DNA of 64,000 nt, taken from Elusimicrobiota bacterium (GTDB lineage Bacteria; Elusimicrobiota; Elusimicrobia; UBA1565; UBA9628). Numbering within the stretch: position 1 is the first letter of the stretch; every line of letters begins with the position of its first letter. Location of the stretch: the NCBI GenBank assembly GCA_016212855.1, contig JACRDP010000028.1, positions 1 to 64,000 on the forward strand. The letters run 5' to 3'. Below, piece after piece: positions 1-64,000 of this stretch. The position numbers were made by a program, and so were the translations under genes. The notes beneath the pieces were generated by a model, which worked only from the letters and a program-made list of their open reading frames with translations, was not told where the DNA came from and did no database searches.

Positions 1-160
1 AAGACGGCGCGGGAAGAGAGGCGCCGGGCTGAAGTATAGGGATGAGGACCGGCGTAGAAAATCCTGGCGCGGAGGCGGCCGCGCGGCCGATGGTCTGGGC
101 GACGGCGGGGGCCGGCGCCGCCAACGCGGCCGACAGGATGAAAGCGAGCGCTCGTCTCAC
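1..160 (-). CDS. Secreted Ala/Pro-rich protein, N-terminus only (runs off window)
   Basis: Reading leftward from a GTG at 160, the frame is open to the window edge. It begins VRRALAFILSAALAAPAPAV, with AQT at the predicted signal-peptidase site near residue 22, then an Ala/Pro/Ser stretch (TPVLIPILQPGASLPAPS). The basic start, hydrophobic core and AxA-Q site indicate a Sec signal peptide. The composition after it matches the N-terminal segments of six other proteins in this window (9334, 28340, 32509, 43340, 58602, 63556). The functional domain lies outside the window, so no role can be given. GTG is used because no ATG is available upstream in frame. Confidence 0.6.
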   Translation of the reverse strand, partial: MRRALAFILSAALAAPAPAVAQTIGRAAASAPGFSTPVLIPILQPGASLPAPS

Positions 161-285
161 CTTATTAGTGTAGACGTTGCGGAAGCGCGTTCAAACGGCC
201 CTTGGACCCAGCCCGCGCCGTCTTATGTCCTGGGTCCTCGGGCGGCCTTGTCTATCGGCGTAAATCTGTTAAAATATACGCGTGA

Positions 286-359
286 TGCGGGATGGTGAAA
301 TGGTATCACAGCGGACTCTGAATCCGCTTTTCTAGGTTCGAGTCCTAGTCCCGCAGCCA
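286..359 (+). tRNA. tRNA-Gln (anticodon CTG)
   Basis: A complete cloverleaf can be drawn. The acceptor arms are TGCGGGA and TCCCGCA, the D arm GTGA/TCAC, and the anticodon stem GCGGA/TCCGC carries loop CTCTGAA, giving anticodon CTG. The T arm is CTAGG/CCTAG with loop TTCGAGT, and GCCA is encoded at the 3' end. It decodes CAG. It stands alone and is followed by an intrinsic terminator. Confidence 0.97.
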
Positions 360-383
360 AATTTCGACGCGAAGTAAAACAAG

Positions 384-410
384 AAAGCCCTCCAGCGATG
401 GAGGGCTTTT
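384..410 (+). terminator. Intrinsic terminator after tRNA-Gln
   Basis: The stem AAAGCCCTCCA/TGGAGGGCTTT with loop GCGA is followed by T residues. A nearly identical hairpin (CCCTCCA/TGGAGGG) ends the TfoX-like operon at 2103. Confidence 0.9.
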
Positions 411-560
411 CATTTAACACCTGCGAGCTTCCGCCCTGATTCTGACAGAAGCAATCCTTAAGCAGGCGTTGAGGATTACTTGAGCGTTTCAAGTTATATT
501 TGCGTGGCGCGGATACCCGGCGAGTCGGCGGGCGGCGCTGCCGGTCATAGGGAGGACCAG

Positions 561-683
561 ATGAACCTTTACTTTGATCTCGAGGAAACCCTTTCATTCA
601 TCGCGCTGGTCGCGGCGGTGTGTTGCTTCGTCGCCGCAGGATGGCTCGTTCATTCCGCCGATGGGCGAATCCGGCTTCGATAG
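561..683 (+). CDS. Small single-span membrane protein (40 aa)
   Basis: The ATG at 561 is preceded by a strong GGGAGG ribosome site 7 bases upstream. The frame encodes 40 residues: an acidic N-terminus (MNLYFDLEET), one hydrophobic span of about 20 residues rich in Ala, Val and Cys (around 12-31), and a basic tail ending RIRLR. This fits a one-span inner-membrane microprotein with the N-terminus outside. No family is recognised. The frame remains open upstream of 561, but the Shine-Dalgarno favours this start. Coding status rests on the ribosome site and the membrane-like composition. Confidence 0.5.
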   Translation: MNLYFDLEETLSFIALVAAVCCFVAAGWLVHSADGRIRLR

Positions 684-730
684 AAATCGACGTCACCCCT
701 AAGTTCTGATAGCGTCCACGACGGGCAGCC

Positions 731-763
731 TTGACTTTCTGCATATAGTTGTATATACTACTA
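731..763 (+). promoter_or_regulatory. Promoter and overlapping palindromic operator of the MarR gene
   Basis: TTGACT (731-736), a 17-bp spacer and TATACT (754-759) form a near-consensus sigma-70 promoter. The 18-bp palindrome TAGTTGTATATACTACTA (746-763, one mismatched pair) covers the -10 and reaches the start codon. This is the arrangement expected for an autorepressing MarR dimer. Confidence 0.75.
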
Positions 764-765
764 TG

Positions 766-1239
766 ATGGGTGCTCGGGCATTCGATTGGAATTCAACCCT
801 CGAAGAGTGTCGCGGCTGCGTTTGCTTTCAAGTCAAGCGCGGCATGCGCGCTTTGGTGTCCGCATACGACGACGCGCTCCGGCCGAGCGGGCTTAGGTCC
901 ACGCAGTTCTCAATGCTCGGCGTCATCCGCGCTTGCGGTCCACTGACCTCGAAGAAGCTCGGGGAACTCATGGTCATCGACAAGACGACCCTCGCCCGCA
1001 GTGCCGCTCTCCTGTCGCGCGAGGGGCTAATCCAGGTCAACGAGGGAAACGATCGCCGTGAAAAACTTTTGAGCTTGACCGAGGAGGGCGCGACGCGATT
1101 CCGGCGCGCATACCCGCTTTGGAAGAGCGTACAGAACCGCATCCTTCGCGGCGCCGGGCGGCCGGTGATCGAGGATTTGACCCGTCATCTGGCCGCCGTC
1201 GTCGAGGCGGCGCAGAATGGAGGCTCCCATGGGAAGTGA
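766..1239 (+). CDS. MarR family transcriptional regulator
   Basis: This is a 157-residue winged-helix regulator of MarR type and length. An N-terminal dimerisation helix (CFQVKRGMRALVSAYD) is followed by the recognition region LTSKKLGELMVIDKTTLARSAALLSREGLI and the wing NEGNDRREKLLSLTEEG. MarR proteins bind palindromic operators and usually repress themselves and adjacent genes until a phenolic or oxidant ligand is bound. ATG occurs at both 763 and 766; 766 sits exactly at the predicted transcription start, six bases after the TATACT, so the mRNA is probably leaderless. The next gene overlaps its end, which suggests that the membrane protein is its co-transcribed target. The ligand is unknown. 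Confidence 0.88.
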   Translation: MGARAFDWNSTLEECRGCVCFQVKRGMRALVSAYDDALRPSGLRSTQFSMLGVIRACGPLTSKKLGELMVIDKTTLARSAALLSREGLIQVNEGNDRREKLLSLTEEGATRFRRAYPLWKSVQNRILRGAGRPVIEDLTRHLAAVVEAAQNGGSHGK

Positions 1240-1753
1240 TTCTCAGGCTGCATGCGGTTGTCCTGTCAGCCCGGCTCGGGGGACGCTCGCGGCGATCTCA
1301 GCCTGGGTCGTGCTCCAAACGGTCACCGCGCTTGCTTGGACCAATCCTCTGACGACTCGCATCATCCTGACGACGGAGTTCGGCCAGAGCCCTAAGCTGA
1401 TCGAGGTTTGGACGCGTCTGAAGCCGCTGCCCCGCATCACGGAGAATCCGCCCATCGCCATGATGCTCGGGTATCTCTTGTTCACTCTCATTCATGTCGG
1501 GTTGTTCGTGAAGCTGTTCAAGGCTCTCCCTGGACGCGGCTGGCAGGGGAAGGGCGCGTCATTGGGGATGGGGATATTCGTTTTCCAGTACTGCTACTTC
1601 GAATTCTTCGGCCCGTTCAATCAATACCACGAGCCTCTTAGGCTGATCAGCTATGAGCTGCTCCTCCAAGGCCTCATGGCCTTCTCGGAGGCGCTCATGA
1701 TCTCTTGGATGCTCACGCCCCGCCTTCAGCGGCGGAGCCCTGAGGCCGCCTAA
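1229..1753 (+). CDS. Four-span membrane protein co-transcribed with MarR gene
   Basis: This encodes 174 residues with about four hydrophobic spans, near residues 20-40, 75-95, 110-130 and 150-170. The chosen ATG at 1229 has GGAGG (1219-1223) five bases upstream; an alternative ATG at 1217 has none. It overlaps the MarR gene by 11 bp, so it is translationally coupled. The N-terminus holds a CGC motif and the second loop is Pro-rich (KPLPRITENPPIAM). I do not recognise a family. Context suggests a MarR-controlled inner-membrane protein, possibly part of a stress or detoxification response, but that is inference. Confidence 0.65.
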   Translation: MGSDSQAACGCPVSPARGTLAAISAWVVLQTVTALAWTNPLTTRIILTTEFGQSPKLIEVWTRLKPLPRITENPPIAMMLGYLLFTLIHVGLFVKLFKALPGRGWQGKGASLGMGIFVFQYCYFEFFGPFNQYHEPLRLISYELLLQGLMAFSEALMISWMLTPRLQRRSPEAA

Positions 1754-1756
1754 GCC

Positions 1757-2089
1757 ATGGCGTACGATCGACGTCTGGCAGAGCGCGTCAGACGCGAGCT
1801 CGAGCGGTACAAGGGTGTGAGCGAGATCGAGATGTTCGGCGGACTCTGCTTCACGCTCCGCGGCCGCATGGTGGTCGGCGTGCTCAAGGATGAACTGATG
1901 GTCCGGCTTTCGAAGTTGGAGAACGCCGCGACCTCCCGGGAGCCGTATGTTCGCCCTATGGATCTCACTGGCCGCCGCATGAAGGGCTTTCACTTCGTGA
2001 ACCGAGCCGGACTTAGAACTTCGCCGCAACTGCGTCGCTGGATCGAGCGATGCGCGAATTATGTCGCAACTCTGCCGCCGAAGGTCTGA
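1757..2089 (+). CDS. TfoX N-terminal domain protein
   Basis: This 110-residue protein has the family signature: an N-terminal helix (LAERVRRELERY), then EIEMFGGLCFTLRGRMVVGVLKDELMVRL, then a conserved block around RPMDLTGRRMKGFHFV. Stand-alone TfoX N-domain proteins are common in bacteria. The Sxy/TfoX relatives control competence genes, but the single-domain forms have no established biochemical role. The gene starts three bases after the membrane protein and ends just before a strong terminator at 2103, so MarR, membrane protein and TfoX-like gene form one operon. Confidence 0.85.
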   Translation: MAYDRRLAERVRRELERYKGVSEIEMFGGLCFTLRGRMVVGVLKDELMVRLSKLENAATSREPYVRPMDLTGRRMKGFHFVNRAGLRTSPQLRRWIERCANYVATLPPKV

Positions 2090-2102
2090 AAGGATAGTCC
2101 CC

Positions 2103-2132
2103 AAGCCCTCCAGTGTTGGAGGGCTTTTTTTT
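2103..2132 (+). terminator. Intrinsic terminator of the MarR operon
   Basis: AAGCCCTCCA, loop GTGT, TGGAGGGCTT, followed by eight T residues. The stem is almost the same as the one after tRNA-Gln at 384. Confidence 0.93.
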
Positions 2133-2174
2133 GTTCCAATACATCCGGATTCACGGCGCTCGCGGGGGATTTGC

Positions 2175-2504
2175 ATGGGTGAGGTGCTCGATGTCGACGG
2201 CTTGGCGGCCTATTCGGCCGGCGCGGTCGTCAGCCGGACTTTGATCAAGCGGGATACGGGCTCGGTCACCGTTTTCGCCTTCGATAAAGGCGAAGGTCTC
2301 AGCGAGCATACCGCCCCATTCGACGCCCTCGTCCACGTGTTGGACGGCGAGGCCGAAATCACCGTGGGCGGCGTCGTCCATCAGGTCCGGGCGGGACAGA
2401 TGATCGTCATGCCGGGCGGCACGCCGCACGCGCTCAAGGCGACCGAGCGCTTCAAGATGACGTTGTTTTTGGCGCGAGTCGCAGACAGCCGGAACATCGC
2501 CTAG
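2175..2504 (+). CDS. Cupin domain protein
   Basis: This is a 109-residue single-domain beta-barrel cupin. Motif 1 is visible around HTAPFDALVHVLDGEAEITVGG and motif 2 around GQMIVMPGGTPHALKA, retaining the histidines and glutamate of a divalent-metal site. Small cupins of this type act as dioxygenases, isomerases or sensory proteins; nothing here fixes the substrate. The ATG at 2175 follows a GCGGGGG ribosome site and lies beyond the terminator at 2103; the open frame further upstream would run through that terminator and is rejected. Three bases separate it from the downstream membrane protein. Confidence 0.8.
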   Translation: MGEVLDVDGLAAYSAGAVVSRTLIKRDTGSVTVFAFDKGEGLSEHTAPFDALVHVLDGEAEITVGGVVHQVRAGQMIVMPGGTPHALKATERFKMTLFLARVADSRNIA

Positions 2505-2506
2505 CC

Positions 2507-3133
2507 ATGGAATTGATTCCGTTGCTCGTCTTTTGGGTGAGCGTCTTCGAGGCCGCCCGGCTGATGGGCAAGTTCAAAGGCGAGAGCCGAAAAAGCGCTT
2601 ACACGTTGGCCGCCGGCATCTGGGCCATCGTGACCGTCTACGCGATCCTTCACGACCAGTACATCGTGCGCCTCGCGCCGGAGCACTTCACCGTGTATCA
2701 CGATCCCATGTGGGGACTCCGGCGGCCGCGGGCGATCGCGCTGGCCTACGCGTTCCGCGGATTGTGGTATCCCGGCATCCTTCTCGGGATGGCCTGCACT
2801 TTGGCCGCTCGTGCGGACTCGATGCCGCGGCTGAGACCGCGCTTCGTCCTGAAGGGCGTCGTCGGCGTCACCCTCTTGACCGAGTTCATTTCCATCGTCT
2901 CCGGCATCGTCGCCTACCAAAGGGGGCAGGGCATCTATCCCGCCGGGTTCTACCCCGACCCGAGGCCGATCCTGCAGGTGACGCAGACCATTCAACTGAC
3001 CGGCTATTGGAGTTCCGCGCTGTGGTGCTGCTTCATGATCGGCGTCTTCGTCGGGTTGCGTTACGGCCCTGACGGCCTGCCGGGCTCAAGAGCTCCGCAG
3101 GATTCGTTTTCAGGATCTGCAGCCGCGTTTTGA
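2507..3133 (+). CDS. Multispan membrane protein of unknown function
   Basis: This encodes 208 residues with about five hydrophobic segments: an N-terminal span (LIPLLVFWVSVFEAARL), one around AAGIWAIVTVYAIL, one around YPGILLGMACTLAA, one around GVVGVTLLTEFISIVSGIV, and the last near WCCFMIGVFVGL. It lies three bases after the cupin gene and probably forms an operon with it. I do not recognise a family. Its last 101 bases overlap the 3' end of a convergent gene on the other strand, so one of the two C-termini may be longer than the functional protein. Confidence 0.6.
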   Translation: MELIPLLVFWVSVFEAARLMGKFKGESRKSAYTLAAGIWAIVTVYAILHDQYIVRLAPEHFTVYHDPMWGLRRPRAIALAYAFRGLWYPGILLGMACTLAARADSMPRLRPRFVLKGVVGVTLLTEFISIVSGIVAYQRGQGIYPAGFYPDPRPILQVTQTIQLTGYWSSALWCCFMIGVFVGLRYGPDGLPGSRAPQDSFSGSAAAF

Positions 3134-3446
3134 TCTGCTCGACGCTGCCCACGGCCCACTCATCACGGGTGGCCGGGTATTTACCCGCCTCGTACGCGCA
3201 CGCCGCGGACAGGAGCTCCATGATCCGCGGGTCCTCCTTGTAGAACGCGATCAGCATGTACGCGCAGAAGGGCTCGCGGTCGTGCGAGAGGTCGTTCTCG
3301 ACGAGATACGTGAGTAGGAGCAGCTTGTTTTTTATGACCCCGCTCCCTTCGTTCTCGTCGGCCAACAGCAGCCCGGTCACGCGCTCGGAGAAGCCGGGGT
3401 CCTTGGGATCGAGCGTCCGGGCGAACGCCTGGTCGTCTTCGTCCAT
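3033..3446 (-). CDS. Hypothetical acidic helical protein
   Basis: About 137 residues, predicted soluble and helical (KNKLLLLTYLVENDLSHDREPFCAYMLIAFYKEDPRIMELLSAACAYEAGKY). No family is recognised. It follows the MoaD-like gene: a TTG at 3461 would overlap that gene's stop (TTGA), while the ATG at 3446 is the more conventional start. It ends with a basic tail (ATRRRRRS) and overlaps the convergent membrane protein gene. Position suggests co-transcription with the propeller/MoaD pair. Confidence 0.5.
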   Translation of the reverse strand: MDEDDQAFARTLDPKDPGFSERVTGLLLADENEGSGVIKNKLLLLTYLVENDLSHDREPFCAYMLIAFYKEDPRIMELLSAACAYEAGKYPATRDEWAVGSVEQIKTRLQILKTNPAELLSPAGRQGRNATRRRRRS

Positions 3447-3457
3447 CGAGGCGTGAG

Positions 3458-3754
3458 TCAACCCCCGGCGATCGACGCGACGACGAGGAACGGCTCGTCG
3501 CCGGCGGCGACCGCGGAGGGCAGGACCGCGTCCGGCGACTCGTTTGATAAGTCCTCGGAGCAGGCGTAGAAGCGCACGAGCGGCCGGCGCTTCTTCGTGA
3601 CGTGGTCCCGGATGGTGCCGCAGAGCGCGGGGTACCGCGCCTCGAGGGCGTCGAGCACTGCGCGTTGGGTGACCGGGGCGGAGACCTCGAACTTCGCCTC
3701 GGCCGGGACGCGGGCCAAGGTCCGGAGAAAAGACGGCACGATGACGCGGACCAT
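3458..3754 (-). CDS. MoaD/ThiS-type ubiquitin-like protein ending in Gly-Gly
   Basis: This is a 98-residue beta-grasp protein. It begins MVRVIVPSFLRTLARV, the first beta strand, has ALEARYPALCGTIRD in the helix region, and ends VVASIAGG. The C-terminal GG is the hallmark of sulfur-carrier and ubiquitin-like proteins, which are adenylated or thiocarboxylated there by an E1-like enzyme. The gene starts at the base after the stop of the BNR-repeat gene, so the two are coupled. Pairs of a BNR or sialidase-like propeller with a MoaD-like protein are seen in many bacterial genomes, but the function of the pair is not established. No MoeB or ThiF gene is in view. Confidence 0.8.
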   Translation of the reverse strand: MVRVIVPSFLRTLARVPAEAKFEVSAPVTQRAVLDALEARYPALCGTIRDHVTKKRRPLVRFYACSEDLSNESPDAVLPSAVAAGDEPFLVVASIAGG

Positions 3755-3756
3755 CT

Positions 3757-4911
3757 TTACTTGATCGTCTGGACCGAGACCGACAGGACGTGCGGCAGGT
3801 CTCGCACGATGGCGTTCCACGAGTTTCCGCCGTCGGCGGAGGCGTACACCTGGCCGCCCGTCGTGCCGAAGTAGACGCCGCACGGCTTCATCGCGTCGAC
3901 GGCCAGCGCGTCGCGCAGGACGTTGACGTAGCAGTGCTCCTGCGGCAGGCCCTTCGTCATCGCCTTCCAATTGCGCCCGCCGTCCTTCGAGCGGTACACG
4001 CGCAGCTTGCCCGACGGGGGAATGCGCCCCTTTTCCGGGTCGATCGGGATGATGTACACCGTGTCGGGGTCGTTGGCGTCGAGCGCGATCGGGAAGCCGA
4101 AGTCGTTGGGCAGGCCTTTGTTGATGTCCTTCCACAGTCCGCCGGCGTTCTCGGTCTTGAGCACGCCGCCGTGCAGCTGCATGTACAGGGTCTCGGGCTT
4201 GGCCGGATGCTGGGCGATGCGGTGGACGCAGTAGCCGACCTCGGCGTTCTTGTCGGGGATGTACTCGGAGTGCAGGCCCTTGTTGATCGGCCGCCACGAG
4301 ACGCCCGCGTCGTCGGAGCGGAACGCGCCGGCGGCGGAGATCGCGGCGAACATGCGTCCCGGCACGGCCTTGTCGAGCAGGATCGTGTGCAGGCACAGGC
4401 CGCCCGCGCCGGGCGCCCACTGCGGCGCCGTCGCGTGCGTGCGCAGGCCGGGGAGCTCTCTCCACGTGCGGCCGCCGTCGGTCGTCTTGAAGAGCGCGGC
4501 GTCCTCGACGCCGGCCCAGCAGACGTCCGGATCCTTCAGGTCGGGCTCGAGATGCCAGACGCGCTTGAACTCCCACGGCTTCAGCGTGCCGTCGTAAAAC
4601 AGATGCTTGCCGACCTGGCCGTCGTAGACGAACTTGTTGGACTCGCCGCGAGGCATGCCGTTTTCCACCGTCGGGCCGCCCCCGGGCGTCTCCCAGGTCT
4701 TGCCGCCGTCGGAGGAGCGCTGGATCACCTGGCCGAACCAGCCGCTCGTCTGGGAGGCGTAGATCCGGTTCGGGTCGGCGGGAGAGCCGGCCATGTGGTA
4801 GACCTCCCACCCGTGGAAGAGCGGGCCGTTGATCTTCCACGACTTGCGCTTGGCGTCCGACGTCAGGATGAACGCGCCCTTTTTGGTTCCGACCAGGACT
4901 CGGATTTTCAT
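3757..4911 (-). CDS. BNR-repeat (sialidase/VPS10-like) beta-propeller protein
   Basis: This 384-residue protein carries repeated Asp-box motifs ([32 protein letters not shown]) spaced along its length, which define a beta-propeller. There is no signal peptide, so it is predicted to be cytoplasmic. The sialidase active-site arginines are not obvious, so a glycosidase role should not be assumed. Its promoter is leaderless: TTGACC (4941-4946), 17 bp, TAGTAT (4918-4923), six bases, ATG. The MoaD-like gene follows immediately, so the propeller may be its partner or modification target. Confidence 0.85.
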
Positions 4912-4917
4912 AGGTGG

Positions 4918-4987
4918 ATACTAATACTCTCCAAGCTCCGGGTCAATGCGATGCGCTCTTGACGAAGCCGGCCCGAGGGGCTACCCT
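4918..4987. promoter_or_regulatory. Divergent leaderless promoters
   Basis: On the minus strand, TTGACC (4941-4946), 17 bp, TAGTAT (4918-4923), six bases to the ATG at 4911. On the plus strand, TTGACG (4959-4964), 17 bp, TACCCT (4982-4987), six bases to the ATG at 4994. Neither leaves room for a Shine-Dalgarno. Confidence 0.7.
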
Positions 4988-4993
4988 GACAAG

Positions 4994-5608
4994 ATGACTC
5001 GCCGAGCCTGCGCCGCCCTGGCGGCCGTTGTCGCTCTGGCCCTCGCCACGAGTTCCCGCGCATTGCCCTCGTCGTTCGGGAGCATGGACGCGGCCGCTGT
5101 GGCCTTCGTGAAGCTCGTGCAGGAGAACTACCCCGGCGCCAAAAACCAGGAGTACTGCGCCTGGATCGTCGCCGCTCAAGACGGCAAGTTCTTCATCGGC
5201 GTGATCAGCGAAGATGCGGACATGAACCACTGCAAGCTGCCCAAGCCGCGTCCCGCGGGCGCGGCCGCCTCCGCGCACACGCACCCGACCAGCGCCGGCG
5301 GCTCCAACCTCGAGGCGGCGGGCCAGGTGTTCTCCGAGGGCGACTTCGCCGGAACCGAATGGAAGGGCCCCGACGGCAAACAAGCCCTGCCCGGCTACCT
5401 GGGCGCGCCGGCCGGGCACGTTTTGCGCTACGATCCGGGCGGAACCGAGTGCAAGGGTTCCACCTTGATCAGGCGCAATTTCAAGGTCGTCAGCGGCTTG
5501 AGCGCGGAGCAAACCCAGCGCCTCCCGATCGTGCCGGGAAAGTTCATGCCCTTGTTCGACGTCAGCGGCAAGGTCATCCCCAAGCCGGACTACTGTAAAC
5601 GGCTTTAA
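4994..5608 (+). CDS. Secreted JAMM-like (DUF4329-type) protein
   Basis: This is a 204-residue protein with a signal peptide (MTRRACAALAAVVALALATS, cleavage after SSRA). The mature part has an NQEY segment, an SAHTHP motif and FSEGDF downstream, in the order Glu, His-x-His, Asp expected of the JAB/MPN (JAMM) metal-binding fold; DUF4329 proteins look like this. JAMM proteins are zinc hydrolases acting on isopeptide or peptide bonds, or on cysteine conjugates. Activity is inferred only. The start at 4994 is chosen because a leaderless promoter ends six bases before it. Four cysteines could form disulfides in the periplasm. Confidence 0.65.
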   Translation: MTRRACAALAAVVALALATSSRALPSSFGSMDAAAVAFVKLVQENYPGAKNQEYCAWIVAAQDGKFFIGVISEDADMNHCKLPKPRPAGAAASAHTHPTSAGGSNLEAAGQVFSEGDFAGTEWKGPDGKQALPGYLGAPAGHVLRYDPGGTECKGSTLIRRNFKVVSGLSAEQTQRLPIVPGKFMPLFDVSGKVIPKPDYCKRL

Positions 5609-6288
5609 AACTGGCTCTTCGGCAGAATCCGGCGCGGATTCTGCGCGACGTTCGCCTTGCGCATCTCGAAGTGCACGTGCGGGCCCGTGGAGTGGCCCGT
5701 CGAGCCCAGCAAAGCGATGACCTGCCCCTGCTCGACGGTGTCCCCGAGGCCGACCTTCATCTTCTGATTGTGCGCGTACAGAGTGGTCATCTGGGAGTCG
5801 TGGCGCAGGACGACGACGTTGCCGTAGCCGCGCATGCGGTTGTCGGCGTAGAGGACCTTCCCGGCGGCCACGGCGTGCACCGGCTCGCCCTCGTCGGCGG
5901 CGATGTCGAGGCCTTCGTGCTGTTTTTTCCAGCGCGAACCGAACTCGGAGCTGACGATGCCCGCCGACAGCGGCCATCGCCATTCGCCCTTGTAGTCGGG
6001 CAGCTTCGGGTAGCGGCGGCTGACCACGCCTCGGACCAGGCCTGAGTTCAGATTCGCGGCGTCGTGGTTTTTCTCGTAGAACGCTTTCTTCGCGGCGTAG
6101 TACGCGAAGTCCTTGACCAGGCCGCCGGCGACCTTGACCGTGCCCACCGCGACCTTCGTGCCGAGCTTGGCCGTCCCGTAGGCGACCTTCGCGCCGACCT
6201 TGGCGGTCCCGTAGACGACCTTGCCCGCCGTGCGGCACGCGGCGAGGAGGAGAGCGGCCGCGGCGAAGGCGAGAAGGCGGCGCGTCAT
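5605..6288 (-). CDS. M23 (LytM) peptidoglycan endopeptidase lipoprotein
   Basis: This is a 227-residue lipoprotein. The lipobox LLAAC places the acylated cysteine at residue 18. A repetitive helix follows (GTAKVGAKVAYGTAKLGTKV, residues 27-46 and beyond). The M23 catalytic domain carries zinc ligands H124 and D128 in HEGLD, H173 in YAHNQ and H204/H206 in GPHVHFE. M23 enzymes cleave peptide cross-links in the wall. All expected metal ligands are present, so it is probably active. Its ATG overlaps the stop of the upstream gene (ATGA), and its last bases overlap the convergent JAMM-like gene. Confidence 0.92.
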   Translation of the reverse strand: MTRRLLAFAAAALLLAACRTAGKVVYGTAKVGAKVAYGTAKLGTKVAVGTVKVAGGLVKDFAYYAAKKAFYEKNHDAANLNSGLVRGVVSRRYPKLPDYKGEWRWPLSAGIVSSEFGSRWKKQHEGLDIAADEGEPVHAVAAGKVLYADNRMRGYGNVVVLRHDSQMTTLYAHNQKMKVGLGDTVEQGQVIALLGSTGHSTGPHVHFEMRKANVAQNPRRILPKSQF

Positions 6289-6647
6289 TTGTAGAGACGC
6301 CGCGACATCAGGCGCACGGCGTCGTCGTCCTCGTCCACCGTCTCCGACGCGTAGTCGTCGGCGGCGCATTCGAACACCGCGTCCGGGAAGGTGAAGACGA
6401 AGTGCTTGCCTTTTCCGGCGAAGGCGTCCCGGATCCAGGGGGAATCCTTCAGCTCGTAAACGCCGCGTTTCTCCCGGTCCGGGGGCCCGAAGCGATGCGC
6501 GAAGGCGGCGCGGAAGGAGACGATGATGTGCACGTCGGTGTGCGAGACGAAGGCCTTGTAAGACAGGACGACGACCCCGTCCTTGGCGAGGACGATGGGC
6601 AGCGGGTTCTGCGCGTCGGGCTCCGGAACGGGGAGCGGCTTATTCAT
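6285..6647 (-). CDS. Conserved-looking hypothetical protein
   Basis: This encodes 120 residues from the ATG at 6647; an in-frame ATG at 6662 would add five residues. It is a soluble alpha/beta-type sequence (PLPIVLAKDGVVVLSYKAFVSH, FVFTFPDAVFECAADDY) with an acidic C-terminal stretch (SETVDEDDDAVRL). No family is recognised. It precedes and overlaps the M23 lipoprotein gene by four bases, so the two are translationally coupled, which suggests some role linked to the cell envelope. Confidence 0.5.
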   Translation of the reverse strand: MNKPLPVPEPDAQNPLPIVLAKDGVVVLSYKAFVSHTDVHIIVSFRAAFAHRFGPPDREKRGVYELKDSPWIRDAFAGKGKHFVFTFPDAVFECAADDYASETVDEDDDAVRLMSRRLYK

Positions 6648-6695
6648 GGCCGGAGCCGCCATCTTACCAAGAAATTTTGGCATGATTCTCTGGCT

Positions 6696-7094
6696 ATGAC
6701 CGCCCCTCGCGTCGTGTTTCTCTGCGCGGCCGTTTTCCTGAGCGCCTGCGGTTCCAAGGAACCCGCGCCCGTCGCGGACTCCGCGGGAGCCGCGAAGCCC
6801 GCCCCGGCCGAGCGCGACGGCGTGATCGTGCTCAACGAGACGGGAGAGGAGGTCCGCGAGGTGTACGTCGTGGGCTTTCCCGACGGCGTCCGGCTGGAGG
6901 GCTCGCCTCTGGCCTCGCTGAAGTCCGGCGAGCGGGCCTCGTTTCCGTTTCCCGAAAAAGGCGTCTCGAAGGTCTCCATTCAATTCATCCGCAAGCCCGA
7001 CATCCGAAAGGAGAAGACCGTCATGGTCCTGGGCGGTTCGGTGAGGATGACCTTGCGCGCCGACGGAAGCGTCGGCGCGTCGATGTCGCCCTGA
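6696..7094 (+). CDS. Small lipoprotein
   Basis: This encodes 132 residues. The N-terminus MTAPRVVFLCAAVFLSACGS has a lipobox with Cys18, followed by a Pro/Ala linker and a compact beta-rich domain (DGVIVLNETGEEVREVYVVGF, VSIQFIRKPD). No enzymatic motif is visible. It ends in the ATGA overlap with the PhyH-type oxygenase gene, so the two are co-transcribed. Membrane anchoring through the lipid is the only firm prediction. Confidence 0.65.
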   Translation: MTAPRVVFLCAAVFLSACGSKEPAPVADSAGAAKPAPAERDGVIVLNETGEEVREVYVVGFPDGVRLEGSPLASLKSGERASFPFPEKGVSKVSIQFIRKPDIRKEKTVMVLGGSVRMTLRADGSVGASMSP

Positions 7095-7858
7095 TGTCCA
7101 TCGTCCGGAAGATCGAGCGCGACGGCCTCGCCGTCCTGCCGGGGCTGTTCCCGCTTCCCCTGCTGCGCCGGCTCCGCGCCGAGGTGCTGCGCCGTCATGA
7201 AAGCGGGGAACTGCGCGAGCGCGGGCTCGTGCGCGACATCGCCGGGCGCTATACGTCGATCCTTCCGTTCGAAGGCCCGTTCCTCGACGCGCGGCTCTAC
7301 GCCAATCCCGCCCTCGCGAAGGTCCTGCCGTCTTTGCTCGGTCCGGACTACCGGCTGAGCAGCCTCGAAGCCGTGATCGCCGAGTCCGGCGCGGCCGCGC
7401 AGTATCAGCATATCGACGGGCCCCTCCGTTGGGGCGCCGGCCTCTCGGGGCTTCCGCCGTACGCGCTCGCTCTGGCGACTCCGCTGTGCGACGTGGACGA
7501 GGAGAACGGCCCCACGGCGCTGTGGCCGGGCTCTCATCGCGCGGCGGGGCCGCGCCTGCCCAGCGAGCGCGCGATCACGCGCCGCTATCCTCAGCGCCGT
7601 ATGACGGGACGCTTCGGCTTCTCTTATCTCTACGATTACCGCACCTTCCATCGCGGCACGCCCAACAACTCGGGCGAGGCGCGGCCGCTGCTCATGCTCG
7701 TGTTCGCGCGCTCCTGGTATCGCGATCCGAATCTGCAGGACGTCTCCGCGGGCGTGGCGATCCGCGAGCGCGATCTCAAGAAAATCCCCAAGCGTCATCG
7801 GGACCTCTTCCTGCTGGCTCCCGCCGCCCGGCGCCCGCTGTGGGGCGCGAAAAAATAA
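7094..7858 (+). CDS. Phytanoyl-CoA dioxygenase (PhyH) family Fe(II)/2-oxoglutarate oxygenase
   Basis: This 254-residue protein has the complete facial triad: H106 and D108 in QHIDG and H186 in FHRGTPNN, with R197 (EARPLLMLVF) placed to bind 2-oxoglutarate. It opens with the typical GLAVLPGLFP segment. PhyH-type enzymes hydroxylate unactivated carbons in small molecules, and the substrate is not predictable here. It overlaps the upstream lipoprotein gene by one base. A large AT-rich palindrome follows downstream. Confidence 0.85.
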   Translation: MSIVRKIERDGLAVLPGLFPLPLLRRLRAEVLRRHESGELRERGLVRDIAGRYTSILPFEGPFLDARLYANPALAKVLPSLLGPDYRLSSLEAVIAESGAAAQYQHIDGPLRWGAGLSGLPPYALALATPLCDVDEENGPTALWPGSHRAAGPRLPSERAITRRYPQRRMTGRFGFSYLYDYRTFHRGTPNNSGEARPLLMLVFARSWYRDPNLQDVSAGVAIRERDLKKIPKRHRDLFLLAPAARRPLWGAKK

Positions 7859-7876
7859 AGACGGCCTGCGGGGAAA

Positions 7877-7928
7877 CCCATGCTCTTTTGGTTCTTTGCT
7901 TTAAAGCAAAGAACCAAAAAGGAATGGG
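7877..7928. repeat. 52-bp inverted repeat with 34-bp perfect AT-rich palindrome
   Basis: Bases 7886-7919 form a perfect palindrome (left arm TTTTGGTTCTTTGCTTT). After a short mismatched patch it is framed symmetrically by CCCAT (7877-7881) and ATGGG (7924-7928). It lies between the PhyH gene and the transporter gene. It is not followed by a T run on the + strand, so it is not a simple terminator. It resembles a REP- or MITE-like intergenic element, or a large protein-binding site. Confidence 0.7.
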
Positions 7929-8014
7929 ATGGTGCCGCGAGGGCCGGTAAAAATAGAGGCCATTTCGCGGTCTTTAGCTCTGGAACGCGGTTTTCCCAAA
8001 TGGTAGTTTGCGGC

Positions 8015-9337
8015 ATGTCGTTCACATGGCGCTCGCGCGCCGCGCCTCCTCGTCCGCAACTCGTGGACGATAACAGCCGGCGCCTGCGCTGGGAGTTCGT
8101 CACCCTCGGCTGCATGTACGCCGGGTACATGGGCTTCATCCTGTGCCGGACCGCGATTTACGTCGGAAGCCCCGCGATGGTCGACGATCCCGCGCTCGGC
8201 CTGACGAAGACGATGTTCGGCGCGGTGCTGGGCTGGGGCACGGCGGGCATGGTGACGGGCAAGCTGCTCAGCGGGGCGGTGGCCGACCGCTTCGGCGGAC
8301 GGCGCGTGTTCCTGGTCGCGCTCTCGATCACCGCGGCGGCGGCGGGCTCGTTCGCCGCGGTCCGGAGCTTCGACGCCTTCTGCGCGCTGAATTTCAGCAT
8401 GCTCCTCGCGGCCTCCGCGGGGTGGCCCGCGATGTCGAAGCTGATCGCGGCCTGGTACGAGCCGGAGCGCTACGGGAAGGTCTGGGGCGTGATCTCGACG
8501 AGCTCGCGTCTGAGCGCCGTGCTCTCGAGCCTCGCGCTCGGCGCTTTGCTCGCGCGCGCGCCGTGGACGGCGGTGTTCGTCGCCGCGGCGGGCCTCACGG
8601 GTGCGGCCGTGCTCGCGATCTCCTTCTTCCTCAAGGCCGGGCCCGCGGACGTCTCTTTGCCGCCGCCGGGCAGACTGGCGGGGGAAAAATCCCCGCCGCA
8701 CGCGCTCGACGGGGCGAGCTTGAAGGAAGCCTTGCGCTATTTCGCGCGCAGCGGCCGGGTGTGGCTCATGTGCGTCAGCCTGATGTGCACGACGGTGTTG
8801 ATGGAAGTGATCGGCTTCCTCCCGCTCTATCTCAAGGAGACTCTCGGCATTTCTCCCGCGCAAGCCGCGACGGCCTCCTCGGTGTTCCCGGCCGGCTGCT
8901 TCGTCGCCTTGCTCGCGGGCGGCTGGGCCTACGACCGCGTCTCGCGCCAGGGACGCGCGGCCTTGCTCGGCGGGATGCTCGTTCTCGCCGGGCTGTGCCT
9001 GGCGGCGCTGTTCGTCATGGGCCGTGTCCGGCTCGAGCCCTCCACGGCGTTCGCGGCGACGGTCGTCATCCTGTTTTTATACGGGCTCACGGTCGCACCG
9101 TCCTATTACCTGCCGATGAGCGTGTTCTCGATCGAGCACGGCGGCCCGCACTGCGGCGTTCTGATCGGCCTCATCGACGCGGCGGGCTACGCCGCGGCCA
9201 TGCTCTATCAGTTCGCGGGCGGGGCGCTCGTCGACCGGCCGGGCGGCTGGCAGAACATGCTGGTCCTGCTGCTCGCGATGTCGGCCGTGTCCGTGCTCAC
9301 GACCGTGTGGTTCGCGCTCGAAGACGCGAAGGCTTAG
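8015..9337 (+). CDS. MFS transporter, organophosphate:phosphate antiporter (GlpT/UhpT)-like
   Basis: About 440 residues with 12 predicted spans. The first span region YAGYMGFILCRTAIYVGSPAM resembles the family segment that contains the substrate-contacting arginine in GlpT/UhpT. The MFS loop 2-3 motif is present as GAVADRFGGRR. OPA-family members exchange organophosphates for phosphate across the inner membrane. An ATG at 8000 would add five residues. A weak TAGTTT hexamer lies five bases before 8015. The open frame further upstream passes through the palindrome at 7877 and is unlikely to be coding. The substrate is uncertain. Confidence 0.82.
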   Translation: MSFTWRSRAAPPRPQLVDDNSRRLRWEFVTLGCMYAGYMGFILCRTAIYVGSPAMVDDPALGLTKTMFGAVLGWGTAGMVTGKLLSGAVADRFGGRRVFLVALSITAAAAGSFAAVRSFDAFCALNFSMLLAASAGWPAMSKLIAAWYEPERYGKVWGVISTSSRLSAVLSSLALGALLARAPWTAVFVAAAGLTGAAVLAISFFLKAGPADVSLPPPGRLAGEKSPPHALDGASLKEALRYFARSGRVWLMCVSLMCTTVLMEVIGFLPLYLKETLGISPAQAATASSVFPAGCFVALLAGGWAYDRVSRQGRAALLGGMLVLAGLCLAALFVMGRVRLEPSTAFAATVVILFLYGLTVAPSYYLPMSVFSIEHGGPHCGVLIGLIDAAGYAAAMLYQFAGGALVDRPGGWQNMLVLLLAMSAVSVLTTVWFALEDAKA

Positions 9338-10971
9338 ATCAGACCGGCCAGAAACAGCGCCGCGGGCACCGCGATCGGAATCCAGAAGTTGTCGTCGGGC
9401 TTGACCGGATAGACGTCCACGGCGCTGAAGGCCAGGGCGCCGGCGAGAGCCACGAGCGGGCTGAAGCCGAGCAGCAGGTTCATGAGCAGCACGAGCGTGA
9501 ACGAGGCCAACGCTCCGTCGACCGAGCGCTTCGTGCCGGCGACCGTGAAGGGCTTCCAGCCGAAGCGCAGTCCGACGAGCGGCGAGACCGCGTCGCCGAC
9601 CGTGTAGGCCAGGAGTCCGGCGGCGACGAGCGGCGTGCTCCAGCCGAACAGGGCCGCGGCGACCGTGACGCCCAGCGCGCCGTAGAACGTGCCGGTCAGG
9701 TGCTTCGCCTCCTTCGCGCGCAGGACGCTGACGTGCTTCTGGGCCCAATCGCGCAGCGGCTTCCACTTGAGGCGCAGGACTCCGATGACGCCGAACACGG
9801 CCGTCATCGAGGCGAAGACGTAGACGGTCGGCCAGTGGCCGAGCCATAGGAAGAGCCCGAGGTACAGCCAGTTTTTCTGGTGGATCAGCTTGCGACGGAC
9901 TTCCTTCTTAAAGGTGTCGCTGCCGCCGGTGTAAAGAGTCTTGACGCGAGCGAGGAGGCTGGGCTTCGGGGCCGGCGCGGGGGGCGCGGGGGCCAGCTCG
10001 GCGAAGTCGCCGACGAACTCGACGCCGGGGAACACGGCCGACAGGTAGGCGACCGCCTGCTCGAGCTGCGCGGCCGACGGGCGGTAGGTGCCGGAGTTGT
10101 TCGAGAGATGGATCTTCCCATCGGAGGCCTTCCACATCTCGCCGGCGAAGCGGACGTCCTTCGAGTAGCCGGACATCAGCACGTGCTTGCTCAAAAGCCA
10201 GTCCGGGACCTTGGCGCCGTTGACGAGCCGGGCGACGGTCATAACGCCGCCCTCGATGACGATGTTGTACTTGCCGGGGGTCTCGTCGGCGTGCGTCGGG
10301 AGCTTCTCGAAGATCTCGCGGTCGGTGCCGCCCTCGAACGCCTTCCAGCCCTGCGCGAGCTGGGAGCGGATCAACGCGACGACGGGAGGGGAGAAGAGGA
10401 CGCTGCGCTTGATGCGCGTGAGCATAGACGGCTTCTTCTGCGGGAACGCCTTGAGCTTCGCGGGGAGGAAGTCGTTGATCGCGGTCTTGGTCTGCTTGAC
10501 GCGGAAGAAGGTGTGGGCGGGCCAGACGCGGCGCAGCAGCTCGCCGATTTTTCCGGGCTGGGAAAATTCGACGACATAACCGGTGTCGCGATCCGCCGCC
10601 GACGGGGAAGACCCTTCATACAGCCGATCCTGGGCGTCCTTAGCCGCGGCGGGGTCGCCGTCGGGAGGCAGGGGCGTCGCGGCGGCGGAAAATGCCGGTG
10701 AAGCGAGCGCGGCGACGGGAGCCTGTCCCGGGGCCGCGACGACCGCGACGGCGGAGACGGCGGAGATGGCCGGAACGGGCGCGGAAAGTAAGGCTCCGGG
10801 AGCCGTCAGCGAGACCGGGGCGGACAACGCCGGCGCGCCGGAGGCGTCGAGAAGAGGGGCGGTGACGGAGGCCGCGGCGCCGCCGAGGGAAACAGAAGCC
10901 GGGCCGACGCGAATCACGGTTTGAGACCAAAGCGGGGCCGCGACGAGCAGGAGGAGGGGGGTGAATTTCAC
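9334..10971 (-). CDS. Signal peptide/Ala-Pro linker protein with C-terminal CTP-dependent lipid-kinase-like membrane domain
   Basis: This is a 545-residue protein. Residues 1-17 form a signal peptide (LLLLVAAPLWSQ), and 18-105 an Ala/Pro/Ser/Val-rich linker. A soluble domain at about 115-330 includes SNNSGTYRPSAAQLEQA. From about 358 there is a multispan domain with EVRRKLIHQ, TGTFYG, TVGDAVSPLVG, GTKRSVDGALASF and KPDDNFWIPI. The last set matches the dolichol kinase/Dgk1-type family that uses CTP to phosphorylate polyprenols or diacylglycerol. That chemistry needs cytoplasmic CTP, so the signal peptide must act as an anchor or cap on the first span. GTG start, with TATGAT six bases upstream (leaderless). 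Confidence 0.8.
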   Translation of the reverse strand: MKFTPLLLLVAAPLWSQTVIRVGPASVSLGGAAASVTAPLLDASGAPALSAPVSLTAPGALLSAPVPAISAVSAVAVVAAPGQAPVAALASPAFSAAATPLPPDGDPAAAKDAQDRLYEGSSPSAADRDTGYVVEFSQPGKIGELLRRVWPAHTFFRVKQTKTAINDFLPAKLKAFPQKKPSMLTRIKRSVLFSPPVVALIRSQLAQGWKAFEGGTDREIFEKLPTHADETPGKYNIVIEGGVMTVARLVNGAKVPDWLLSKHVLMSGYSKDVRFAGEMWKASDGKIHLSNNSGTYRPSAAQLEQAVAYLSAVFPGVEFVGDFAELAPAPPAPAPKPSLLARVKTLYTGGSDTFKKEVRRKLIHQKNWLYLGLFLWLGHWPTVYVFASMTAVFGVIGVLRLKWKPLRDWAQKHVSVLRAKEAKHLTGTFYGALGVTVAAALFGWSTPLVAAGLLAYTVGDAVSPLVGLRFGWKPFTVAGTKRSVDGALASFTLVLLMNLLLGFSPLVALAGALAFSAVDVYPVKPDDNFWIPIAVPAALFLAGLI

Positions 10972-11065
10972 CCATCAATCATAGGGCAAATCCGGATTTT
11001 TCAGAAGGGTCTTAGGGGCCGGAGCGCCTAGGACTAAAAATTAGGTCTTTTTGACCTTCTCCGAC

Positions 11066-11094
11066 GTGAAATTGAAACATACCCCTGGTATACT
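11066..11094 (+). promoter_or_regulatory. Leaderless promoter
   Basis: GTGAAA (11066-11071), 17 bp, TATACT (11089-11094), then six bases (GGGGGC) to the ATG at 11101. The -10 is extended by an upstream TGG. Confidence 0.65.
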
Positions 11095-11100
11095 GGGGGC

Positions 11101-11664
11101 ATGATCGTCAGCGCGCTTTTGCTCGCCGCCGCAACGGCCTTCGCGGCTCCCGCGCCTAAAACGGCCCGCGACCCGGAAGAGACGTTGCGCGTGATGCTCC
11201 TGAAGCTCCACCACCGCCGCGACTATGAAGTGAATCAAGCCATCGTCGGCGGCGCCGACGAACTGCGCGACGCGGTGAAGTCCGGCACCGGAACGAACAA
11301 GAAGCGGCTTGCCGCGCGACTGCCGGGTATGGCGCGGGATCCCTTCGACATCTGCCGCGACCTCGCGGGCTGCCCCGAAGCGCCGCTCTCCTTGCATGTC
11401 GAGGACAACAAGCTCATCGACGACGCCTTTCTCGCGCTCGCGCGTCCGTGGTTCAACCTGCAGAAGGCGCGCGGCAAGGCCGTGAACCTGGCCGTGGACC
11501 CGGGAACGGGCGTGCGCATCGAGCTCGAGGATTTTCCCGGCCGCCCCGTCGTCACGCTGACCGCCGAGCCGACGCCGACCGGCGGCTACGACGTGGCGCT
11601 CGACGAGGGCCCCGAGTCGGCCAAGGCCTACGCGGCCGTCTACGCGAAATCCGTCAAGAAATAA
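11101..11664 (+). CDS. Secreted hypothetical protein
   Basis: This encodes 187 residues with a short signal peptide (MIVSALLLAAATAFAAPAP). The mature part is mostly helical, with a paired-cysteine segment (DICRDLAGCPEAP) that could form a disulfide in the periplasm, and a C-terminal beta region (VRIELEDFPGRPVVTLTAEPT). No family is recognised. Transcription is predicted to be leaderless from TATACT at 11089. The M28 peptidase gene begins 17 bp after its stop and has its own -10 hexamer. Confidence 0.6.
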   Translation: MIVSALLLAAATAFAAPAPKTARDPEETLRVMLLKLHHRRDYEVNQAIVGGADELRDAVKSGTGTNKKRLAARLPGMARDPFDICRDLAGCPEAPLSLHVEDNKLIDDAFLALARPWFNLQKARGKAVNLAVDPGTGVRIELEDFPGRPVVTLTAEPTPTGGYDVALDEGPESAKAYAAVYAKSVKK

Positions 11665-11681
11665 TTCGCTAGAATCGCCGC

Positions 11682-13439
11682 ATGGACAAAATGCGGACCC
11701 GCGCGGCCGCAGCCGTCGTCGTCGCGAACCTGCTCCTGTTCCTGGCCGTGGTGACCTTGCCCGCCTTCCAGGCCGCGCACCACCACTGGATCTTCCCCAT
11801 CTTCGCCGTCCTGCTCGCGTCGCAGTGGGCTCTGACCTTCGTTCCGGTGAAGTTCGACCGCTTTCTCGACCGTCGGCTGCTGCGCGGCAGCGTCGTTTCG
11901 ACCCTGGTCTTCCTGCTCGTCATCGGCATCACGCGCCACGCGACCATCCTCGCCTGCTTTGACGGATGCTCGTTCAAGCTCGCGGCGGCGGCGTTGATCG
12001 CGGGGCTCGTTTTCCTGATACAGGCCCTCGCTCGCGACAAAGGCTTCTGGGATCCGCTCCGCGCGAACGTCGCGGCGGCCGGGGCCCTGCTCTGGGCGCT
12101 GGCCTTGGTCCTGCGCGGTCTGCACCTGACGCATTGGCTCTCCGGCCTGCTGTTCGCGATCCTGGCCGCGCTGTTCTGGCTCGGCCGCGCGAGCGCGCCC
12201 TTCCTGATCGCCTCGCTCGGGGTCATGGCCGCGCTCGCGGTGCAGGCGACGGCCAACGAGTACGCGATCATCGCTTTGGGGACGATCGTGTGCGTGGTCC
12301 TTCCGCTCGGGGCGGCTGCGCGCGTCGACTCGTGGCTCGCGAAGCGCCGGACCGGAAAGGACCCCTCCCTTCCCGCGGGACCGTTGGGCCCGAGGCTCGC
12401 GGCGAGCGCGCTCCGGATCGCCGCGGCGGTCGCGGTGCTCGCCGGAATCGGACGGTTCGTCGTGGGCCCTCTGACTTTGGTCACCGACCCGGCGAAGCGG
12501 CGCGCCTACCTGCTCACGATGGCTCCGAAAGGACCGGTCCGCGACCCGAAGGAGCTCTCGGAGCTCGCCGCCCGCTTGCGCGGGCACGTCGTCATGCTCT
12601 CCCAGACGATCGGCGAGCGCGACGCCTTCTCCCTCAAGGGCCGCGACCGCGCGCGCGACTACGTGCGCGGCCGTCTCACGGCGGCCGGCTACGCGCCGAA
12701 AATCCTGCCGTACGAGTCGCGCTTCATGCCCGGCGTTACCAACGGCACGGCCTTTCACAACGTGGAGGCGGCGCTGCGCGTGCGCTCGCCCGAGCCGCGC
12801 GGGGCCTGGATCGTGGGCGCGCATTACGACTCCGCCCCGGGGACGCCGGGCGCGGACGACAACGCCAGCGGCGTCGCCGTCCTTCTCGAGCTGGCGCGCC
12901 TGATGAAGGAGCGGCACCCGGGACGCGAGATCCGCTTCGTCGCGTTCGGCACCGAGGAGCCGCCCTCCTTCGGTTCGCGCAACATGGGCAGCTGGCATTA
13001 CGCGAGCCGCCTGAAGGACGACGGCGTCGGCGTGCACGGGGCCGTCGTCCTCGAGACGCTCGGCTACTTCAACTCCCGGCCGGGTTCGCAGCTGTACCCG
13101 CCGTTCCTGCAGCTGTTTTTCCCGGATCACGGCGACTTCATCGGCGCCGTCGGCGACGTCTCCAGCCGTGGGTTATTGAGCCGTTTTGAGCTGGCCTGGA
13201 AGCGCGCCTCGCGGTTTCCGCTCATCTGCTCGATTCTGCCCGGGCCGTTCTCGAGCCTCGCGTTGTCCGACCAGCTGAACTTCTGGGAGCTGGGCTTTCC
13301 CGCGGTGATGGTCTCCGACACCGCGTTCTACCGCAACGCGAACTATCACGAGTCGACCGACGTGCCCGATACGCTCGATTATGAGAAGATGGCCGAGGTG
13401 ACGACGGCCTTGGCGGCGGTATTAGAGGAGGCTCAGTGA
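11682..13439 (+). CDS. Membrane-anchored M28 family aminopeptidase
   Basis: This 585-residue protein has an N-terminal half with about eight spans (roughly 1-260) and a C-terminal M28 zinc peptidase domain. Metal and catalytic motifs are all visible: GAHYDS, GADDNASG, FGTEEPP and NYHESTDVPD, supplying two His, two Asp and two Glu positions. M28 enzymes remove N-terminal residues from peptides using two zinc ions. The peptidase follows the last span and is probably on the periplasmic face. TAGAAT (11670-11675) lies six bases before the ATG, indicating leaderless expression. The following gene overlaps its stop. Confidence 0.88.
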   Translation: MDKMRTRAAAAVVVANLLLFLAVVTLPAFQAAHHHWIFPIFAVLLASQWALTFVPVKFDRFLDRRLLRGSVVSTLVFLLVIGITRHATILACFDGCSFKLAAAALIAGLVFLIQALARDKGFWDPLRANVAAAGALLWALALVLRGLHLTHWLSGLLFAILAALFWLGRASAPFLIASLGVMAALAVQATANEYAIIALGTIVCVVLPLGAAARVDSWLAKRRTGKDPSLPAGPLGPRLAASALRIAAAVAVLAGIGRFVVGPLTLVTDPAKRRAYLLTMAPKGPVRDPKELSELAARLRGHVVMLSQTIGERDAFSLKGRDRARDYVRGRLTAAGYAPKILPYESRFMPGVTNGTAFHNVEAALRVRSPEPRGAWIVGAHYDSAPGTPGADDNASGVAVLLELARLMKERHPGREIRFVAFGTEEPPSFGSRNMGSWHYASRLKDDGVGVHGAVVLETLGYFNSRPGSQLYPPFLQLFFPDHGDFIGAVGDVSSRGLLSRFELAWKRASRFPLICSILPGPFSSLALSDQLNFWELGFPAVMVSDTAFYRNANYHESTDVPDTLDYEKMAEVTTALAAVLEEAQ

Positions 13440-13441
13440 TC

Positions 13442-13786
13442 ATGACCCGATTTTTTCTCGTACTCGCGCTGTGCGCGCCTGCGGCGGCTCACGCCGCGCC
13501 CAAGAAGATCGTCGTGGAGCTCGGCAAGACCTTCGTCCTGCGGCTCGGAGAAGTCGCCGCGCTCAAGGGCGAGGACGCGTCCGTCCGCATCCTCGGCTTC
13601 ACCAACTCGCCCTGCCCGAAGGGCGCGCGCTGCGTCTGGAGCGGTCAGGCGGTTCACCTCGAGCTGACGGTCGCCGGCTCGACGGTCGCGCTGGGCGGCG
13701 CCGCTCCCTACCAGGTTCTGACGATCGTCAGCGACTACAAGACGCAGGCCTCTCTGAAGGCGTCGCGTACCCCCCAAAAAAAGTAG
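13442..13786 (+). CDS. Secreted small protein with CPxGxxCVWxG motif
   Basis: This encodes 114 residues with a signal peptide (MTRFFLVLALCAPAAAHA). The mature domain is a small beta-sandwich-like sequence with NSPCPKGARCVWSGQAVHLEL. The Cys-Pro...Cys-Val-Trp-x-Gly pattern recurs in small secreted bacterial proteins whose function I do not know. The two cysteines probably form a disulfide. A GTG at 13436 overlapping the M28 stop is an alternative start; GAGGAG upstream could serve either. Confidence 0.6.
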   Translation: MTRFFLVLALCAPAAAHAAPKKIVVELGKTFVLRLGEVAALKGEDASVRILGFTNSPCPKGARCVWSGQAVHLELTVAGSTVALGGAAPYQVLTIVSDYKTQASLKASRTPQKK

Positions 13787-13861
13787 GCCGAAAGGCCCAG
13801 GCGGCCATGGGCCGCCCGGACCACAATATGGTATACCCGGGCTTGCCGGGGGAGGGTTTCC

Positions 13862-14689
13862 ATGCTTCGAGCCGCCATCATCGTGTTAGCCGCCGCAACC
13901 GCCTCGTACGCCGGAGAATGGTCGGCGCCCGCGGCGCCGCAACCGAATATCGAGGCGATGCAGGAAGCGGCGTCCCAGGCGCGCCAGGGCTCCGACCTCT
14001 ACTACTTCACGAAGGAAGAGGCGGCGGTCGCCGCGAAGAAATTCCCTTTCCAGCCGCGCACCGGCCGGGGCTTCACCTTCGACGCCGACGTGCCCGCCGA
14101 CATTCAAAAGCAGATGCGCGCCGACCTGGAGTTCATCAAAGGAATCGCGGGCGAGAAGGCCTCCGCCCTGCATAAGAAGATCTTCGGCTCGGTCAACGGC
14201 GCGGACTACACGAAGTTCTTCGAGACGCGGGTCACGGCGATCGGAATGAACTCCTGCGGCAGCTCGAACGCGGTCGCCTGTGTGATTCCGTTTCGCAATC
14301 CGTCCAAGATGTGGCTGACGCAGAACTTCATCCGCTTCAGCCATCCTCAGATCTCGCGCATGATGGTCGTCTTCCACGAGGCCCGGCACACGGAGACGAA
14401 GAGCGGCAACTGGTCGCACGCCTACTGCCCGGAGCCGTTCAAGGACGAGAACGGCAAGGACATGAAGAGCATCTGGACCGGGGCCGTGTTGGCGGGAGAA
14501 CCGGCCTGTGACGAAACGCCGCTGGGCTCTTACGGGTCGTCGACCATCATGCTCAAGAATATCTCCCTGAACTGCGCGAACTGCACCGACAAGGTGAAGA
14601 TGGACGCGGGCTTGTACGCCGACGACCAGCTCGGCCGCATCATCGACGCGGACGCGAAGCGGCAAATGAAGGACGACTTCAAGCAGTGA
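13862..14689 (+). CDS. Secreted putative zinc metalloprotease (HEARH)
   Basis: This encodes 275 residues with a signal peptide (MLRAAIIVLAAATASYAGEW). The motif VVFHEARHTE fits the zincin HExxH consensus exactly, with a downstream region ACDETPLGSYG that could supply the third ligand. Six or more cysteines (NSCGSSNAVAC, NCANC) suggest disulfides outside the cytoplasm. I do not recognise a named peptidase family. A GGGGGAGGG ribosome site precedes the ATG, with a TATACC-like hexamer further upstream, so this gene is leadered. Its stop overlaps the next GTG start. Confidence 0.65.
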   Translation: MLRAAIIVLAAATASYAGEWSAPAAPQPNIEAMQEAASQARQGSDLYYFTKEEAAVAAKKFPFQPRTGRGFTFDADVPADIQKQMRADLEFIKGIAGEKASALHKKIFGSVNGADYTKFFETRVTAIGMNSCGSSNAVACVIPFRNPSKMWLTQNFIRFSHPQISRMMVVFHEARHTETKSGNWSHAYCPEPFKDENGKDMKSIWTGAVLAGEPACDETPLGSYGSSTIMLKNISLNCANCTDKVKMDAGLYADDQLGRIIDADAKRQMKDDFKQ

Positions 14690-15243
14690 CGCGCGCCGCC
14701 CTGGCGGCGGGCATCCTACTCGTGGCGGCGCTGTACTTCGGTCGGCCAAGGTCCTCTTCGGAGTTGTCGCGTTTGCCTGAGCTCGTCCAACTGCGCGAGC
14801 TCGAGGAAATTCTCGCCTCGCGCAACGACAATGACCCGCGGCTCGACCGTGATTTTCTCGGCCTCTCCCCGGACGCGAAGCGCTTGTTCCGCGCAAAATA
14901 CCGCTCAACGCCGAGGGAACGCCTCAACGAGCGCGGGACCATCGTCTACCTTCTCGGCAAGAATCTGACGGAGTCGGCAGATTGGGCGTTTATTCTCGAA
15001 GTGGCCGCCGAGCCGCCGTGCCTGAGCCTGGCGGACTGCTCTAAGAGATCCGCCGAAGGCGGCGCCCTCGGCGACGAGGTCACCTTGGCCTATCCGTCTT
15101 TGGTCGCCTTGCGCCAGGCCGCTCGGGCGGGCTCCCGCAACGAGGCGCGCACCGTGCTCAAGGCGGGGAAGGCCTCGAAGGTCCGGGCCGTCGCCCGCCT
15201 AGCCGCCTCACTCGACGCCGGATTTGATAAAACCTCACGGTGA
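14686..15243 (+). CDS. Hypothetical membrane-anchored protein
   Basis: This encodes 185 residues, beginning with a GTG that overlaps the preceding stop (GTGA). The N-terminus is a single span or uncleaved signal (RAALAAGILLVAALYFG). The rest is helical and charged (LPELVQLRELEEILASRNDNDPRLDRDF) with one CLSLADC pair. No family is recognised. The tight coupling to the HEARH protein suggests a shared function, perhaps as inhibitor or partner, but this is inference only. Confidence 0.5.
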   Translation: MTRAALAAGILLVAALYFGRPRSSSELSRLPELVQLRELEEILASRNDNDPRLDRDFLGLSPDAKRLFRAKYRSTPRERLNERGTIVYLLGKNLTESADWAFILEVAAEPPCLSLADCSKRSAEGGALGDEVTLAYPSLVALRQAARAGSRNEARTVLKAGKASKVRAVARLAASLDAGFDKTSR

Positions 15244-16172
15244 AATACCGCAAGCTCGGCGCGAGCGACCTCTCGGTCTCCGAGATTTCCCTGGGCTCCT
15301 GGCTCACCTTCGGCGCGGGCGTGGACGACTCCGCCGGCCGCGCCTGCGTGGACGCCGCCTTCGACTCCGGGATCAATTTCATCGACACCTCGAACATCTA
15401 CGGGATCGGGGCCGCCGAGGAGTTCCTCGGCCGGGCGCTGAAGGATCGGAAGCGCTCCTCCTATGTCCTCGCCACCAAGCTCTATTTCCCGATGACGGAC
15501 GCGGACAAGGGGCTTTCGCGCGCGCAGATACGCAAGCAACTCGACGCGTCGCTCAAGCGTCTGAAGACGGACTTCGTCGATCTGTACCAGTGCCACCGCT
15601 ACGACGACGAGACGCCGCTGGAAGAAACGATGGAGGCGCTGGGCGAGGCGGTCAAATCCGGCAAGGTCCGCTGGCTCGGCTTCAGCGAGTGGTCGCCGCA
15701 GCAGATCGCCGCGGCGCTCAAGCTCTCGGGTCTGGCCAAGTTCGTCTCAAGCCAGCCGCAGTACTCGATTCTGTGGCGCCAGCATGAGCCGGGCGTGTTC
15801 CCGTTGTGCGCCGCCAACGGAATCGGCCAGATCGTCTGGTCGCCGCTCGCGCAGGGCGTGCTGACGGGCAAGTACAAGCGCGGCGCGCCTCCGCCGGCCG
15901 ACTCGCGGGCGATGAGCCCGGAGATGAGCGGCTTCATGAGCCGCTGGACCGCCGACGGCGTACTCGCCAAGGTCGATCGCCTGCGGCCGATCGCGGAGCA
16001 GGCGGGGATGACGTTGCCGCACCTGGCGCTCGCGTGGGTGCTGCGGCGCGCCGAGGTCTCCTCGGCGATCATCGGCGCCAGCCGGCCCGCCCAGGTCGTC
16101 GAAAACGCGGCCGCCTCCGGCAAGACCTTGACCGCGGACGTCCTGAAGGCGATCGACGCGGCCGTGGCCTGA
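15240..16172 (+). CDS. Aldo/keto reductase
   Basis: This 310-residue TIM-barrel oxidoreductase has the full catalytic tetrad D49, Y54 (FIDTSNIYG), K80 (LATK) and H119 (YQCHR). It is of the Kv-beta/YghZ-like group by its N-terminal LGASDLSVSEISLGSW and its ending VSSAIIGASRPAQVVENAAA. These enzymes reduce aldehydes and ketones with NADPH in the cytoplasm. The GTG start overlaps the previous stop, and the PAS gene starts three bases after its end. Confidence 0.93.
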   Translation: MKYRKLGASDLSVSEISLGSWLTFGAGVDDSAGRACVDAAFDSGINFIDTSNIYGIGAAEEFLGRALKDRKRSSYVLATKLYFPMTDADKGLSRAQIRKQLDASLKRLKTDFVDLYQCHRYDDETPLEETMEALGEAVKSGKVRWLGFSEWSPQQIAAALKLSGLAKFVSSQPQYSILWRQHEPGVFPLCAANGIGQIVWSPLAQGVLTGKYKRGAPPPADSRAMSPEMSGFMSRWTADGVLAKVDRLRPIAEQAGMTLPHLALAWVLRRAEVSSAIIGASRPAQVVENAAASGKTLTADVLKAIDAAVA

Positions 16173-16174
16173 TC

Positions 16175-16546
16175 ATGCACGACCAGAACGAGTACTACCA
16201 GAGCATACTCGACAACCTCACGGGCGGATTCCTGAGCGTCGACCTCGAGGGCACGGTCGTCTACGTCAACCCGACCGCCGGCCGCATCCTGCACTTACCC
16301 GATGTCAACAAGCTCATCGGTATGGAGTACCACAAGGCTCTGGGAAGTTTTCCGGCCCTGATGGAAGTCGTGCGCGACGTGCTCGCCACGCATAAGACCG
16401 TCCACCGCGCCGAGGTCAACGTGCTCCACGGCGACGCGCCGCTGACCATCGGCTACAGCACGCTTCAGGTCAAGAACCGGCGGGGGGACTATCTCGGCTT
16501 GGGGATCATCTTCCAGGACCTGACGTTCAAGACGCTCAAAAAATAA
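16175..16546 (+). CDS. Single PAS domain protein
   Basis: This 123-residue protein consists of one PAS domain: YYQSILDNLTGGFLSVDLEG opens the fold, VVYVNPTAGRIL gives the conserved Asn-Pro turn, and GDYLGLGIIFQDLT closes it. There is no attached kinase, cyclase or HTH output domain, so it would act as a sensor or interaction partner. Operon position after an aldo-keto reductase and before a secreted protein does not identify a partner. Its stop overlaps the next ATG. Confidence 0.8.
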   Translation: MHDQNEYYQSILDNLTGGFLSVDLEGTVVYVNPTAGRILHLPDVNKLIGMEYHKALGSFPALMEVVRDVLATHKTVHRAEVNVLHGDAPLTIGYSTLQVKNRRGDYLGLGIIFQDLTFKTLKK

Positions 16547-17010
16547 TGGCAGCCAAGCTTCTGCTTCTCATCGCCCTGTTCGCCCGGCCCGCCTTCGCCG
16601 CGGATGCGTTGATCGGTTCATGGGACAAGGACGGCGCTCCGGCCTCGGTCGTGCGAGCCGACCACACCGCGCGCATTGGGAGCGACGAAGTGAAGTGGAT
16701 CGCCGACGGGAAAACTCTGCGCCTGACGTACGCGAACGGCGAGACGGAGACGATGTCGTACTCGATCCGGGGCAACGTCTTGACGGTCACGATGGACGGC
16801 GAATCCGAGGTCTACACGCGCTCGGCGGCCAAAGCGGGAAAGGCCGCGAAGGCTCCTCCCGCGGAGAAGGCGGGAAGCGACAAGCTCTCGACCATGCTGC
16901 TGTCGGAGGGCGCCGGGGAGCTAGGGGACGCCGAGCTGAAGGTCTCGCGCAACTCCAACGGCTACCCGATCCTCAACGCCGGCGGCAAGGAATACTCGAG
17001 CTGCAACTAG
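16546..17010 (+). CDS. Secreted hypothetical protein
   Basis: This encodes 154 residues with a signal peptide (KLLLLIALFARPAFAADA). A lipocalin-like beta region follows (LIGSWDKDGAPASVVRADHT, NGETETMSYSIRGNVLTVTM), typical of small secreted proteins that begin with I/L-x-G-x-W. An Ala/Lys linker leads to a short C-terminal domain ending in YSSCN. The ATG overlaps the stop of the PAS gene (TAATG). It is convergent with, and overlaps by four bases, the next gene. Confidence 0.55.
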   Translation: MAAKLLLLIALFARPAFAADALIGSWDKDGAPASVVRADHTARIGSDEVKWIADGKTLRLTYANGETETMSYSIRGNVLTVTMDGESEVYTRSAAKAGKAAKAPPAEKAGSDKLSTMLLSEGAGELGDAELKVSRNSNGYPILNAGGKEYSSCN

Positions 17011-17552
17011 GCCGGGAGCGCGCAGGCGCGCGCGTAGCAGCGCGACAAGGCCATGCTGGCCAAAGTCCAGAGGATCGCGGCGTCGACGAGCTGCACCGCG
17101 GCGAAGGACCAGGAGAAATTCCCCCACGCCGCGTTGGGAATCGCCCCGAGCGTTCCGAGGCACAGGCCGAAGAAGAGGCCGTACATCGCCGCGTCCTTGA
17201 GAGTCAGTCCGGGAATCTTGCCGAGAATCCAGGTCCAGAAGAAAGCGCCGATCATTTGGGCGGCGAGTCCCGCGAGCAGGCTCGCGGCCGTCCCGCGCGT
17301 TCCCGGGCGGGAGTAGGACAGGAATACGGTCGGCTGCTCGAGCCGGTTCCCTTCGCCCTCCGGCGCCAGACGATAAGTTCCCGGTTCGATCGAGCCGGCT
17401 TCAAGAACTCTCACGACGGCCGCCGGATTCGCAAGCGCGCGGACCGTCCGTTGATGGAACGGAAGGACGATCCAGGATACGGGCGTCCAGACGAACGCGA
17501 TCAATCCGCCCACGACGGCGCCCTTCCACGGCGAGAGGCAGCGGTGTTCCAT
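17007..17552 (-). CDS. Multispan membrane protein
   Basis: This encodes 181 residues with about four spans (GAVVGGLIAFVWTPVSWIVL, SLLAGLAAQMIGAFFWTWIL, AAMYGLFFGLCLGTLGAI, VDAAILWTLASMALS). An N-terminal loop holds a periplasmic or cytoplasmic hairpin rich in charged residues. No family is recognised. The ATG at 17552 is chosen over one at 17567 because TACATT lies five bases before it, consistent with leaderless starts elsewhere. The upstream region carries the paired DnaA-box element. Confidence 0.55.
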   Translation of the reverse strand: MEHRCLSPWKGAVVGGLIAFVWTPVSWIVLPFHQRTVRALANPAAVVRVLEAGSIEPGTYRLAPEGEGNRLEQPTVFLSYSRPGTRGTAASLLAGLAAQMIGAFFWTWILGKIPGLTLKDAAMYGLFFGLCLGTLGAIPNAAWGNFSWSFAAVQLVDAAILWTLASMALSRCYARACALPA

Positions 17553-17582
17553 GGCGCAATGTATCAAAAAAACCCGGCGGCG

Positions 17583-17651
17583 TTATCCGAGTTATCCACA
17601 GACGACGGGTTTGGTGTTGTCGACAACACTGAAGTCGCTGCTTGTGGATAA
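17583..17651. promoter_or_regulatory. Symmetric DnaA-box pair around a 16-bp palindrome
   Basis: Consensus DnaA boxes TTATCCACA (17592-17600) and TGTGGATAA (17643-17651) lie as an inverted pair exactly equidistant from the perfect palindrome GTGTTGTCGACAACAC (17614-17629). A further near-box TTATCCGAG (17583-17591) abuts the first in direct orientation. Overall, the 30-base arms match at 22 positions. No dnaA or dnaN gene is nearby. Confidence 0.6.
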
Positions 17652-17674
17652 GGCGGGTTGCGAGGGCAGCCGAA

Positions 17675-18967
17675 TCAGGCGGGAATCGCGTCGAGGATGC
17701 CGGCGAGAAACGCCGCGTGATCCCAGGCCTTGATGTCGATGGACAATCCGAGGTGCACGATGACGAGCCCGCGCGAGGGGATCACGGTCAAGCACTGCCC
17801 CTCGTGGCCGAGGGCATGAAAGGCGTCGGCCGGGATCTTCGCGGCGGCGGGAGTCTCTCCGCCGAGCTCCTTGGGCAGCTTGAGCCACCAATGCGCGCCG
17901 TACTTGCCGTCCGGGGCCTGCGGCGTAGGAGTCGTCGAGAACGTGTTCCAGACTCCGGGGGCGGCGGCCATCGCGCCGAAGCGCGCCCAGTCGCGCGCGG
18001 TCGCGAACAGGTACGAGGAACCGACAAAGGTGCCGGCCGCGTCGGTTTCGAATACGGCGCTGTCCATTCCGAGCGGATCGAACAACGCGCGGCGCGGCCA
18101 GGAGGGATACTGAGCTTCGCCGAGCTTGCGACGCGCGATCAACGAGAGGATGTTCGTCGTGCCGCTCGAGTACTGCCATTTCGTCCCGGGCGGGGCCTCG
18201 AGCGGACGAGAGGCTGCGAAGCCGCCGGCGTCGTAGCCGTCGTTGTAGAGCATGCGCGTCACATCGGAAAACGGGCTGGAGTAGACCTCGGAGAAGCGCA
18301 GGCCGGAGCGCATGCGCAGAAGATCCTCAAGCGCGATGTCACGGCGTCCGTCGTCCGCCCATTCCGGGAGCAGGTTTTTGTCCGCCAGGTTCAGCGTGCC
18401 GGCTTTGGCGAGTATCCCGATCAAGGATCCCATCACGCTTTTCGTCATCGACCAGCCGTTGAGCGGGGTCTCCGCCGAAAAGCCGGGAGCGTAGCGCTCG
18501 CCGGCGATAACGCCGTTCTTGAGGATAAGCACAGCGCGAGTTCGGCGGGGAGTCGGCCCCGGCTCGGTGAAGGCCGCGTCGAGTATGGGACTCAGCGCAG
18601 GGACCTCGGCCAAGGGTAATTCGGCGGAACGCCGTTTGATCGCCGGCGCGGGCGCCGCCGGGAGGGGGCCGGGAGTCAGCGCGGCGCCGAAGCCGGGCCG
18701 CCAAGCGGCGACGCGCGGCTGGAGGCCGAAGAAGGACGCCGTGACGGTTTTCTTGTCGCGGTCCACGCGCGCGTGGAACAGGCGCATGATCTTATACGCG
18801 TCGTCGGAGACGTCCGGAGCGGAGTTCGGCTCGAGGTCGAGGCCGGAGACGAATATTCCCGAGGCCAGGGCCTTCGCCTTGTACGAGCAGCCGACGGCGG
18901 CATACCGGCTCAGGCACAGCCGCCAGAGCGCGGCGAGGAAGACGGCGGCGCCGATCCAGGTCGTCAT
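17675..18967 (-). CDS. Serine hydrolase, class C beta-lactamase family
   Basis: This 430-residue protein has an N-terminal membrane anchor (GAAVFLAALWRLCL), a spacer of about 100 residues, and a beta-lactamase/DD-peptidase fold. Catalytic motifs are SMTK (S173, K176), YSS (Y266) and a distal HEGQ in place of KTG. Such proteins are often esterases, amidases or peptidoglycan carboxypeptidases rather than resistance enzymes, so antibiotic hydrolysis should not be assumed. It faces the periplasm. TATACT (18976-18981) lies eight bases before the ATG, giving a very short or absent leader. Confidence 0.85.
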   Translation of the reverse strand: MTTWIGAAVFLAALWRLCLSRYAAVGCSYKAKALASGIFVSGLDLEPNSAPDVSDDAYKIMRLFHARVDRDKKTVTASFFGLQPRVAAWRPGFGAALTPGPLPAAPAPAIKRRSAELPLAEVPALSPILDAAFTEPGPTPRRTRAVLILKNGVIAGERYAPGFSAETPLNGWSMTKSVMGSLIGILAKAGTLNLADKNLLPEWADDGRRDIALEDLLRMRSGLRFSEVYSSPFSDVTRMLYNDGYDAGGFAASRPLEAPPGTKWQYSSGTTNILSLIARRKLGEAQYPSWPRRALFDPLGMDSAVFETDAAGTFVGSSYLFATARDWARFGAMAAAPGVWNTFSTTPTPQAPDGKYGAHWWLKLPKELGGETPAAAKIPADAFHALGHEGQCLTVIPSRGLVIVHLGLSIDIKAWDHAAFLAGILDAIPA

Positions 18968-18988
18968 CGCCCTCTAGTATAAAAGAAA

Positions 18989-19035
18989 ACCGCCCCGGCC
19001 TTGGAAGGGTCGTTAGACCTCTCGGCCGGGGCGGT
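18989..19035 (-). terminator. Intrinsic terminator of the repeat-protein gene
   Basis: ACCGCCCCGGCC (18989-19000) pairs perfectly with GGCCGGGGCGGT (19024-19035), with a second small stem GGTC/GACC inside the loop. On the minus strand it is followed by a T-rich tract, so it serves the gene ending at 19054. Confidence 0.85.
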
Positions 19036-19053
19036 CGTTTGGGACTTCCGGCT

Positions 19054-21096
19054 CTACCAGCCCAGATTTCCCGACGTCAGGGTGTTGAACGCCGCGGACG
19101 ACTTCATCCGCTCGACGGGCGAGGGCGCGGGCGGCTGCGTCCCCTCCGGCGGCGCGGGAGTCGCGGACGGGTCGTAGACCCCTCCGTCCCGGTTGAACAG
19201 GAGCAGCGAGTCCGCGCCCGCGTCGTCCTTGGCCGTGACGATCACGAGCTTGAGCGCGCGGACGGTTTCGCCGGCCGCGTTCGTGCTCTCGCTGTTGACC
19301 AGCTTGATCTCGCTGACGCCGGACGCCAGGTACTGCGCGGGCGCTTTCTCGTCGGCGAGATTGTACAGGTCGGCCGAGCGCTCGGTTCCGGTGATCGTGA
19401 TCTTGCGCTCGCCGTTGACGTCGGCGACCGCCGCGATCGTGGGATCAACGTAGTCGAGTTCGATCTGCCGGATGACCTGGGTCGTCGTGCCGTCGGCCTC
19501 GTGCTTGTCGTCGTAAACGAACTTGGCCGATTTCACGCCGGTTCCCAGCCACTTTCCGCCCGCCGCGGGCGAATTCGGATCCGTGGCGGTCAGGTCGTAG
19601 AGGTACGCTTCCTTCGCGGCGCCGAGAATCTGCACCGATCGCGTCCCATCCACGCTGTACATCGTCTCGTCGTCCGGCGCCGGAGTGGGAGCGGGCGTCG
19701 TGGGCGGCGTCGGATCCGCGGGAGGAACGACGACGGGCGGCGTCGGATCAGGCTTGACGATGATGGTGCCCGCGTTGTCCTGGTAGCGGTAGTAGTTGTT
19801 GTCGATGATCACGTAGACCACGGTGGGGTAGACGGGATCCTGCCACCACCAGCGGCCGTCGTGCAGGTACACCCAGCGGTTGTAGTAGGGATCGTACCAC
19901 CAATGGCGCCCGCTGTAGTAGCGGGTCCAGAAGTAGTCGCTGCCGACGTAGAAGCCCCACCAGTGGTAACCGTACGTGTCATAGCGATGGCACGTGCGGT
20001 AGCCGTTCCAGTCGTACCAGCTGTAGCCGTGATCATTCACGTTCCACCCGCGGTGGACGTGATTGATGTTGTTGATGACGGTCGTGTTGTTGATGATGGT
20101 CACGTGATTGTGGCTCGGCGGGATGTAGCGGCCCCGGTTGTCCTGCCACTGACGCTGCTGCACCGGATTGCCGTCCCAACCGCGGTTGGGCGGGGTGTGC
20201 GCCCGACCGTCACCGTGACGGCGCGGGTCGATGAGGCCGCCGTTGTCGATGGGCTTGGGAGGGATCGGCATGACCCGTCCTCCGCGGCGCGGTTCGTTCG
20301 GCTGTCCCGGCTGACCGGGCTGATGACCGCCGCCGTTTCGCGGAGGAACGATCACCGGCGGCCGCTGATGAGGCGGCTGCTGGCGAGGAGGCTCCTGACG
20401 CGGGGGCTGCTGCCTCGGCGGCTCGTGACGGGGCGGCTGCTGGCGGGGCGGTTGCTGACGAGGAGGCTCGTGACGGGGAGGCTGCTGACGCGGAGGCTGC
20501 TGACGCGGCGGTTCTTGGCGAGGCGGCTCCTGACGTGGCGGCTCGTGACGTGGCGGCTCGTGACGTGGCGGCTCGTGACGTGGCGGCTCGTGACGGGGAG
20601 GCTGCTGACGCGGAGGCTCCTGGCGAGGCGGCTCCTGACGGGGAGGCTGCTGACGCGGGGGCTCTTGGCGAGGCGGCTCCTGGCGGGGAGGCTGCTGACG
20701 CGGGGGCTCCTGACGAGGAGGCTGTTGGCGAGGCGGCTCCTGACGCGGAGGCTCCTGGCGAGGCGGCTGTTGGCGAGGCGGCTCCTGACGGGGAGGCTGC
20801 TGACGAGGAGGTTCGCGGCGCGGAGGCTCCTGGCGAGGCGGCTGTTGGCGAGGCGGCTCCTGACGGGGAGGCTGCTGACGAGGAGGTTCGCGGCGCGGAG
20901 GCTCCTGGCGAGGCGGCTCCTGACGAGGAGGCTGCTGACGCGGAGGTTCCTGGCGTGGAGGCAGTTGACGTCCGGGCTGCTGCCCTCCGCCGCCGCCATG
21001 GCCCTGTCCGGGCTGGCGGTCGCGTCCTTGCGCTTGAGCGGCCGGCGCGCCTGCGATCAGCAGGCTGAGCGTCAGCGCTATCAGTTTTCTTTTCAT
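19054..21096 (-). CDS. Secreted Pro/Arg/Gln-pentapeptide repeat protein
   Basis: This encodes 680 residues. A signal peptide (KLIALTLSLLIAGAPAAQAQ) and a Gly/Gln segment are followed by about 40 tandem PPRQE/PPRQQ/PPRHE/PPRRE pentapeptides. Then comes an Asn- and aromatic-rich region (NHVTIINNTTVINNINHV; many Tyr, Trp and His), a Pro/Thr linker, and two beta-rich domains with similar strands (VQILGAAKEAYLYDL and KITITGTERSADLYNL). The repeat is strongly basic and extended, like wall- or polyanion-binding stalks. The ATG at 21096 has TGGAGG eight bases upstream. An attenuator-like hairpin precedes it and a strong terminator follows. Function unknown; a cell-surface or matrix protein is likely. 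Confidence 0.8.
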   Translation of the reverse strand: MKRKLIALTLSLLIAGAPAAQAQGRDRQPGQGHGGGGGQQPGRQLPPRQEPPRQQPPRQEPPRQEPPRREPPRQQPPRQEPPRQQPPRQEPPRREPPRQQPPRQEPPRQQPPRQEPPRQEPPRQQPPRQEPPRQQPPRQEPPRQEPPRQQPPRQEPPRQEPPRQQPPRHEPPRHEPPRHEPPRHEPPRQEPPRQEPPRQQPPRQQPPRHEPPRQQPPRQQPPRHEPPRQQPPRQEPPRQQPPHQRPPVIVPPRNGGGHQPGQPGQPNEPRRGGRVMPIPPKPIDNGGLIDPRRHGDGRAHTPPNRGWDGNPVQQRQWQDNRGRYIPPSHNHVTIINNTTVINNINHVHRGWNVNDHGYSWYDWNGYRTCHRYDTYGYHWWGFYVGSDYFWTRYYSGRHWWYDPYYNRWVYLHDGRWWWQDPVYPTVVYVIIDNNYYRYQDNAGTIIVKPDPTPPVVVPPADPTPPTTPAPTPAPDDETMYSVDGTRSVQILGAAKEAYLYDLTATDPNSPAAGGKWLGTGVKSAKFVYDDKHEADGTTTQVIRQIELDYVDPTIAAVADVNGERKITITGTERSADLYNLADEKAPAQYLASGVSEIKLVNSESTNAAGETVRALKLVIVTAKDDAGADSLLLFNRDGGVYDPSATPAPPEGTQPPAPSPVERMKSSAAFNTLTSGNLGW
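20355..20968. repeat. 15-bp tandem repeat array encoding PPR[Q/H/R][E/Q]
   Basis: About 40 units of 15 bp, of the form GGCGGCTCCTGACGA with variation at wobble and at the Gln/Glu/His/Arg codons. Four consecutive identical units encoding PPRHE (around 20530-20595), and longer blocks repeated around 20815 and 20885, show recent duplication by slippage or unequal recombination. Confidence 0.9.
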
Positions 21097-21137
21097 CTTG
21101 TTGCCTCCATCTGTCCGTGCTTCCGGCAAATAAAAAA

Positions 21138-21172
21138 GCCAGAAGAACGGACGTGTTGTCCATTCTCCTGGC
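21138..21172 (-). terminator. Attenuator-like hairpin in the leader of the repeat-protein gene
   Basis: A 15-bp stem (GCCAGGAGAATGGAC / GTCCGTTCTTCTGGC on the minus strand), followed by six T residues. The two positions that mismatch on the plus strand become G-U pairs on the minus-strand RNA. It sits about 40 bases before the start codon. Next to it is a second stem GCCCGAA/TTCGGGC (21175-21193). Confidence 0.75.
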
Positions 21173-21332
21173 GTGCCCGAATTCGGTTCGGGCGTGGATG
21201 CTCCCCGGCCAAATTCCAGGGATTACAGGTTCTGCCCAAAGGATATTCCATTATCAATATCATACCAGGGCCGAAGGGCCCATGTATACAGGTAGTCTTT
21301 GGACCTACGCGAATATTTTTAGGGGGGTAAGT

Positions 21333-21698
21333 TCAGCGAACGCGGCAGTCGGAGCGGATCTTTTTCTCGTCGGAGGTGAGGTCGACGGAGCCGTTCTCCT
21401 TCATGTAGAGCTCGAAGTGCTCGTCGGCGAAGCGCTTGCCGGCGACGGTCTCGATCTCGCGCAGCGCGAAGTCCTCGCCGCCGAGCGTGAGCGCCGCGCC
21501 GACGCCTCCGGGCGGGAAGTAGACGTCGAACGGCTCGCCGATCTTGCAGTCGTAGGTCACGCGATGATCGGGCAGCGCGGCGAGCTTGGGGACCTCGAGA
21601 GGCGGCGCGGCTTTGCGCAGGCGCGCGGTCTGGTAGCGGATCTCGTTGCAGCCGGCGGCGAGGAACGCCGCGGCGGCGACGGCTATAAGACGCGGCAC
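21333..21698 (-). CDS. MliC-like lysozyme inhibitor lipoprotein
   Basis: This encodes 121 residues from a GTG overlapping the upstream methyltransferase by 16 bp. The lipobox AFLAAGC puts the acylated Cys at residue 17. The C-terminal domain, from TYDCKIGEPFDVYF through EIETVAGKRFADEHFELYMKENG to SDCRV, follows the MliC/C-type lysozyme inhibitor pattern: two framing cysteines and a basic-Gly motif in the inhibitory loop. MliC proteins block host or environmental lysozyme at the outer membrane. The canonical SGSG loop is replaced by TVAGKR, so inhibition is a family-based inference. Confidence 0.65.
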   Translation of the reverse strand: MPRLIAVAAAAFLAAGCNEIRYQTARLRKAAPPLEVPKLAALPDHRVTYDCKIGEPFDVYFPPGGVGAALTLGGEDFALREIETVAGKRFADEHFELYMKENGSVDLTSDEKKIRSDCRVR

Positions 21699-22933
21699 CA
21701 CAAGACCTTCAAGTACTCGCCTTCGGGGTGGTCCGCGGTGAACGGGTGATCGGGGCCCGTGCCGCTCTTGCGGAAGATCTGCACGCGGCGGCCCGCCGAA
21801 CCCGCGGCCGTGCGCACGAACTGCGTGAACTCGTCCCAGGACACCATGCCCGAGCACGAGCACGTCACGAGAATGCCGCCGGGTTCCAATACGACCATGC
21901 CGAGGCGGTTCAAATCGATGTACTTCTGCCGCCCGAGGGCGTAACCCTCCTGGTTGGCGATGAGCTTGTAGGGGTCGAGCACGATCACGCCGTAGCGCTT
22001 GGCGTTCATCGCGGCCTGACGCAGATACGGAAACGCGTCCGCGCAGACCACGTCGATGCGCTGCTGGTTGGCGTTGGCGTTCATCTTCAGCAGCGCCGCT
22101 GCGTCGGGATCGAGCTCGATCGCGGTGACCTCCTCGGCGCCGCCTAGCTTCTTCGCGTATAATGCGAAGCCGCCGGTGTAGGAGCACACGTCGAGGACCT
22201 TTTTGCCCTTGGTGAAGGCCGTGAGAGCGGCGCGGTTCTCACGCTGGTCGGTGAAAAAGCCGGTTTTGTAGCCGGTTGAGGGGTCCACGATGAAGGTCAC
22301 GCCGTTTTCCTTTACGCGCGTGCCCGTTCCCTTATTAACGTCGAGCGTGAAGCCCTCCATGCTCTGCGTGTGAGGCGAAGCCCGATGAAAGAAGCGGGCG
22401 TTCGGGAAGTGGATCTTGAGCGCGCGTTCGATGCGCGCGACCTGCTTGAACATGCCCAGCGAGTAGAACTCGAGGGCGATGCAGTCGCCGTAGCGGTCGA
22501 CGACGAGTCCGGGCAGTCCGTCGCCGTGGTCGTGCACGAGTCGATAGGCGTCCGTGCGAGCGTCGAGGTCTAGAATGGTCCGTCGAAAAGTCACCGCCGT
22601 CGCTATCCGTTCATTAAAAAAAGTCTCGGCGTCGAACGTGCCGACTCCGCGCGAGAGCAGGCGCAGGGCGATCAGGCTGCGCGGGTTGAAGAGCGCCACG
22701 CCGTACGGGGCGTCGAAGCGGTCGTACACGGCGACGATGTCGCCAGGGCGGGCCTTGGGATCGACTTCGCCGAGCATCCTTTTATAGAGCTGATGGCCGG
22801 AGGCCGTCGAGCGTAGGCGCACCCAGGGAATGGGGAGCTCGTGGCCTTTGGGGCGGCCGGTGAGCTTGGGCTTAGGGGGGAAGACGCCTTTGGGCTCTTC
22901 GGACTCGGGCGGCTCGGGGCGGGACTCTTCCAC
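21683..22933 (-). CDS. RlmI-like class I SAM-dependent rRNA cytosine methyltransferase
   Basis: About 416 residues. An N-terminal PUA-like domain (LPIPWVRLRSTASG ... GDIVAVYDRFDAPYGVALFNP) and a central domain (FTDQRENRAAL) precede the SAM site VLDVCSYTGGFALYA. The catalytic-loop motifs are VLDPYKLI and LVTCSCSG. RlmI relatives make m5C in 23S rRNA; the exact site is not determinable. I prefer the GTG at 22933 because TAGAAT (22940-22945) lies six bases upstream; a GTG at 22939 directly follows that hexamer. The MliC-like gene overlaps its end. Confidence 0.85.
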   Translation of the reverse strand: MEESRPEPPESEEPKGVFPPKPKLTGRPKGHELPIPWVRLRSTASGHQLYKRMLGEVDPKARPGDIVAVYDRFDAPYGVALFNPRSLIALRLLSRGVGTFDAETFFNERIATAVTFRRTILDLDARTDAYRLVHDHGDGLPGLVVDRYGDCIALEFYSLGMFKQVARIERALKIHFPNARFFHRASPHTQSMEGFTLDVNKGTGTRVKENGVTFIVDPSTGYKTGFFTDQRENRAALTAFTKGKKVLDVCSYTGGFALYAKKLGGAEEVTAIELDPDAAALLKMNANANQQRIDVVCADAFPYLRQAAMNAKRYGVIVLDPYKLIANQEGYALGRQKYIDLNRLGMVVLEPGGILVTCSCSGMVSWDEFTQFVRTAAGSAGRRVQIFRKSGTGPDHPFTADHPEGEYLKVLWCRVL

Positions 22934-23016
22934 ACGCACATTCTACCAAGCTTCCACATACGGCATGGAACTTTTTAGGGGGGGCAATCGTCTGGTAAGC
23001 GAGCCCAGGTGCGCGA

Positions 23017-23071
23017 TCTATCTAGATAGACTTTTACTAGCACCGGGACGAGTGATTGTCTATTTGGATAG
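23017..23071 (+). promoter_or_regulatory. Two palindromic operators 42 bp apart upstream of XRE gene
   Basis: TCTATCTAGATAGA (23017-23030, perfect) and CTATTTGGATAG (23060-23071, one changed pair) share the half-site CTAT. Their centres are 42 bp apart, about four helical turns, so two dimers would bind the same face of the DNA. Confidence 0.7.
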
Positions 23072-23085
23072 ATCAAGGGGGGAGC

Positions 23086-23421
23086 ATGACGGAAGAGGAA
23101 AATACGCTGTCAAACGAAGCTCCGGATGAGGTCATAGAACGGCTGTTGCGTTCCCGCGGAGCGCCGATCGACGCTCAGGGATTTTGGTCTCCGGAGGGCG
23201 CGCTCGACTGGCCCGCGCGAATCCTGCTGAGACGTTTGCGGCTCATGCGAGGATGGACTCAAAAGGGATTGGCAGAGCGAGCTGGCATGGCGCAGTCCCA
23301 TGTCGCCAAATCCGAGGCGGGTCAGGATATTCGTCTCAGGACGTTGGAGAAGCTCGTTGCGGCGTTGGGCTGCCGACTATCCTTGCGCGTCCGGCCTATT
23401 GTGCCGTTCGAGGTCAGGTAG
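23086..23421 (+). CDS. XRE-family helix-turn-helix regulator (antitoxin-like)
   Basis: This 111-residue protein has an acidic N-terminus, then an HTH_3 domain near residues 45-100: LLRRLRLMRGWTQKGLAERAGMAQSHVAKSEAGQDIRLRTLEKLVAALG. The architecture resembles solitary HigA/HipB-type antitoxins, but no toxin gene lies on either side. GGGGGGAG precedes the ATG, so it is translated from a leader. The two operators at 23017 and 23060 suggest autoregulation. Its end overlaps the convergent nucleotidyltransferase gene by eight bases. Confidence 0.8.
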   Translation: MTEEENTLSNEAPDEVIERLLRSRGAPIDAQGFWSPEGALDWPARILLRRLRLMRGWTQKGLAERAGMAQSHVAKSEAGQDIRLRTLEKLVAALGCRLSLRVRPIVPFEVR

Positions 23422-24145
23422 GGCGGGACGCCCACGCCTCGGCCGCCGCCAGCTTCTGCGCGTCGCCGATGTCGTACCACTCCCAGGCGTCCCCGCGGAA
23501 TCCGTGGATATCAGCCCCGGCGGCCGCGAGCCGCAGATACGTCTTGGTGATCGAGAAGACGCCGCTCTCGGTGATCTTGTCGAGAAGCTCGGGCGAGATT
23601 GCGTGGATGCCGTCGAAGGGAAGCCGCCGGGCGTCGGGAACCGGGCCCTTGGCCCAGGTGACGTTGCCCTCGCCGCGATCGTGGCCGGCGAAGCGGCCTT
23701 TCGCGTCGAAGAGGTAGGCCCGGCCGCTCTCGCGCTCGCGCACGGACAAGGTCGCCAGCGCGCCGGTGTCCTTGTGGGCCTTGAGCAGGGCCTTGAGATC
23801 GAGATCGGTGAGCACGTCCGCGTTGTGGACGAAGAACGGCTCCCGGCCTTTGAGCAAAGCCGACGCCTTTTTGATCGCGCCTCCGGTGTCGAGCAGCAGA
23901 TCGTCCTCGCGCGAGACCGAGATCGGGATGACGAGGCGTTTGGACAGACCCGCGCAGAAGTCGGCGATTTGGCGCGGGAGGTGATGCGCGTTGACGACGA
24001 TGGATTTAACGCCCGCGGCCTTCAGCCGGACCGCCGTGCGTTCGAGCATGGGCACGCCGCCGACCGGGATGAGCGCCTTGGGCGTCGTGTCGGTCAGAGG
24101 CTTGAGGCGCGAGCCGACGCCGGCGGCGAGGATCAGCGCCTTCAT
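23414..24145 (-). CDS. NDP-sugar nucleotidyltransferase, MurU-like
   Basis: This 243-residue enzyme starts MKALILAAGVGSRLKPLTDTTPKALIPVGG, the full nucleotide-binding signature (G-x-G-x-R and PK) of sugar-1-phosphate nucleotidylyltransferases. VHNADVLTDLD gives the metal-binding Asp. In MurU this chemistry turns MurNAc-1-phosphate into UDP-MurNAc, recycling peptidoglycan while bypassing MurA. Assignment to MurU rather than a mannose or glucose enzyme rests on the upstream AmgK-like kinase, which overlaps it by four bases. Confidence 0.8.
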   Translation of the reverse strand: MKALILAAGVGSRLKPLTDTTPKALIPVGGVPMLERTAVRLKAAGVKSIVVNAHHLPRQIADFCAGLSKRLVIPISVSREDDLLLDTGGAIKKASALLKGREPFFVHNADVLTDLDLKALLKAHKDTGALATLSVRERESGRAYLFDAKGRFAGHDRGEGNVTWAKGPVPDARRLPFDGIHAISPELLDKITESGVFSITKTYLRLAAAGADIHGFRGDAWEWYDIGDAQKLAAAEAWASRPT

Positions 24146-25572
24146 GCCTTCGGCCAGCTCTTCGTCTCGCGGTGCGCGACCACGGCGGACACGCCCTGGT
24201 CGCGCAGATGCTTGGCCAGGCGCTCGGCCAGGTACACCGAGCGGTGCTGGCCGCCGGTGCAGCCGAAGGCGACGAACAGGTCGGTGAAGTTGCGGCGGCC
24301 GTAATCCTCGACGGTCTGGTCGACCAAGGAGAACGCGGAGCGCGCCCAGCGGTCGACGGCGTCTTCCTTTGATAGAAAGGCGACGACCGGGGCATCCAAC
24401 CCGGACGAAGCTTTGAATTCGACCAATCGGCCCGGATTCGGCAAACAACGGCAATCGAACACGAAGCCGCCGCCGTGTCCTGAATCGTCCTTGGGCATGC
24501 CTTTCTTGTAGGAGAAGCTCTGGATGCGCACGGTGAGCTTGAGCTTGGCCGACCCGAACTGGCGCAGGGCGGAGGAGCCGACGAGGCGCTTGAATACGCC
24601 CATCAGCTCCGGAACCTCGACCGGCAAGCCGGAGGTCAGCAGGACATGTTCGATGTTGCGGATCGCGTAGGGAATGCTTTGGAGGAACAGCGGCTTCTTT
24701 TCGTGGAAGCCGCGCAGGCCGTAGGCGCCCATGGCCTGCATGATGCGGATCAGGACGAAGCCGGGGAAGTATTTTTTGAACTCGCGCTTATCGATCTTGG
24801 CATGCTTGGACGCTTCGGCTATGTAGAGATCCAAGAGCTCGTCTCTGAGTTCGAAAGGCACGTCGGCCTTCGCGTCGTATAAAAGAGACGCTATGTCGTA
24901 CTGCAAGGCGCCGCGGCGGGCGCCCTGGTAGTCGATGAAGTACGGCTTGCCGTCGCGCAACATGACGTTGCGCGATTGAAAATCGCGCAGGAGCAGGTGC
25001 TTGCGCTCGGCGGCGAGCAGATAGCCGGCGAAGACCTGGAAGTCCTCCTCGAGCCGTTCTTCGTGGAAGGGAATGCCGCCCAAGGTCAGGAAGTAATATT
25101 TGAAGTAATTCAGGTCCCACAGCATCGACCGCCTGTCGAAGCTCTTGCGGGGATAGCACCACTTGTCGTCGGCGGTCTTGCCGGCGACGATCTGGATCTT
25201 GGGGAGCCAGCGCACGACGTCTTGGTAAGAAGCGACGACGTCGCGAGGAAACCCGGCGGCGGTGCGCTTCTTGCTCAGGAACTGGAACAGAGCCAGGTCG
25301 CCCAGATCCTCTTCGAGATAGGCCGAACAGTTCGCGTTCTCGCCGTAAAATTCCGGCACCGGAATTCCGTTTTTGTGAAAGTGCTTGGAAAAGTCGATTA
25401 ACGCGCGATTTTCCTTCAAATCGTCGTTGAGCACGCCGATGGCCGTGCGGCCGGCCCCGCTCAGCCGGTAGATGCGGCGGTTGGAGCCCTCGGCCCGGAC
25501 CGGGACGAGGGAGGCGGACTCGCCGAACTTTGCGCGGAACAGGTCTTTCAGGGCGTCGAGCGGGTCGGACAC
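24142..25572 (-). CDS. AmgK-like sugar phosphotransferase fused to RapZ C-terminal domain
   Basis: This is a 476-residue fusion. Residues 1-330 are an aminoglycoside-phosphotransferase-fold kinase with LLLRDFQSRNVMLRDGKPYFIDYQGARRG, the catalytic loop and metal motif seen in AmgK (anomeric MurNAc/GlcNAc kinase). Residues about 345-476 match the RapZ C-terminal domain (FVFDCRCLPNPGR, FVAFGCTGGQHRSVYLAERLAKHL), which in Enterobacteria senses glucosamine-6-phosphate. The fusion suggests that cell-wall sugar recycling is sensed or gated by a sugar-phosphate pocket on the kinase itself. Leaderless GTG: GTGTCA, 17 bp, TAATAT, six bases. Confidence 0.85.
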   Translation of the reverse strand: MSDPLDALKDLFRAKFGESASLVPVRAEGSNRRIYRLSGAGRTAIGVLNDDLKENRALIDFSKHFHKNGIPVPEFYGENANCSAYLEEDLGDLALFQFLSKKRTAAGFPRDVVASYQDVVRWLPKIQIVAGKTADDKWCYPRKSFDRRSMLWDLNYFKYYFLTLGGIPFHEERLEEDFQVFAGYLLAAERKHLLLRDFQSRNVMLRDGKPYFIDYQGARRGALQYDIASLLYDAKADVPFELRDELLDLYIAEASKHAKIDKREFKKYFPGFVLIRIMQAMGAYGLRGFHEKKPLFLQSIPYAIRNIEHVLLTSGLPVEVPELMGVFKRLVGSSALRQFGSAKLKLTVRIQSFSYKKGMPKDDSGHGGGFVFDCRCLPNPGRLVEFKASSGLDAPVVAFLSKEDAVDRWARSAFSLVDQTVEDYGRRNFTDLFVAFGCTGGQHRSVYLAERLAKHLRDQGVSAVVAHRETKSWPKA

Positions 25573-25578
25573 GGGCCA

Positions 25579-25629
25579 ATATTAGCGTTTTCGGCGTCTA
25601 TTGACACCCCAAGTCTTCGGGCCTATACT
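25579..25629. promoter_or_regulatory. Divergent promoters sharing one -35 element
   Basis: On the plus strand, TTGACA (25601-25606), 17 bp, TATACT (25624-25629). On the minus strand, GTGTCA (25602-25607), 17 bp, TAATAT (25579-25584), six bases to GTG 25572. The two -35 hexamers overlap by five bases, so the polymerases should compete. Confidence 0.75.
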
Positions 25630-25657
25630 GTCGCTCGGACGTCACGGAGGAACTCCC

Positions 25658-26797
25658 ATGCGCGCCCTCGTCCTCGCCGCCCTGTCTTTGTTCGTCTCAT
25701 CCGGCGCTTTCGCTCAGAAGCGCGGCGACATTCAGCGCGAGCTCGTCGTCTCCCACAACGTCGCCGGCGTCCAGGACAAGGATCTCTTGGACGGCGCGAA
25801 AGTGTTCGACATGCTGATCAAGAATTCCCGGTTCAAAGACCTGGACGAGAACCGCAAGAAGCTCGTTCGCGAGCTGGCCGACCGCTACGTCGCGGCGGTG
25901 CGCGCGGCGGTGCAGAAGCGCCGGGACTCCGGCGCGGCGGGGAAGAAGGACATGCGCATCTTCAGCCTGACCGTCGAGTGGGTCACCGGCCCTTCCGAAG
26001 CCGAGATCAACCGCGTCGTCGGCGTCGCCGGAGCGCTCGACCCGGGCACGCCCGACGTCGGCTTAGCCGAGCAGCAGTACACCCAGCTCCTGCAGTCGGA
26101 GCTCGCGAAGATCGGGCTCGGGGGGCTCACGCGCATCGGCCCGGTCGAGACGATCACGCCGGAAAGCGCCAAGCTGGTGTCGGCGGGGAGCGTAAAACTC
26201 GTTCAAGACGAGAAAACCATGGACATCGACGTCGGCTTCGAGCCCGATACGGCCGTCTTGCGCCCCGGCATGGAGCAGAAGCTCGCGGCCGCCTTCAGGC
26301 AGCAGGCCGCGAAGCCCGGCGCGGGCGTCACTCATGCCGACGTCGAAGCGTCCTGCGCCCTGTACAAGCTCGGCGCCACGACCGACAAGAATCATTTCCA
26401 GGATTTGGCCAAGGCCCGCGCGAAGGTCCTCGTCGGCCTGCTGAAGTCGTCGTTCGGCGACCAGATCACGGACGATAAGCTCAGCGTCTCGATCGCCGAC
26501 GGCAACCCGAACTATCCCGGCACCAGCGGCCCCTCGCCGCAGGATATCCTCGCCGGCTGCAAGGGGCTGAAGGGGACCGGGGCCGGGGGCTTGCCGAAGG
26601 GCTTCAGCTGCTCGCCGACGCCGCACTGGGAGAAGGGGGCGGAGAACGCGTTTTATTCCCAATACCGTTATTCGCGCGCGCGCCTGACGACTTATCACAC
26701 GGAAACCACCGAGCCCAAGTACGAGATGATCCCGGGCCAGTCGCGCGCGCTCGTCGTCGCGCTCGGGAACATGCACTACTACAACTACAAGAAATAG
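25658..26797 (+). CDS. Secreted protein with possible OmpA-like region
   Basis: This encodes 379 residues with a signal peptide (LVLAALSLFVSSGAFAQ). A central region (MDIDVGFEPDTAVLRPGMEQKLAAAF ... KARAKVLVGLLKSSFG) resembles the strand-helix pattern of OmpA-like peptidoglycan-binding domains, but the canonical ligand residues are not clear. Cysteines near ASCALYKLG, LAGCKGL and FSCSPT may form disulfides. It has a perfect TTGACA-17-TATACT promoter and an ACGGAGGAA ribosome site, so it is probably strongly expressed from a leadered mRNA. Confidence 0.55.
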   Translation: MRALVLAALSLFVSSGAFAQKRGDIQRELVVSHNVAGVQDKDLLDGAKVFDMLIKNSRFKDLDENRKKLVRELADRYVAAVRAAVQKRRDSGAAGKKDMRIFSLTVEWVTGPSEAEINRVVGVAGALDPGTPDVGLAEQQYTQLLQSELAKIGLGGLTRIGPVETITPESAKLVSAGSVKLVQDEKTMDIDVGFEPDTAVLRPGMEQKLAAAFRQQAAKPGAGVTHADVEASCALYKLGATTDKNHFQDLAKARAKVLVGLLKSSFGDQITDDKLSVSIADGNPNYPGTSGPSPQDILAGCKGLKGTGAGGLPKGFSCSPTPHWEKGAENAFYSQYRYSRARLTTYHTETTEPKYEMIPGQSRALVVALGNMHYYNYKK

Positions 26798-26880
26798 GGA
26801 CCCGCTCGCCCTGGACGGCCCCCCCGGCGATCGTCTATGATCGGGGCTCGGTCGCTTCCCGCGGCCCCGGAGGAGCATTC

Positions 26881-27267
26881 ATGAAGATGATTTTAGCCGC
26901 GACCGTCGTCCTCGCCGCCGCCCTCGCCTACGCCGCCGAGACCAAGGCGCCCGCCGCTCCCGCGCCGTTCGCCGGCCGCGAGTTCAAGTCGGTCAACATC
27001 GAGGTCAAGGGCAACAAAATCTGGACTCCCTCGACCTTCATCGTCAAGAAGGGCGAGAAGGTCCGCATCACCTTGATCAACACCGCGCCCTCGGGCGTCC
27101 ACGCCTTCGAGATCGACGGCTATCCGTCGACGAAGGCCTCCGTGGACAACAAGGACGGCGACAACACCAAGGTCGTCGAGTTCACCGCCGACAAGGCGGG
27201 CCTGTTCCGGGTGTTCTGCCCGATCCACGCCGGGCACGTCGGCGGCCAACTGCTCGTTCTGGAATAA
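26881..27267 (+). CDS. Periplasmic cupredoxin
   Basis: This 128-residue protein has a signal peptide (LAATVVLAAALAYAAE) and a plastocyanin-like fold. Likely copper ligands are H74 (GVHAFEI), C113, H116 and possibly H119 (FCPIHAGHVGG). The usual Met after the second His is absent, as in red-copper or CuA-like sites, so spectroscopy should differ from a blue copper protein. It is followed directly by a CDF metal exporter, suggesting metal handling. Promoter TGGACG-18-TATGAT with a GGAGGAG ribosome site. Confidence 0.85.
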   Translation: MKMILAATVVLAAALAYAAETKAPAAPAPFAGREFKSVNIEVKGNKIWTPSTFIVKKGEKVRITLINTAPSGVHAFEIDGYPSTKASVDNKDGDNTKVVEFTADKAGLFRVFCPIHAGHVGGQLLVLE

Positions 27268-28275
27268 ATGGCGAACACGGATCCCGCCCAGCGAGAGCGC
27301 GTCCGCGCGATCAGCGTCTCGTTAGCGGGCGGGACCGTGATCCTCGGCCTGAAGGCCGCCGCGTATTACCTGACGGGCTCCATGGCGCTGCAGTCGGACG
27401 CCCTCGAGAGCATCGTCAACGTCGTGGCCGCGGCCTTCGGCCTGGGCGCGGTGATCTTCGCGGGACAGCCGGCCGACAAGGACCATCCTTACGGCCACGG
27501 CAAGATGGAGTATTTCGCCGCGGCCTTCGAGGGCGGGCTCATCTCGCTGGCCGCCCTCATCATCTTTTACGAGTCGACGATGGCGCTGATCCGGGGCGTC
27601 GAGCTGCGCGCGCTCGGTCTGGGCATGGCGCTGAACATCGGCGCCGGAGCCCTCAACGGCCTGCTCGGCTGGTACCTGCTCAGCACCGGGCGGCGGCTGA
27701 AGTCCAAGACGCTCGAGGCGGACGGCCATCACGTGCTCTCGGATTTTTACACGACGCTGGGCATCTTCGCCGGGCTTCTGCTCGTCTCCGCGACCGGCTG
27801 GAGCCGGCTCGATCCGTTCGTGGCGATGGCGGTCGGCGTCCTGCTCGGACGGACGGGCTTTCGTCTCGTGCGCGAGTCGGCGGCGGCGCTGCTCGACGAG
27901 GAGGACTCGCAGATCATCGACCCGCTCGTGGCGGGCCTCGACGGCCTGCTGAAGAGGGGCGTGTCCGAGACAGGCGTGATCACGGTGCACGGCCTGCGCG
28001 CCATGCGCTCGGGCCGCTACACGCACGTCGACATCCACCTCGTCGTGCCCGAGTACCTCCCGGTGTCCGAGGCGCACGACGATACCGAGCGCTTCGAGAA
28101 CAAGCTCATCGCGGCCGTGGGGCTCGAGGGCGAACTCCACGCCCATCTCGATCCGTGCCGCCGCAAGTACTGCGCGGTGTGCACGGATCACGACTGCCCG
28201 ATCCGCGCCGAGCCGTTGAAGGCGGCCGTGTCGTTGACCAAGGAAGAGGCGACCTTGGCCGAGCCGATCGAATAG
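27268..28275 (+). CDS. Cation diffusion facilitator (CDF) metal exporter
   Basis: This 335-residue protein has six spans. The metal site residues are in SDALES (span 2) and DGHHVLSD (span 5), and the family motif HPYGHGKMEY is present. The cytoplasmic C-terminal domain (HVDIHLVVPEY) carries an added Cys/His-rich tail, CRRKYCAVCTDHDCPIR, that could bind metal and sense its level. CDF proteins export Zn, Fe, Co, Mn or Cd using the proton gradient. The ATG directly follows the cupredoxin stop codon, so the two form an operon. Confidence 0.92.
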   Translation: MANTDPAQRERVRAISVSLAGGTVILGLKAAAYYLTGSMALQSDALESIVNVVAAAFGLGAVIFAGQPADKDHPYGHGKMEYFAAAFEGGLISLAALIIFYESTMALIRGVELRALGLGMALNIGAGALNGLLGWYLLSTGRRLKSKTLEADGHHVLSDFYTTLGIFAGLLLVSATGWSRLDPFVAMAVGVLLGRTGFRLVRESAAALLDEEDSQIIDPLVAGLDGLLKRGVSETGVITVHGLRAMRSGRYTHVDIHLVVPEYLPVSEAHDDTERFENKLIAAVGLEGELHAHLDPCRRKYCAVCTDHDCPIRAEPLKAAVSLTKEEATLAEPIE

Positions 28276-28339
28276 GGCCCACGCCCGCTTTCCCAAGGGG
28301 CCCTTTCGCGAATGCCGGGCCTCTGCTATAAATAGAATA

Positions 28340-29524
28340 GTGAACCCGTTCCTGCTCGCCGTGCTCTTGGCCGCTCCGCGCCCTGCCCTCGCCGCGTCGT
28401 CGGTTAAAGTCGAAGCCGTCTCGGTGGGCCCGGAGGGGACGGCGGCCGGCTCGTTGACCGCTCCGTCACCGACCGCGGCCGGCGGTCTCGCCGCGCCCGT
28501 CCTGGCGCCCTCACTCACCCCGGCGATCGCGGCCGTCGCCGCTCCGGCCGTGTCGGCCAAGGCCGCCGCTCCCGCTGCCCCTGCCGCTCCCGCTCCCGAT
28601 GTCCCGGTCGAAGCCGCGAAGGCGGCGGCCGGCGCACGCTTCGAAGGAGGCCTGTCCGCGGCGACGGCACCGGAAGGTCCCGCGAGCGCGGTGCAGGCGG
28701 CGGTCTCCCCGGCGCGTCCGTCCGGACTCGCCCGCTGGCGGCGCAAGGCAGCGAATCTCGTCACGGCCCCTCTCGGCTTGTTCCGCAGCCCGCGCAACGA
28801 CCGGAACTGGTCCGCCGACAACGCGGTGCTTCCGTACGCCGAGTTTTCCGGCGACAAGGTCGTCGTGCGCAACGTGCGCAACGCCTCCTACCGCAGCCCG
28901 AAGGACTACGACGTCAAGCTCGAGGACCGGACCTACGATCTCAAGGACGTGGAAAAGGCCCGGTTCATCGTCGAGCCCTTCGGCAAGACCGGGCTGATGG
29001 CGCACACCTTCCTGACCTTCGATTTTCGGGACGGCCGACACCTCTCCATATCGGTCGAGGTGCGCAAGGTCCAAGGCGAGTCGTACTCGCCCTGGAAGGG
29101 CTTGTTCAACAATTACGAGGTGACCTACGTCGTCGCCGACGAGGCCGACGCGATCGGCCTGCGCGTCAACCATCGCAAGAGCCAGGTCTACATGTATCCA
29201 GTGAAGGCCGGTCCCGCGAAGGTGCGGGAGCTGTTCACGGACATGCTCGTCCGCGCGACGGACCTGCGCGCCAAGCCCGAGTTCTACAACACGTTCACGA
29301 ACACCTGCCTGTCGAACATCCAGCGTCACCTCAACCGGATCGCCGACAGGAAGGTCCGCGCGCATATTGGGACCGTATTGCCCGGCCTCTCAGACCGCCT
29401 CGCCTACCGCCTCGGGCTCATCGACACCGCGCTTCCGTTCGCCGAGGCCCGAGAGCGGTTTCATATCAACGGCCGCGCGCCGAGCGAACGCGCTCCGGAC
29501 TTCTCGGAGAGCCTCCGCCGGTGA
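28340..29524 (+). CDS. Signal/Ala-Pro linker protein with DUF4105 (Lnb-like) domain
   Basis: This is a 394-residue protein. A signal peptide (FLLAVLLAAPRPALAAS) and an Ala/Pro/Val linker to about residue 130 lead into a DUF4105 domain: NWSADNAVLPYAEFSGDKVVV, AHTFLTFDFRDG, VQGESYSPWKGLF, and FYNTFTNTCLSNI with the conserved Cys. DUF4105 is the periplasmic domain of Lnb lipoprotein acyltransferases in Gram-positives; catalysis uses Cys and His. A role in lipoprotein or lipid remodelling is inferred. GTG start; TATAAA (28327-28332) lies seven bases upstream. The methyltransferase overlaps its stop. Confidence 0.78.
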   Translation: MNPFLLAVLLAAPRPALAASSVKVEAVSVGPEGTAAGSLTAPSPTAAGGLAAPVLAPSLTPAIAAVAAPAVSAKAAAPAAPAAPAPDVPVEAAKAAAGARFEGGLSAATAPEGPASAVQAAVSPARPSGLARWRRKAANLVTAPLGLFRSPRNDRNWSADNAVLPYAEFSGDKVVVRNVRNASYRSPKDYDVKLEDRTYDLKDVEKARFIVEPFGKTGLMAHTFLTFDFRDGRHLSISVEVRKVQGESYSPWKGLFNNYEVTYVVADEADAIGLRVNHRKSQVYMYPVKAGPAKVRELFTDMLVRATDLRAKPEFYNTFTNTCLSNIQRHLNRIADRKVRAHIGTVLPGLSDRLAYRLGLIDTALPFAEARERFHINGRAPSERAPDFSESLRR

Positions 29525-30153
29525 GCGAGCCCTGCCCGCTGTGCGCTGGCGCGGCGCGCGCGTTCCATCGTTCCGACCGCGAGTTCCTGCGTTGCGGGAC
29601 CTGTGCGCTGACCTTCGCGAGCGCGTCCTCACACCTGTCGGCCGAAGCCGAGCGCGCGCGCTACGAGACGCACCAGAACAGTCCCGCCGACGCGGGGTAC
29701 CGCGACTTTCTCGACAAACTTCTGGCGCCGCTGTCCGCGCGCCTGACTCCGGGCGCGAGCGGGCTCGACTTCGGCAGCGGGCCGGGGCCGACCGTTTCGG
29801 TGATGATGCGCGAGCGCGGATTCACGATGCGCGATTACGACCCGCATTTTTCGCCGGACGAGGCGCCATTGCGCGCGAAGTACGCTTTCGTGACCTGCAC
29901 CGAGGTCGCCGAGCATTTACGCCGGCCCGCCGAGGTCTTCAAGAGGCTCGACGGACTGCTCGTGCCGGGCGGTGCGCTCGGCGTGCTGACCGGAGTGCTC
30001 GAGGACGACGCGGCCTTCCCGGCGTGGTGGTATCACCGCGATCCGACCCATATCGCGTTTTATCGTCCCGAGACCATGGCCTGGCTCGCGAAGCGCTTCG
30101 GCTGGACGCTCGAGCGCCCCTCCCGGGACGCGGCGCTGTTCTTCAAGCTATAA
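29521..30153 (+). CDS. Class I SAM-dependent methyltransferase with N-terminal zinc ribbon
   Basis: This 210-residue protein starts with CPLC ... CGTC, a zinc ribbon, then a Rossmann methyltransferase domain with SGLDFGSGPGPTVSVM as motif I, and TCTEVAEHL and PGGALGVLTG as later motifs. This combination is common among enzymes acting on sugar or polyketide intermediates and on small proteins; the substrate is unknown. The GTG overlaps the stop of the DUF4105 gene. The promoter of the next gene lies inside its 3' end. Confidence 0.82.
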   Translation: MSEPCPLCAGAARAFHRSDREFLRCGTCALTFASASSHLSAEAERARYETHQNSPADAGYRDFLDKLLAPLSARLTPGASGLDFGSGPGPTVSVMMRERGFTMRDYDPHFSPDEAPLRAKYAFVTCTEVAEHLRRPAEVFKRLDGLLVPGGALGVLTGVLEDDAAFPAWWYHRDPTHIAFYRPETMAWLAKRFGWTLERPSRDAALFFKL

Positions 30154-30160
30154 TGGCGGC

Positions 30161-30520
30161 ATGAATCCCATCGCGTTCGTCGCCACGGGCCTGCTCGTGG
30201 GCGTGTTCAGCGGGATGGTCGGCGTCGGCGGCGGCATCATCCTCGTGCCGATTCTCGTCCTGTTCTTCGGCTTCTCCCAGCATATGGCGCAAGGAACGAG
30301 CACGGCGATGCTTCTGCCGCCCATCGGCATCCTCGCGGCCTGGACGTACTACAAAAACGGGATGGTGGACGTGCGCGCCGCCGCCCTGTTGTGCGCGGGC
30401 TTCGTCCTCGGCGGGTTGTTCGGCGCGAAGCTCGCGATCATCCTGCCGAAGGAAGTCCTGCGCCGCGCCTTCGGCGTCGTCCTGCTCGGCATCTCCCTTA
30501 AACTGATCGTCTCCAAGTGA
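30161..30520 (+). CDS. TauE/SafE (TSUP) family half-size permease
   Basis: This 119-residue protein has four spans with the family signature GVFSGMVGVGGGIILVPIL near the N-terminus and a second region LPKEVLRRAFGVVLLGISLKL. Most TSUP proteins have eight spans formed from two such halves, so this one would work as a dimer. The family moves sulfite, sulfonates or other organic anions. A consensus TATAAT (30149-30154) ends six bases before the ATG, making it a clear leaderless start. Confidence 0.82.
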   Translation: MNPIAFVATGLLVGVFSGMVGVGGGIILVPILVLFFGFSQHMAQGTSTAMLLPPIGILAAWTYYKNGMVDVRAAALLCAGFVLGGLFGAKLAIILPKEVLRRAFGVVLLGISLKLIVSK

Positions 30521-30527
30521 GCCCACG

Positions 30528-32504
30528 ATGAAATACTTGCTTCTGCCGCTGCTGCTTTGCGTCTCCGCCTCCGCGGAGGACGCCTTAAAGGCGATCTCCG
30601 GCTTCGATCCGGCCGCGATGGACCTCGCGGCCAAGCCCTGCGGCGATTTCTATCAATACGCCTGCGGCGGCTGGCTCAAGTCGAACCCGATCCCTTCCGA
30701 TCAGTCGCGCTGGGGCCGCTTCAACGAACTGGCCGAGCGCAACAAGCTGATCCTGCGCGCCGCCCTCGAGGACGCGCCCGCGACTTTGTCCGGCTCCCTC
30801 TACGCCGCGTGCATGGACGAAGGCGCGGTCGAGGCCGCGGGCCTCAAGCCTCTCGACGCCGCGTTCAAGGCGATCGGCGAGTTGACGAAGGCGGCCGACC
30901 TCGCGCCCTTGCTCGGGCGCCTGCACCGCGGCGGCGTCAACGCGTTTTTCGGCTACGGCTCGGACCAGGACTACAAGGACGCGACGTCGGTGATCGCGGC
31001 CGTCGACCAGGCCGGCCTCGGCCTTCCGGATCGCGACTACTACTTAAAGGACGACGCCAAGTCCGTGGACCTGCGCAAAGGCTACGAGTGGCACGTCGCG
31101 CGCTCCTTCGGCCTCACCGGCTCCGAGCCGAAGCTCGCCGCCGAGCAGGCTGCGGCCGTGATGCGCGTGGAGACCGCGCTCGCCAAGGTCTCGATGGACC
31201 GCGTCCTGCGCCGCGACCCGATGAACACCTATCACAAGATGACCCGGGAGGAGCTCGCGAAGTCGGGCCCAGGCTTCGCCTGGGAGCGCTACTTCGACGC
31301 CGCCGGCGGGCCGTCCTGGAAGGACGTCAACTCTTCTTCCCCGGGCTTCATCGAGGGCTTCGCGAAGTTCCTCGGCGAAGTTCCGCTCGACGATCTGAAG
31401 ACGTACCTGCGTTGGCGGACTTTGTCGGCCGCCCAGCCCTGGCTCGGACGCGCCTTCGTCGATGAGAACTTCGATTTCTTCGGCCGCCGCCTGACGGGCG
31501 CCAAGGAGCTCAAGCCGCGCTGGAAGCGCTGCGTCGAGCTCGCCGACCGCATGCTGGGCGAGGACCTCGGCCGTCGCTACGTGGCGAAGGCTTACCCGCC
31601 CGAGACGAAGAAGAAGATGGACGCGCTCGTCGTCGCCGTCGAGGCCGCGCTCAAGGACGACATCGCGGGCCTGGACTGGATGACGCCGGCGACGAAGGAG
31701 AAGGCGCTCGCCAAGCTCGGCACGATCGTCAACAAGGTCGGCTACCCCGAGAAGTGGCGGGACTATTCGACCGTCAAGATCGACCGCAAGGATCTCGTCG
31801 GCTCGGCGCGCTCGGCCATCGAGTTCGAGCACCTCCGGCAGCTGCGCAAGATCGGCAAGCCCGTGGACCGCAAGGAGTGGCTCATGACCCCTCCGACGGT
31901 CAACGCCTACTACAACCCGCAGATGAACGACATCAATTTCCCGGCCGGCATTCTACAGCCGCCGTTCTTCGACCCGGCGATGCCCGACGCGGTCAACTAC
32001 GGCGCGATCGGCGCCGTGATCGGCCACGAGCTCACGCACGGCTTCGACGACCAGGGCCGCAAGTTCGACCTGAAGGGAAATATGACCGACTGGTGGACGC
32101 CGGAGGACGCGAAGGCGTTCGAAGGCCGCGCCCAGTGCTTCGTGGACCAGTACGGCTCCTACGAGCCGCTCCCCGGAGTGAAGCTCAACGGCAAGCTGAC
32201 CTTGGGCGAGAACACGGCCGACAACGGCGGCCTGCGCGTGGCGGGCATGGCCGTCGACGCGCAGGGAGAGCAACCCGCGTATCAGGGCTTCACGCCGCGC
32301 CAGCTCGTGTTCCTGGGCTTCGCGCAGATCTGGTGCCAGAACCGCACCGAGCAGGTCGCGCGCATGCTCGCCCAGGTCGATCCGCACTCCTCCGCGCGCG
32401 AGCGCGTGATCGGGCCCATGTCGAATTCCCCCGAGTTCGCGAAGGCCTTCTCCTGCAAGGCGGGGGACAAGATGGTCCCCAAGAAGACTTGCCGCGTCTG
32501 GTAG
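30528..32504 (+). CDS. M13 (neprilysin-like) metallopeptidase
   Basis: This 658-residue secreted zinc peptidase has a signal peptide (LLLPLLLCVSASAEDA). The N-terminal domain begins KPCGDFYQYACGGW. Substrate and zinc motifs are NAYYNPQMNDINFPAGIL, HELTHGFDDQG (HExxH) and ENTADNGG (third ligand Glu), and the C-terminus ends CRVW, typical of the family. M13 enzymes cleave oligopeptides outside the cytoplasm. Length and all motifs match, so it is probably active. It starts eight bases after the TauE-like gene. Confidence 0.95.
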   Translation: MKYLLLPLLLCVSASAEDALKAISGFDPAAMDLAAKPCGDFYQYACGGWLKSNPIPSDQSRWGRFNELAERNKLILRAALEDAPATLSGSLYAACMDEGAVEAAGLKPLDAAFKAIGELTKAADLAPLLGRLHRGGVNAFFGYGSDQDYKDATSVIAAVDQAGLGLPDRDYYLKDDAKSVDLRKGYEWHVARSFGLTGSEPKLAAEQAAAVMRVETALAKVSMDRVLRRDPMNTYHKMTREELAKSGPGFAWERYFDAAGGPSWKDVNSSSPGFIEGFAKFLGEVPLDDLKTYLRWRTLSAAQPWLGRAFVDENFDFFGRRLTGAKELKPRWKRCVELADRMLGEDLGRRYVAKAYPPETKKKMDALVVAVEAALKDDIAGLDWMTPATKEKALAKLGTIVNKVGYPEKWRDYSTVKIDRKDLVGSARSAIEFEHLRQLRKIGKPVDRKEWLMTPPTVNAYYNPQMNDINFPAGILQPPFFDPAMPDAVNYGAIGAVIGHELTHGFDDQGRKFDLKGNMTDWWTPEDAKAFEGRAQCFVDQYGSYEPLPGVKLNGKLTLGENTADNGGLRVAGMAVDAQGEQPAYQGFTPRQLVFLGFAQIWCQNRTEQVARMLAQVDPHSSARERVIGPMSNSPEFAKAFSCKAGDKMVPKKTCRVW

Positions 32505-32508
32505 CCGC

Positions 32509-33882
32509 CTAAACGGCTAGCGCCCGCCGAAGACGTCCGCGCACGGACAGGCCGATGCGGCGGATCTCGTCGCGGCGCTCCTCGAGGGCGTCGGCGGCCC
32601 AGCCGACATGCTTGGCGGCGAGCGCGCGGTCCCCGCGGGCGAGGGCGAGCGAAGCGCTGTCCAGGTTCAGCGCGGCGGTGCGCTTGGCGTCCACGCGGCC
32701 GCGCTTGGCCCAAACGTCCACCGACGCGGCGAGGCGCGCGGCGAGCTGGAGCTCGGCGGGCGAGGGGCGGGGCGAGGACAGCAAGGCGGCGGCGCGGCGC
32801 AGGTTCGCCTCGGAGGCCGCGGTCTCGAGGTAATCCGCGCGTCCCGACTCGAGCGTGTGGACGAGGGCGCGCAGGGACGCGCCGAGGTCAGCGTAGGCGA
32901 CCGGGGCGCGCGACTTGAGCGCGGGGTGCTTGATCAGCGCGCGCGCGGCCAGTATGGCGGAGGAATCGGGGGCCGCGGCGATGCGCTCGAGCTCGGCGGC
33001 GGCCGCGGCGTCGCTCCCGTCTCCGGTGCCGCGCAGGACGGCGGCCGCGTCGCGAAGCGTCTCGGCGGCGCGCTTCCCGCGCCCGTTGCGCGCGTCGCGC
33101 GCGGCGGCCTTGAGCTCGGTGTGAAAGTTGCGCCAGCGGTTCCAGTAGAGATACGGCCGCCCGTCGCCGAAGGTCTCCTCGCCCCTGGCCAGCGCTTCAA
33201 GGTAGGCGCCCTCGGTCGCGGCGGCGGCCGCGCTGTTGTGCGCGCCGACGAGGCTCCACAGCGCGGCGTTGCGTTTGACCGCGCGCGGGCCGACGGGCGA
33301 GGAGGCGGCGAGCAGCTCGCGCGCCGCCTTCAGCTGATAGGCGCCGAGCTCGCCGGACACCGAGGCGAGGGCCTTCGAGGCCTCCGCACGGGAAGCGGCG
33401 GGAGCCTTCTCGAGCGCCTTCTCCGCCTTCGCGCGGACGGCGCGCAAGGTCTTGATCCGCGCGCGCAGCTCGTCGCCGGACTCGGCGACCGCGAGCGTCT
33501 TGACCACGCCGTCGAAGTCGCCGAGCAAGGCCAGCTTGAGATCGGAGAGCGCCGATTCCTTCTCTCCGGCCTTCACGCGCGAGTGAATCGCGGCGAGCGA
33601 GGCGTATAGGCGGTCGGCGTCGTCGCGCAGGACCGAGGCGGTCCGGGCCGCGACGGGCGCCGCGGCGGGAACGGGGGCCGAAGGCTTTTCCGGCAGCGCC
33701 GCCGCGGAAAGCAAAGAAGGAGTCAGCGCGGAAGAGAGGGGCGCGAGGGCCGAGGGGGCGGAAACAGGGGCGAGTACGGCGGGAGCCGGAGCGCCTGAAA
33801 CGGAGAGGCCGGAAACGACCCGGACCTGGGCGGCGGCGGGGAGGGCGAGAATTAAGGAAAGGAGGGCTCGGAAAATCGTCAT
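32509..33882 (-). CDS. Signal/Ala-Pro linker protein with helical repeat body
   Basis: This is a 457-residue protein. The signal peptide is TIFRALLSLILALPAAAQ, and an Ala/Pro/Ser/Leu linker runs to about residue 80 (SGAPAPAVLAPVSAPSALAP and ALTPSLLSAAALP). The remainder is almost wholly helical and Ala/Arg/Glu-rich (ADRLYASLAAIHSRVKAGEK; LLGDFDGVVKTLAVAESGDE), suggesting helical hairpin repeats or a coiled bundle. No family is recognised. The ATG at 33882 has TAGAAT five bases upstream on the minus strand. It is one of seven window proteins with this N-terminal layout. Confidence 0.65.
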   Translation of the reverse strand: MTIFRALLSLILALPAAAQVRVVSGLSVSGAPAPAVLAPVSAPSALAPLSSALTPSLLSAAALPEKPSAPVPAAAPVAARTASVLRDDADRLYASLAAIHSRVKAGEKESALSDLKLALLGDFDGVVKTLAVAESGDELRARIKTLRAVRAKAEKALEKAPAASRAEASKALASVSGELGAYQLKAARELLAASSPVGPRAVKRNAALWSLVGAHNSAAAAATEGAYLEALARGEETFGDGRPYLYWNRWRNFHTELKAAARDARNGRGKRAAETLRDAAAVLRGTGDGSDAAAAAELERIAAAPDSSAILAARALIKHPALKSRAPVAYADLGASLRALVHTLESGRADYLETAASEANLRRAAALLSSPRPSPAELQLAARLAASVDVWAKRGRVDAKRTAALNLDSASLALARGDRALAAKHVGWAADALEERRDEIRRIGLSVRGRLRRALAV

Positions 33883-34022
33883 AGCGTATTCTACCGCGCC
33901 TGCGGGCCGCCGCTCTGGGCCCTGCGTCCCCATTTCCATCAGGCCTTACGGTCCTCCATGTCCCCTGATTTTGGCGCTCTTACGTCACGATGGCTCTGAT
34001 GCAGCCATGACTTGGAGACATG

Positions 34023-34038
34023 ATTATCTCAAGATAAT
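34023..34038. promoter_or_regulatory. Perfect inverted repeat ATTATCT-CA-AGATAAT
   Basis: A 7+2+7 palindrome in a locally AT-rich stretch, between the divergent helical-repeat and cNMP-patatin genes and about 40 bp upstream of the latter's -35. It has the dimensions of a dimeric regulator site. No regulator can be named. Confidence 0.45.
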
Positions 34039-34080
34039 ACCGTCTTAAGCTTCGTGTGCCCGAGTGGAGTTGCGGTCCCG

Positions 34081-34109
34081 TTGACAAACGCTCCCTACGG
34101 GGCTACAGT
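34081..34109 (+). promoter_or_regulatory. Promoter of the cNMP-patatin gene
   Basis: TTGACA (34081-34086), 17 bp, TACAGT (34104-34109), eight bases to the ATG at 34118, so the transcript has almost no leader. Confidence 0.72.
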
Positions 34110-34117
34110 GATTTCCG

Positions 34118-35869
34118 ATGAAAGTCCCGCTCGAGTTTCTCGCCTCGACCGAACTGTTCCGCGCGGTGGACGCGTCGGCGCTCACGGAGGTGATCCGGGA
34201 GCTCGAGGCGGTGCGCCTCGCGGGCGGGGACGTCTTATTTAGAGAAGGCGACGAGGCGGACTACCTTTATCTCGTCGTCACCGGGCGCCTTCGCGCCTCG
34301 ATCTCCCGCGAAGGCAAGAGCCCCCGCACGGTCGGCGAGGCGGGGCGCGGCGAGGTCGTCGGCGAGATCGCCTTGCTCACGAACACACCGCGCTCGGCCA
34401 CGGTGCGCGCGATCCGCGACGCCGAACTGCTGCGCCTCTCCCGCGCCGGCTTCGATTCTCTCGTCGAAAAGCACCCGCGGACCATGATGCCGCTGCTTCG
34501 GCGCATCGTCCTGCGCGACCAGGAGGCCCTGCGCGGCAAGCGCCGTTTCGAGGTCCCGAAGACGATCGCCGTCGTGCCCGCGACGACGGACGTTTCGGCC
34601 GGGGCGTTCGCCGACCGGCTCGAAAAGGCGCTGAACAAATCCGGCCCGACTTTGCGCCTGGACGAGGAGACCGGGAAGGGGCGAACCTCGACTTGGTTCA
34701 ACGAGGAGGAGGCCAAGAACGACTTCCTGCTCTACGTCGCCGGAACCGGACCATCGGCGTGGACCGACATGTGCCTTCGCCAGGCCGACATCGTCCTGCT
34801 CGTCGTTCCCGGCGACCGGGCGCCCGACGCGAACGAGGCGCTGCGCGTGCGTGAACTGTCCAAGCGCACGCACGGCCGCGTCGAAGTCGTGCTCGTGCAC
34901 GGAACGAAGAGCCTGCGCTACCCTGGATCCGGGCTTTGGACGGGTCTGCGCCCGGCGGACCGGCGCCATCACGTGGTCCTCGAGCTTGCCGGGGACTTCG
35001 AGCGCCTCGTGCGCATACTGACGGGCAAGGCGCTCGGACTCGTGCTCGGCGGCGGCGGCGCGCGCGGCTTTGCGCACATCGGCGTCCTGCGCGCGCTCGA
35101 GGAGGAGGGCGTCGTCCCCGACATGATCGGCGGCACGAGCATGGGCTCCTTCATCTCCGCGCAGTACGCGCTCGGCCTGGGCTGGCAGGAGATGCGCGAC
35201 TTCAACGCGCGCTTCTGGAACGAGGTGAAGCCCTACAGCGACTACACCAGTCCCATGCTGGCGCTCGTCCGCGGCCGGCGCTACGAGTCGGTGGCGCGCG
35301 AGCTGTTCGGCGACACGCGCATCGAGGACCTCTGGATCGACTACTTCTGCGTGGCCAGCAGCCTGACGCGCGCGGAGATTCACGTCCCGTCCGAGGGCTC
35401 ATTGCTGCGCTGGGTCGGCGCGAGCATGTCCGTGCCCGGCATCCTGCCGCCACTGTTCGACGGCGGCGAGCTGTACGTCGACGGCGGCGTATTGGACAAC
35501 GTGCCCGTGGACGTGATGCGCGGCCGCTGCGACGGCCCGGTGATCGCCGTGGACGTCACGCCGCGAGTGGACCTCGCCACGGATCCCGCCTGCACGGAAC
35601 GGCCCTCGCCGTGGGATCTCCTTTGGAGCCGCGTCAATCCTTACGCCGCGAAGATCGACAGCCCGTCGATGTTCTCGATCCTCGGCCGGACCACGGCCTT
35701 GAGCTGCGTGCGCATGGTCGAGACCATGAAGCGCGACGCCTCGCTGTACCTCCATCCGCCGATCGAGAAGTACGGCATGCTCGACTTCAAGCGCATCGAT
35801 CCGATCATGGACATCGGCTATCAGTACGCCAAGAGCCGCATCGCCGAGTGGAAAGCGGGCCGTCATTGA
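34118..35869 (+). CDS. Cyclic-nucleotide-binding domain fused to patatin-like phospholipase (NTE-like)
   Basis: This is a 583-residue protein. Residues 1-130 form a cNMP-binding domain (FREGDEADYLYLVVTGRL; GEIALLTNTPRSATVRA). A middle region of about 160 residues follows. The patatin domain begins near 305 with GLVLGGGGARGFAHIGVL (oxyanion hole), GGTSMGSF (catalytic Ser in GxSxG) and DGGVLDNVPV (catalytic Asp). Neuropathy-target-esterase-like enzymes hydrolyse phospholipids or lysophospholipids. The cNMP domain suggests control by cAMP or a related nucleotide; a class III cyclase is encoded at 50873. It is probably associated with the inner leaflet of the membrane. Confidence 0.92.
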   Translation: MKVPLEFLASTELFRAVDASALTEVIRELEAVRLAGGDVLFREGDEADYLYLVVTGRLRASISREGKSPRTVGEAGRGEVVGEIALLTNTPRSATVRAIRDAELLRLSRAGFDSLVEKHPRTMMPLLRRIVLRDQEALRGKRRFEVPKTIAVVPATTDVSAGAFADRLEKALNKSGPTLRLDEETGKGRTSTWFNEEEAKNDFLLYVAGTGPSAWTDMCLRQADIVLLVVPGDRAPDANEALRVRELSKRTHGRVEVVLVHGTKSLRYPGSGLWTGLRPADRRHHVVLELAGDFERLVRILTGKALGLVLGGGGARGFAHIGVLRALEEEGVVPDMIGGTSMGSFISAQYALGLGWQEMRDFNARFWNEVKPYSDYTSPMLALVRGRRYESVARELFGDTRIEDLWIDYFCVASSLTRAEIHVPSEGSLLRWVGASMSVPGILPPLFDGGELYVDGGVLDNVPVDVMRGRCDGPVIAVDVTPRVDLATDPACTERPSPWDLLWSRVNPYAAKIDSPSMFSILGRTTALSCVRMVETMKRDASLYLHPPIEKYGMLDFKRIDPIMDIGYQYAKSRIAEWKAGRH

Positions 35870-35894
35870 CGCGGCCCGATCCCCCGGCTACACT
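35866..35894 (+). promoter_or_regulatory. Leaderless promoter of the CheY-like gene
   Basis: TTGACG (35866-35871), 17 bp, TACACT (35889-35894), six bases to GTG 35901. The -35 overlaps the stop codon of the upstream gene. Confidence 0.72.
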
Positions 35895-35900
35895 GGGGGC

Positions 35901-36263
35901 GTGGCGAAAGTCCTCATCGTCGACGACAGCCCGGTCACGCGCATGATCATCGGCGAATTCCTGTCGATGAGCGGCCATGAGGTCGCCGGCGAGGCCGAAA
36001 ATCTCGCCGAGGCGGTGGCCGCGTACGCGCAGAAAAAACCCGATCTCGTCACCTTGGACCTGTCCATGGGCCAGGACGACGGCTTCGCCGTTCTCAAAGC
36101 CCTGCGAGCCCAAGACCCCAAGGCCAAGGTGCTGATCGTCAGCGCGAACTCCCAATCGGAGATCTACGACCAGCTGCTCAAGGACGGGGCCGCGGGCTTC
36201 GTGACCAAGCCCTTCACCTTGGCCGATCTGCTCGCCGCGGTGCTCAAGGTGCTCCCCTCATGA
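35901..36263 (+). CDS. CheY-like single-domain response regulator
   Basis: This is a 120-residue receiver domain with all key positions: acidic pair (VDDSPVTR), phospho-acceptor Asp in TLDLSMGQDDG, switch Ser (IVSANSQ) and Lys in TKPF. There is no output domain. It overlaps by four bases with a CheC/CheX-like gene, so the pair forms a minimal phosphorelay unit: a signal carrier and its likely phosphatase. No chemotaxis kinase or receptor gene lies in view. Confidence 0.9.
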   Translation: MAKVLIVDDSPVTRMIIGEFLSMSGHEVAGEAENLAEAVAAYAQKKPDLVTLDLSMGQDDGFAVLKALRAQDPKAKVLIVSANSQSEIYDQLLKDGAAGFVTKPFTLADLLAAVLKVLPS

Positions 36264-36844
36264 GCGGCCTGTCCGACGCCGGGAAAAGCGCGTTGACCGC
36301 GATCGTCGCCGCGGGGGCCGAGGAGTGCGCCGCGAAGCTCGCCGACTTCACGCACCATCCCTGGAGCGTCGAGAGCGTGACCTTGAGCCTGGACGAGGCC
36401 GGGCCTTTCGCCGACCTGATGGCCGGGGTGGCGGCCGACACCTACGGCAGCGCGATCACGTTCCCAGGAGGAAGCTTTTTGCTTCTATACTCGGGAAAGA
36501 GCGGCTACCTGATCTCATCCGCGTTTACGCGGGATTTTCAAGACCGCGTCGAGGGCATGTCCAAGCGCGAGATCCTCGCCCTCGGCGAAGCCTCGAACAT
36601 CCTGATCAATCCTCTCGTCGGACGCTTGGCCAAGGCCTGGGGCGCGAGCCTGATCATTTCATCGCCGAAAACCGCGATCTCCAGCCGCCGCGACCACCTG
36701 ACTCGTTCGCTCGAGAGCAGCAAGGCGGGGGGCAATCTCGCCGCGACCTTCGCGGTCAAGCTCGTGTCGACGCAGCTGTTCAGCGAATGCCACCTGCTGC
36801 TGTTTCTCGACGCGGCTATGGTCGAGAAGATCGCGAAAGCTTAG
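36260..36844 (+). CDS. CheC/CheX-like phosphatase-fold protein
   Basis: This encodes 194 residues. The segment LALGEASNILINPLVGRLAKAWG matches the CheC/CheX/FliY active helix, which carries the invariant Glu-x-x-Asn pair that positions water to hydrolyse the phospho-aspartate of CheY. A second copy is not evident, as in CheX-like forms. It is coupled by ATGA to the receiver gene and so probably dephosphorylates it. Its 3' end overlaps a convergent gene by 29 bases. Confidence 0.75.
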   Translation: MSGLSDAGKSALTAIVAAGAEECAAKLADFTHHPWSVESVTLSLDEAGPFADLMAGVAADTYGSAITFPGGSFLLLYSGKSGYLISSAFTRDFQDRVEGMSKREILALGEASNILINPLVGRLAKAWGASLIISSPKTAISSRRDHLTRSLESSKAGGNLAATFAVKLVSTQLFSECHLLLFLDAAMVEKIAKA

Positions 36845-37370
36845 CCGCGGGGATCGACAGGACGCTCAGCGCGGCGACGGCGAACGTGCGTCCGCCCCAC
36901 AGTTCGAGGCCGGGGCTCCAGATCAACGCGGTCAGCGCGCCGGAAGTCGCGTAGGCCATGTAGTAATCCACGGGAAGGCCGAGGAGCTTCGTGCGAAACC
37001 ACGGCACGTCGCGATTGACCAGTCCGTGAAAGCCCCAGGCCGGATTCCACACGAACCACTGCATGTCCCAGGCCGTGGCCGTGAGCATGTACGACGCCGC
37101 GCACTTGGCCCACAACGCGCGTGAAAAACCGACGTACACGAGCGGCAGATGGAACATCCCGATCAGGAAAACCGTCAGCCAGACGTGATAGCCGGTCAGT
37201 TCCTTGCCGTTCGTGAGCTTCAGCCACCACGCCGGCCCCCACCGCCAGGTGGGCAGGTTCACGGCCCAGCCGTGCGCGCCCTCGATGTGGATCTCGACGC
37301 GGGCCAGGGCATGGCACAGCGCGAAGAGATAGACGCCCTCGCGAAGGCCCGCGAGGAGGTCGGGCGTCAT
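36816..37370 (-). CDS. Multispan membrane protein
   Basis: This encodes 184 residues with about four spans (LREGVYLFALCHALARVEI; YHVWLTVFLIGMFHLPLVYVGF; AASYMLTATAWDMQWFVW; a last span near FAVAALSVLSI). It is rich in Trp, with MQWFVWNPAWGFHG. No family is recognised. The ATG overlaps the stop of rsgA by four bases, so it is translated with RsgA. Its end overlaps the convergent CheC-like gene. Confidence 0.65.
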   Translation of the reverse strand: MTPDLLAGLREGVYLFALCHALARVEIHIEGAHGWAVNLPTWRWGPAWWLKLTNGKELTGYHVWLTVFLIGMFHLPLVYVGFSRALWAKCAASYMLTATAWDMQWFVWNPAWGFHGLVNRDVPWFRTKLLGLPVDYYMAYATSGALTALIWSPGLELWGGRTFAVAALSVLSIPAAKLSRSSRP

Positions 37371-38440
37371 TTCTTTTTCTCCTTGATGCGCTTGCGCTGA
37401 GCCTTGTTGGCCGTCTTCCACTGCTGCTTCTCGTTGGGCTGCGGGGCGGGATCTTTTCTTCGCGCCTCGGCGCTCGCCTCGCGCTTGAGCTTGCGCCAGG
37501 CGTCGATGCGGTCCTGCAGCACGGTTCCGGCCGCGACCGCGGCCTTGACCGCGCAGCCGGGCTCGGCGGCGTGGGCGCAGTCCTTGAAGCGGCAATTGGG
37601 GGCGAGGGCCTCGATCTCATCGAAGGTCTTCGCCAGGCCCTGGTCCGCCTCCCAGAACTGCATCTCGCGCATGCCGGGCGTGTCGAGCAGGATCCCGCCG
37701 CCGGGCAGCACGAACAGCTGGCGGTGCGTGGTCGTGTGGCGCCCGCGTTCATCGGTGGAGCGCGTTTCCGCGGTCTTGATCTTCTCATTGCCCGCGAGGC
37801 GATTGACCAAGGTGGACTTGCCTACTCCAGAGGAACCGACGAGCCCCACGGTGCGTCCGGGCTTGATCCAAGCGTTCAGCGCCTCGAGGCCGGCGCCGGT
37901 CTTGGCGCTGACGGCGATGACGGCGGCGTCGCCCGCGATGCTCCGGGCCTGTTCCAGCAACGCCGCGGCGTCGGGGCAGGCGTCGAGCTTGTTGAGCACG
38001 AGCACCGGCTCGGCGCCGCTCTCGCGGCTTACGGTCAGAAAGCGCTCCAGACGGCGGGGGTTGAACTCGGCGTTGAGCGCGGTCATGACGAGCACCGCGT
38101 CGAGGTTGGCGGCGATCACCTGCTCCATCATCACGTCGCCGGCGGCTTTGCGGGACAGCTTGGTGCGGCGCGGTAAAATGCGGCGGATGAGGGCGACCTT
38201 CTCGTGGGGCGGGAATTCGGCCGCGATCCAGTCGCCGACTGCGGGCAGGTCGGCGCGCCCTTCCGCCTTGTGGCGCATGTTGCCGGTCGTGCGGGCGGAC
38301 GCGACGCCCTTGGCGCTCATGATCTGGAACAGGCCGCGCTGTTCCTCGACGAGGCGGGCGGGGAAAAGGCCTTTCGCGGCGTCGGCGCCGAAGGCTTCGG
38401 CCCAACGCGCGTCCCAGCCCCAGTCTTCGAGGATTCCCAT
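37367..38440 (-). CDS. rsgA: Ribosome small subunit-dependent GTPase A
   Basis: This 357-residue circularly permuted GTPase shows an N-terminal OB domain, then G4 (LVLNKLD), G5 (VSAKTGAG), G1 (GSSGVGKST), G2 (RHTTTH) and G3 (DTPGMREM) in permuted order. The zinc motif CRFKDCAHAAEPGC follows. RsgA assists 30S subunit maturation. The C-terminal tail is strongly basic (KAQRKRIKEKKK), suiting rRNA contact. TAGAAT lies eight bases before the ATG. The downstream membrane gene overlaps its stop. Confidence 0.95.
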   Translation of the reverse strand: MGILEDWGWDARWAEAFGADAAKGLFPARLVEEQRGLFQIMSAKGVASARTTGNMRHKAEGRADLPAVGDWIAAEFPPHEKVALIRRILPRRTKLSRKAAGDVMMEQVIAANLDAVLVMTALNAEFNPRRLERFLTVSRESGAEPVLVLNKLDACPDAAALLEQARSIAGDAAVIAVSAKTGAGLEALNAWIKPGRTVGLVGSSGVGKSTLVNRLAGNEKIKTAETRSTDERGRHTTTHRQLFVLPGGGILLDTPGMREMQFWEADQGLAKTFDEIEALAPNCRFKDCAHAAEPGCAVKAAVAAGTVLQDRIDAWRKLKREASAEARRKDPAPQPNEKQQWKTANKAQRKRIKEKKK

Positions 38441-38491
38441 CGGGAAAGATTCTAGCCTATCACGCGCTCGCGCCGGAGCGAGTAATCGTCA

Positions 38492-38632
38492 TCAGTCCTT
38501 GGCTTGGCGCGCCTGATATGCCAAGAAAAAAGCCAAGCCCCACCAGAGGGGCAACATTGCCGCGCCCCCGAGCATTGAGAGGAATCCTATGAGGAAACAC
38601 AAGACCGCCCCGACAATTAAAAAACTTTTCAT
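38492..38632 (-). CDS. Small two-span membrane protein (46 aa)
   Basis: A 46-residue frame begins at an ATG overlapping the stop of the Crp/Fnr gene (ATGA). It contains two hydrophobic segments (FLIVGAVLCFLIGFL and LPLWWGLAFFLAYQ) split by a GG turn, and ends QARQAKD. The coupling to the regulator supports translation. The function is unknown. Confidence 0.55.
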   Translation of the reverse strand: MKSFLIVGAVLCFLIGFLSMLGGAAMLPLWWGLAFFLAYQARQAKD

Positions 38633-39231
38633 GCTGATCGCTTCGTTTTTGTCCGCGTCGGTGCGGTGATCCGGCTCAACGCCACCGGCGTGATGCCGAG
38701 GTAGGAGGCGATGATCTTCTTGGGAAGCCGGGCTGCGAGATCGGGCCGGTCCTTCATGAAAGTTTGGTAGCGTTCGGTCGCGGAGTCCATAAGCAGTTCC
38801 TGTTCGCGCCGCTCGCGCTGACGGTAGTGGTCCTCGGCGATGACGCGGCCGAGCTCCTGCCAGCACGCGTGGTCCTTATATAAGGCGGTTACGCGCTCGT
38901 ACCGCACGGTCATGATCTCGGAGTCCTCGAGCGCTTCGACCGTGGTGCGGGATGGGCGCTTGTCCAGCAGCTCGGCGTAGGCCGCGAGCAACTCACCCTT
39001 GCCTCGGAAGGCTTTAGTGGCCTCGCGGCCGTCGAGATCCGTGTAGTAGAAACGAAAGAGACCGGACATGACGATCGCCGCTTCGAGCGAAGGTTGGCCG
39101 GGCTCGATGAAACATTCGCCTTTTTTGAAACGGCGAACGGACAGGCGACCTTCCAGGCGCCGCCACTGTTCGGGCGGCACGTCGGCGAGTCTTTTAATTG
39201 CGGCGTAAATTTCGGGGTAACGGATTAACAT
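38629..39231 (-). CDS. Crp/Fnr family regulator
   Basis: This encodes 200 residues. The cNMP-binding-type beta roll (FKKGECFIEPGQPSLEAAIVMSGLFRFYYTD) is followed by the long dimer helix and a C-terminal HTH (LPKKIIASYLGITPVALSRI). The cAMP-contacting residues are not conserved clearly, and there is no Fnr cysteine cluster, so the ligand is unknown; members of this group often act without cAMP. It is divergent from a sterol desaturase-like gene, separated by 41 bp, and may control it. Confidence 0.88.
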   Translation of the reverse strand: MLIRYPEIYAAIKRLADVPPEQWRRLEGRLSVRRFKKGECFIEPGQPSLEAAIVMSGLFRFYYTDLDGREATKAFRGKGELLAAYAELLDKRPSRTTVEALEDSEIMTVRYERVTALYKDHACWQELGRVIAEDHYRQRERREQELLMDSATERYQTFMKDRPDLAARLPKKIIASYLGITPVALSRITAPTRTKTKRSA

Positions 39232-39272
39232 AGGTTAAGGACAAATATCGGTCGGGCGGTTACCATGGACAT

Positions 39273-40379
39273 ATGGATATCAATGTCTACAGCGTCGCCA
39301 CCCCGGCCGTGCTAGTGATTGTCGCCCTCGAGGCGGCGTACTGTTTATACCAGAAAAACGGCTATTACCGCTTCGACGACGCGATGGCCAATTTCGGCAC
39401 CGCCATCGGCCACCAGATCACGAACGTGGCGGTCGCCGCGTTCGCCTTCGAGCTGTTCACCGCGATTCACGCCCGCTGGCCCGTGGCCGCGTGGGGGAAA
39501 ACCCCGCTGTCCTTCGTCGCGCTGTACGTCTCGCTCGATTTTCTCTTCTATTGGTTTCACCGCGCGGGCCACGGGATCAACTTCCTGTGGGCGGCGCACG
39601 CGCCTCACCACTCGAGCGAGGAGCTCAACTACACCGTCGGCCTGCGCGCGAGCCTGACCCAGCGGCTGGCCTCGTTCCTGTTCTACTGGCCGCTCGCGTT
39701 CGTCGCCGAGCCCGAGGTCGTGCTGCCCCTGGCGGGGCTGCATCTTTTATTCCAGCTGATCCCGCACACGCGCGTCATCGGCCGCCTTCCGTGGTGTATC
39801 GAAGCCTGGCTCAACTGCCCGACCCATCACCGCGTGCATCACGGGATGAATCCGCGTTATCTGGATAAAAACTTCGGGGGAACTTTTATCGTTTGGGACA
39901 AGTTGTTCGGTACTCACGTTGAGGAAACGGAGCCCATCGTCTACGGCGTATTGAGGCCGGTGGGTGCGTTTTCGCCGATCGCAATCAACCTTCAGTACTG
40001 GAGACTTCTCTGGAGAGACGCCGTCGACGCGCCGCGGCTCGCGGACAAATTCAAGCTGTGGATCATGCCCAACGGCTGGCGCCCGCAGGGCGTGCCGCCG
40101 CGGGCGCCGCTGACCTCGGTGTTCGGCCGGGAAAAGCTGACGGCGAGGCTTCCGGTCGCCGACCGCAACCGCATGCTCGTCCAGCTGCCCTTCCTGCTCG
40201 GCGCGATGTGGATCATCACCCGCCACGAGGCGCCGTTAGGGCCGTGGGCCAAGGCCGCGCTCGGGGCGGCGACGTGGTTCGTGATTATCGGCTGGGGAGC
40301 GGCGCTCGACGCGGCCCGTCGCGGCGCCGCACCCCGGTCCAAGCCTCAGATTTTGGCGACGACCTCGGCCTTAGGATAA
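39273..40379 (+). CDS. Sterol desaturase / fatty acid hydroxylase family membrane di-iron enzyme
   Basis: This 368-residue protein has several spans and the histidine boxes of the family: WFHRAGHG, HAPHHSSE and HHRVHHG, which bind the di-iron centre on the cytoplasmic face. NYTVGLR after the second box is typical. A C-terminal extension with two more spans follows. Family members hydroxylate or desaturate sterols, fatty acids, carotenoids or ether lipids; the substrate is unknown. Leaderless promoter AGGACA-17-TACCAT-6-ATG. Confidence 0.9.
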   Translation: MDINVYSVATPAVLVIVALEAAYCLYQKNGYYRFDDAMANFGTAIGHQITNVAVAAFAFELFTAIHARWPVAAWGKTPLSFVALYVSLDFLFYWFHRAGHGINFLWAAHAPHHSSEELNYTVGLRASLTQRLASFLFYWPLAFVAEPEVVLPLAGLHLLFQLIPHTRVIGRLPWCIEAWLNCPTHHRVHHGMNPRYLDKNFGGTFIVWDKLFGTHVEETEPIVYGVLRPVGAFSPIAINLQYWRLLWRDAVDAPRLADKFKLWIMPNGWRPQGVPPRAPLTSVFGREKLTARLPVADRNRMLVQLPFLLGAMWIITRHEAPLGPWAKAALGAATWFVIIGWGAALDAARRGAAPRSKPQILATTSALG

Positions 40380-41008
40380 CGGACCTTCCGGCTTTTCGCA
40401 TAGGCGTCGTCCGGAGCGCGCACGCCGGCCGTCGCCACGACCACCGACTTCCAGCCCTGCGCGTGGAGGCCGAGGATGCGGTCGTACTCGTCCTTGTCGA
40501 AGCCCTCCATCGGGCAGGCGTCCACGCCCAATAACGCCGCGGAGGTGAGGAAGTTTCCCAGCGCGATGTAAACCTGGCGCGTGAGCCACGCCTCGACCTT
40601 CTCGGGCGGGAGCGAGACGGACTGCAGCATCGTCTGCTTATAGCCCTCGAGCAGTTCGGCGGGCACGCGGCGCACCTCGGAGATGCGGTCGACGAAGCGC
40701 TGGACGTCGGCGGGGCCGGCGTCCTTCTTCACGAGGAAGACGACGAGCTTGTCGGCGTCGACGATCTGGCTCTGGCCGTAGGACGCGGGCTGGAGCTTGG
40801 CGCGCAGGGCCTTGTCCTCGATGACGAGGAACTTCCAGGCCTGCAGGCCGTACGAAGAGGGGGACAGGACCAACGACTCCTCGAGCGCTTCCCATTTGTC
40901 GAGCGGCACGCGGCCCGACGTGTCGAACTTCTTCACGGCGTAGCGCCAGTTCAGCGCTCCGACGAGCGTCTCCGGCAGGATGGTCTTCTCTACGGTTCGT
41001 GTTTCCAT
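40346..41008 (-). CDS. NAD(P)H-dependent nitroreductase-family flavoprotein
   Basis: This 220-residue protein is of the NfsB type: ALNWRYAVKKFDTSGRV (FMN-binding Arg/Lys region), SPSSYGLQAWKFLVI, and late motifs ALLGVDACPMEGFDKDEYDRILGL. It reduces nitroaromatics, quinones or similar acceptors using FMN. It lies 45 bp downstream of an Rrf2-type regulator on the same strand and has its own AGAGAGGAT ribosome site. Its end overlaps the convergent desaturase gene by 34 bases. Confidence 0.92.
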   Translation of the reverse strand: METRTVEKTILPETLVGALNWRYAVKKFDTSGRVPLDKWEALEESLVLSPSSYGLQAWKFLVIEDKALRAKLQPASYGQSQIVDADKLVVFLVKKDAGPADVQRFVDRISEVRRVPAELLEGYKQTMLQSVSLPPEKVEAWLTRQVYIALGNFLTSAALLGVDACPMEGFDKDEYDRILGLHAQGWKSVVVATAGVRAPDDAYAKSRKVRYPKAEVVAKI

Positions 41009-41053
41009 ATGTATCCTCTCTGGTTACAGTTTAGCTCAAAAAAATAGGCGGCG

Positions 41054-41467
41054 TCAACCGAGCTGGCTCACGATGTCCGCGACGCTCGTGCGCTTGAGTT
41101 CGGGGGCGATCTTCGACTGGACGCGGGCGAACACGCCTTTCAGGATGCCCGACATGCGGCAGGCCACCGGGCACTTCTCGTTCTTCTTCGCGTGCTCGGC
41201 GAACAACCCGCCGCAGTCCTCGACCGCGTGGTACACGTCCAAAAGGGTGATCCGGGCCGCGGGCTTGGCGAGGGTGAAGCCGCCCTTGGCGCCGTGCGCG
41301 GACTCGACGAGGCCGGCCTTGGCGAGCTGCGAGAGCAGGCGGCGGATCACCACAGGGTTCGTCGCGACCGAGCCGGCGATCGCGCGCGAGGTGTGCCGCT
41401 CGTCCGAGTGATGCGCGATCACCGCCAGGGCGTGGACCGCGACCGCGAACTTCGAGTTGGCCGCCAT
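41054..41467 (-). CDS. Rrf2 family transcriptional regulator
   Basis: This 137-residue protein has a winged HTH (SRAIAGSVATNPVVIRRLLSQLAKAGLVES), the wing GAKGGFTLAKPA, and cysteines at CGGL and KCPVAC. Rrf2 proteins such as IscR and NsrR bind Fe-S clusters through three cysteines and sense NO, iron or redox state, so this one may carry a cluster. It heads an operon with a nitroreductase, fitting a nitrosative or redox stress response. Perfect TTGACA-17-TACAAT promoter with a nine-base gap to the ATG. Confidence 0.92.
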   Translation of the reverse strand: MAANSKFAVAVHALAVIAHHSDERHTSRAIAGSVATNPVVIRRLLSQLAKAGLVESAHGAKGGFTLAKPAARITLLDVYHAVEDCGGLFAEHAKKNEKCPVACRMSGILKGVFARVQSKIAPELKRTSVADIVSQLG

Positions 41468-41476
41468 AATGTAACC

Positions 41477-41523
41477 ATTGTAGTCACATATACTTAAGTT
41501 GTCAAGGCCCTCTTTGCTATCAT
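41477..41523. promoter_or_regulatory. Divergent promoters with overlapping -35 regions
   Basis: On the minus strand, TTGACA (41500-41505), 17 bp, TACAAT (41477-41482), nine bases to the ATG at 41467. On the plus strand, TATCAT (41518-41523) ends six bases before the ATG at 41530. Any Rrf2 binding here would affect both genes. Confidence 0.65.
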
Positions 41524-41529
41524 GGCCCC

Positions 41530-42339
41530 ATGTCCCGCTACCGCTATTTGCTCGGCGACTCGCGCGGCGAGGCCGCGCGCCTGCGCTTCCAAGCCCGTTT
41601 ATGGGATCCGGTTTCTTTTGCTCTGTTCGACAGACTGAAATTGAAACCGCGCATGAAAGTGTTGGAGATCGGACCGGGCCAGGGGTCGCTGCACATGGAG
41701 TTGCGGCGGCGCGTGAAGGGCCCGGTCGACGCGGTCGAGCGCTCGGCGCCGTTCGCGGCGCGCTTGCGGCGGCTGTGCGCCCGCGACGGCCGCGGCCCGG
41801 GGACGATCTGGGAGACCGACCTGCTCGACGCGCCGCTCCCGCGGGGGAAATACGACCTGATCTTCGCGCGCTGGGTGTTTCTGTTCCTGCCTGAGCCGCT
41901 CAAGCACCTGCGCAAGCTGGCGCGCGCGCTCAAGCCGGGCGGACGCATCGCGATTCAGGACTATCATCGCGAGTCGATGCGGCTGTACCCGACCCCGCCC
42001 GACTGGAACGAGCTGTTCGCCGCCGACGTCGCTTTCTTCAAGACTCAGGGCGGCGACGCTTCGATCGGCGGTCGTCTGCCCGAACTGTATCGTGACGCCG
42101 GCTTGATTCCGGTGTCGGCCAAGGCCGAGCTGAAAACGGGCTTCCCGGGCTCGGATGTGTGGACCTGGGCGTCGTGGTACTTCCTCGGCGTGATGCCCCG
42201 GCTCGGGAAGATAAAGCCTTTCAGTCCGGCCGCCGCCCGGCGCGTCTCCGCGGCCTGGCGCGCGGCCGCCAAGCGCCCGGAGAGCCTGTTCGTCGCCCCG
42301 GCCGTGCTCGACTGCGTCGCGAGAAAGCCGCGCCGATGA
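41530..42339 (+). CDS. Class I SAM-dependent methyltransferase
   Basis: This 269-residue protein has the SAM motif MKVLEIGPGQGSLHMEL (motif I), DLIFARWVFLFL (post II) and LKPGGRIAIQDYH (motif III). The layout resembles UbiE/small-molecule methyltransferases. It is coupled by ATGA to a gene for a helical barrel-like protein, so both probably act in one pathway. The substrate is unknown. Leaderless start, TATCAT-6-ATG. Confidence 0.85.
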   Translation: MSRYRYLLGDSRGEAARLRFQARLWDPVSFALFDRLKLKPRMKVLEIGPGQGSLHMELRRRVKGPVDAVERSAPFAARLRRLCARDGRGPGTIWETDLLDAPLPRGKYDLIFARWVFLFLPEPLKHLRKLARALKPGGRIAIQDYHRESMRLYPTPPDWNELFAADVAFFKTQGGDASIGGRLPELYRDAGLIPVSAKAELKTGFPGSDVWTWASWYFLGVMPRLGKIKPFSPAAARRVSAAWRAAAKRPESLFVAPAVLDCVARKPRR

Positions 42340-43268
42340 GCGAGCGCTGGCTCGCCGTCTCGACGGCCTACCTCACCTCGAAAAAAGCGCAGGACAGCCT
42401 CGCCGCCGACCCGTACTGGCCGAAATGGGATTCGCCGTGGTGGCACATGACCTTGCTGTGGGAAATGGGCCGCGCCGACGCGATCCCGAAAGAGGCGGCC
42501 GAGGCGATGTTGAAGGCCATCGAAACGAAATACGTGCGCTTCTTCCCAAATCCCCGAGAACCGATGCCGCCCGGTAAGGATTATCACCGCGACGGTCTGT
42601 GCCATTGCGGCCTGGGCAACATGTACCAGACCTTGGCCGCCTGCGGACTCGACCTCGATCATCGCGCTCCCTGGATGAGGGCCTGGTTCCTGCACTATCA
42701 GCTTCCCGACGGCGGCCTCAACTGCGACGACAAGGCCTACGGCGGAGCCGGAGGCTCCTCTTCGATCCAGTCCACCCTTCCCGCGCTCGAAGCCGTGCTC
42801 GGCGCCGGCCGTCCCCTGACTCCGGGCGAGGAGCATTTCGTCGATCTCGGCGCGGAGTACCTGCTCGAACGAAAGCTGGCCTTCCGTCGGCGCGACGGCC
42901 AGCTCATGAACCCGGACTTCCTGAACATCGGCTTCCCGCGCTTCTACGACTACGACATCCTGCGCGGCCTGGCCTTCCTCTCCGAATGGGCGCGCCTACG
43001 CCGTCGCCGCGTCCCGCGCCGCGCCGTCGGCTGGGCGTTCGACTCGATGGAAGACAGGTTCCCGGACGCGCGCGTCCGAATAGAAAAAGAAGGCCTGGTC
43101 GCGACCGAAGATACGCTCTCCCAAGGTAAAGACGGCAACTGGTTTCGCGGCAAGACGTCGAGCTTCACCTTGCTCGATTCCGTCAGAAAGGTCGGCTCTC
43201 CCTGCGAGCCTTTGACCCGACAATGGGAAAACATCAAGAAAAACCTGGGACCCCGTCTTGAAGGGTAG
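42336..43268 (+). CDS. Alpha/alpha-barrel (prenyltransferase/squalene-cyclase-like) protein
   Basis: This encodes 310 residues with repeated helix and loop motifs such as YQLPDGGLNCDDKAYGGAGG and MNPDFLNIGFPRFYDYDILRG, which resemble QW-type repeats of terpene cyclases and related alpha/alpha barrels. No DxDD catalytic motif is visible, so cyclase activity is doubtful. HRDGLCHCGLGNM supplies possible metal ligands. The start codon overlaps the stop of the methyltransferase gene. Confidence 0.55.
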   Translation: MSERWLAVSTAYLTSKKAQDSLAADPYWPKWDSPWWHMTLLWEMGRADAIPKEAAEAMLKAIETKYVRFFPNPREPMPPGKDYHRDGLCHCGLGNMYQTLAACGLDLDHRAPWMRAWFLHYQLPDGGLNCDDKAYGGAGGSSSIQSTLPALEAVLGAGRPLTPGEEHFVDLGAEYLLERKLAFRRRDGQLMNPDFLNIGFPRFYDYDILRGLAFLSEWARLRRRRVPRRAVGWAFDSMEDRFPDARVRIEKEGLVATEDTLSQGKDGNWFRGKTSSFTLLDSVRKVGSPCEPLTRQWENIKKNLGPRLEG

Positions 43269-43339
43269 GCCTTCAGTCCGTCGGGATAGGACCTTCCGAC
43301 CCTGGGAGGAGGGGGGGTGGGGCGGGTATCCTATATGTG

Positions 43340-45133
43340 ATGAAAAAGGTCGTGGCCATAGGGTTAATTGCGTGTCTGATCGGCGCGTCGTTGCCGGGCG
43401 AAGCCGTGGCCCAGGTACGAATTGCGCTTCCGGCGAATTCTCAAGTCGTTGCCGTGCCGATGGGAATTCCGGCTCTTGGAGGAGAGACCAATCCGTTGTC
43501 GTTGCAAACGTTGCCGTTGTCGTTGGCGGGTTCATTGGCTCCCTCGCTCGCTCCGTCCGTCGTTCCGTCGTTGTCGTTAACCCCCGCCGCCGTCCTCGCC
43601 TTGCCGGCCGCCGTCGCGGCCGCCCCAGCGGCCGCAGCTTCCGCGAAGCCAATGTCAGCCGCCGCCCCCAAAGCGGCGCTCGTTCAAGCCGCCGCTCACC
43701 TTTCGGCCGCTTCACTTCCGGACCGCCCCGCCGAGCGGGGCAAGCTTGCCGCCGACGAAATCTTCTCCGGCGCGGCCTCGAAGGAGTCCTCCGATGATCC
43801 GACCCCCGGCGCCCTCTCCGATCCCAAGCCCGCTCTCTCGCCCGCGACCAGCGTCGCTCCCAAGGTCAAAAAAGAGCCTCTCCTCTCTCGCTGGAAATCC
43901 GCCGTGACCGGAAATACCGGTTCCCTCGTCCTCGCCGGCTTCGCCTGGAACTTCCTCACCATCGCGGCCTACTCCATCATCGGCCCCGCTCGCGGCGGTC
44001 TCCTCCTGACCAAATTCGGCCCGGACACCTTGCCCTGGATCTACATGGGCAGCGCCTTGCTGACCGGCGCCGTCGTCTACGTCTTCAACCGTTTCGTGCG
44101 CGTGCCGCGCAAGCTCCTCATCGGCGGCTCGCTCACCTTGCTGGCCGTCACCTTGGCCGGCGGCGCGCTCGCGGTCTCCGCCGCGGCGATGCCTTCCGTC
44201 GCTATCGGCTACTACCTCTGGACCGACGTGTTCGGCATCATGTCCACCACGCTTTTCTGGATGTACGCCAACGACGTGTTCACGCGCGACGAGTCCAAGC
44301 GCCTGTTCGGCTTCATCGCCGCCGGCGCCCCGCTGGGCTCGATCGCGGGCGCTTTGCTCCTCAAGCTGCTCGTCGGTTCGATGGGCCCCGTGCCGATGCT
44401 GATGATCGCCGCGGGAATTTTCGCCGCTGTCCTGCCGATCTTCTTTTTCATGGAGAAACGCGCCAAGGGCCGCGCCGCCGAGGAGGCGCCGAAAGTCGCC
44501 GCGGGCGCGGCCCCCAAGGGCATTCTCAAGACGATCCTGAGCTCACCGTTCCTGATCTTCCTGACCGCGCTCGTCGCCCTCGAGCGCCTCGTGCCGGACA
44601 TCACCAACTATTTGTACAGCGTCGCCGCGAAAGCGTCCTATGGGACCGATCCGACTGCGATGACCCAGATGTTCGCGGACGTCAACCTGTGGACCAGCCT
44701 CGTCTCGTTCGCCGCGAGCACCTTGTTCGTCGGCTTGACCATCCGCAAGCTCGGCATCAGCGGCGCTTTGATGACGGCGGGGCTCGCGAACCTGATCCTG
44801 TTCGCGCTGTTCCCGTTCATGCCCACGCTCGGCCTCGCGGCCGTGTTCTTCGGCCTCGACGGCGTGACGCGCTACACCTGGTTCAAGACCGCCAAGGAGT
44901 CGACTTACGCGGCGACCGACCGCGAGACCTTGTACCGCGTGAAGCCCGTCATCGAGATGTTCGTCTACCGCTTCGCGCGTTTCGCCGCGGGGCTGCTGTT
45001 GCTCGCCGTGGCCTGGCTCGGCGGCGGCGCCGTTCAAGTGGCGCTGCTCGGCGTCCCGCTCGCCCTGCTTTGGCTGTACGTGTCCTGGCGCCTAGGCCGC
45101 GAGCACAAGAAGCTCGAAGAAGCTCAGAAATGA
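43340..45133 (+). CDS. Signal/Ala-Pro linker protein with Npt1-like MFS transporter domain
   Basis: This is a 597-residue protein. Its N-terminus (VVAIGLIACLIGASLPGEAVAQ) is signal-like, followed by a Ser/Leu/Pro/Ala linker (SLAPSLAPSVVPSLSLTPAA) to about residue 170. About 12 spans follow (from NTGSLVLAGFAWNFLTIAAY). The transporter half resembles the Npt1/Npt2 or ADP/ATP-translocase-like MFS group (FWMYANDVFTRDESKRLFGFI). The substrate is unknown. It overlaps arsC, which overlaps an aquaporin gene, so one operon encodes all three. TATCCT lies seven bases upstream of the ATG. Confidence 0.78.
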   Translation: MKKVVAIGLIACLIGASLPGEAVAQVRIALPANSQVVAVPMGIPALGGETNPLSLQTLPLSLAGSLAPSLAPSVVPSLSLTPAAVLALPAAVAAAPAAAASAKPMSAAAPKAALVQAAAHLSAASLPDRPAERGKLAADEIFSGAASKESSDDPTPGALSDPKPALSPATSVAPKVKKEPLLSRWKSAVTGNTGSLVLAGFAWNFLTIAAYSIIGPARGGLLLTKFGPDTLPWIYMGSALLTGAVVYVFNRFVRVPRKLLIGGSLTLLAVTLAGGALAVSAAAMPSVAIGYYLWTDVFGIMSTTLFWMYANDVFTRDESKRLFGFIAAGAPLGSIAGALLLKLLVGSMGPVPMLMIAAGIFAAVLPIFFFMEKRAKGRAAEEAPKVAAGAAPKGILKTILSSPFLIFLTALVALERLVPDITNYLYSVAAKASYGTDPTAMTQMFADVNLWTSLVSFAASTLFVGLTIRKLGISGALMTAGLANLILFALFPFMPTLGLAAVFFGLDGVTRYTWFKTAKESTYAATDRETLYRVKPVIEMFVYRFARFAAGLLLLAVAWLGGGAVQVALLGVPLALLWLYVSWRLGREHKKLEEAQK

Positions 45134-45525
45134 AACGCGTGCTGTTCGTCTGCGTCGAGAACTCCTGCCGCTCCCAGATGGCCGAGGGCTTCGCCCGGCT
45201 TCACGGCGCCGGCAAGGTGGAAGCGCACAGCGCGGGGTCCAAGCCGTCAGGTAAGATCAACGCGACCGCCATTGAGGTTATGCGAGAGAAGAAGGTCGAT
45301 CTCATGGAGCAGCAGTCCAAAGGCTTGGACGCTTTGCCCTCAGGAAAGTGGGCCGCCGTCGTGACCATGGGATGCGGCGACGCCTGCCCGTCCTTGCCCG
45401 CTGAGCGCCGCCTGGATTGGGCCCTGCCCGACCCCAAACGCATGCCGCTCGACGAGTTCCGCAAGGTGCGCGACGACATCGAGGCGCGCGTGAAGGCCTT
45501 GCTCGCCGAAGTCGCCGGTGCGTAG
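45130..45525 (+). CDS. arsC: Arsenate reductase, low-molecular-weight phosphatase type
   Basis: This 131-residue protein has the P-loop CVENSCRSQMAEG (CX5R) with nucleophile Cys8, the resolving-cysteine region MGCGDACPSLPAERRLDW, and DPKRMPLDEFRKVRDDI with the conserved Asp. This is the thioredoxin-dependent ArsC of the Staphylococcus/Bacillus type, which converts arsenate to arsenite in the cytoplasm. Coupling to an aquaporin gene suggests that arsenite leaves through the channel rather than an ArsB or Acr3 pump. Confidence 0.92.
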   Translation: MKRVLFVCVENSCRSQMAEGFARLHGAGKVEAHSAGSKPSGKINATAIEVMREKKVDLMEQQSKGLDALPSGKWAAVVTMGCGDACPSLPAERRLDWALPDPKRMPLDEFRKVRDDIEARVKALLAEVAGA

Positions 45526-46120
45526 GCTCGCCGTCGAGGCGGCCGCGACCTTCGGGCTCATGTTTCTCGGGACCGGAGCCTGCGTCGTGAACGCCGTCTC
45601 GGGCGGACGCCTCGGCGTCGCCGGCGTCGGCCTGATTTGGGGCGCGCTCGTCTGGCTCCTCGCGACTCTCAGCGGCGCCCACATGAATCCCGCGGTGACC
45701 GTCGCCTCGGGCCTGCCAGCGCGCGAGCAGGCCCGCTACGCGCTCGCGCAGACGTTTGGCGCGCTGGCCGCGAGCCTGGCGCTTCTCTTGATCTTCCGCG
45801 GCCGCGCCGGCGATCTCGGCGCGACGACCCCGGCCGCGGGAGCGGCCGTCTCCTTTTTCCTCGAGTTCATGATGACCACGGCCCTCGTCCTGGCGGTGCT
45901 TCGCGCCCCGCCCAAGCTCGTGCCGGCCGCGGCGGGTCTCATCGTCGTGCTCGCGTCGATTTTCGGGGGGCCGCTGACCGGCGCCTCGATGAATCCCGCC
46001 CGCTCGCTCGCGCCGGCCCTCGTCTCCGGCCGCCTCGGGGGGCTCTGGATCTACCTGTCGGCGCCGCTGCTCGGCGCCTTCGCCGCGGCGGCTCTCACGT
46101 CGGCGTCCCGCCGAAACTAA
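45518..46120 (+). CDS. Aquaporin/MIP family channel, AqpS-like
   Basis: This 200-residue, six-span channel has both NPA boxes (SGAHMNPAVT and TGASMNPARS). In Sinorhizobium, an AqpS channel with ArsC replaces the arsenite pump, letting arsenite flow out down its gradient. This gene begins with a GTG overlapping arsC by eight bases, an arrangement matching that pairing. It may also pass water, glycerol or other metalloid acids. It is short for the family but both pore motifs are intact. Confidence 0.92.
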   Translation: MRRLAVEAAATFGLMFLGTGACVVNAVSGGRLGVAGVGLIWGALVWLLATLSGAHMNPAVTVASGLPAREQARYALAQTFGALAASLALLLIFRGRAGDLGATTPAAGAAVSFFLEFMMTTALVLAVLRAPPKLVPAAAGLIVVLASIFGGPLTGASMNPARSLAPALVSGRLGGLWIYLSAPLLGAFAAAALTSASRRN

Positions 46121-46153
46121 GGAACTTTTCCGCCTCTTCAATCGTATGAAGGG

Positions 46154-46459
46154 ATGGATGATCAAACCCTTGAATTGTATATACAATCGTGTTACACTGT
46201 ATCGGCGCTTCGGTGGTCGAATGCGAAAAACGATAAGCTGCGTCTTGAAAGGGGCGTTTCGTTCTCCGAACTCTTGTCGGCGCGTTTTGTCGACGACACG
46301 TGTCATCCGCAGAAGCCGCACCAACGGATATTCTTCGTGGAATTTCGTGAATACATTTGGCTTATACCATTCGTAGTCCAAAACGACGAAATATTTTTCA
46401 AGACCGCGTTTCCAAGTCGGGCGTATACGAAGTCATGGAGGGGAGGATGGCTGCTATGA
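46154..46459 (+). CDS. BrnT-like toxin of a type II toxin-antitoxin pair
   Basis: A frame of up to 101 residues contains the pattern of BrnT-like RNase toxins: RWSNAKNDKLRLERGVSFSEL (Trp-x-x-x-Lys-Asn and RG-SF), an aromatic strand region YIWLIPFVV, and FFKTAFPSRAYTK near the C-terminus. Such toxins cleave RNA and are neutralised by a DNA-binding partner encoded just after. The stop overlaps the antitoxin start (ATGA). The first 15-20 codons overlap a promoter and palindrome, so the true start may be downstream and non-ATG. The segment is visibly less GC-rich than its surroundings, suggesting horizontal gain. Confidence 0.7.
   Translation: MDDQTLELYIQSCYTVSALRWSNAKNDKLRLERGVSFSELLSARFVDDTCHPQKPHQRIFFVEFREYIWLIPFVVQNDEIFFKTAFPSRAYTKSWRGGWLL
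46170..46198 (+). promoter_or_regulatory. Promoter with palindromic operator for the toxin-antitoxin operon
   Basis: TTGAAT (46170-46175), 17 bp, TACACT (46193-46198). The perfect palindrome ATTGTATATACAAT (46174-46187) occupies the spacer, an arrangement suited to autorepression by the CopG-like antitoxin. Confidence 0.6.
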
Positions 46460-46707
46460 ATCCGTTCAAGCTCAATCGCGCGGAAAAAAAGATCGAAGCT
46501 GAAGTGCTGCGTGGCGAATGGAAATCGGTCGACCCCGAGAGATTCAAACGCATTTCCGTCGCTATCGCTCGCGCGCGCAAGGACGCGGTCATCAGCCTGC
46601 GCCTCAACAGCGAGGACCTCGCGGCCTTCAAGAAGAAGGCGAAGGCTGCGGGTGTCCCTTACCAAAGCCTGATCGCGGAGCTCATTCACTACCACGCGAC
46701 GCATTAA
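46456..46707 (+). CDS. CopG/ribbon-helix-helix-like antitoxin
   Basis: This encodes 83 residues. It has the antitoxin layout seen with BrnT-like toxins: an acidic N-terminal helix (NRAEKKIEAEVLRGEW), then AVISLRLNSEDLAAFKKKAKAAGVPYQSLIAELIHYHA, in which the last part is the conserved ribbon-helix-helix-type segment (GxPYQxLI). It binds and blocks the toxin and represses the operon. GGGAGG (46441-46446) precedes the ATG at 46456; the start overlaps the toxin stop. Confidence 0.8.
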   Translation: MNPFKLNRAEKKIEAEVLRGEWKSVDPERFKRISVAIARARKDAVISLRLNSEDLAAFKKKAKAAGVPYQSLIAELIHYHATH

Positions 46708-46765
46708 GCCGGGAAAAAATTGAGGGGTCTCAAACGTATGCTGGCATGGCTGTCGACTGTCAGCG

Positions 46766-47485
46766 TTAAGTGAAGATCAGCTTGTAGCCGGCGATGGCGA
46801 GCACGGCGGCGAGCAGTTTCTTGATGGCCGATGGAGCAAGCAGGCGGCTGCCGAGATACGAGCCCGCGGTGCCGCCCAGCGCGGCCGCGACGGCGAGCGG
46901 AACGACGACGGAAGGGAACCCTTTTCGGGCGCTGAGATGGCCGATCAGTCCGGAAATGGAATTGACGAGAATAAATGCGGCGGAGACGGCCGCGATCGTC
47001 TTGATCGTGCCCCAGCGCATGAAGACGGCGAGCGGGGTGAGGAAGATTCCGCCGCCGGTGCCGGTGAGGCCGGAGAGCAGGCCGAGGCCCGCGCCCGCGC
47101 CGAGCGAGGCCGGTTTCGACGGAGCCCGGGGCGAGATGTCGGCCGGCGAATCGAACAGGAAGCGGACGGCGGAGGCGAACAGGACGAGGCCGACGAGGAC
47201 CCTAAACGCGTGCGTGGGCAAGGTGACGTAGCCGCCGAGGAAGGCGAAAGGAATGGACAGCGCCGCGAAGGGCCAGAACAGAGGCCAGGAGAAATGCCCC
47301 GCGCGCCAGAACTGGAGGGTGCCGATGCCCGCGACGAGAATGTTGAGGGCGAGCGCGGCGGGCTTGATCTCGGCGGGAGCGAGGCCCGCCAAGGTCATCA
47401 CCGCGATGTAGCCGGAGGCGCCGGCGTGCCCCACGCACGAATAGAGAAACGCGACGGCGAACACGGCGGCGATAAGCGGCGTCAC
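46766..47485 (-). CDS. TauE/SafE (TSUP) family permease
   Basis: This 239-residue protein has eight spans and two related halves. GLTGTGGGIFLTPLAVFM is the family signature, in the second half, with a less clear copy at AFLYSCVGHAGASGYIAVM in the first. TSUP proteins move sulfite, sulfonates, sulfoacetate or similar anions. It overlaps the stop of the receiver-like gene upstream by four bases. It is full length, in contrast to the half-size relative at 30161. Confidence 0.88.
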   Translation of the reverse strand: MTPLIAAVFAVAFLYSCVGHAGASGYIAVMTLAGLAPAEIKPAALALNILVAGIGTLQFWRAGHFSWPLFWPFAALSIPFAFLGGYVTLPTHAFRVLVGLVLFASAVRFLFDSPADISPRAPSKPASLGAGAGLGLLSGLTGTGGGIFLTPLAVFMRWGTIKTIAAVSAAFILVNSISGLIGHLSARKGFPSVVVPLAVAAALGGTAGSYLGSRLLAPSAIKKLLAAVLAIAGYKLIFT

Positions 47486-47757
47486 GCCGACCAGCCCTCA
47501 GGGTTGAGCATCTCCCCGACCATGAGCAGGAGCTCGGCTTTATCGACGGGCTTGCGCAGGTCGGCGAGCAGTTGCACGCCGGTCTTTCCCGGCATCTGAT
47601 AATCGATGATCGCCAGGTCGGGCTTTTGCGCGAGGACGGCCTCCTCGGCCGAGGAGGAATGAAGGCAGATCGAGACCTCATGCTTAGCGTCGCGAAGACA
47701 CTCGGCCACGAGGTCGGCCAGAAGCTCTTCGTCATCAATCACAAGTATTTTGGCCAT
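47482..47757 (-). CDS. Receiver-like domain with internal deletion
   Basis: This 91-residue protein starts like a response regulator (MAKILVIDDEELLADLVAECL) and has the phospho-acceptor Asp in LAIIDYQMPGKTG. From GVQLLADLR it then passes straight to KPVDKAELLLMV. About 33 residues that normally carry beta-4, the switch Thr/Ser and beta-5 are missing. It may be a degraded or specialised domain. Its start overlaps the stop region of the Sua5 gene (a TTG at 47763 is also possible), and its stop overlaps the permease gene. Confidence 0.65.
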   Translation of the reverse strand: MAKILVIDDEELLADLVAECLRDAKHEVSICLHSSSAEEAVLAQKPDLAIIDYQMPGKTGVQLLADLRKPVDKAELLLMVGEMLNPEGWSA

Positions 47758-47759
47758 GC

Positions 47760-48731
47760 TCAACCCCGGCAGGCGCGTCGAAGCCTGTCCATGATGGCGC
47801 GACCCACTCCGTCGTCGTTCACCGTTTCCACATAGAGGGTTTTAACTCCGGCGTTCTCAGCGGCCCGAAGGGCCGCAAAGAGTTCCCGGGCGTACGCTCC
47901 GACGCCTCCGCGCACGCGCTGGACGAACGCCGGTTTTTTTCCCGGCCAGGTCGCGCGATGCACCAGTCCGCTCCCGCTCGCCCCCAGAACGAGTCCTCCT
48001 CGGCGAACGAGCGACGCCGGCACGAGAATCACTTTGCATGACGGCGCGTAATGGCGGTGACGCGTGCCCGGGGCGGCGGGAGCGTGAAGTCCCACCTCGC
48101 TGAGAGGCGCTGCGGCCGCGCGCGCGATCTGCGCTCCCGTGATGGTCCCGTGGCGGAGGAGGACCGGGCGGCGGCCGCGCGCGTCCACGATCGCGGACTC
48201 GAGCCCCTTGCGGCAGGGGCCGCCGTCGAGGATGAGCGGAATCTTTCCCCGCAGGTCGCGCAGGACGTGCGCGGCGGTCGTGGGGCTCGGGCGTCCGGAG
48301 CGGTTCGCCGAGGGCGCGGCGATCGGCTCACCCAAGGCGCGGATCAAGGCCCGCGCCGCCGGGTGCCCGGGGCAGCGCACGGCGACCGTGGAGCTTCCGG
48401 CGGTGACGGCGGAGGGCACTCGCGAGGAGCGCTCGAGGATTAAGGTGAGGGGCCCCGGCCAGAAGGCGTCGATGAGACGCTGGGCCAGCGGGGTGACGCG
48501 CCGGACGACGTCGGCGAGCATGGCTTCGTCCGACACGTGCACGATGAGAGGATTGTCCGAGGGGCGGCCCTTGGCGCGGTAGACGCGGCGCGCGGCGGCG
48601 GAGTCGTAGGCGCGGGCGCCCAGCCCGTAGACGGTCTCGGTCGGGAAGGCGACGAGGGCACCGGAGCGAAGGAGGGAAGCGGCGGCGGCCAGGCCCTTCT
48701 CGTCGGGGCGCAGGACGCGGGTGCGGCTCAC
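47760..48731 (-). CDS. L-threonylcarbamoyladenylate synthase (Sua5 type)
   Basis: This 323-residue protein has the YrdC domain (ALVAFPTETVYGLGARAYD; VYRAKGRPSDNPLIVHV; PSANRSGRPSPTTA) followed by the C-terminal Sua5 domain (from about residue 210), so it is the longer Sua5 form. It makes threonylcarbamoyl-AMP from threonine, bicarbonate and ATP for the t6A37 modification of tRNAs decoding ANN codons. It is essential in most bacteria. The GTG start overlaps the stop of the PAP2 phosphatase gene. Confidence 0.93.
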   Translation of the reverse strand: MSRTRVLRPDEKGLAAAASLLRSGALVAFPTETVYGLGARAYDSAAARRVYRAKGRPSDNPLIVHVSDEAMLADVVRRVTPLAQRLIDAFWPGPLTLILERSSRVPSAVTAGSSTVAVRCPGHPAARALIRALGEPIAAPSANRSGRPSPTTAAHVLRDLRGKIPLILDGGPCRKGLESAIVDARGRRPVLLRHGTITGAQIARAAAAPLSEVGLHAPAAPGTRHRHYAPSCKVILVPASLVRRGGLVLGASGSGLVHRATWPGKKPAFVQRVRGGVGAYARELFAALRAAENAGVKTLYVETVNDDGVGRAIMDRLRRACRG

Positions 48732-49381
48732 GGCAGGGACTGCTTGACCTGGTCGAGCTCGGCCGCGAAGTCCGTCTCGGTCAGCAGGCGCGCGCACAAC
48801 TGCTTGCCCAGGAGCTGGCCCGCGGCGACGTCGCTCGGGTGATGGACGCCCGCGATGGCGCGCAGGTCGCCGACGAGTTGTCCCTGAGCGGCGAGCTTGT
48901 CCGCTCGCGCCGGGAACAGCCGACCGAGCACGCAGGCGTCGAACACGCCGGCCGCGGCGTGGGTGCTCGGGTAGGAGGTGGCGCCGCCGGGCTTGTCGAT
49001 GCAAGGCTTGACGCGGGCGTCCACGTCGTACGGACGCGGGCGACCGTAGGATTTCTTGAACACCGTGGAGATTTTATTGAGGAGCTTCAGCGCCGAGTCG
49101 AGGAACGGCTTGACCGCCGCGGTCTCGTCCTTGCTGAGGAGTCCGGAGGCGCCGAAGAGAGTGGAGAAGTCGGGGGCCAACTGGCCGCCCGCGATCGCGC
49201 ATTGGTCGGGCTTGCGCGCGGCCTGGAGCTTGAGCAGGGAGTCGTAGTCGGCGGCGGCCTCGGGAGTGCCGGCGGCGGGCGGCGGAGCCATGGTGAAATC
49301 CTTGGCGGGGACGTCCTGCCAGGAGGCCGTGGCGCCGACGGAGAGGAACAACGCCAGGAGGGGGAGGACCGTTTTGGTCAT
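48728..49381 (-). CDS. PAP2-type acid phosphatase (class A), secreted
   Basis: This 217-residue protein has a signal peptide (VLPLLALFLSVGATAS) and the three PAP2 phosphatase motifs: KKSYGRPRP, SYPSTHAAAG and GVHHPSDVAAG. The family uses a His nucleophile and acts on phosphomonoesters in the periplasm. It resembles class A non-specific acid phosphatases. TATAAT (49388-49393 on the minus strand) ends six bases before the ATG, a clear leaderless start divergent from the polyphosphate kinase gene. Confidence 0.92.
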   Translation of the reverse strand: MTKTVLPLLALFLSVGATASWQDVPAKDFTMAPPPAAGTPEAAADYDSLLKLQAARKPDQCAIAGGQLAPDFSTLFGASGLLSKDETAAVKPFLDSALKLLNKISTVFKKSYGRPRPYDVDARVKPCIDKPGGATSYPSTHAAAGVFDACVLGRLFPARADKLAAQGQLVGDLRAIAGVHHPSDVAAGQLLGKQLCARLLTETDFAAELDQVKQSLP

Positions 49382-49387
49382 AGCTCA

Positions 49388-49401
49388 ATTATAGCTATAC
49401 T
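49388..49401. promoter_or_regulatory. Overlapping divergent -10 elements
   Basis: Within the 14 bases ATTATAGCTATACT, the minus strand reads TATAAT (49388-49393), six bases from the ATG at 49381. The plus strand reads TATACT (49396-49401), five bases from the ATG at 49407. The two melted regions almost touch, so only one promoter can open at a time. Confidence 0.72.
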
Positions 49402-49406
49402 GCGCC

Positions 49407-50876
49407 ATGTTCGAGAGCGCCGAAGTGGGCCGTTCGGTGGACAAAAAGGAGTACGAAAAGCGCGTGGAGGCCCTGCGCACGCGCATCCTCAAGGCCCAGC
49501 ATGCCCTCGCGGACACGCATCTGCGCCTGGTGGTCCTCGTCGGCGGCGTCGAGGGCGGCGGCAAGACCGAGGTGGCGCGGCGTTTTCTCGACTGGATGGA
49601 TCCCCGCGGCCTGCAGGTGGAGGCCTACGGCGATCCCTCGGACGAGGAGAACGAGCGTCCCGAGTACTGGCGGTATTGGCGCACCTTGCCCGCGGCGGGG
49701 CATGGCGCGATTCTCGTGGGTTCCTGGTATACGCGCCCCATCGTGGCGCGCGTCTTCAAACAAATCGGCTCCGGCGGCTTCGACCAGGCGCTCGACCGGG
49801 CCATGGCCTTCGAGGCGATGCTGGTCCGCGAGAAGACCGTGCTCGTCAAGCTGTGGCTGCATCTGTCCAAGAAGGAGCAGAAGCGCCGCTTTAAGGAACT
49901 CGAGTCCGACCGCGACACGGCCTGGCGGGTGACGAAGCAGGATTGGGAGTTCTCGAAGAAATACGACCGCTTCCGCGGGACCTGCGAGCGCGCGCTCTCC
50001 AAGACCAGCGTGGCCGAAGCGCCGTGGACCGTGATCGAAGCCACGGACCGCCGCTACCGCGACCTGGCCGCCGGCGAGGCGGTCGCGGCCGCGATCGAGA
50101 CGGCGCTGAAGAAGGCCGCGGCGACCGGCCCCAAGCCCGCCCCCGACCGCGCGAAGCCGCCCAGGGTCTCGATTCTCAGCCGCCTCGACCTAGGCATGCG
50201 CCTGGAGGGCGATCACGGCAAGAAATTCGAGAAGCAGCAGACGCGCGTGGCGCTGCTGTCGCGGCGGCTGCGCAAAGAGGGACGCTCCCTCATCTGCGCC
50301 TTCGAGGGAGTGGACGCCGCCGGAAAGGGCGGGTCGATTCGCCGCCTGCTGGCCGCCATCGACGTGCGCAACGCGCGCGTGATGGCCGTGGCCGCGCCGA
50401 CCGACGAGGAGCGCGCGCATCCCTATCTGTGGCGCTTCTGGCGCAACCTGCCCCGCCTGGGGCACGCGACGATCTACGACCGCACCTGGTACGGGCGCGT
50501 GCTCGTCGAGCGCGTGGAGGGCTTCTGCGCGAAGGAGGACTGGACGCGCGCCTACGCCGAAATAGCCGCCTTCGAGGAGGAACTGACCGAGTCCGGCGTG
50601 ATCGTCTGCAAGTTCTGGTTGCAGATCTCGCCCGAGGAGCAACTCAGGCGCTTCAAGGATCGCGTGAAAACGCCGTTCAAGCAGTACAAGATCACCGAGG
50701 ACGACTGGCGCAACCGTAAGAAGTGGGACGCCTACCAGGCCGCCGCGGTCGACATGATCGAGAAGACGAGCACCCCGGACGCTCCTTGGACCATGATCGA
50801 GGCCGAGGATAAACGCTGGGCGCGCTATCAGGTGATGAAGGCCGTCGCCGACCGCTTGGAAGAGGAGCTCGGGTGA
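49407..50876 (+). CDS. pap: Polyphosphate:AMP phosphotransferase (double PPK2 domain)
   Basis: This 489-residue protein is made of two PPK2 domains. The first has a degenerate Walker A (GGVEGGGKTEVARRF) and lacks the usual Asp in the P-loop. The second is canonical: FEGVDAAGKGG (Walker A), YDRTWYGRV (Walker B) and the lid RFWRNLPRLGH. This two-domain form is the class II PPK2, or PAP, which transfers phosphate from polyphosphate to AMP giving ADP. It overlaps a FIST-cyclase gene, which suggests that energy state is linked to cyclic nucleotide signalling. Confidence 0.93.
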   Translation: MFESAEVGRSVDKKEYEKRVEALRTRILKAQHALADTHLRLVVLVGGVEGGGKTEVARRFLDWMDPRGLQVEAYGDPSDEENERPEYWRYWRTLPAAGHGAILVGSWYTRPIVARVFKQIGSGGFDQALDRAMAFEAMLVREKTVLVKLWLHLSKKEQKRRFKELESDRDTAWRVTKQDWEFSKKYDRFRGTCERALSKTSVAEAPWTVIEATDRRYRDLAAGEAVAAAIETALKKAAATGPKPAPDRAKPPRVSILSRLDLGMRLEGDHGKKFEKQQTRVALLSRRLRKEGRSLICAFEGVDAAGKGGSIRRLLAAIDVRNARVMAVAAPTDEERAHPYLWRFWRNLPRLGHATIYDRTWYGRVLVERVEGFCAKEDWTRAYAEIAAFEEELTESGVIVCKFWLQISPEEQLRRFKDRVKTPFKQYKITEDDWRNRKKWDAYQAAAVDMIEKTSTPDAPWTMIEAEDKRWARYQVMKAVADRLEEELG

Positions 50877-52864
50877 GAATCGGCATCGGGCTTGCCGGAG
50901 GCGAGGACGCCGCCAAGGCGACGCGCGACGCGGTGCGCCAGGCGAAGCGCACGGTGCCCAAGCCGTCGCTGGCTATCGTCTTCGGCGGGGTCCGCCTCGA
51001 CCAGAAGAAGATTCACGCCGCCTTGCGCGGCCTGCTCGATCCCAAGATCGTCGTTGGAGGCTCGTCCTACGCCGAGGTCACGCCCGCCGGGGTCACGAAG
51101 AATTCCGTCGCCGTCCTGCTCCTGGACCTGCCGGGTGCCAAGTTCCGCTTCGCGGGCTCGTGCTGCAAGGCCGATCCCGCCGCGGCCGGCCACGCGATCG
51201 CCGACGAGATCGGTTCGTTGACCGGCTGCCGCCCGGTGGGCCTCGTGTTCTCCGGCATCAGCGAGGGACGCGACGACCGGCTTTTACGCGTCCTTCATGA
51301 GCGCCTGCCCGGCGCTCCGCTCTTCGGGGGCCTGACCTCGGGCGATCACGACGCGGGCATGGACAAGCCCGAGTTCTGGATCAACTGGCAGTACTCGCAG
51401 CACGAGCTGTCGAGCACGGCCGCGCGCATGGCCATGATCGACCTGCCCCGCGGCGCGAAGATCGGCTTCGGCTTCGAGCACGGCTGGAGCCCGGTCGGCC
51501 CGCAGGCGCGCATCACGAAGGCCAAGGGCGGGCGCGTGTTCGAGATCGACGGCATCCCCGCGCTGGACTATTACAAGCAGTTTTTCGGAGAGTGCGCCTC
51601 GCGCGAGGTCATGGTCCGCTCGATCCAGCGTCACGGGTTCGCGCTCCACTTGGAAGGCGCTCAGGCGGGCAAGACCTTGATGAAGCTGCCGGTGCGCATC
51701 GGCTTCGAGAAAGGCTGGATCGACTATTATCCGCCCGAGGACCTGCAGGGCCGCCGCGTCCAGCTCATCGCCGCGACCCGCACCGGCGTCGTCGACGGCG
51801 CGCGCGTGGCCGCGCGCCGCGCGCTGGCGGCGCTGGGCGGCAAGAAGCCGTCGCTCGTCATCGCCGTGTCGTGCTGCACGCGCGGGCGCTTTCTCAACAG
51901 CCGTCTCGACGCCGAGATGGACGCCGCGCGCGAGGTGTTCGGCCGGAACACGCCGATCTTCGGCTACTACTCCGGCGGCGAGCTGCTGCCGTTCCTGAGC
52001 AAGTACGAGGATGCGGCGGATGCGACCAAGCCCTTCGGCGGGTCCTACTATCACACCACGACCGTCGGCTTTCTGGCCCTGCACGCCCCGGGCCGGACCG
52101 TGACCGGCACGGGCCTGCGGACGCCGCCGCAATGCGTCGTCTCGTCCGCGCGCCAGCTCGCGGCCAGCGAACTCGCGCTCGACGACACCGAGAGCTTTCT
52201 CTCGAACCTCTCGCGCAAGAGCGCCGATGACGCGCACGTCCTGCGCAAGCACGGCGAGGTGATCCGGCGCTACACGCCGCACAACGTCTGGAAGGCGGTC
52301 GGCGCGCGCGCGGCCAAGGGCGTCTACGAGCTGCGCGACGCCTCTTTTACCGGCGCGTTCCTGTTCATGGACGTGAAGGGCTTCACGAACTACTCGGAGA
52401 AGAACGCGCCGTGCAAGGTCGTCTCCGCGCTCAACAAGATCCTCGGTCCCGCGACCGACATCATCCATCGCCTCGGCGGCGACGTGGACAAATACGTCGG
52501 CGACTGCATCTTCGCGGCTTTTAAGAACCCGGCCCGGGCCGTGGAAGCGGGGCGGCTCATCCTCGCCCACGTCGACGGGCTCGCGGCCAAGGGCGGGCCC
52601 TTCGCCATCCGTATCGGGATCAATTCGGGACGGGCGATCCGCGCCAACGTCGGCTCCGGCGACCGCCGCGAGTACACCTATATCGGCGACGCCGTCAATC
52701 TCGGCCAGCGCCTGGAGTCGAACGCGACGCCCGGGGCCATGCTCGTCTCGGCCTCGGTGTACGCGACCGTGGCGAAGAAGTGGCCGAACGCAGCGCGCCG
52801 GCGTCTGCTGGTGAAGGGAAAGAAGAAGGCCGTGACGGCCTACGAATTAGGAGGACATTCATGA
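50873..52864 (+). CDS. FIST sensor domain protein fused to class III nucleotidyl cyclase
   Basis: This encodes 663 residues. FIST N (residues 1-200, with VFGGVRLDQKKIHAAL and VVGGSSYAEV) and FIST C (about 220-400) form a small-molecule sensor. Residues about 490-660 form a class III cyclase, with metal Asp in FLFMDVKGFTNYSE, GGDVDKYVGDCIFAAF, RIGINSG and YTYIGDAVNLGQRLES. The residues point to an adenylate cyclase. No transmembrane span is apparent, so sensing is cytoplasmic. The GTG start overlaps the PPK2 stop. A cNMP-binding phospholipase (34118) and a Crp-like regulator (38629) in this window are possible readers of its product. Confidence 0.9.
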   Translation: MRIGIGLAGGEDAAKATRDAVRQAKRTVPKPSLAIVFGGVRLDQKKIHAALRGLLDPKIVVGGSSYAEVTPAGVTKNSVAVLLLDLPGAKFRFAGSCCKADPAAAGHAIADEIGSLTGCRPVGLVFSGISEGRDDRLLRVLHERLPGAPLFGGLTSGDHDAGMDKPEFWINWQYSQHELSSTAARMAMIDLPRGAKIGFGFEHGWSPVGPQARITKAKGGRVFEIDGIPALDYYKQFFGECASREVMVRSIQRHGFALHLEGAQAGKTLMKLPVRIGFEKGWIDYYPPEDLQGRRVQLIAATRTGVVDGARVAARRALAALGGKKPSLVIAVSCCTRGRFLNSRLDAEMDAAREVFGRNTPIFGYYSGGELLPFLSKYEDAADATKPFGGSYYHTTTVGFLALHAPGRTVTGTGLRTPPQCVVSSARQLAASELALDDTESFLSNLSRKSADDAHVLRKHGEVIRRYTPHNVWKAVGARAAKGVYELRDASFTGAFLFMDVKGFTNYSEKNAPCKVVSALNKILGPATDIIHRLGGDVDKYVGDCIFAAFKNPARAVEAGRLILAHVDGLAAKGGPFAIRIGINSGRAIRANVGSGDRREYTYIGDAVNLGQRLESNATPGAMLVSASVYATVAKKWPNAARRRLLVKGKKKAVTAYELGGHS

Positions 52865-53271
52865 AAAGAATCTCGTTGCTTCTCGTCTTGCTGCTCGCCG
52901 GCCCCGCGCGCGCGGGCGACGCGCTGCTCGCGCCGGTTCAGATCGCCGTGACGGGCTTCAAGGCCAAGCTCGCCGACGGACAGGTGACCTTGACCTGGCG
53001 GCGCTACAAGCGCGAGGACTTCAAGTCCTACGCGATCCTGAAGTCCGACAAAGACGCCGATCCGGCCTATCCCGGACCGTGGACGATCGCGACCTTTTCC
53101 GCGCCCGAGGGCGTGAAATGGGTGGACGGCGACCTGTCGGCGGGCACCTGGAACTACCGGCTCGTGATCACGACGCGCCACGGCGACCGCTGGGTCAGCC
53201 CGGTGTTCCCCGTCTCGGTCGGCGAGGCCGACGTGCGCCATACCCCGCCGGGCGACTCCGACTTCTACTAG
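52861..53271 (+). CDS. Secreted fibronectin-type beta domain protein
   Basis: This encodes 136 residues with a signal peptide (SLLLVLLLAGPARAGDA). The mature part is a single FN3-like beta sandwich (KLADGQVTLTWRRYKREDFKSYAILKSD ... GTWNYRLVITTRHGDRWVSPV), where the W and Y at the characteristic positions are present. It overlaps the cyclase gene stop by four bases (ATGA). It meets the convergent gene end to end. Confidence 0.65.
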   Translation: MKRISLLLVLLLAGPARAGDALLAPVQIAVTGFKAKLADGQVTLTWRRYKREDFKSYAILKSDKDADPAYPGPWTIATFSAPEGVKWVDGDLSAGTWNYRLVITTRHGDRWVSPVFPVSVGEADVRHTPPGDSDFY

Positions 53272-53272
53272 G

Positions 53273-53887
53273 TCAGCGCTGGCCTGGACGGCGCGGGAGC
53301 GGGTGCTCCGCGCGGTATTTGTCGCCGATCCGCTTCTGGAGCGCTTCGAACTCGTCGGCGGGGATGCCGATTTGGGTTTTGAGCCGTCCGCAGGCGGCCT
53401 GGCCTTCCTCGTCGGTCAGGACTTGATCCCACGCCGAGCCCGCGATGCGGCGGCCGTCGGGCTTTCCCTGGGCGTCGAGAACCGATTCATCGAGGGCGCG
53501 CGGCAGAATGTCGCCGTATATGCGCAGCATGCGGACCTGACGCAGCAGCCGAATCGCATTCTCTCGCGAGGCGAGCAGCGCCGGATCCGAGGTTCGCGCC
53601 CGGACGTAGGTCAGCGCTTCGGCCATGATGAGTTGTTCCTGGTCCTCGATGCTCGTCGTGAAGTCTAGGAGGCTCGCGAACACGCCGTGCCATTCGGCCT
53701 CGTCGGGCTGGCCATTACCCAGGTCGTAAAGCTTGCCCCAGGCGCGTCCGGATTTGGCCTTATAGGTCTGCCAATTCGTGGAGAGCCTCTCGATCTGGTC
53801 GAGGCGCGCGGCCGAAACGGCCGGCGGAGTCTGCGCGGGAGCGGGCGCCGCGACGGCCACGGCCAAGGAAAGCAACGGTATCAGCAT
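53273..53887 (-). CDS. Secreted helical hypothetical protein
   Basis: This encodes 204 residues with a signal peptide (PLLSLAVAVAAPAPAQTPP). The mature part is helical (LDQIERLSTNWQTYKAKSG; EDQEQLIMAEALTYVRARTSD) and ends in a basic Pro/Arg tail. No family is recognised. TATCAT (53894-53899, minus strand) ends six bases before the ATG, so it is another leaderless start. The LysM-FecR gene lies upstream on the same strand and has its own promoter. Confidence 0.55.
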   Translation of the reverse strand: MLIPLLSLAVAVAAPAPAQTPPAVSAARLDQIERLSTNWQTYKAKSGRAWGKLYDLGNGQPDEAEWHGVFASLLDFTTSIEDQEQLIMAEALTYVRARTSDPALLASRENAIRLLRQVRMLRIYGDILPRALDESVLDAQGKPDGRRIAGSAWDQVLTDEEGQAACGRLKTQIGIPADEFEALQKRIGDKYRAEHPLPRRPGQR

Positions 53888-53950
53888 GATGACATGATAC
53901 CGCCGCCGCCGCCGACGGACCAGAGCCCAAAGGCCCGTCCGGCGTAGGCC

Positions 53951-55291
53951 CTAGAGCTTGAGCACGTGGCGGGTGACGTGGCTTTGGTTGCCTTTCGGGT
54001 CGGTGAGGGTGAAGACGATCGAACTGCGGCCGTAGCGCACCCGGACGGTGATCGAGAAGCTTCCGTTCTCGTCGACCTTGACCGGGACTCCGTTGATGTC
54101 GAGCGTCAGGCGCTCGTCGCGCATGATGCCGGAGGCGCGGGCGTAGTCGGAGCCGATTTCGGAGTTCTCCTCGGGCGAGATGATCTGGAGCATCTCGGCC
54201 AGGATCTCGCCCTCGCCGTCCCCGCGCTTCATGCGGACCGTGTAATAGTGCGGCGCGTTGAAACGGCCCTCGACGCCGAGCAGGTCGACCGCGGAGACCC
54301 GCCACCAATAGGCGCCGGGCGGGAGGGTAACCTCCTCGGTCTGGAAACGCTCGCCTTCGTCGTACGTCTTGTCGAAAAGAATCTTGCGGAACTCGAATTC
54401 CGCGGCCGCCTGGACGTGATAGGCCTTGATCGGCTGACCGATCTTCAGCACCTGGATGTCGCTGCGCACGGCCGTGATGTCGCCTTCCGGCTCGCGGGGC
54501 GGGGGGGCCGGGCGCGGGTCGGGCGCGAAGCCCCCGCCGGTGGTGAGCGACGAGGCGTATTCCTGGGCGCGGATCTCGAGCATCATCGGCAGCTTCACTT
54601 TTTCCGGCTTGCCGGGAAACAGGCCCGGAGGCACCACGGTCTGCATGCCCGCGCCGACGTCGACGCTGTGCCCCTGCGCGGAGACCGTCGCCGTGCCTTT
54701 GTACACCTCGACGCGCGCCGTCAGGTCGGGCTCGACCGTGGCGGAGTAGCGCGTGTCCGCGGACTTCGGCGTCACCTTGGCCCCGCCCACGACGACGCGA
54801 GCCTTGGACGCGAACACGGAGCCGCGGCTGAGCACCATGTCCGAGTCCTCGCCCGGCTTGATGGTGGCCATCGAGTCGGGTTCGAGGCTGAGAATCTCCT
54901 GGTCGAGCATCTTGACCCGCGCCCGCGACTCCTCGTGCGTGCGCAACGTGTCGCCGCGGCGAAGTTCAGCGCCCAGCGCGACGTTTTTCCACGCCGCCGT
55001 GTCGCGCGCGCGCGCGGTGACCTTGTTGACGACGAAGGTGAGGTGGGCGGCGCGCAGGCCGGCCTTGATCAGCCGCGCCGGGACGCGCAAGGTCATGCCC
55101 GGGAGGGCGACGGTCGGATCGGCGGTCGGCAGCTTGTTGTGCTTGAGGATCTCGTCCCAGCGCGCGGGATCATCGAGCCAGGTGTTGGCGATCGACCATA
55201 GCGTGTCGCCGGGCCGGACGATTACGTTTTGGAGCTTTTCCTGGGCTTGGACGGACGAAGCCAACAGGACGCAGGCCAGGACGAGACGCAT
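53951..55291 (-). CDS. LysM-FecR domain protein
   Basis: About 446 residues. A signal peptide (MRLVLACVLLASSVQAQ) is followed by a LysM domain (QNVIVRPGDTLWSIANTWLDD ... GMTLRVP, residues 22-70). A FecR-type beta domain comes next (TRARVKMLDQEILSLEPDS; RYSATVEPDLTARVEVYKGTATV; about 95-210), then one or two FN3-like regions ending in HVTRHVLKL. LysM binds peptidoglycan. FecR domains often act as envelope stress or iron anti-sigma scaffolds, but no sigma factor is nearby, so this is probably a wall-bound structural or sensing protein. TACAAT lies seven bases before the ATG. Confidence 0.85.
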   Translation of the reverse strand: MRLVLACVLLASSVQAQEKLQNVIVRPGDTLWSIANTWLDDPARWDEILKHNKLPTADPTVALPGMTLRVPARLIKAGLRAAHLTFVVNKVTARARDTAAWKNVALGAELRRGDTLRTHEESRARVKMLDQEILSLEPDSMATIKPGEDSDMVLSRGSVFASKARVVVGGAKVTPKSADTRYSATVEPDLTARVEVYKGTATVSAQGHSVDVGAGMQTVVPPGLFPGKPEKVKLPMMLEIRAQEYASSLTTGGGFAPDPRPAPPPREPEGDITAVRSDIQVLKIGQPIKAYHVQAAAEFEFRKILFDKTYDEGERFQTEEVTLPPGAYWWRVSAVDLLGVEGRFNAPHYYTVRMKRGDGEGEILAEMLQIISPEENSEIGSDYARASGIMRDERLTLDINGVPVKVDENGSFSITVRVRYGRSSIVFTLTDPKGNQSHVTRHVLKL

Positions 55292-55298
55292 GGGCAAA

Positions 55299-55313
55299 AT
55301 TGTAACAGTTACA
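55299..55313 (-). promoter_or_regulatory. Leaderless -10 overlapped by TGTAAC-A-GTTACA
   Basis: On the minus strand TACAAT (55299-55304) ends seven bases before the ATG at 55291. A perfect 6-1-6 inverted repeat (55301-55313) covers its upstream half and would block the promoter if bound by a regulator. Confidence 0.5.
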
Positions 55314-55354
55314 GCGCATTTCGCCAGTACTGGACGGTCACAGGCCTCCGGCTT

Positions 55355-56803
55355 TTAAGGAATGAGGATGCCCGCGATGTTCGCGGTCATGAAGGTCGCG
55401 ATGGCGCCGACCACCATGGCCTTGAGCCCGAGCTTGGCGAGGTCGTGGCGGCGCGTCGGAGCGATGCCCGAGATGCCGCCGATCTGGATCGCGATCGAGG
55501 AGAAGTTCGCGAAGCCCGACAGCGCGTAGCTGACGATGATCACCGAGCGGTGGCTCAATGGCTGCCCGCTTTTGAGGATGTCGGTGAGCTGGAGATAGGC
55601 GACGAACTCGTTGAGCACGGTTTTCACGCCGATGAGCTTGCCCACGACCCAGCAGTCCTGGACCGGCACGCCCATCAGGAAGGCGAGGGGCCAGCCGAGG
55701 AGCGCGAGCAGGCCTTCGAGGCTGACCTGCGGGTAGCCCGCGTAGGCGCCGGCGGTCTTGAGGATCGCGTTGAGCATCGCGATCAAGGCGATGAAGGCGA
55801 GCAGCATCGCCGCGACGTTGAAGGCGAGGCCGAGGCCCTCGGAGGCGCCGCGCGCGGCCGCGTCGATCACGTTCGCGTCGATCTTCTCGCGGCCCATTTT
55901 CACGTGGCCGAGCGTCTTCGGCACGCCGGTCTCGGGCATCGCGATCTTCGCGCAGACGAGCGCGGCCGGAGCGGACATGACGGACTGGGCGATCAGGTGG
56001 CCCGCGATGTCGGGGAAGTACTGGTGCAGCATGCCGACGTAGGCGGCGAGCACGCCGCCGGCCGTGTTGGCGAAGCCGCCGACCATGATGGCGAGCAGCT
56101 CGGAGTTCGTCATGTCCGCGACGTAGGGCTTCACGATCAGCGGCGCTTCCGTTTGGCCCACAAAGATATTCGCGGCGGTGGAGAGCGTCTCCGCGCCGGA
56201 GGTTTTCATCGTCTTGTACATGACGACCGCGAAGATGTCGACGACCCACTGCATGAGGCCGATGTGGTAGCCGACGGTCATCAGCGCGGAGACGAAAATG
56301 ATCGTGGGCAGGACGTTGAAGGCGAAGTTGATCATCGGCGCTTCGATCTGTCCGGTCACGAAGGAGCCGAACAAGAACTTCGTGCCTTCGTTGGTAAAGC
56401 CGAGCAGCGCCATCACGCCGTCATTGAGCTTGGAGAAGAACCACAGGCCGGGGCCGGTTTTGAGGACGATGATTCCGAAGATCAGCTGCAGGGCCATGCC
56501 CCAGGCGACGAGCTTCCAGTTGATCTTCTTGCGGTCGGTGGACATCAGCCAGCACAGCCCGACCAAGGCGAACAGGCCGAAGAACGAGGTGGAGCGCTCG
56601 AGCACCGTGCTGGGAGCCTCGGCGGCGGCGCGCGCTTCGATCTGCGCGCGCACCTGATCGGCCTGGGACGGGGCCGAGGCGGCGGCCGGCTCCTTCGGCG
56701 CGGCCGCCGAAAACGCGACGGTGCCGAGGGCGCCGAACAGGCCGCAGGCGGCGAACATGGCCCAAACGCGTCCGAGACGGCGCACAGAGGGAGGGATGAT
56801 CAT
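55355..56803 (-). CDS. Concentrative nucleoside transporter (CNT/NupC family)
   Basis: This 482-residue protein has the CNT core motifs FVGQTEAPLIVKPY (nucleoside and cation site) and VLNEFVAYLQLTDI, plus a late gate region SYALSGFANFSSIAIQIGG. An N-terminal extension holds one span and an Ala-rich loop (AAAPKEPAAASAPSQADQVR). CNT proteins import nucleosides with Na+ or H+. TACAAT (56810-56815 on the minus strand) ends six bases before the ATG: leaderless. Confidence 0.93.
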   Translation of the reverse strand: MIIPPSVRRLGRVWAMFAACGLFGALGTVAFSAAAPKEPAAASAPSQADQVRAQIEARAAAEAPSTVLERSTSFFGLFALVGLCWLMSTDRKKINWKLVAWGMALQLIFGIIVLKTGPGLWFFSKLNDGVMALLGFTNEGTKFLFGSFVTGQIEAPMINFAFNVLPTIIFVSALMTVGYHIGLMQWVVDIFAVVMYKTMKTSGAETLSTAANIFVGQTEAPLIVKPYVADMTNSELLAIMVGGFANTAGGVLAAYVGMLHQYFPDIAGHLIAQSVMSAPAALVCAKIAMPETGVPKTLGHVKMGREKIDANVIDAAARGASEGLGLAFNVAAMLLAFIALIAMLNAILKTAGAYAGYPQVSLEGLLALLGWPLAFLMGVPVQDCWVVGKLIGVKTVLNEFVAYLQLTDILKSGQPLSHRSVIIVSYALSGFANFSSIAIQIGGISGIAPTRRHDLAKLGLKAMVVGAIATFMTANIAGILIP

Positions 56804-56896
56804 GTGGGAATTGTAGCAAAGAGACGGCGAGCGTCCGTCGCAGACTGGGCATGCGGAGCTCTCCTTCGCGCAGTGAAATGTCGTAACATTGCGCCC

Positions 56897-58129
56897 ATGT
56901 CAACGAAGAGTGACTCGCGCAACGCGACGGCGGCGGTCTTGTTGGCCGCGCTGGGTTATTTCGTCGATATCTACGACCTGATCCTCTTCAGCATCGTGCG
57001 CGTCTCGAGCCTCAAGGATATCGGGGTCGCCTCGGATAAGCTCCTGGATACCGGCCTGCTCCTGATCAACATGCAGATGACCGGAATGCTCGTCGGCGGC
57101 CTGCTGTGGGGCATCCTCGGCGACAAGAAGGGACGGCTCTCGGTCCTGTTCGGCTCGATCGCCATGTACTCGCTCGCCAACATCGCCAACGGCTTCGTGC
57201 ATTCGGTGCCGGCCTACGCCGTCCTGCGCTTCATCGCGGGCATCGGCCTGGCGGGCGAGCTCGGCGCGGGCATCACCTTGGTCTGCGAGCTGATGCCCAA
57301 GGAGACGCGCGGGTACGGCACCATGATCGTGGCCGGAGTCGGGATCGCGGGCGGCGTCGTCGCCGGCTTCGTGGGCGACTGGTTCGGCTGGCGCAACGCG
57401 TACTTCATCGGCGGCGCGATGGGGCTGGCCTTGTTGACCCTTCGGGTCGGCGTGTACGAGTCGGGCATCTTCGACAAGGTGGTGAAGAACGACAAGGTGC
57501 GCCGCGGCGACTTCTTCATGCTTTTCGCGACGCGCGATCGCGTGCGCCGCTACCTGTCCTGCATCGCCCTCGGCGTGCCGGTCTGGTTCGTCATCGGCAT
57601 CCTCGCGACGTTCGCGCCCGAGTTCGGCAAGGCTCTGGAGATGCCGGTCCTGCCGACGGGCTCTCGGGCGGTGATGTGGCTGTACGCGGGCTGCGCCCTC
57701 GGCGACTTCGCCAGCGGCGGCTTGAGCCAGCTTCTGCGCAGCCGCAGGAAGGCCGCGCTGGTCTTCGTGCTCGCGACCGCGGCGACGTGCGCGGTGTATC
57801 TGAACCTGCGGGGAGCGTCGCTCGAGACGTTCTATTGGACCTGCGCGTTTCTCGGCTTCTTCGCCGGCTACTGGGCGATTTTTGTGACGATCGCCTCGGA
57901 GCAGTTCGGCACGAACATCCGAGCGACCGCGACGACCACGGTCCCGAACTTCGTGCGCGGCTCGCTCGTGGCCGTCTCGGGGCTGTTTCAGTACCTCAAG
58001 CCGGACCAGGGCATCCTGGGCGCCGCCGGTATCGTGGGAGCCTTGTGCTTCGCGCTCGCGTTGACGTCTTTGCTCGGTCTCAAGGAGACCTTCGGCAAGG
58101 ATCTCGACTATTTAGAGCCGCACATGTAA
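56897..58129 (+). CDS. MFS transporter
   Basis: This 410-residue, 12-span protein has the family's loop motif GILGDKKGRLSVLFG (D-x-x-G-R) between spans 2 and 3 and GELGAGITLVCELMPKETRG between spans 4 and 5. It resembles the sugar or aromatic acid:H+ symporter groups by its N-terminal YFVDIYDLILFSIVRVSSL. The substrate is unknown. A TAACAT hexamer lies seven bases before the ATG. The long in-frame open stretch upstream overlaps the divergent nucleoside transporter and is not coding. Confidence 0.88.
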   Translation: MSTKSDSRNATAAVLLAALGYFVDIYDLILFSIVRVSSLKDIGVASDKLLDTGLLLINMQMTGMLVGGLLWGILGDKKGRLSVLFGSIAMYSLANIANGFVHSVPAYAVLRFIAGIGLAGELGAGITLVCELMPKETRGYGTMIVAGVGIAGGVVAGFVGDWFGWRNAYFIGGAMGLALLTLRVGVYESGIFDKVVKNDKVRRGDFFMLFATRDRVRRYLSCIALGVPVWFVIGILATFAPEFGKALEMPVLPTGSRAVMWLYAGCALGDFASGGLSQLLRSRRKAALVFVLATAATCAVYLNLRGASLETFYWTCAFLGFFAGYWAIFVTIASEQFGTNIRATATTTVPNFVRGSLVAVSGLFQYLKPDQGILGAAGIVGALCFALALTSLLGLKETFGKDLDYLEPHM

Positions 58130-58193
58130 TAGAATGCCCGCCGCCGTCACCCACATCGGACGCAGCCGTCAAAAAGGAGATCAACCAACGCCC

Positions 58194-58559
58194 ATGAAGA
58201 CCCTCAGCAAGTCGCTCGTCGTCGAAGCCGCTCTCGCCGGATTGTTCGCCGCCGCCCTGCCCGTTTTCGCCGCCGACGCCCCCAAGGCCGAGGCGCCCAA
58301 GGACGCGCCGAAGGCCGAGAAGAAGTCGAAGGCGAAGAAGCCCGCGAAGGCCGCCGCCACGGTTCACTGCCTCGGCGTCAACGCCTGCAAGGGAACCAGC
58401 GAGTGCGGCGTCGACGGCGCCCACGCGTGCAAGGGCCACAACGAGTGCAAGGGCAAAGGCTGGACCGCGTTGAGCGCGAAGGACTGCGCCGCTCAGAAGG
58501 GAACCGTCCAGGGCAAGAAGGGGGGGAAGACGGAGACCGCCCCGGCGCCCGCGAAGTAA
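58194..58559 (+). CDS. Bufferin-like (BufA2-type) Cys-rich secreted peptide
   Basis: This 121-residue protein has a signal peptide (VEAALAGLFAAALPVFAADA) and an Ala/Lys/Pro linker. A Cys-rich region follows: VHCLGVNACKGTSECG, DGAHACKGHNECKGKGW, then KDCAAQKGT. The CKGxxxC spacing matches my recollection of BufA2-family bufferins, ribosomal peptides whose cysteines are modified by an MNIO enzyme to chelate copper. The maturation genes bufB and bufC (DUF692 and partner) are not beside it. It could therefore be modified in trans or act unmodified. AAGGAGAT precedes the ATG. Confidence 0.6.
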   Translation: MKTLSKSLVVEAALAGLFAAALPVFAADAPKAEAPKDAPKAEKKSKAKKPAKAAATVHCLGVNACKGTSECGVDGAHACKGHNECKGKGWTALSAKDCAAQKGTVQGKKGGKTETAPAPAK

Positions 58560-58573
58560 GAATCCCGAACGAG

Positions 58574-58603
58574 AGGCCGGCGGGGGAAACCCCGCCGGCC
58601 TTT
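58574..58603. terminator. Bidirectional intrinsic terminator
   Basis: GGCCGGCGGGG and CCCCGCCGGCC form an 11-bp GC stem with a short GAAA loop and a TTTATTT tail on the plus strand. It lies between the bufferin-like gene and the convergent ATP-grasp/MFS gene. Confidence 0.88.
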
Positions 58604-61600
58604 ATTTCTTGAGGGAGCGGCCGAGCCAGACGTAGACGGCGGCTACGGCGGTGTAGAAGGCCGCGAAGGCGGCGAAGGCGCCGACGCCGAGCCAGGCGAA
58701 CAGGCCGCCCCAAAGCAGGAAGCCGAAGACGTGCGTGAGGTAGATCAGCCCTCGGATCGCCCCGACGGTCACGTCCTTGTTTTCCTTGGGGATGTTCGAC
58801 TTCATGATGACGTCGAGATGGTTGGACGCGAGCTGGGCGGTGAAGCCGATCGCGAGCAGGGCGATGGAGACGGGGAACATCGGCCAGATCAAGGTGCCGA
58901 TCTGAAGGGAGCTGGTGAGCAGCCAGGAGCCGAGCAGGGCCGCCGCGGCCCACGGCATGACGCGCGCCGCGCTCGCGGCGTAGAGGCGGCGCTTGCCGTC
59001 CTTGCGCTCGGCCTCGGGCAGGGACTCGACCGATTTGTCGAGGCGCGCGGCCATGCGGTCCATGACGACCGCGCCGATCAGGGCGCCCACGCCGTAAACC
59101 GCGGTCAGCGAGCCGGCGACGCCCGCGGCGTGCTCGGGGCTGTTGGTCGCGTACGCGCCGAAGGCGGTCGCGACGATGTAGTACATCATGTACAGGAAGC
59201 TGTTGACGAGGGCGAAGCCGATCAGCGGCTTGAGGATGCCGGGAACCTTGAACACCGTGCGGAAGCCGGTCTTGATGCCGTCGATCCACTTGCCGGCCAT
59301 CCGGGGCCCCGCTTCCGGAAGCGCGAGGAACAGCGCGAGCGCGGCGGCGAGGCCGAAGGCGACCGGCGCGGGGTAGATCACCGCGCCGAAGCCGAACGCG
59401 GCGACGACGAGCGCCATCGCCGAGCCGATGAAGACGGTGCCGTACTCGATGAAGTCGCGGAAGGAGCCGAAGCGGCTCGATTTGACCTCGTCCTGCTGGA
59501 ACCAGGCGACCTGGAGGCTGTGCTCGGCGACGCGACCGATGGAGTGGAAGAAGTAGTCGAGCGAGAACAGCGGAATCAAAGCGATGAGGGCGATCGTGCC
59601 CGTCGCGGGGTTGAACAGGAGCGCGAGCGCCGTCCAGATCAAGGCGCGCGTCACGAGCACGGCCCGGTAAGTCTTTTTTATTCCGAAGCGCTTGAGGATC
59701 GGGCCGCCGAGGAAGGAGCCGAGCGTGTAGGCGCCGTAGCTCACGCTGGTCAGCGCGGCGAGCGCGAGGAAACCCTGCGAGAGCGGTTGGGTCATCTGCG
59801 AGACGGCCAGCGAGGTGGACTCGACCACGGTCGAGACGAGCAGGAAGGTGGACAGGAAGCCGAGGACGCGCTTGGAGAACAGGCTCGGCGCTTCGTCTAT
59901 AACGGAATCGTCGGCGGCCGGTGCCGCCGGCGGCGCTTCAACCTTCGGAAGCGGGGCCAAGTCGTCGGCCGTCGGCTGTTGGTAGTCGCCGCGGGCGCGG
60001 ACGATCTCGCCGTTGTCGCGCTTGATGCGCAGGACCAGGCGGCGCGCGGCCTGGAGCGCCGAGCGGATCGCGTCGCGCCAGGTCCTGCCCTTGCCGATGA
60101 CCTCGGCCCACTCCTCGTAGGCGTTGTCCTTGGCCGCGACGATGCGGTCGCCCTTCTCGACGAACACGCGCGCGAGCTCGACGCCCGGCATGTTGCGCGC
60201 GGACTCGAGGCCTTCGACGCCCTCGAGCGTGCCGTTGCGGCTCGAAGCGAGGAAGATATAGTGGATGACGCCGTCCGGCGCGTGTCCCGGGTCCACCGGC
60301 AGGCCGAGCGTCGCGCGGAAGCCCTGCTCGACGAGGCTCATTCCGGTCAGGCTCTTGACCGCCTGCCAGATCGCGACGCCGCCCATGAACGGGTTGATCT
60401 CGATGACGCGCGGGCCTTCCGGCGTCGAGAACATATCGAGGCGGGCGTTGCCGTCGGTGAGGCCGAGAGCCTTCAGCGCGCGTTCGGCGGAGGCGATCAG
60501 CTCCGCATGGTCGCCGACGGCCGTCTGCCCGGGGAAGATCAGGATGCCGCCGGCGAGCTGCCCTTTCTCTCCGAGACCCTTCGTGTCGGAGACGATGGCG
60601 AAGGCGGCCTTGGCGTTCTGCATGACGACTTCGACCGAGGTCTCCTCGGTGCCGGGATTCTTTTCCAGCATCCGCTCCATCATGATGCCCGGGTGCGAGC
60701 TGAAAGTCGTCTGCTTGGCCTCGGGGCGGGCGACAAAGTCGCGCACGGCCGCGTCCATCTTAAGGTAGGCGGCGGCGGCCTCGTTCTCGGACTTGATGTT
60801 CAGGTCGAGGAAGCGGCTGTTCTCGCCGCGGCTGGTCTTGATCATGACCTTGTACTTGCCGTTCTCGGAGACGTCGTGGTACGCCTGGCGCGCCTGTTTC
60901 TCGCTGGCGATCTCGGCGTAGGCGACGGTCTGCGTCGGGTCCGTGTTGAGCCGCTTGCGCGCCTCGGGCTTGCGGTCCGCCGCGGCGACGACGTCGCCCG
61001 GGATGCCCTTCGCGCCGAGCTTGTCCGTGATGCGGCCGGTGAGGCTCGCGTACAGGCTCATGAAGCCGACGACCGCGTACGCCTTCGCGCCCTCGGGGTG
61101 CGCGGCGACGGCCTCGGAGATCTTGCCCATCGTCTTTGAGTCGCGGGTGTTGATGGGCGCGGCGATGAAGTGAGAGTCGGGGATGGAGCCGGCGGAGTTC
61201 TTGCGGTTGGCGGGGTCGTCCACGAGCACGAGGTTCAGTCCCAGCTCCCTGGCGACGCGCAGCGCCTCCTCTATAATGAAGGGCCGCGAGCCTTTCGTGC
61301 CGACCATGACCACGGTCTTGCCGTGGACGGCGATTTCTTCCGGCGTCTGAACGCGTTCGGTTTGGGGCGCGTCGGACGACATCGCGGCCGAGACGTGCGC
61401 AGCAGAGTGGAACAGCGCGGCCTGGGCGAGGACGTCCGCGGGAATCCGGTTCGCGGATGCGGGAACGGCGGAAGCGGCGGCGGCGGGGACCAGCGGAGCG
61501 GGCGTGCCGCCGGGGGCGAGCGACGGCGCCGACAAGAAGCCGAGCGAGGGGGTGAGAAGCGCGGACGGCGCGGCGGAGAGGGGGGAGACGATCGCCGCGC

Positions 61601-61727
61601 CCGCGGCGGAATTGGCGGGGGCGTTCGCGGCGCGCGCCGCGACGGTTTGCGCCCACGCCGGCCAGGGCGCGAGGATGAGTATGAGCGAGAAGATGACGGA
61701 CATCGCGGAACGAACGCGAGCTTTCAT
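58602..61727 (-). CDS. Signal/Ala-Pro linker protein with ATP-grasp ligase fused to MFS transporter
   Basis: This is a 1041-residue protein. Residues 1-27 are signal-like (AMSVIFSLILILAPWPAWAQ), and 28-135 an Ala/Pro/Ser linker. From 137 (KTVVMVGTKGSRPFIIEEAL) there is a pre-ATP-grasp Rossmann-like part. ATP-grasp motifs are K297 in VMIKTSRGEN, SVEVVM near 364-369 and IEINPFMGG (442-450, the metal-binding E-x-N). This resembles amino-acid or peptide ligases. An MFS transporter with about 12 spans begins near 620 (RVLGFLSTFLLVSTVVEST). The fusion suggests synthesis of a ligation product and its export by one polypeptide. Ligase chemistry needs cytoplasmic ATP, so the N-terminal segment must be an anchor, not a cleaved export signal. 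Confidence 0.8.
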   Translation of the reverse strand: MKARVRSAMSVIFSLILILAPWPAWAQTVAARAANAPANSAAGAAIVSPLSAAPSALLTPSLGFLSAPSLAPGGTPAPLVPAAAASAVPASANRIPADVLAQAALFHSAAHVSAAMSSDAPQTERVQTPEEIAVHGKTVVMVGTKGSRPFIIEEALRVARELGLNLVLVDDPANRKNSAGSIPDSHFIAAPINTRDSKTMGKISEAVAAHPEGAKAYAVVGFMSLYASLTGRITDKLGAKGIPGDVVAAADRKPEARKRLNTDPTQTVAYAEIASEKQARQAYHDVSENGKYKVMIKTSRGENSRFLDLNIKSENEAAAAYLKMDAAVRDFVARPEAKQTTFSSHPGIMMERMLEKNPGTEETSVEVVMQNAKAAFAIVSDTKGLGEKGQLAGGILIFPGQTAVGDHAELIASAERALKALGLTDGNARLDMFSTPEGPRVIEINPFMGGVAIWQAVKSLTGMSLVEQGFRATLGLPVDPGHAPDGVIHYIFLASSRNGTLEGVEGLESARNMPGVELARVFVEKGDRIVAAKDNAYEEWAEVIGKGRTWRDAIRSALQAARRLVLRIKRDNGEIVRARGDYQQPTADDLAPLPKVEAPPAAPAADDSVIDEAPSLFSKRVLGFLSTFLLVSTVVESTSLAVSQMTQPLSQGFLALAALTSVSYGAYTLGSFLGGPILKRFGIKKTYRAVLVTRALIWTALALLFNPATGTIALIALIPLFSLDYFFHSIGRVAEHSLQVAWFQQDEVKSSRFGSFRDFIEYGTVFIGSAMALVVAAFGFGAVIYPAPVAFGLAAALALFLALPEAGPRMAGKWIDGIKTGFRTVFKVPGILKPLIGFALVNSFLYMMYYIVATAFGAYATNSPEHAAGVAGSLTAVYGVGALIGAVVMDRMAARLDKSVESLPEAERKDGKRRLYAASAARVMPWAAAALLGSWLLTSSLQIGTLIWPMFPVSIALLAIGFTAQLASNHLDVIMKSNIPKENKDVTVGAIRGLIYLTHVFGFLLWGGLFAWLGVGAFAAFAAFYTAVAAVYVWLGRSLKK

Positions 61728-61876
61728 TGGTTGTGATGTTATCATGCGATAACCGCGCACGTTGTTGAATTTGGTCCCACTGACGAAAGGCAATCGAACT
61801 ACGTTTCTGGTGGGTCCTTCGTCGGAGCGCGGTGGGCCTAAGGTCCCCGTCGCGGAGAAAATGCTACGATCGCGCC

Positions 61877-62692
61877 ATGCTCAAACTCTATTTTCTCGCG
61901 GCTCTTTTCGCGGCGGCGACGCCGTCTTTGGCCGCGACGGAAACCGTGATCGTACGCGCGGTGGCGACGGATCCGGCTTGGAAGAAGGCGACGGACGCCG
62001 ACTGGATCGACCGCATCGTCGCGGAGGTCAAGACGGCGGTGAAAGACGGCGCGGACGCGATCGTTTTCGCCGAGGGCTTTTCCACGGGACGCCGCCTCGA
62101 CGTTCTTCTGCCTTATCTCAAGACCGAGGCGGGACCCGACCGGCTCATCGTGCTCGGCAACGCTCCGTATCAGGAGCCCGGCAAAGACTACGCGGTGAGC
62201 CGCGCTCAAATCTATTCGGACGGCGCGTGGGTCGCGCTCGACAAGCTCGATCCCGAGCCTTCGGAGTTGAGCGCGAAGCCTCAGGTGCGGCCGGGAACGC
62301 GTCTCATCTTGTTCCGCTTTCGCGGCGGACTCATCGCCGCGCTTCCGGCCTACTCGCTCCTGAAGCCCGAGATCGCCGCGTCGCTCAAGAAGCGCGGGGT
62401 CGCATTGGTGCTCGTCACCGCGCCGGAGGAGGACGAAGACGGGCGCGCGCGTACCGAGCGCGTCGCCTCCGGCCGCGCGGCGGAACTGGGCGCAGCGGTC
62501 GTGGTCGCGTCGCCGGCGAAGACGCCGGCTCTGTACCTTCCCGCCCAGAAGGGCTTCGACCTCAAGCCCAAGGCGGCCGCGGGCCGCGATGTTCGGATCC
62601 CTTGGAAAAAGCTGCTCGAAATCCGCACGCCGGACAAGGCCGAGCGCCGCCCCTTCCTCGATCCGGTTCCGGGCTACCAGACCGAGATATAA
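61877..62692 (+). CDS. Secreted nitrilase-fold protein lacking the catalytic cysteine
   Basis: This encodes 271 residues with a signal peptide (LYFLAALFAAATPSLAA). The sequence follows the carbon-nitrogen hydrolase fold: DAIVFAEGFST (Glu of the triad), RAQIYSDGAWVALDKLDPEPSE (Lys) and LIAALPAYSLLKPEIAASL. The last segment aligns by eye with the nucleophile elbow, normally CYDxxFPE; an Ala stands where Cys should be. The protein is therefore probably not a nitrilase, but a binding or scaffold form. TACGAT (61865-61870) ends six bases before the ATG: leaderless. Confidence 0.6.
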   Translation: MLKLYFLAALFAAATPSLAATETVIVRAVATDPAWKKATDADWIDRIVAEVKTAVKDGADAIVFAEGFSTGRRLDVLLPYLKTEAGPDRLIVLGNAPYQEPGKDYAVSRAQIYSDGAWVALDKLDPEPSELSAKPQVRPGTRLILFRFRGGLIAALPAYSLLKPEIAASLKKRGVALVLVTAPEEDEDGRARTERVASGRAAELGAAVVVASPAKTPALYLPAQKGFDLKPKAAAGRDVRIPWKKLLEIRTPDKAERRPFLDPVPGYQTEI

Positions 62693-62718
62693 CGCTGAGG
62701 CTGACCAGCGGCGGTTTT

Positions 62719-62738
62719 AACTCTTCGTGCGAAGAGTT
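62719..62738. repeat. Perfect hairpin AACTCTTCG-TG-CGAAGAGTT
   Basis: A 9-bp stem with a two-base spacer in the 175-bp gap after the nitrilase-like gene. There is no T run, so it is more likely an RNA stability element or protein site than a terminator. Confidence 0.5.
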
Positions 62739-62867
62739 CTGCATGTCTGGCACCGTTGCGCCGTCTCCGTAACCCCTCCAACACCGTCGCCAAACTTCGG
62801 CGGCTGACCATATACTAAGGAAGCCGCGTGAAATACTCGCGAAATATGGACGCGCTACACTCGCGGC

Positions 62868-63416
62868 ATGATCAAACGCGCCCTCGCCGCCGCCTTGCTG
62901 CTCGCCGCGCCGTCCTTCGCGGGCGAGAAAATGACCGTGAAGGACGCGGGCGGCTTCGATCCGGCGGGCCGGACCGTGGAATTTCCGGACCGCTTCGGCT
63001 GGACTTCGTACGAGGCCTCGTTCGCCTTTTCCCTCGGCGACGATAGGACCTTGGAAAATTCGTCCCGGCTCGATCTCATCATCCACCGGCGCGGCGGGGG
63101 AAAGTGGAAGTACTCCTGCCGGGCGTCGTCCGAGGAGTTGTCGGCGAGAGTCGTTCCCCTCGGAGGACGCGTCTCGGTGATCGCCGAGTGCCGCGTGCGG
63201 CCGAAAGCGTTCGCCAAAGCCGTGGATCTCGACGCCGACGACGTCGGCGCGCCGGTATTCGTATTCGAAGCCGTGCTCGAGGGCGGCCAGGTCCGCGCGG
63301 GCGGTCAGCGCGGCCTGCGCTTCCGGCCCGATTCGCCCGTGGCCTCGCTCGACCTGAACCCTTACGCGTCCTCTCCGGACGCGGCCGGACTGGCGCTCGT
63401 CTTTCGCAACGAGTAA
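62868..63416 (+). CDS. Secreted hypothetical beta-rich protein
   Basis: This encodes 182 residues with a signal peptide (RALAAALLLAAPSFAGEK). The mature part is beta-rich (GRTVEFPDRFGWTSYEASFAFSL; WKYSCRASSEELSARVVPLGG) with two cysteines that may pair. No family is recognised. TACACT (62856-62861) ends six bases before the ATG, so it is leaderless. It stands alone between the nitrilase-like gene and the right-hand Ala/Pro-rich protein. Confidence 0.55.
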   Translation: MIKRALAAALLLAAPSFAGEKMTVKDAGGFDPAGRTVEFPDRFGWTSYEASFAFSLGDDRTLENSSRLDLIIHRRGGGKWKYSCRASSEELSARVVPLGGRVSVIAECRVRPKAFAKAVDLDADDVGAPVFVFEAVLEGGQVRAGGQRGLRFRPDSPVASLDLNPYASSPDAAGLALVFRNE

Positions 63417-63555
63417 GTCCGCTAAGACCGACAGTCCCAATTCGGCCTAGGCCGTTTGCCCGCGGGCCGCTTACCCCATAGCCCCGGCCCTCGACCGGAG
63501 TCTTCCTTTATAATCCTCCCAGGCGTAACTCGTCATTTCCGTATAGGAGCCGAAC

Positions 63556-64000
63556 ATGATCAGCGAGAAGAAGGGCGCGAAGAAGACGTTGGCCGTCGCT
63601 CTCATTTTCGCGCTTTTCGCCGGCTCTCCGCTCGACGTCCTCGCTCAGACGCGCGCCGCCGCCGTCACGAACGTTCCCGCCGGGCTCGGCGTCGTCGGCT
63701 CCGTCGGAACGATCGGCACGGCCGTCCCCGGCCTGGCGTTACCGACGGCGATCCTCGCGCCCTCGCTCGCTCCTTCGCTCGTCGCGACGCCCGTCCTCGC
63801 GCCGGCCGCCGTCACGCCGGCGCTCGTGCCCGCTCTCGCCGCTCCCGCCGCGGCCAAGTCCGCCATCACGGCCCAGCCCGCCGAGGTCGCCGCCGCTTTG
63901 GCCGCCGCCAAGTCGCTGCCGGTCGGCTCGCTGCGCGACACCGTGTACTCCTTCGTCGGCGCGATGTCCGACGCCGAGCGCGCGGGCGCGAACACCGCGC
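63556..64000 (+). CDS. Secreted Ala/Pro-rich protein, 5' part only (runs off window)
   Basis: The ATG at 63556 follows an AGGAG ribosome site, and TATAAT lies about 41 bases upstream (63509-63514). The 148 visible residues comprise a signal peptide (LAVALIFALFAGSPLDVLAQ) and a long Ala/Pro/Leu/Val segment (LPTAILAPSLAPSLVATPVL; AAVTPALVPALAAPAAAKS). The start of a helical region follows (VAAALAAAKSLPVGSLRDTV). It is the seventh copy of the shared N-terminal layout in this window. The functional domain lies beyond the right edge. Confidence 0.7.
   Translation, partial: MISEKKGAKKTLAVALIFALFAGSPLDVLAQTRAAAVTNVPAGLGVVGSVGTIGTAVPGLALPTAILAPSLAPSLVATPVLAPAAVTPALVPALAAPAAAKSAITAQPAEVAAALAAAKSLPVGSLRDTVYSFVGAMSDAERAGANTA

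Follow-up and report, generated by a model that had tools for sequence, protein, structure and literature searches.

Many first genes of operons in this Elusimicrobiota genome carry a TAnnnT hexamer ending 5–9 bases, most often six, before the start codon, and we consider it highly probable (roughly 0.92, judged from sequence) that the hexamer is the −10 element of a sigma-70-type promoter and that operon-first genes are often expressed from leaderless or near-leaderless mRNA. As we picture it, the element (TGnTAnAAT in its extended form) would be accompanied in a subset of genes by a TTGACA-like −35 with a spacer of 17, transcription would begin at the first base (A or G) of the start codon or no more than about three bases away, and the first genes of operons in this Elusimicrobia lineage would often be translated from (nearly) leaderless mRNA because the promoter is placed at the start codon. 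Internal genes would use Shine–Dalgarno (SD) sites or four-base stop/start overlaps, read by ribosomes that, in relatives, retain an intact anti-SD. A preliminary description had already read a −10 abutting the start as leaderless mRNA, and this is strongly supported by the motif position, extended −10, −35 spacing, pyrimidine/purine signature, near-absence at internal genes, rarity of SD sites and orthologue conservation; its wording that this is 'the rule' was too strong, and we infer the zero-length leaders, the precise 5′ ends and that leaderless messages are translated.

Within the window (the whole stretch of DNA analysed, 64,000 nucleotides), TAnnnT is found 5–9 bases before 24 of the 25 listed starts, with a gap of six at 17 of them, five at three, seven at two, eight at one and nine at one, which bears out the earlier claims that some two dozen starts have such a hexamer and that the gap is mostly six. 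The sole failure is GTG 28340 (+), where TATAAA (28327..28332) stands at −13 and the only TAnnnT inside 20 bases leaves a gap of one. Near-consensus −35 elements at 17 bp, said to occur at several starts, were found at six of the 25 (5- or 6-of-6 match to TTGACA): with TATACT at 754..759 (+; gap 6 to ATG 766; TTGACT), TAGTAT at 4918..4923 (−; gap 6 to ATG 4911; TTGACC), TACCCT at 4982..4987 (+; gap 6 to ATG 4994; TTGACG), TACAGT at 34104..34109 (+; gap 8 to ATG 34118; TTGACA), TACACT at 35889..35894 (+; gap 6 to GTG 35901; TTGACG) and TACAAT at 41477..41482 (−; gap 9 to ATG 41467; TTGACA). Further predicted −10 sites with a gap of six are TATGAT at 10978..10983 (−; GTG 10971), TATACT at 11089..11094 (+; ATG 11101), TAGAAT at 11670..11675 (+; ATG 11682), TACCAT at 39261..39266 (+; ATG 39273), TATCAT at 41518..41523 (+; ATG 41530) and TATCAT at 53894..53899 (−; ATG 53887), and TACAAT at 55299..55304 (−) has a gap of seven to ATG 55291.

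The position of the motif was recovered when starts were called by a simple caller that uses coding potential only and is blind to upstream sequence, and which agreed with 22 of the 25 listed starts (it missed 766, 4994 and 55291). With these blind starts, TAnnnT occurs at −12 in 12 of 38 first genes in the window (0.33 expected per position; Poisson 3e-15) and in 20 of 141 first genes (1.43 expected; 1e-16) in a 400-kb sample taken from this genome beyond the window. Motif discovery and positional enrichment beyond the window had been proposed earlier as a check, and the peak is there: TA.A.T at −12 ranks first for the operon-first genes of the sample (14 versus 0.4 expected), while GGAG at −11 ranks first for internal genes. 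Across the whole genome, TANAMT followed six bases later by ATG occurs 131 times, compared with 16 times at a 12-base gap and 10 times for the reversed pattern.

The corrected share of first genes with the motif is 57% in the window and 37% in the 400-kb sample, where 82 of 141 first genes have no motif in the tested gaps, and motif genes make up 65 of 386 genes overall. The motif is the commonest start signal found at operon-first genes, but with some 37% outside the window it falls short of a rule. It helps in choosing the start codon of first genes that begin with ATG or GTG; SD is still what marks internal genes. The leaderless share was also estimated with a weight matrix (55% window, 30% sample, 22% in the relative G158 and 12% in Deinococcus radiodurans plasmid MP1), and that estimate was set aside. 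At its best-case threshold the matrix also gave 13.5% in the negative genome G053, 9% in Bacteroidota and 7% in G025, and because this puts its floor at about 10%, we preferred the corrected share, which is −3%, 5% and 6% in the same three.

The bases around the motif follow promoter grammar. Among 127 pooled gap-6 sites from six samples of families f1 and f2 (f1–f23 are anonymous labels), G is found at −14 in 93, as in an extended −10, and the consensus at the motif is TGnTAnAAT. A match of at least four of six to TTGACA occurs at spacer 17 in 32 of 242 sites, whereas each of the remaining spacers between 10 and 25 gives 1–15. A pyrimidine precedes the start codon (−1) at 106 of the 127 sites versus 279 of 432 non-motif first genes (p = 3e-5), and at 378 of 719 internal genes; we note that a −1 pyrimidine is fairly common at the non-motif first genes too. 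Start codons at the pooled sites are ATG (92), GTG (34) and TTG (1), with TTG rarer than at internal genes (56/719; p = 0.0016).

Internal genes are set apart by both signals. In the 400-kb sample the motif is found in 47 of 141 first genes versus 2 of 194 internal genes. SD sites occur at 12 of 237 motif genes versus 159 of 566 others (p = 2e-15). The overlaps described earlier for internal operon genes are present as four-base overlaps in 13 of 26 such genes in the window and 102 of 194 in the sample. Eight starts had been assigned GGAGG-type leaders, and six do have GGAG beginning 10–12 bases before the start; 2175 has GGGG only, and 58194 has its GGAG starting at −18. A contrasting example is the SD-led leader (GGAGG) of gene 21096 at 21097..21126 (−), downstream of a 2dG-II riboswitch hit. 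The anti-SD CCTCC is present in 10 of 10 16S tails of relatives; a search of the genome's own bin for 16S gave no match. The ribosomal protein bS21 was considered as a correlate of the split between families with and without the signal and rejected, since PF01165 is matched in 139 of 149 genomes, which come from both kinds of family, and so does not account for the split (the ten without a match include G000, 72.7% complete, G106 and G120). Hydrophobic N-termini are more frequent in motif first genes (71/183 versus 101/401 others; p = 0.001; genes of at least 300 bp), a link we keep as no more than a lead, since misplaced starts among the non-motif genes would give the same difference.

Orthologues of 11 listed genes have TAnnnT at a gap of 5–9 in 46 of 63 cases (one genomic place, present as both L222 and L280, is counted twice), with SD sites in none of these 46 versus 8 of the 17 others; the set leaves out matches of <45% identity or <60% coverage, beginning after residue 12 or lacking a start codon, and for 14 of the 25 listed genes no orthologue remained among the sequences compared. 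The motif is kept in 11/11 orthologues of the NupC-type transporter (TACAAT at 56810..56815, −; gap 6 to ATG 56803), 8/8 of the AmgK-like/RapZ-like fusion (TAATAT at 25579..25584, −; gap 6 to GTG 25572), where the start codon alternates between ATG and GTG, 7/7 for ATG 56897 (TAACAT at 56884..56889, +; gap 7), 3/4 for ATG 30161 (TATAAT at 30149..30154, +; gap 6), 2/2 for ATG 17552 (TACATT at 17558..17563, −; gap 5), and 1/1 each for ATG 33882 (TAGAAT at 33888..33893, −; gap 5), ATG 61877 (TACGAT at 61865..61870, +; gap 6) and ATG 62868 (TACACT at 62856..62861, +; gap 6). For GTG 22933 (TAGAAT at 22940..22945, −; gap 6) the count is 4/6 by the blind rule, with L047 scored as motif-less because the rule picked a TTG, although by eye an in-frame GTG follows six bases after its TAGACT. 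The single homologue of 35901 (52% identity) is without the motif, and the 34118 product (583 aa) has partial matches only (25–52% identity) among the matches listed and was not used for conservation, though more distant full-length homologues may exist. In the PPK2 family, some relatives have TTGAC-17/18-TATACT at a gap of six and six others have the same −35/−10 pair at a gap of 15–21, four of them with an SD core. Among 146 blind ortholog pairs 88 were usable, and in the 38 that are first genes the motif is found in both members of 10, one of 7 and neither of 21 (p = 4e-4); base-by-base identity gave no clear footprint in the eight motif pairs.

The signal is present in 61 of 71 genomes of one class (for which the name Elusimicrobia is inferred from named relatives) versus 2 of 78 elsewhere in Elusimicrobiota, a distribution consistent with a single origin. 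The −12 peak repeats in G158, G126, G163 and G165 (13–27x) and G086 (8.9x), and with the same code there is no significant peak in G053, G124 or a Bacteroidota control of 12 loci chosen by the analyst from 80 (1.4x, p = 0.21). G025 (family f3) is positive by whole-genome counts (171 versus 75) and weak in the gene-based test of 200 kb (2.1x, p = 0.03; corrected share 6%).

Were TAnnnT an AT-rich ribosome-binding element of the Bacteroidota kind, with transcripts starting further upstream, it would occupy the place expected of such an element, and PMC9581028 quotes the use of non-SD binding sites in 10.4% of bacterial species. We reason, however, that a signal of that type would also precede internal genes, which need translation as well and have the motif in 2 of 194 cases. 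The extended −10 and the −35 at spacer 17 belong to promoters, the PPK2 relatives keep the −35/−10 pair well away from the start, and the Bacteroidota loci have no significant peak, all of which makes this reading very improbable. Chance or base composition, helped by selective listing in the preliminary description, would suit the richer window (57% versus 37%), but as the peak recurs with blind starts, in DNA beyond the window and in five further genomes, and is not significant in G053, G124 and Bacteroidota under the same code, we give this hardly any credence.

A different possibility, which overlaps with our main explanation, is that the −10 is real and many transcripts begin 1–5 bases before the start codon. 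Gaps of 7–9 do exist, and at gap-7 sites (window, sample and G158) the pyrimidine is at −2 in 18 of 26 and at −1 in 12 of 26, which suits a one-base leader there; the smaller motif peak at gap 9 may likewise reflect a three-base leader. As the mode is exactly six, with a pyrimidine at −1 and a purine at +1, we regard such short leaders in many transcripts as rather unlikely, and prefer initiation at or next to the start codon.

This placement may also allow divergent genes to be packed tightly. The start codons of 49381 and 49407 are 25 bp apart, with TATAAT at 49388..49393 (−; gap 6 to ATG 49381) and TATACT at 49396..49401 (+; gap 5 to ATG 49407, PPK2 family) separated by 2 bp, and the six f1/f2 samples contain 12 divergent pairs with the motif on both sides and starts 17–35 bp apart, in some of which, though not all, the opposed −10 boxes touch or overlap. 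We put at about even odds the proposal that leaderless transcription arose or expanded once inside class Elusimicrobia and allowed such packing, with one segment of opposed −10 boxes serving both genes and no 5′ UTR on either side; if so, in the most tightly spaced pairs the −35 region of each gene would fall within its neighbour's coding sequence. Bidirectional promoters of E. coli, reportedly described by Warman in 2021, similarly have opposed −10 elements in one short segment and starts tens of bases apart, whereas in the present pairs transcription in either direction is predicted to begin right at a start codon. In E. coli, divergent starts 18, 10 and 23 bp apart are common (PMC12825309).

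These results extend predicted leaderless expression to a poorly studied and mostly uncultured phylum, for which the papers that a literature search linked with leaderless or Shine–Dalgarno (including PMC10783764) show no leaderless report in their titles or the openings of their abstracts. Because some of its families have the signal and others lack it, the phylum lends itself to a natural comparison for the gain of leaderless initiation, and PPK2 is a case for single genes moving between leaderless and SD-led starts. In practice the motif can serve as a start-codon rule in these genomes, for which SD-only start models would be expected to misplace starts. The leaderless style is already known in other bacteria, and here it seems to characterise a single branch of the phylum. 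Two papers (PMC12340547; PMC3160421) describe TANNNT some 6–7 bp before the ORF in leaderless genes of Deinococcus-Thermus, where it acted as a promoter −10 in reporter tests. Our motif has the same hexamer and spacing, with GGAG at other genes, but occurs in another phylum and has an extended −10 (G at −14) and, in a subset, a −35 at spacer 17, as measured here in the sequence. The published leaderless share for D. radiodurans is 46.1% of genes, and in its plasmid MP1 (150 kb), which may misrepresent the genome, we obtained 16% of first genes versus 37% here. In Actinobacteria, of which M. tuberculosis is reportedly an example (PMC3898074), leaderless transcripts average 19.2% of genes (PMC3160421). 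High G+C, the TAnnnT pattern and the mixture of leaderless and SD-led genes are shared with this unrelated phylum, in which leaderless starts have been mapped experimentally.

The preliminary description listed 25 start codons preceded by TAnnnT, and the hexamer was borne out at a gap of 5–9 bases in 24 of these, with a gap of six in 17 and the start at 28340 as the sole failure. Our gene caller used in-frame hexamer statistics alone, so that its choice of start was blind to upstream sequence, and it agreed with the listed start at 22/25. A gene counted as first if its upstream neighbour was divergent or lay at least 40 bases away on the same strand, and as internal if the same-strand gap was no more than 10 bases. 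Amongst blind-called first genes, TAnnnT started at −12 in 12/38 in the window (0.33 expected per position) and in 20/141 in an outside sample of 400 kb from the same genome with the window excluded (1.43 expected), and over −15 to −11 there were 20 matches (1.7 expected) and 50 matches (7.2 expected), respectively. Internal genes with the motif at gap 5–9 numbered 1/26 in the window, 2/194 in the sample and 5/178 in a second Elusimicrobiota genome, G158. The positional peak anticipated by the preliminary description was also recovered from sequence it had not seen, using the 400 kb sample rather than the full genome, where a pattern search returned TA.A.T at −12 as the top short gapped pattern at first genes and GGAG at −11 at internal genes.

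We pooled six genome samples from families f1 and f2, and the 127 gap-6 sites found in these gave the profile TGnTAnAAT (T at −15 in 61 sites, G at −14 in 93, and A at −9 and −8 in 61% and 58%). TTGACA-like matches of at least 4/6 amongst 242 motif sites were most frequent at a spacer of 17 (32 matches; 1–15 at other spacers, led by spacers 20 and 18 with 15 and 12). A −10 hexamer usually spans −12 to −7 relative to the transcription start; where it occupies those positions relative to the start codon, the transcription start falls on the first base of that codon. A pyrimidine directly precedes the start codon at 106/127 gap-6 sites and the codon is ATG or GTG at 126/127, the pattern expected if the first codon base is a purine on which transcription begins. 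Shine-Dalgarno (SD) sequences seldom accompany the motif (12/237 motif genes compared with 159/566 others). Judged from sequence, the motif should be a promoter −10 element and the mRNA is predicted to be leaderless. The pyrimidine at gap-7 sites is mostly at −2 (18/26; 12/26 at −1), which would rather suit a one-base leader.

To estimate what proportion of first genes carries the motif, we accepted any in-frame ATG or GTG close to the called start and then subtracted a shifted control. The corrected share was 57% in the window (23/38 raw), 37% in the outside sample (59/141 raw), 28% in G158 (58/182 raw), 16% in the Deinococcus radiodurans plasmid MP1 (150 kb), 5% in Bacteroidota, and 6% and −3% in the Elusimicrobiota genomes G025 and G053. 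Because of the outside-sample share, and because only 65/386 of all sample genes carry the motif, the claim that leaderless transcription is the rule needs to be narrowed: among the start signals found at first genes the motif is the most frequent, but it is not a genome-wide rule. The 4-base overlap ascribed to internal genes was found in about half of them (102/194 in the sample), and SD cores are common there (82/194, background 23). The SD-led gene at 21096 lies 66 bases downstream of a candidate riboswitch at 21163–21233 (minus strand; 2dG-II purine riboswitch match, 60.7 bits against a gathering score of 60), a possible regulatory leader on a leadered gene. Hydrophobic N-termini were commoner at motif first genes in the pooled samples (71/183 compared with 101/401), an excess which may reflect start-call errors; in the window, the genes starting at 10971 (−), 28340 (+) and 33882 (−) encode secreted-looking proteins with Ala/Pro/Ser-rich stretches behind a signal-peptide-like start.

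Under a uniform rule, TAnnnT was found at gap 5–9 in 46/63 orthologues of 11 listed window genes, including 8/8 for 25572 (−), 11/11 for 56803 (−) and 7/7 for its divergent neighbour 56897 (+), and amongst the 25572 orthologues the start codon alternates between ATG and GTG while the box and spacing are constant. None of the 46 motif-bearing orthologues has an SD core, which was found in 8/17 of the remaining orthologues, all PPK2. PPK2 (49407, +) is the most telling case, with the box at gap 6 in 8/21 orthologues; in the same-genus relatives L210–L213, L215 and L216, TTGAC-17/18-TATACT is retained 15–21 bases from the start, and the leader of 4/6 of these includes an SD core. Displacement from the gene together with an attached −35 element would be unexpected for a ribosome-binding signal. 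Across the PPK2 upstream regions of relatives L204–L224, one promoter adjoins the start codon in some and sits 15–21 bases off in others, often with an SD core in the latter. The 25572 product (24142–25572, −) itself fuses an AmgK-like kinase part to a RapZ-like C-terminal part, both under NCBIfam cut-offs; it has matches in Elusimicrobia/Elusimicrobiota MAGs at 79–85% identity plus one at 61%, with the complete chromosome CP096137.1 amongst the matches, and relatives also in Bacteroidota and Neomarinimicrobiota MAGs.

The motif was found on both sides in 12/24 divergent pairs with 15–40 bp between start codons in the pooled samples (actual spacings 17–35 bp, which depend on start calls); the figure for pairs separated by over 100 bp was 10/88 (p = 1e-4). 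The start codons at 49381 (−) and 49407 (+) are 25 bp apart with 2 bp between their −10 boxes, and other pairs include some with overlapping boxes. Where start codons are about 25 bp apart or closer, the −35 region of either gene would fall within its opposite neighbour. By eye, the arrangement upstream of PPK2 at L209 resembles that of 49381/49407.

Whole-genome counts of TANAMT-6-ATG relative to TANAMT-12-ATG in 149 Elusimicrobiota genomes gave a median ratio of 2.10 in the window's own class, Elusimicrobia (significant in 61/71 genomes after Bonferroni correction), compared with 1.07 in other classes (2/78). Within the class, f6 (two genomes, 0.95 and 1.03) and f9 (one genome, 1.00) were negative by this ratio, and significance was not reached by f5 (1.54) or f8 (1.92; one genome each), nor by four genomes of f4 and one of f3. 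Gene-based profiles agreed with these counts, with a peak in G086 (f4, 8.9x) and no significant peak in G053 (f6, 1.0x) or G124 (f9, 57% G+C, 1.9x, p = 0.28), while G025 was weak (f3, 2.1x, p = 0.03). The source MAG (2.5 Mb, 30 contigs, 72.7% complete) had no 16S match. In a midpoint-rooted 16S tree of 12 sequences (two fragmentary; f5, f7 and f8 absent), a branch with 100/100 support separated the positive families f1–f4 from f6, f9 and two other-class genomes, which fits a single gain of the trait inside the class. The anti-SD CCTCC is intact in all ten 16S tails available from relatives. The presence of bS21, considered as a correlate, does not track the trait.

A prediction quoted in PMC9581028 puts leaderless genes in 21.6% of bacterial species, and TAnnnT-led leaderless genes average 19.2% of genes in Actinobacteria and 39.4% in Deinococcus-Thermus (PMC3160421, in which Elusimicrobi* is absent from the main text); they have been studied by experiment in Deinococcus (PMC12340547). 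Anti-SD types are given for Elusimicrobia and Endomicrobia in PMC10783764, and are not termed leaderless in the passages concerned. Leaderless genes in Elusimicrobiota were unreported in the titles and opening abstracts of the freely available papers searched, and large surveys may include a member. We therefore regard the architecture itself as already known from Actinobacteria and Deinococcus-Thermus, and its occurrence in Elusimicrobiota as apparently unreported within the literature searched. In the bidirectional promoters described for E. coli, the most frequent distance between divergent starts is 18 bp, and distances of 10 and 23 bp are common too (PMC12825309), whereas here both sides of the close divergent pairs are predicted leaderless coding starts.
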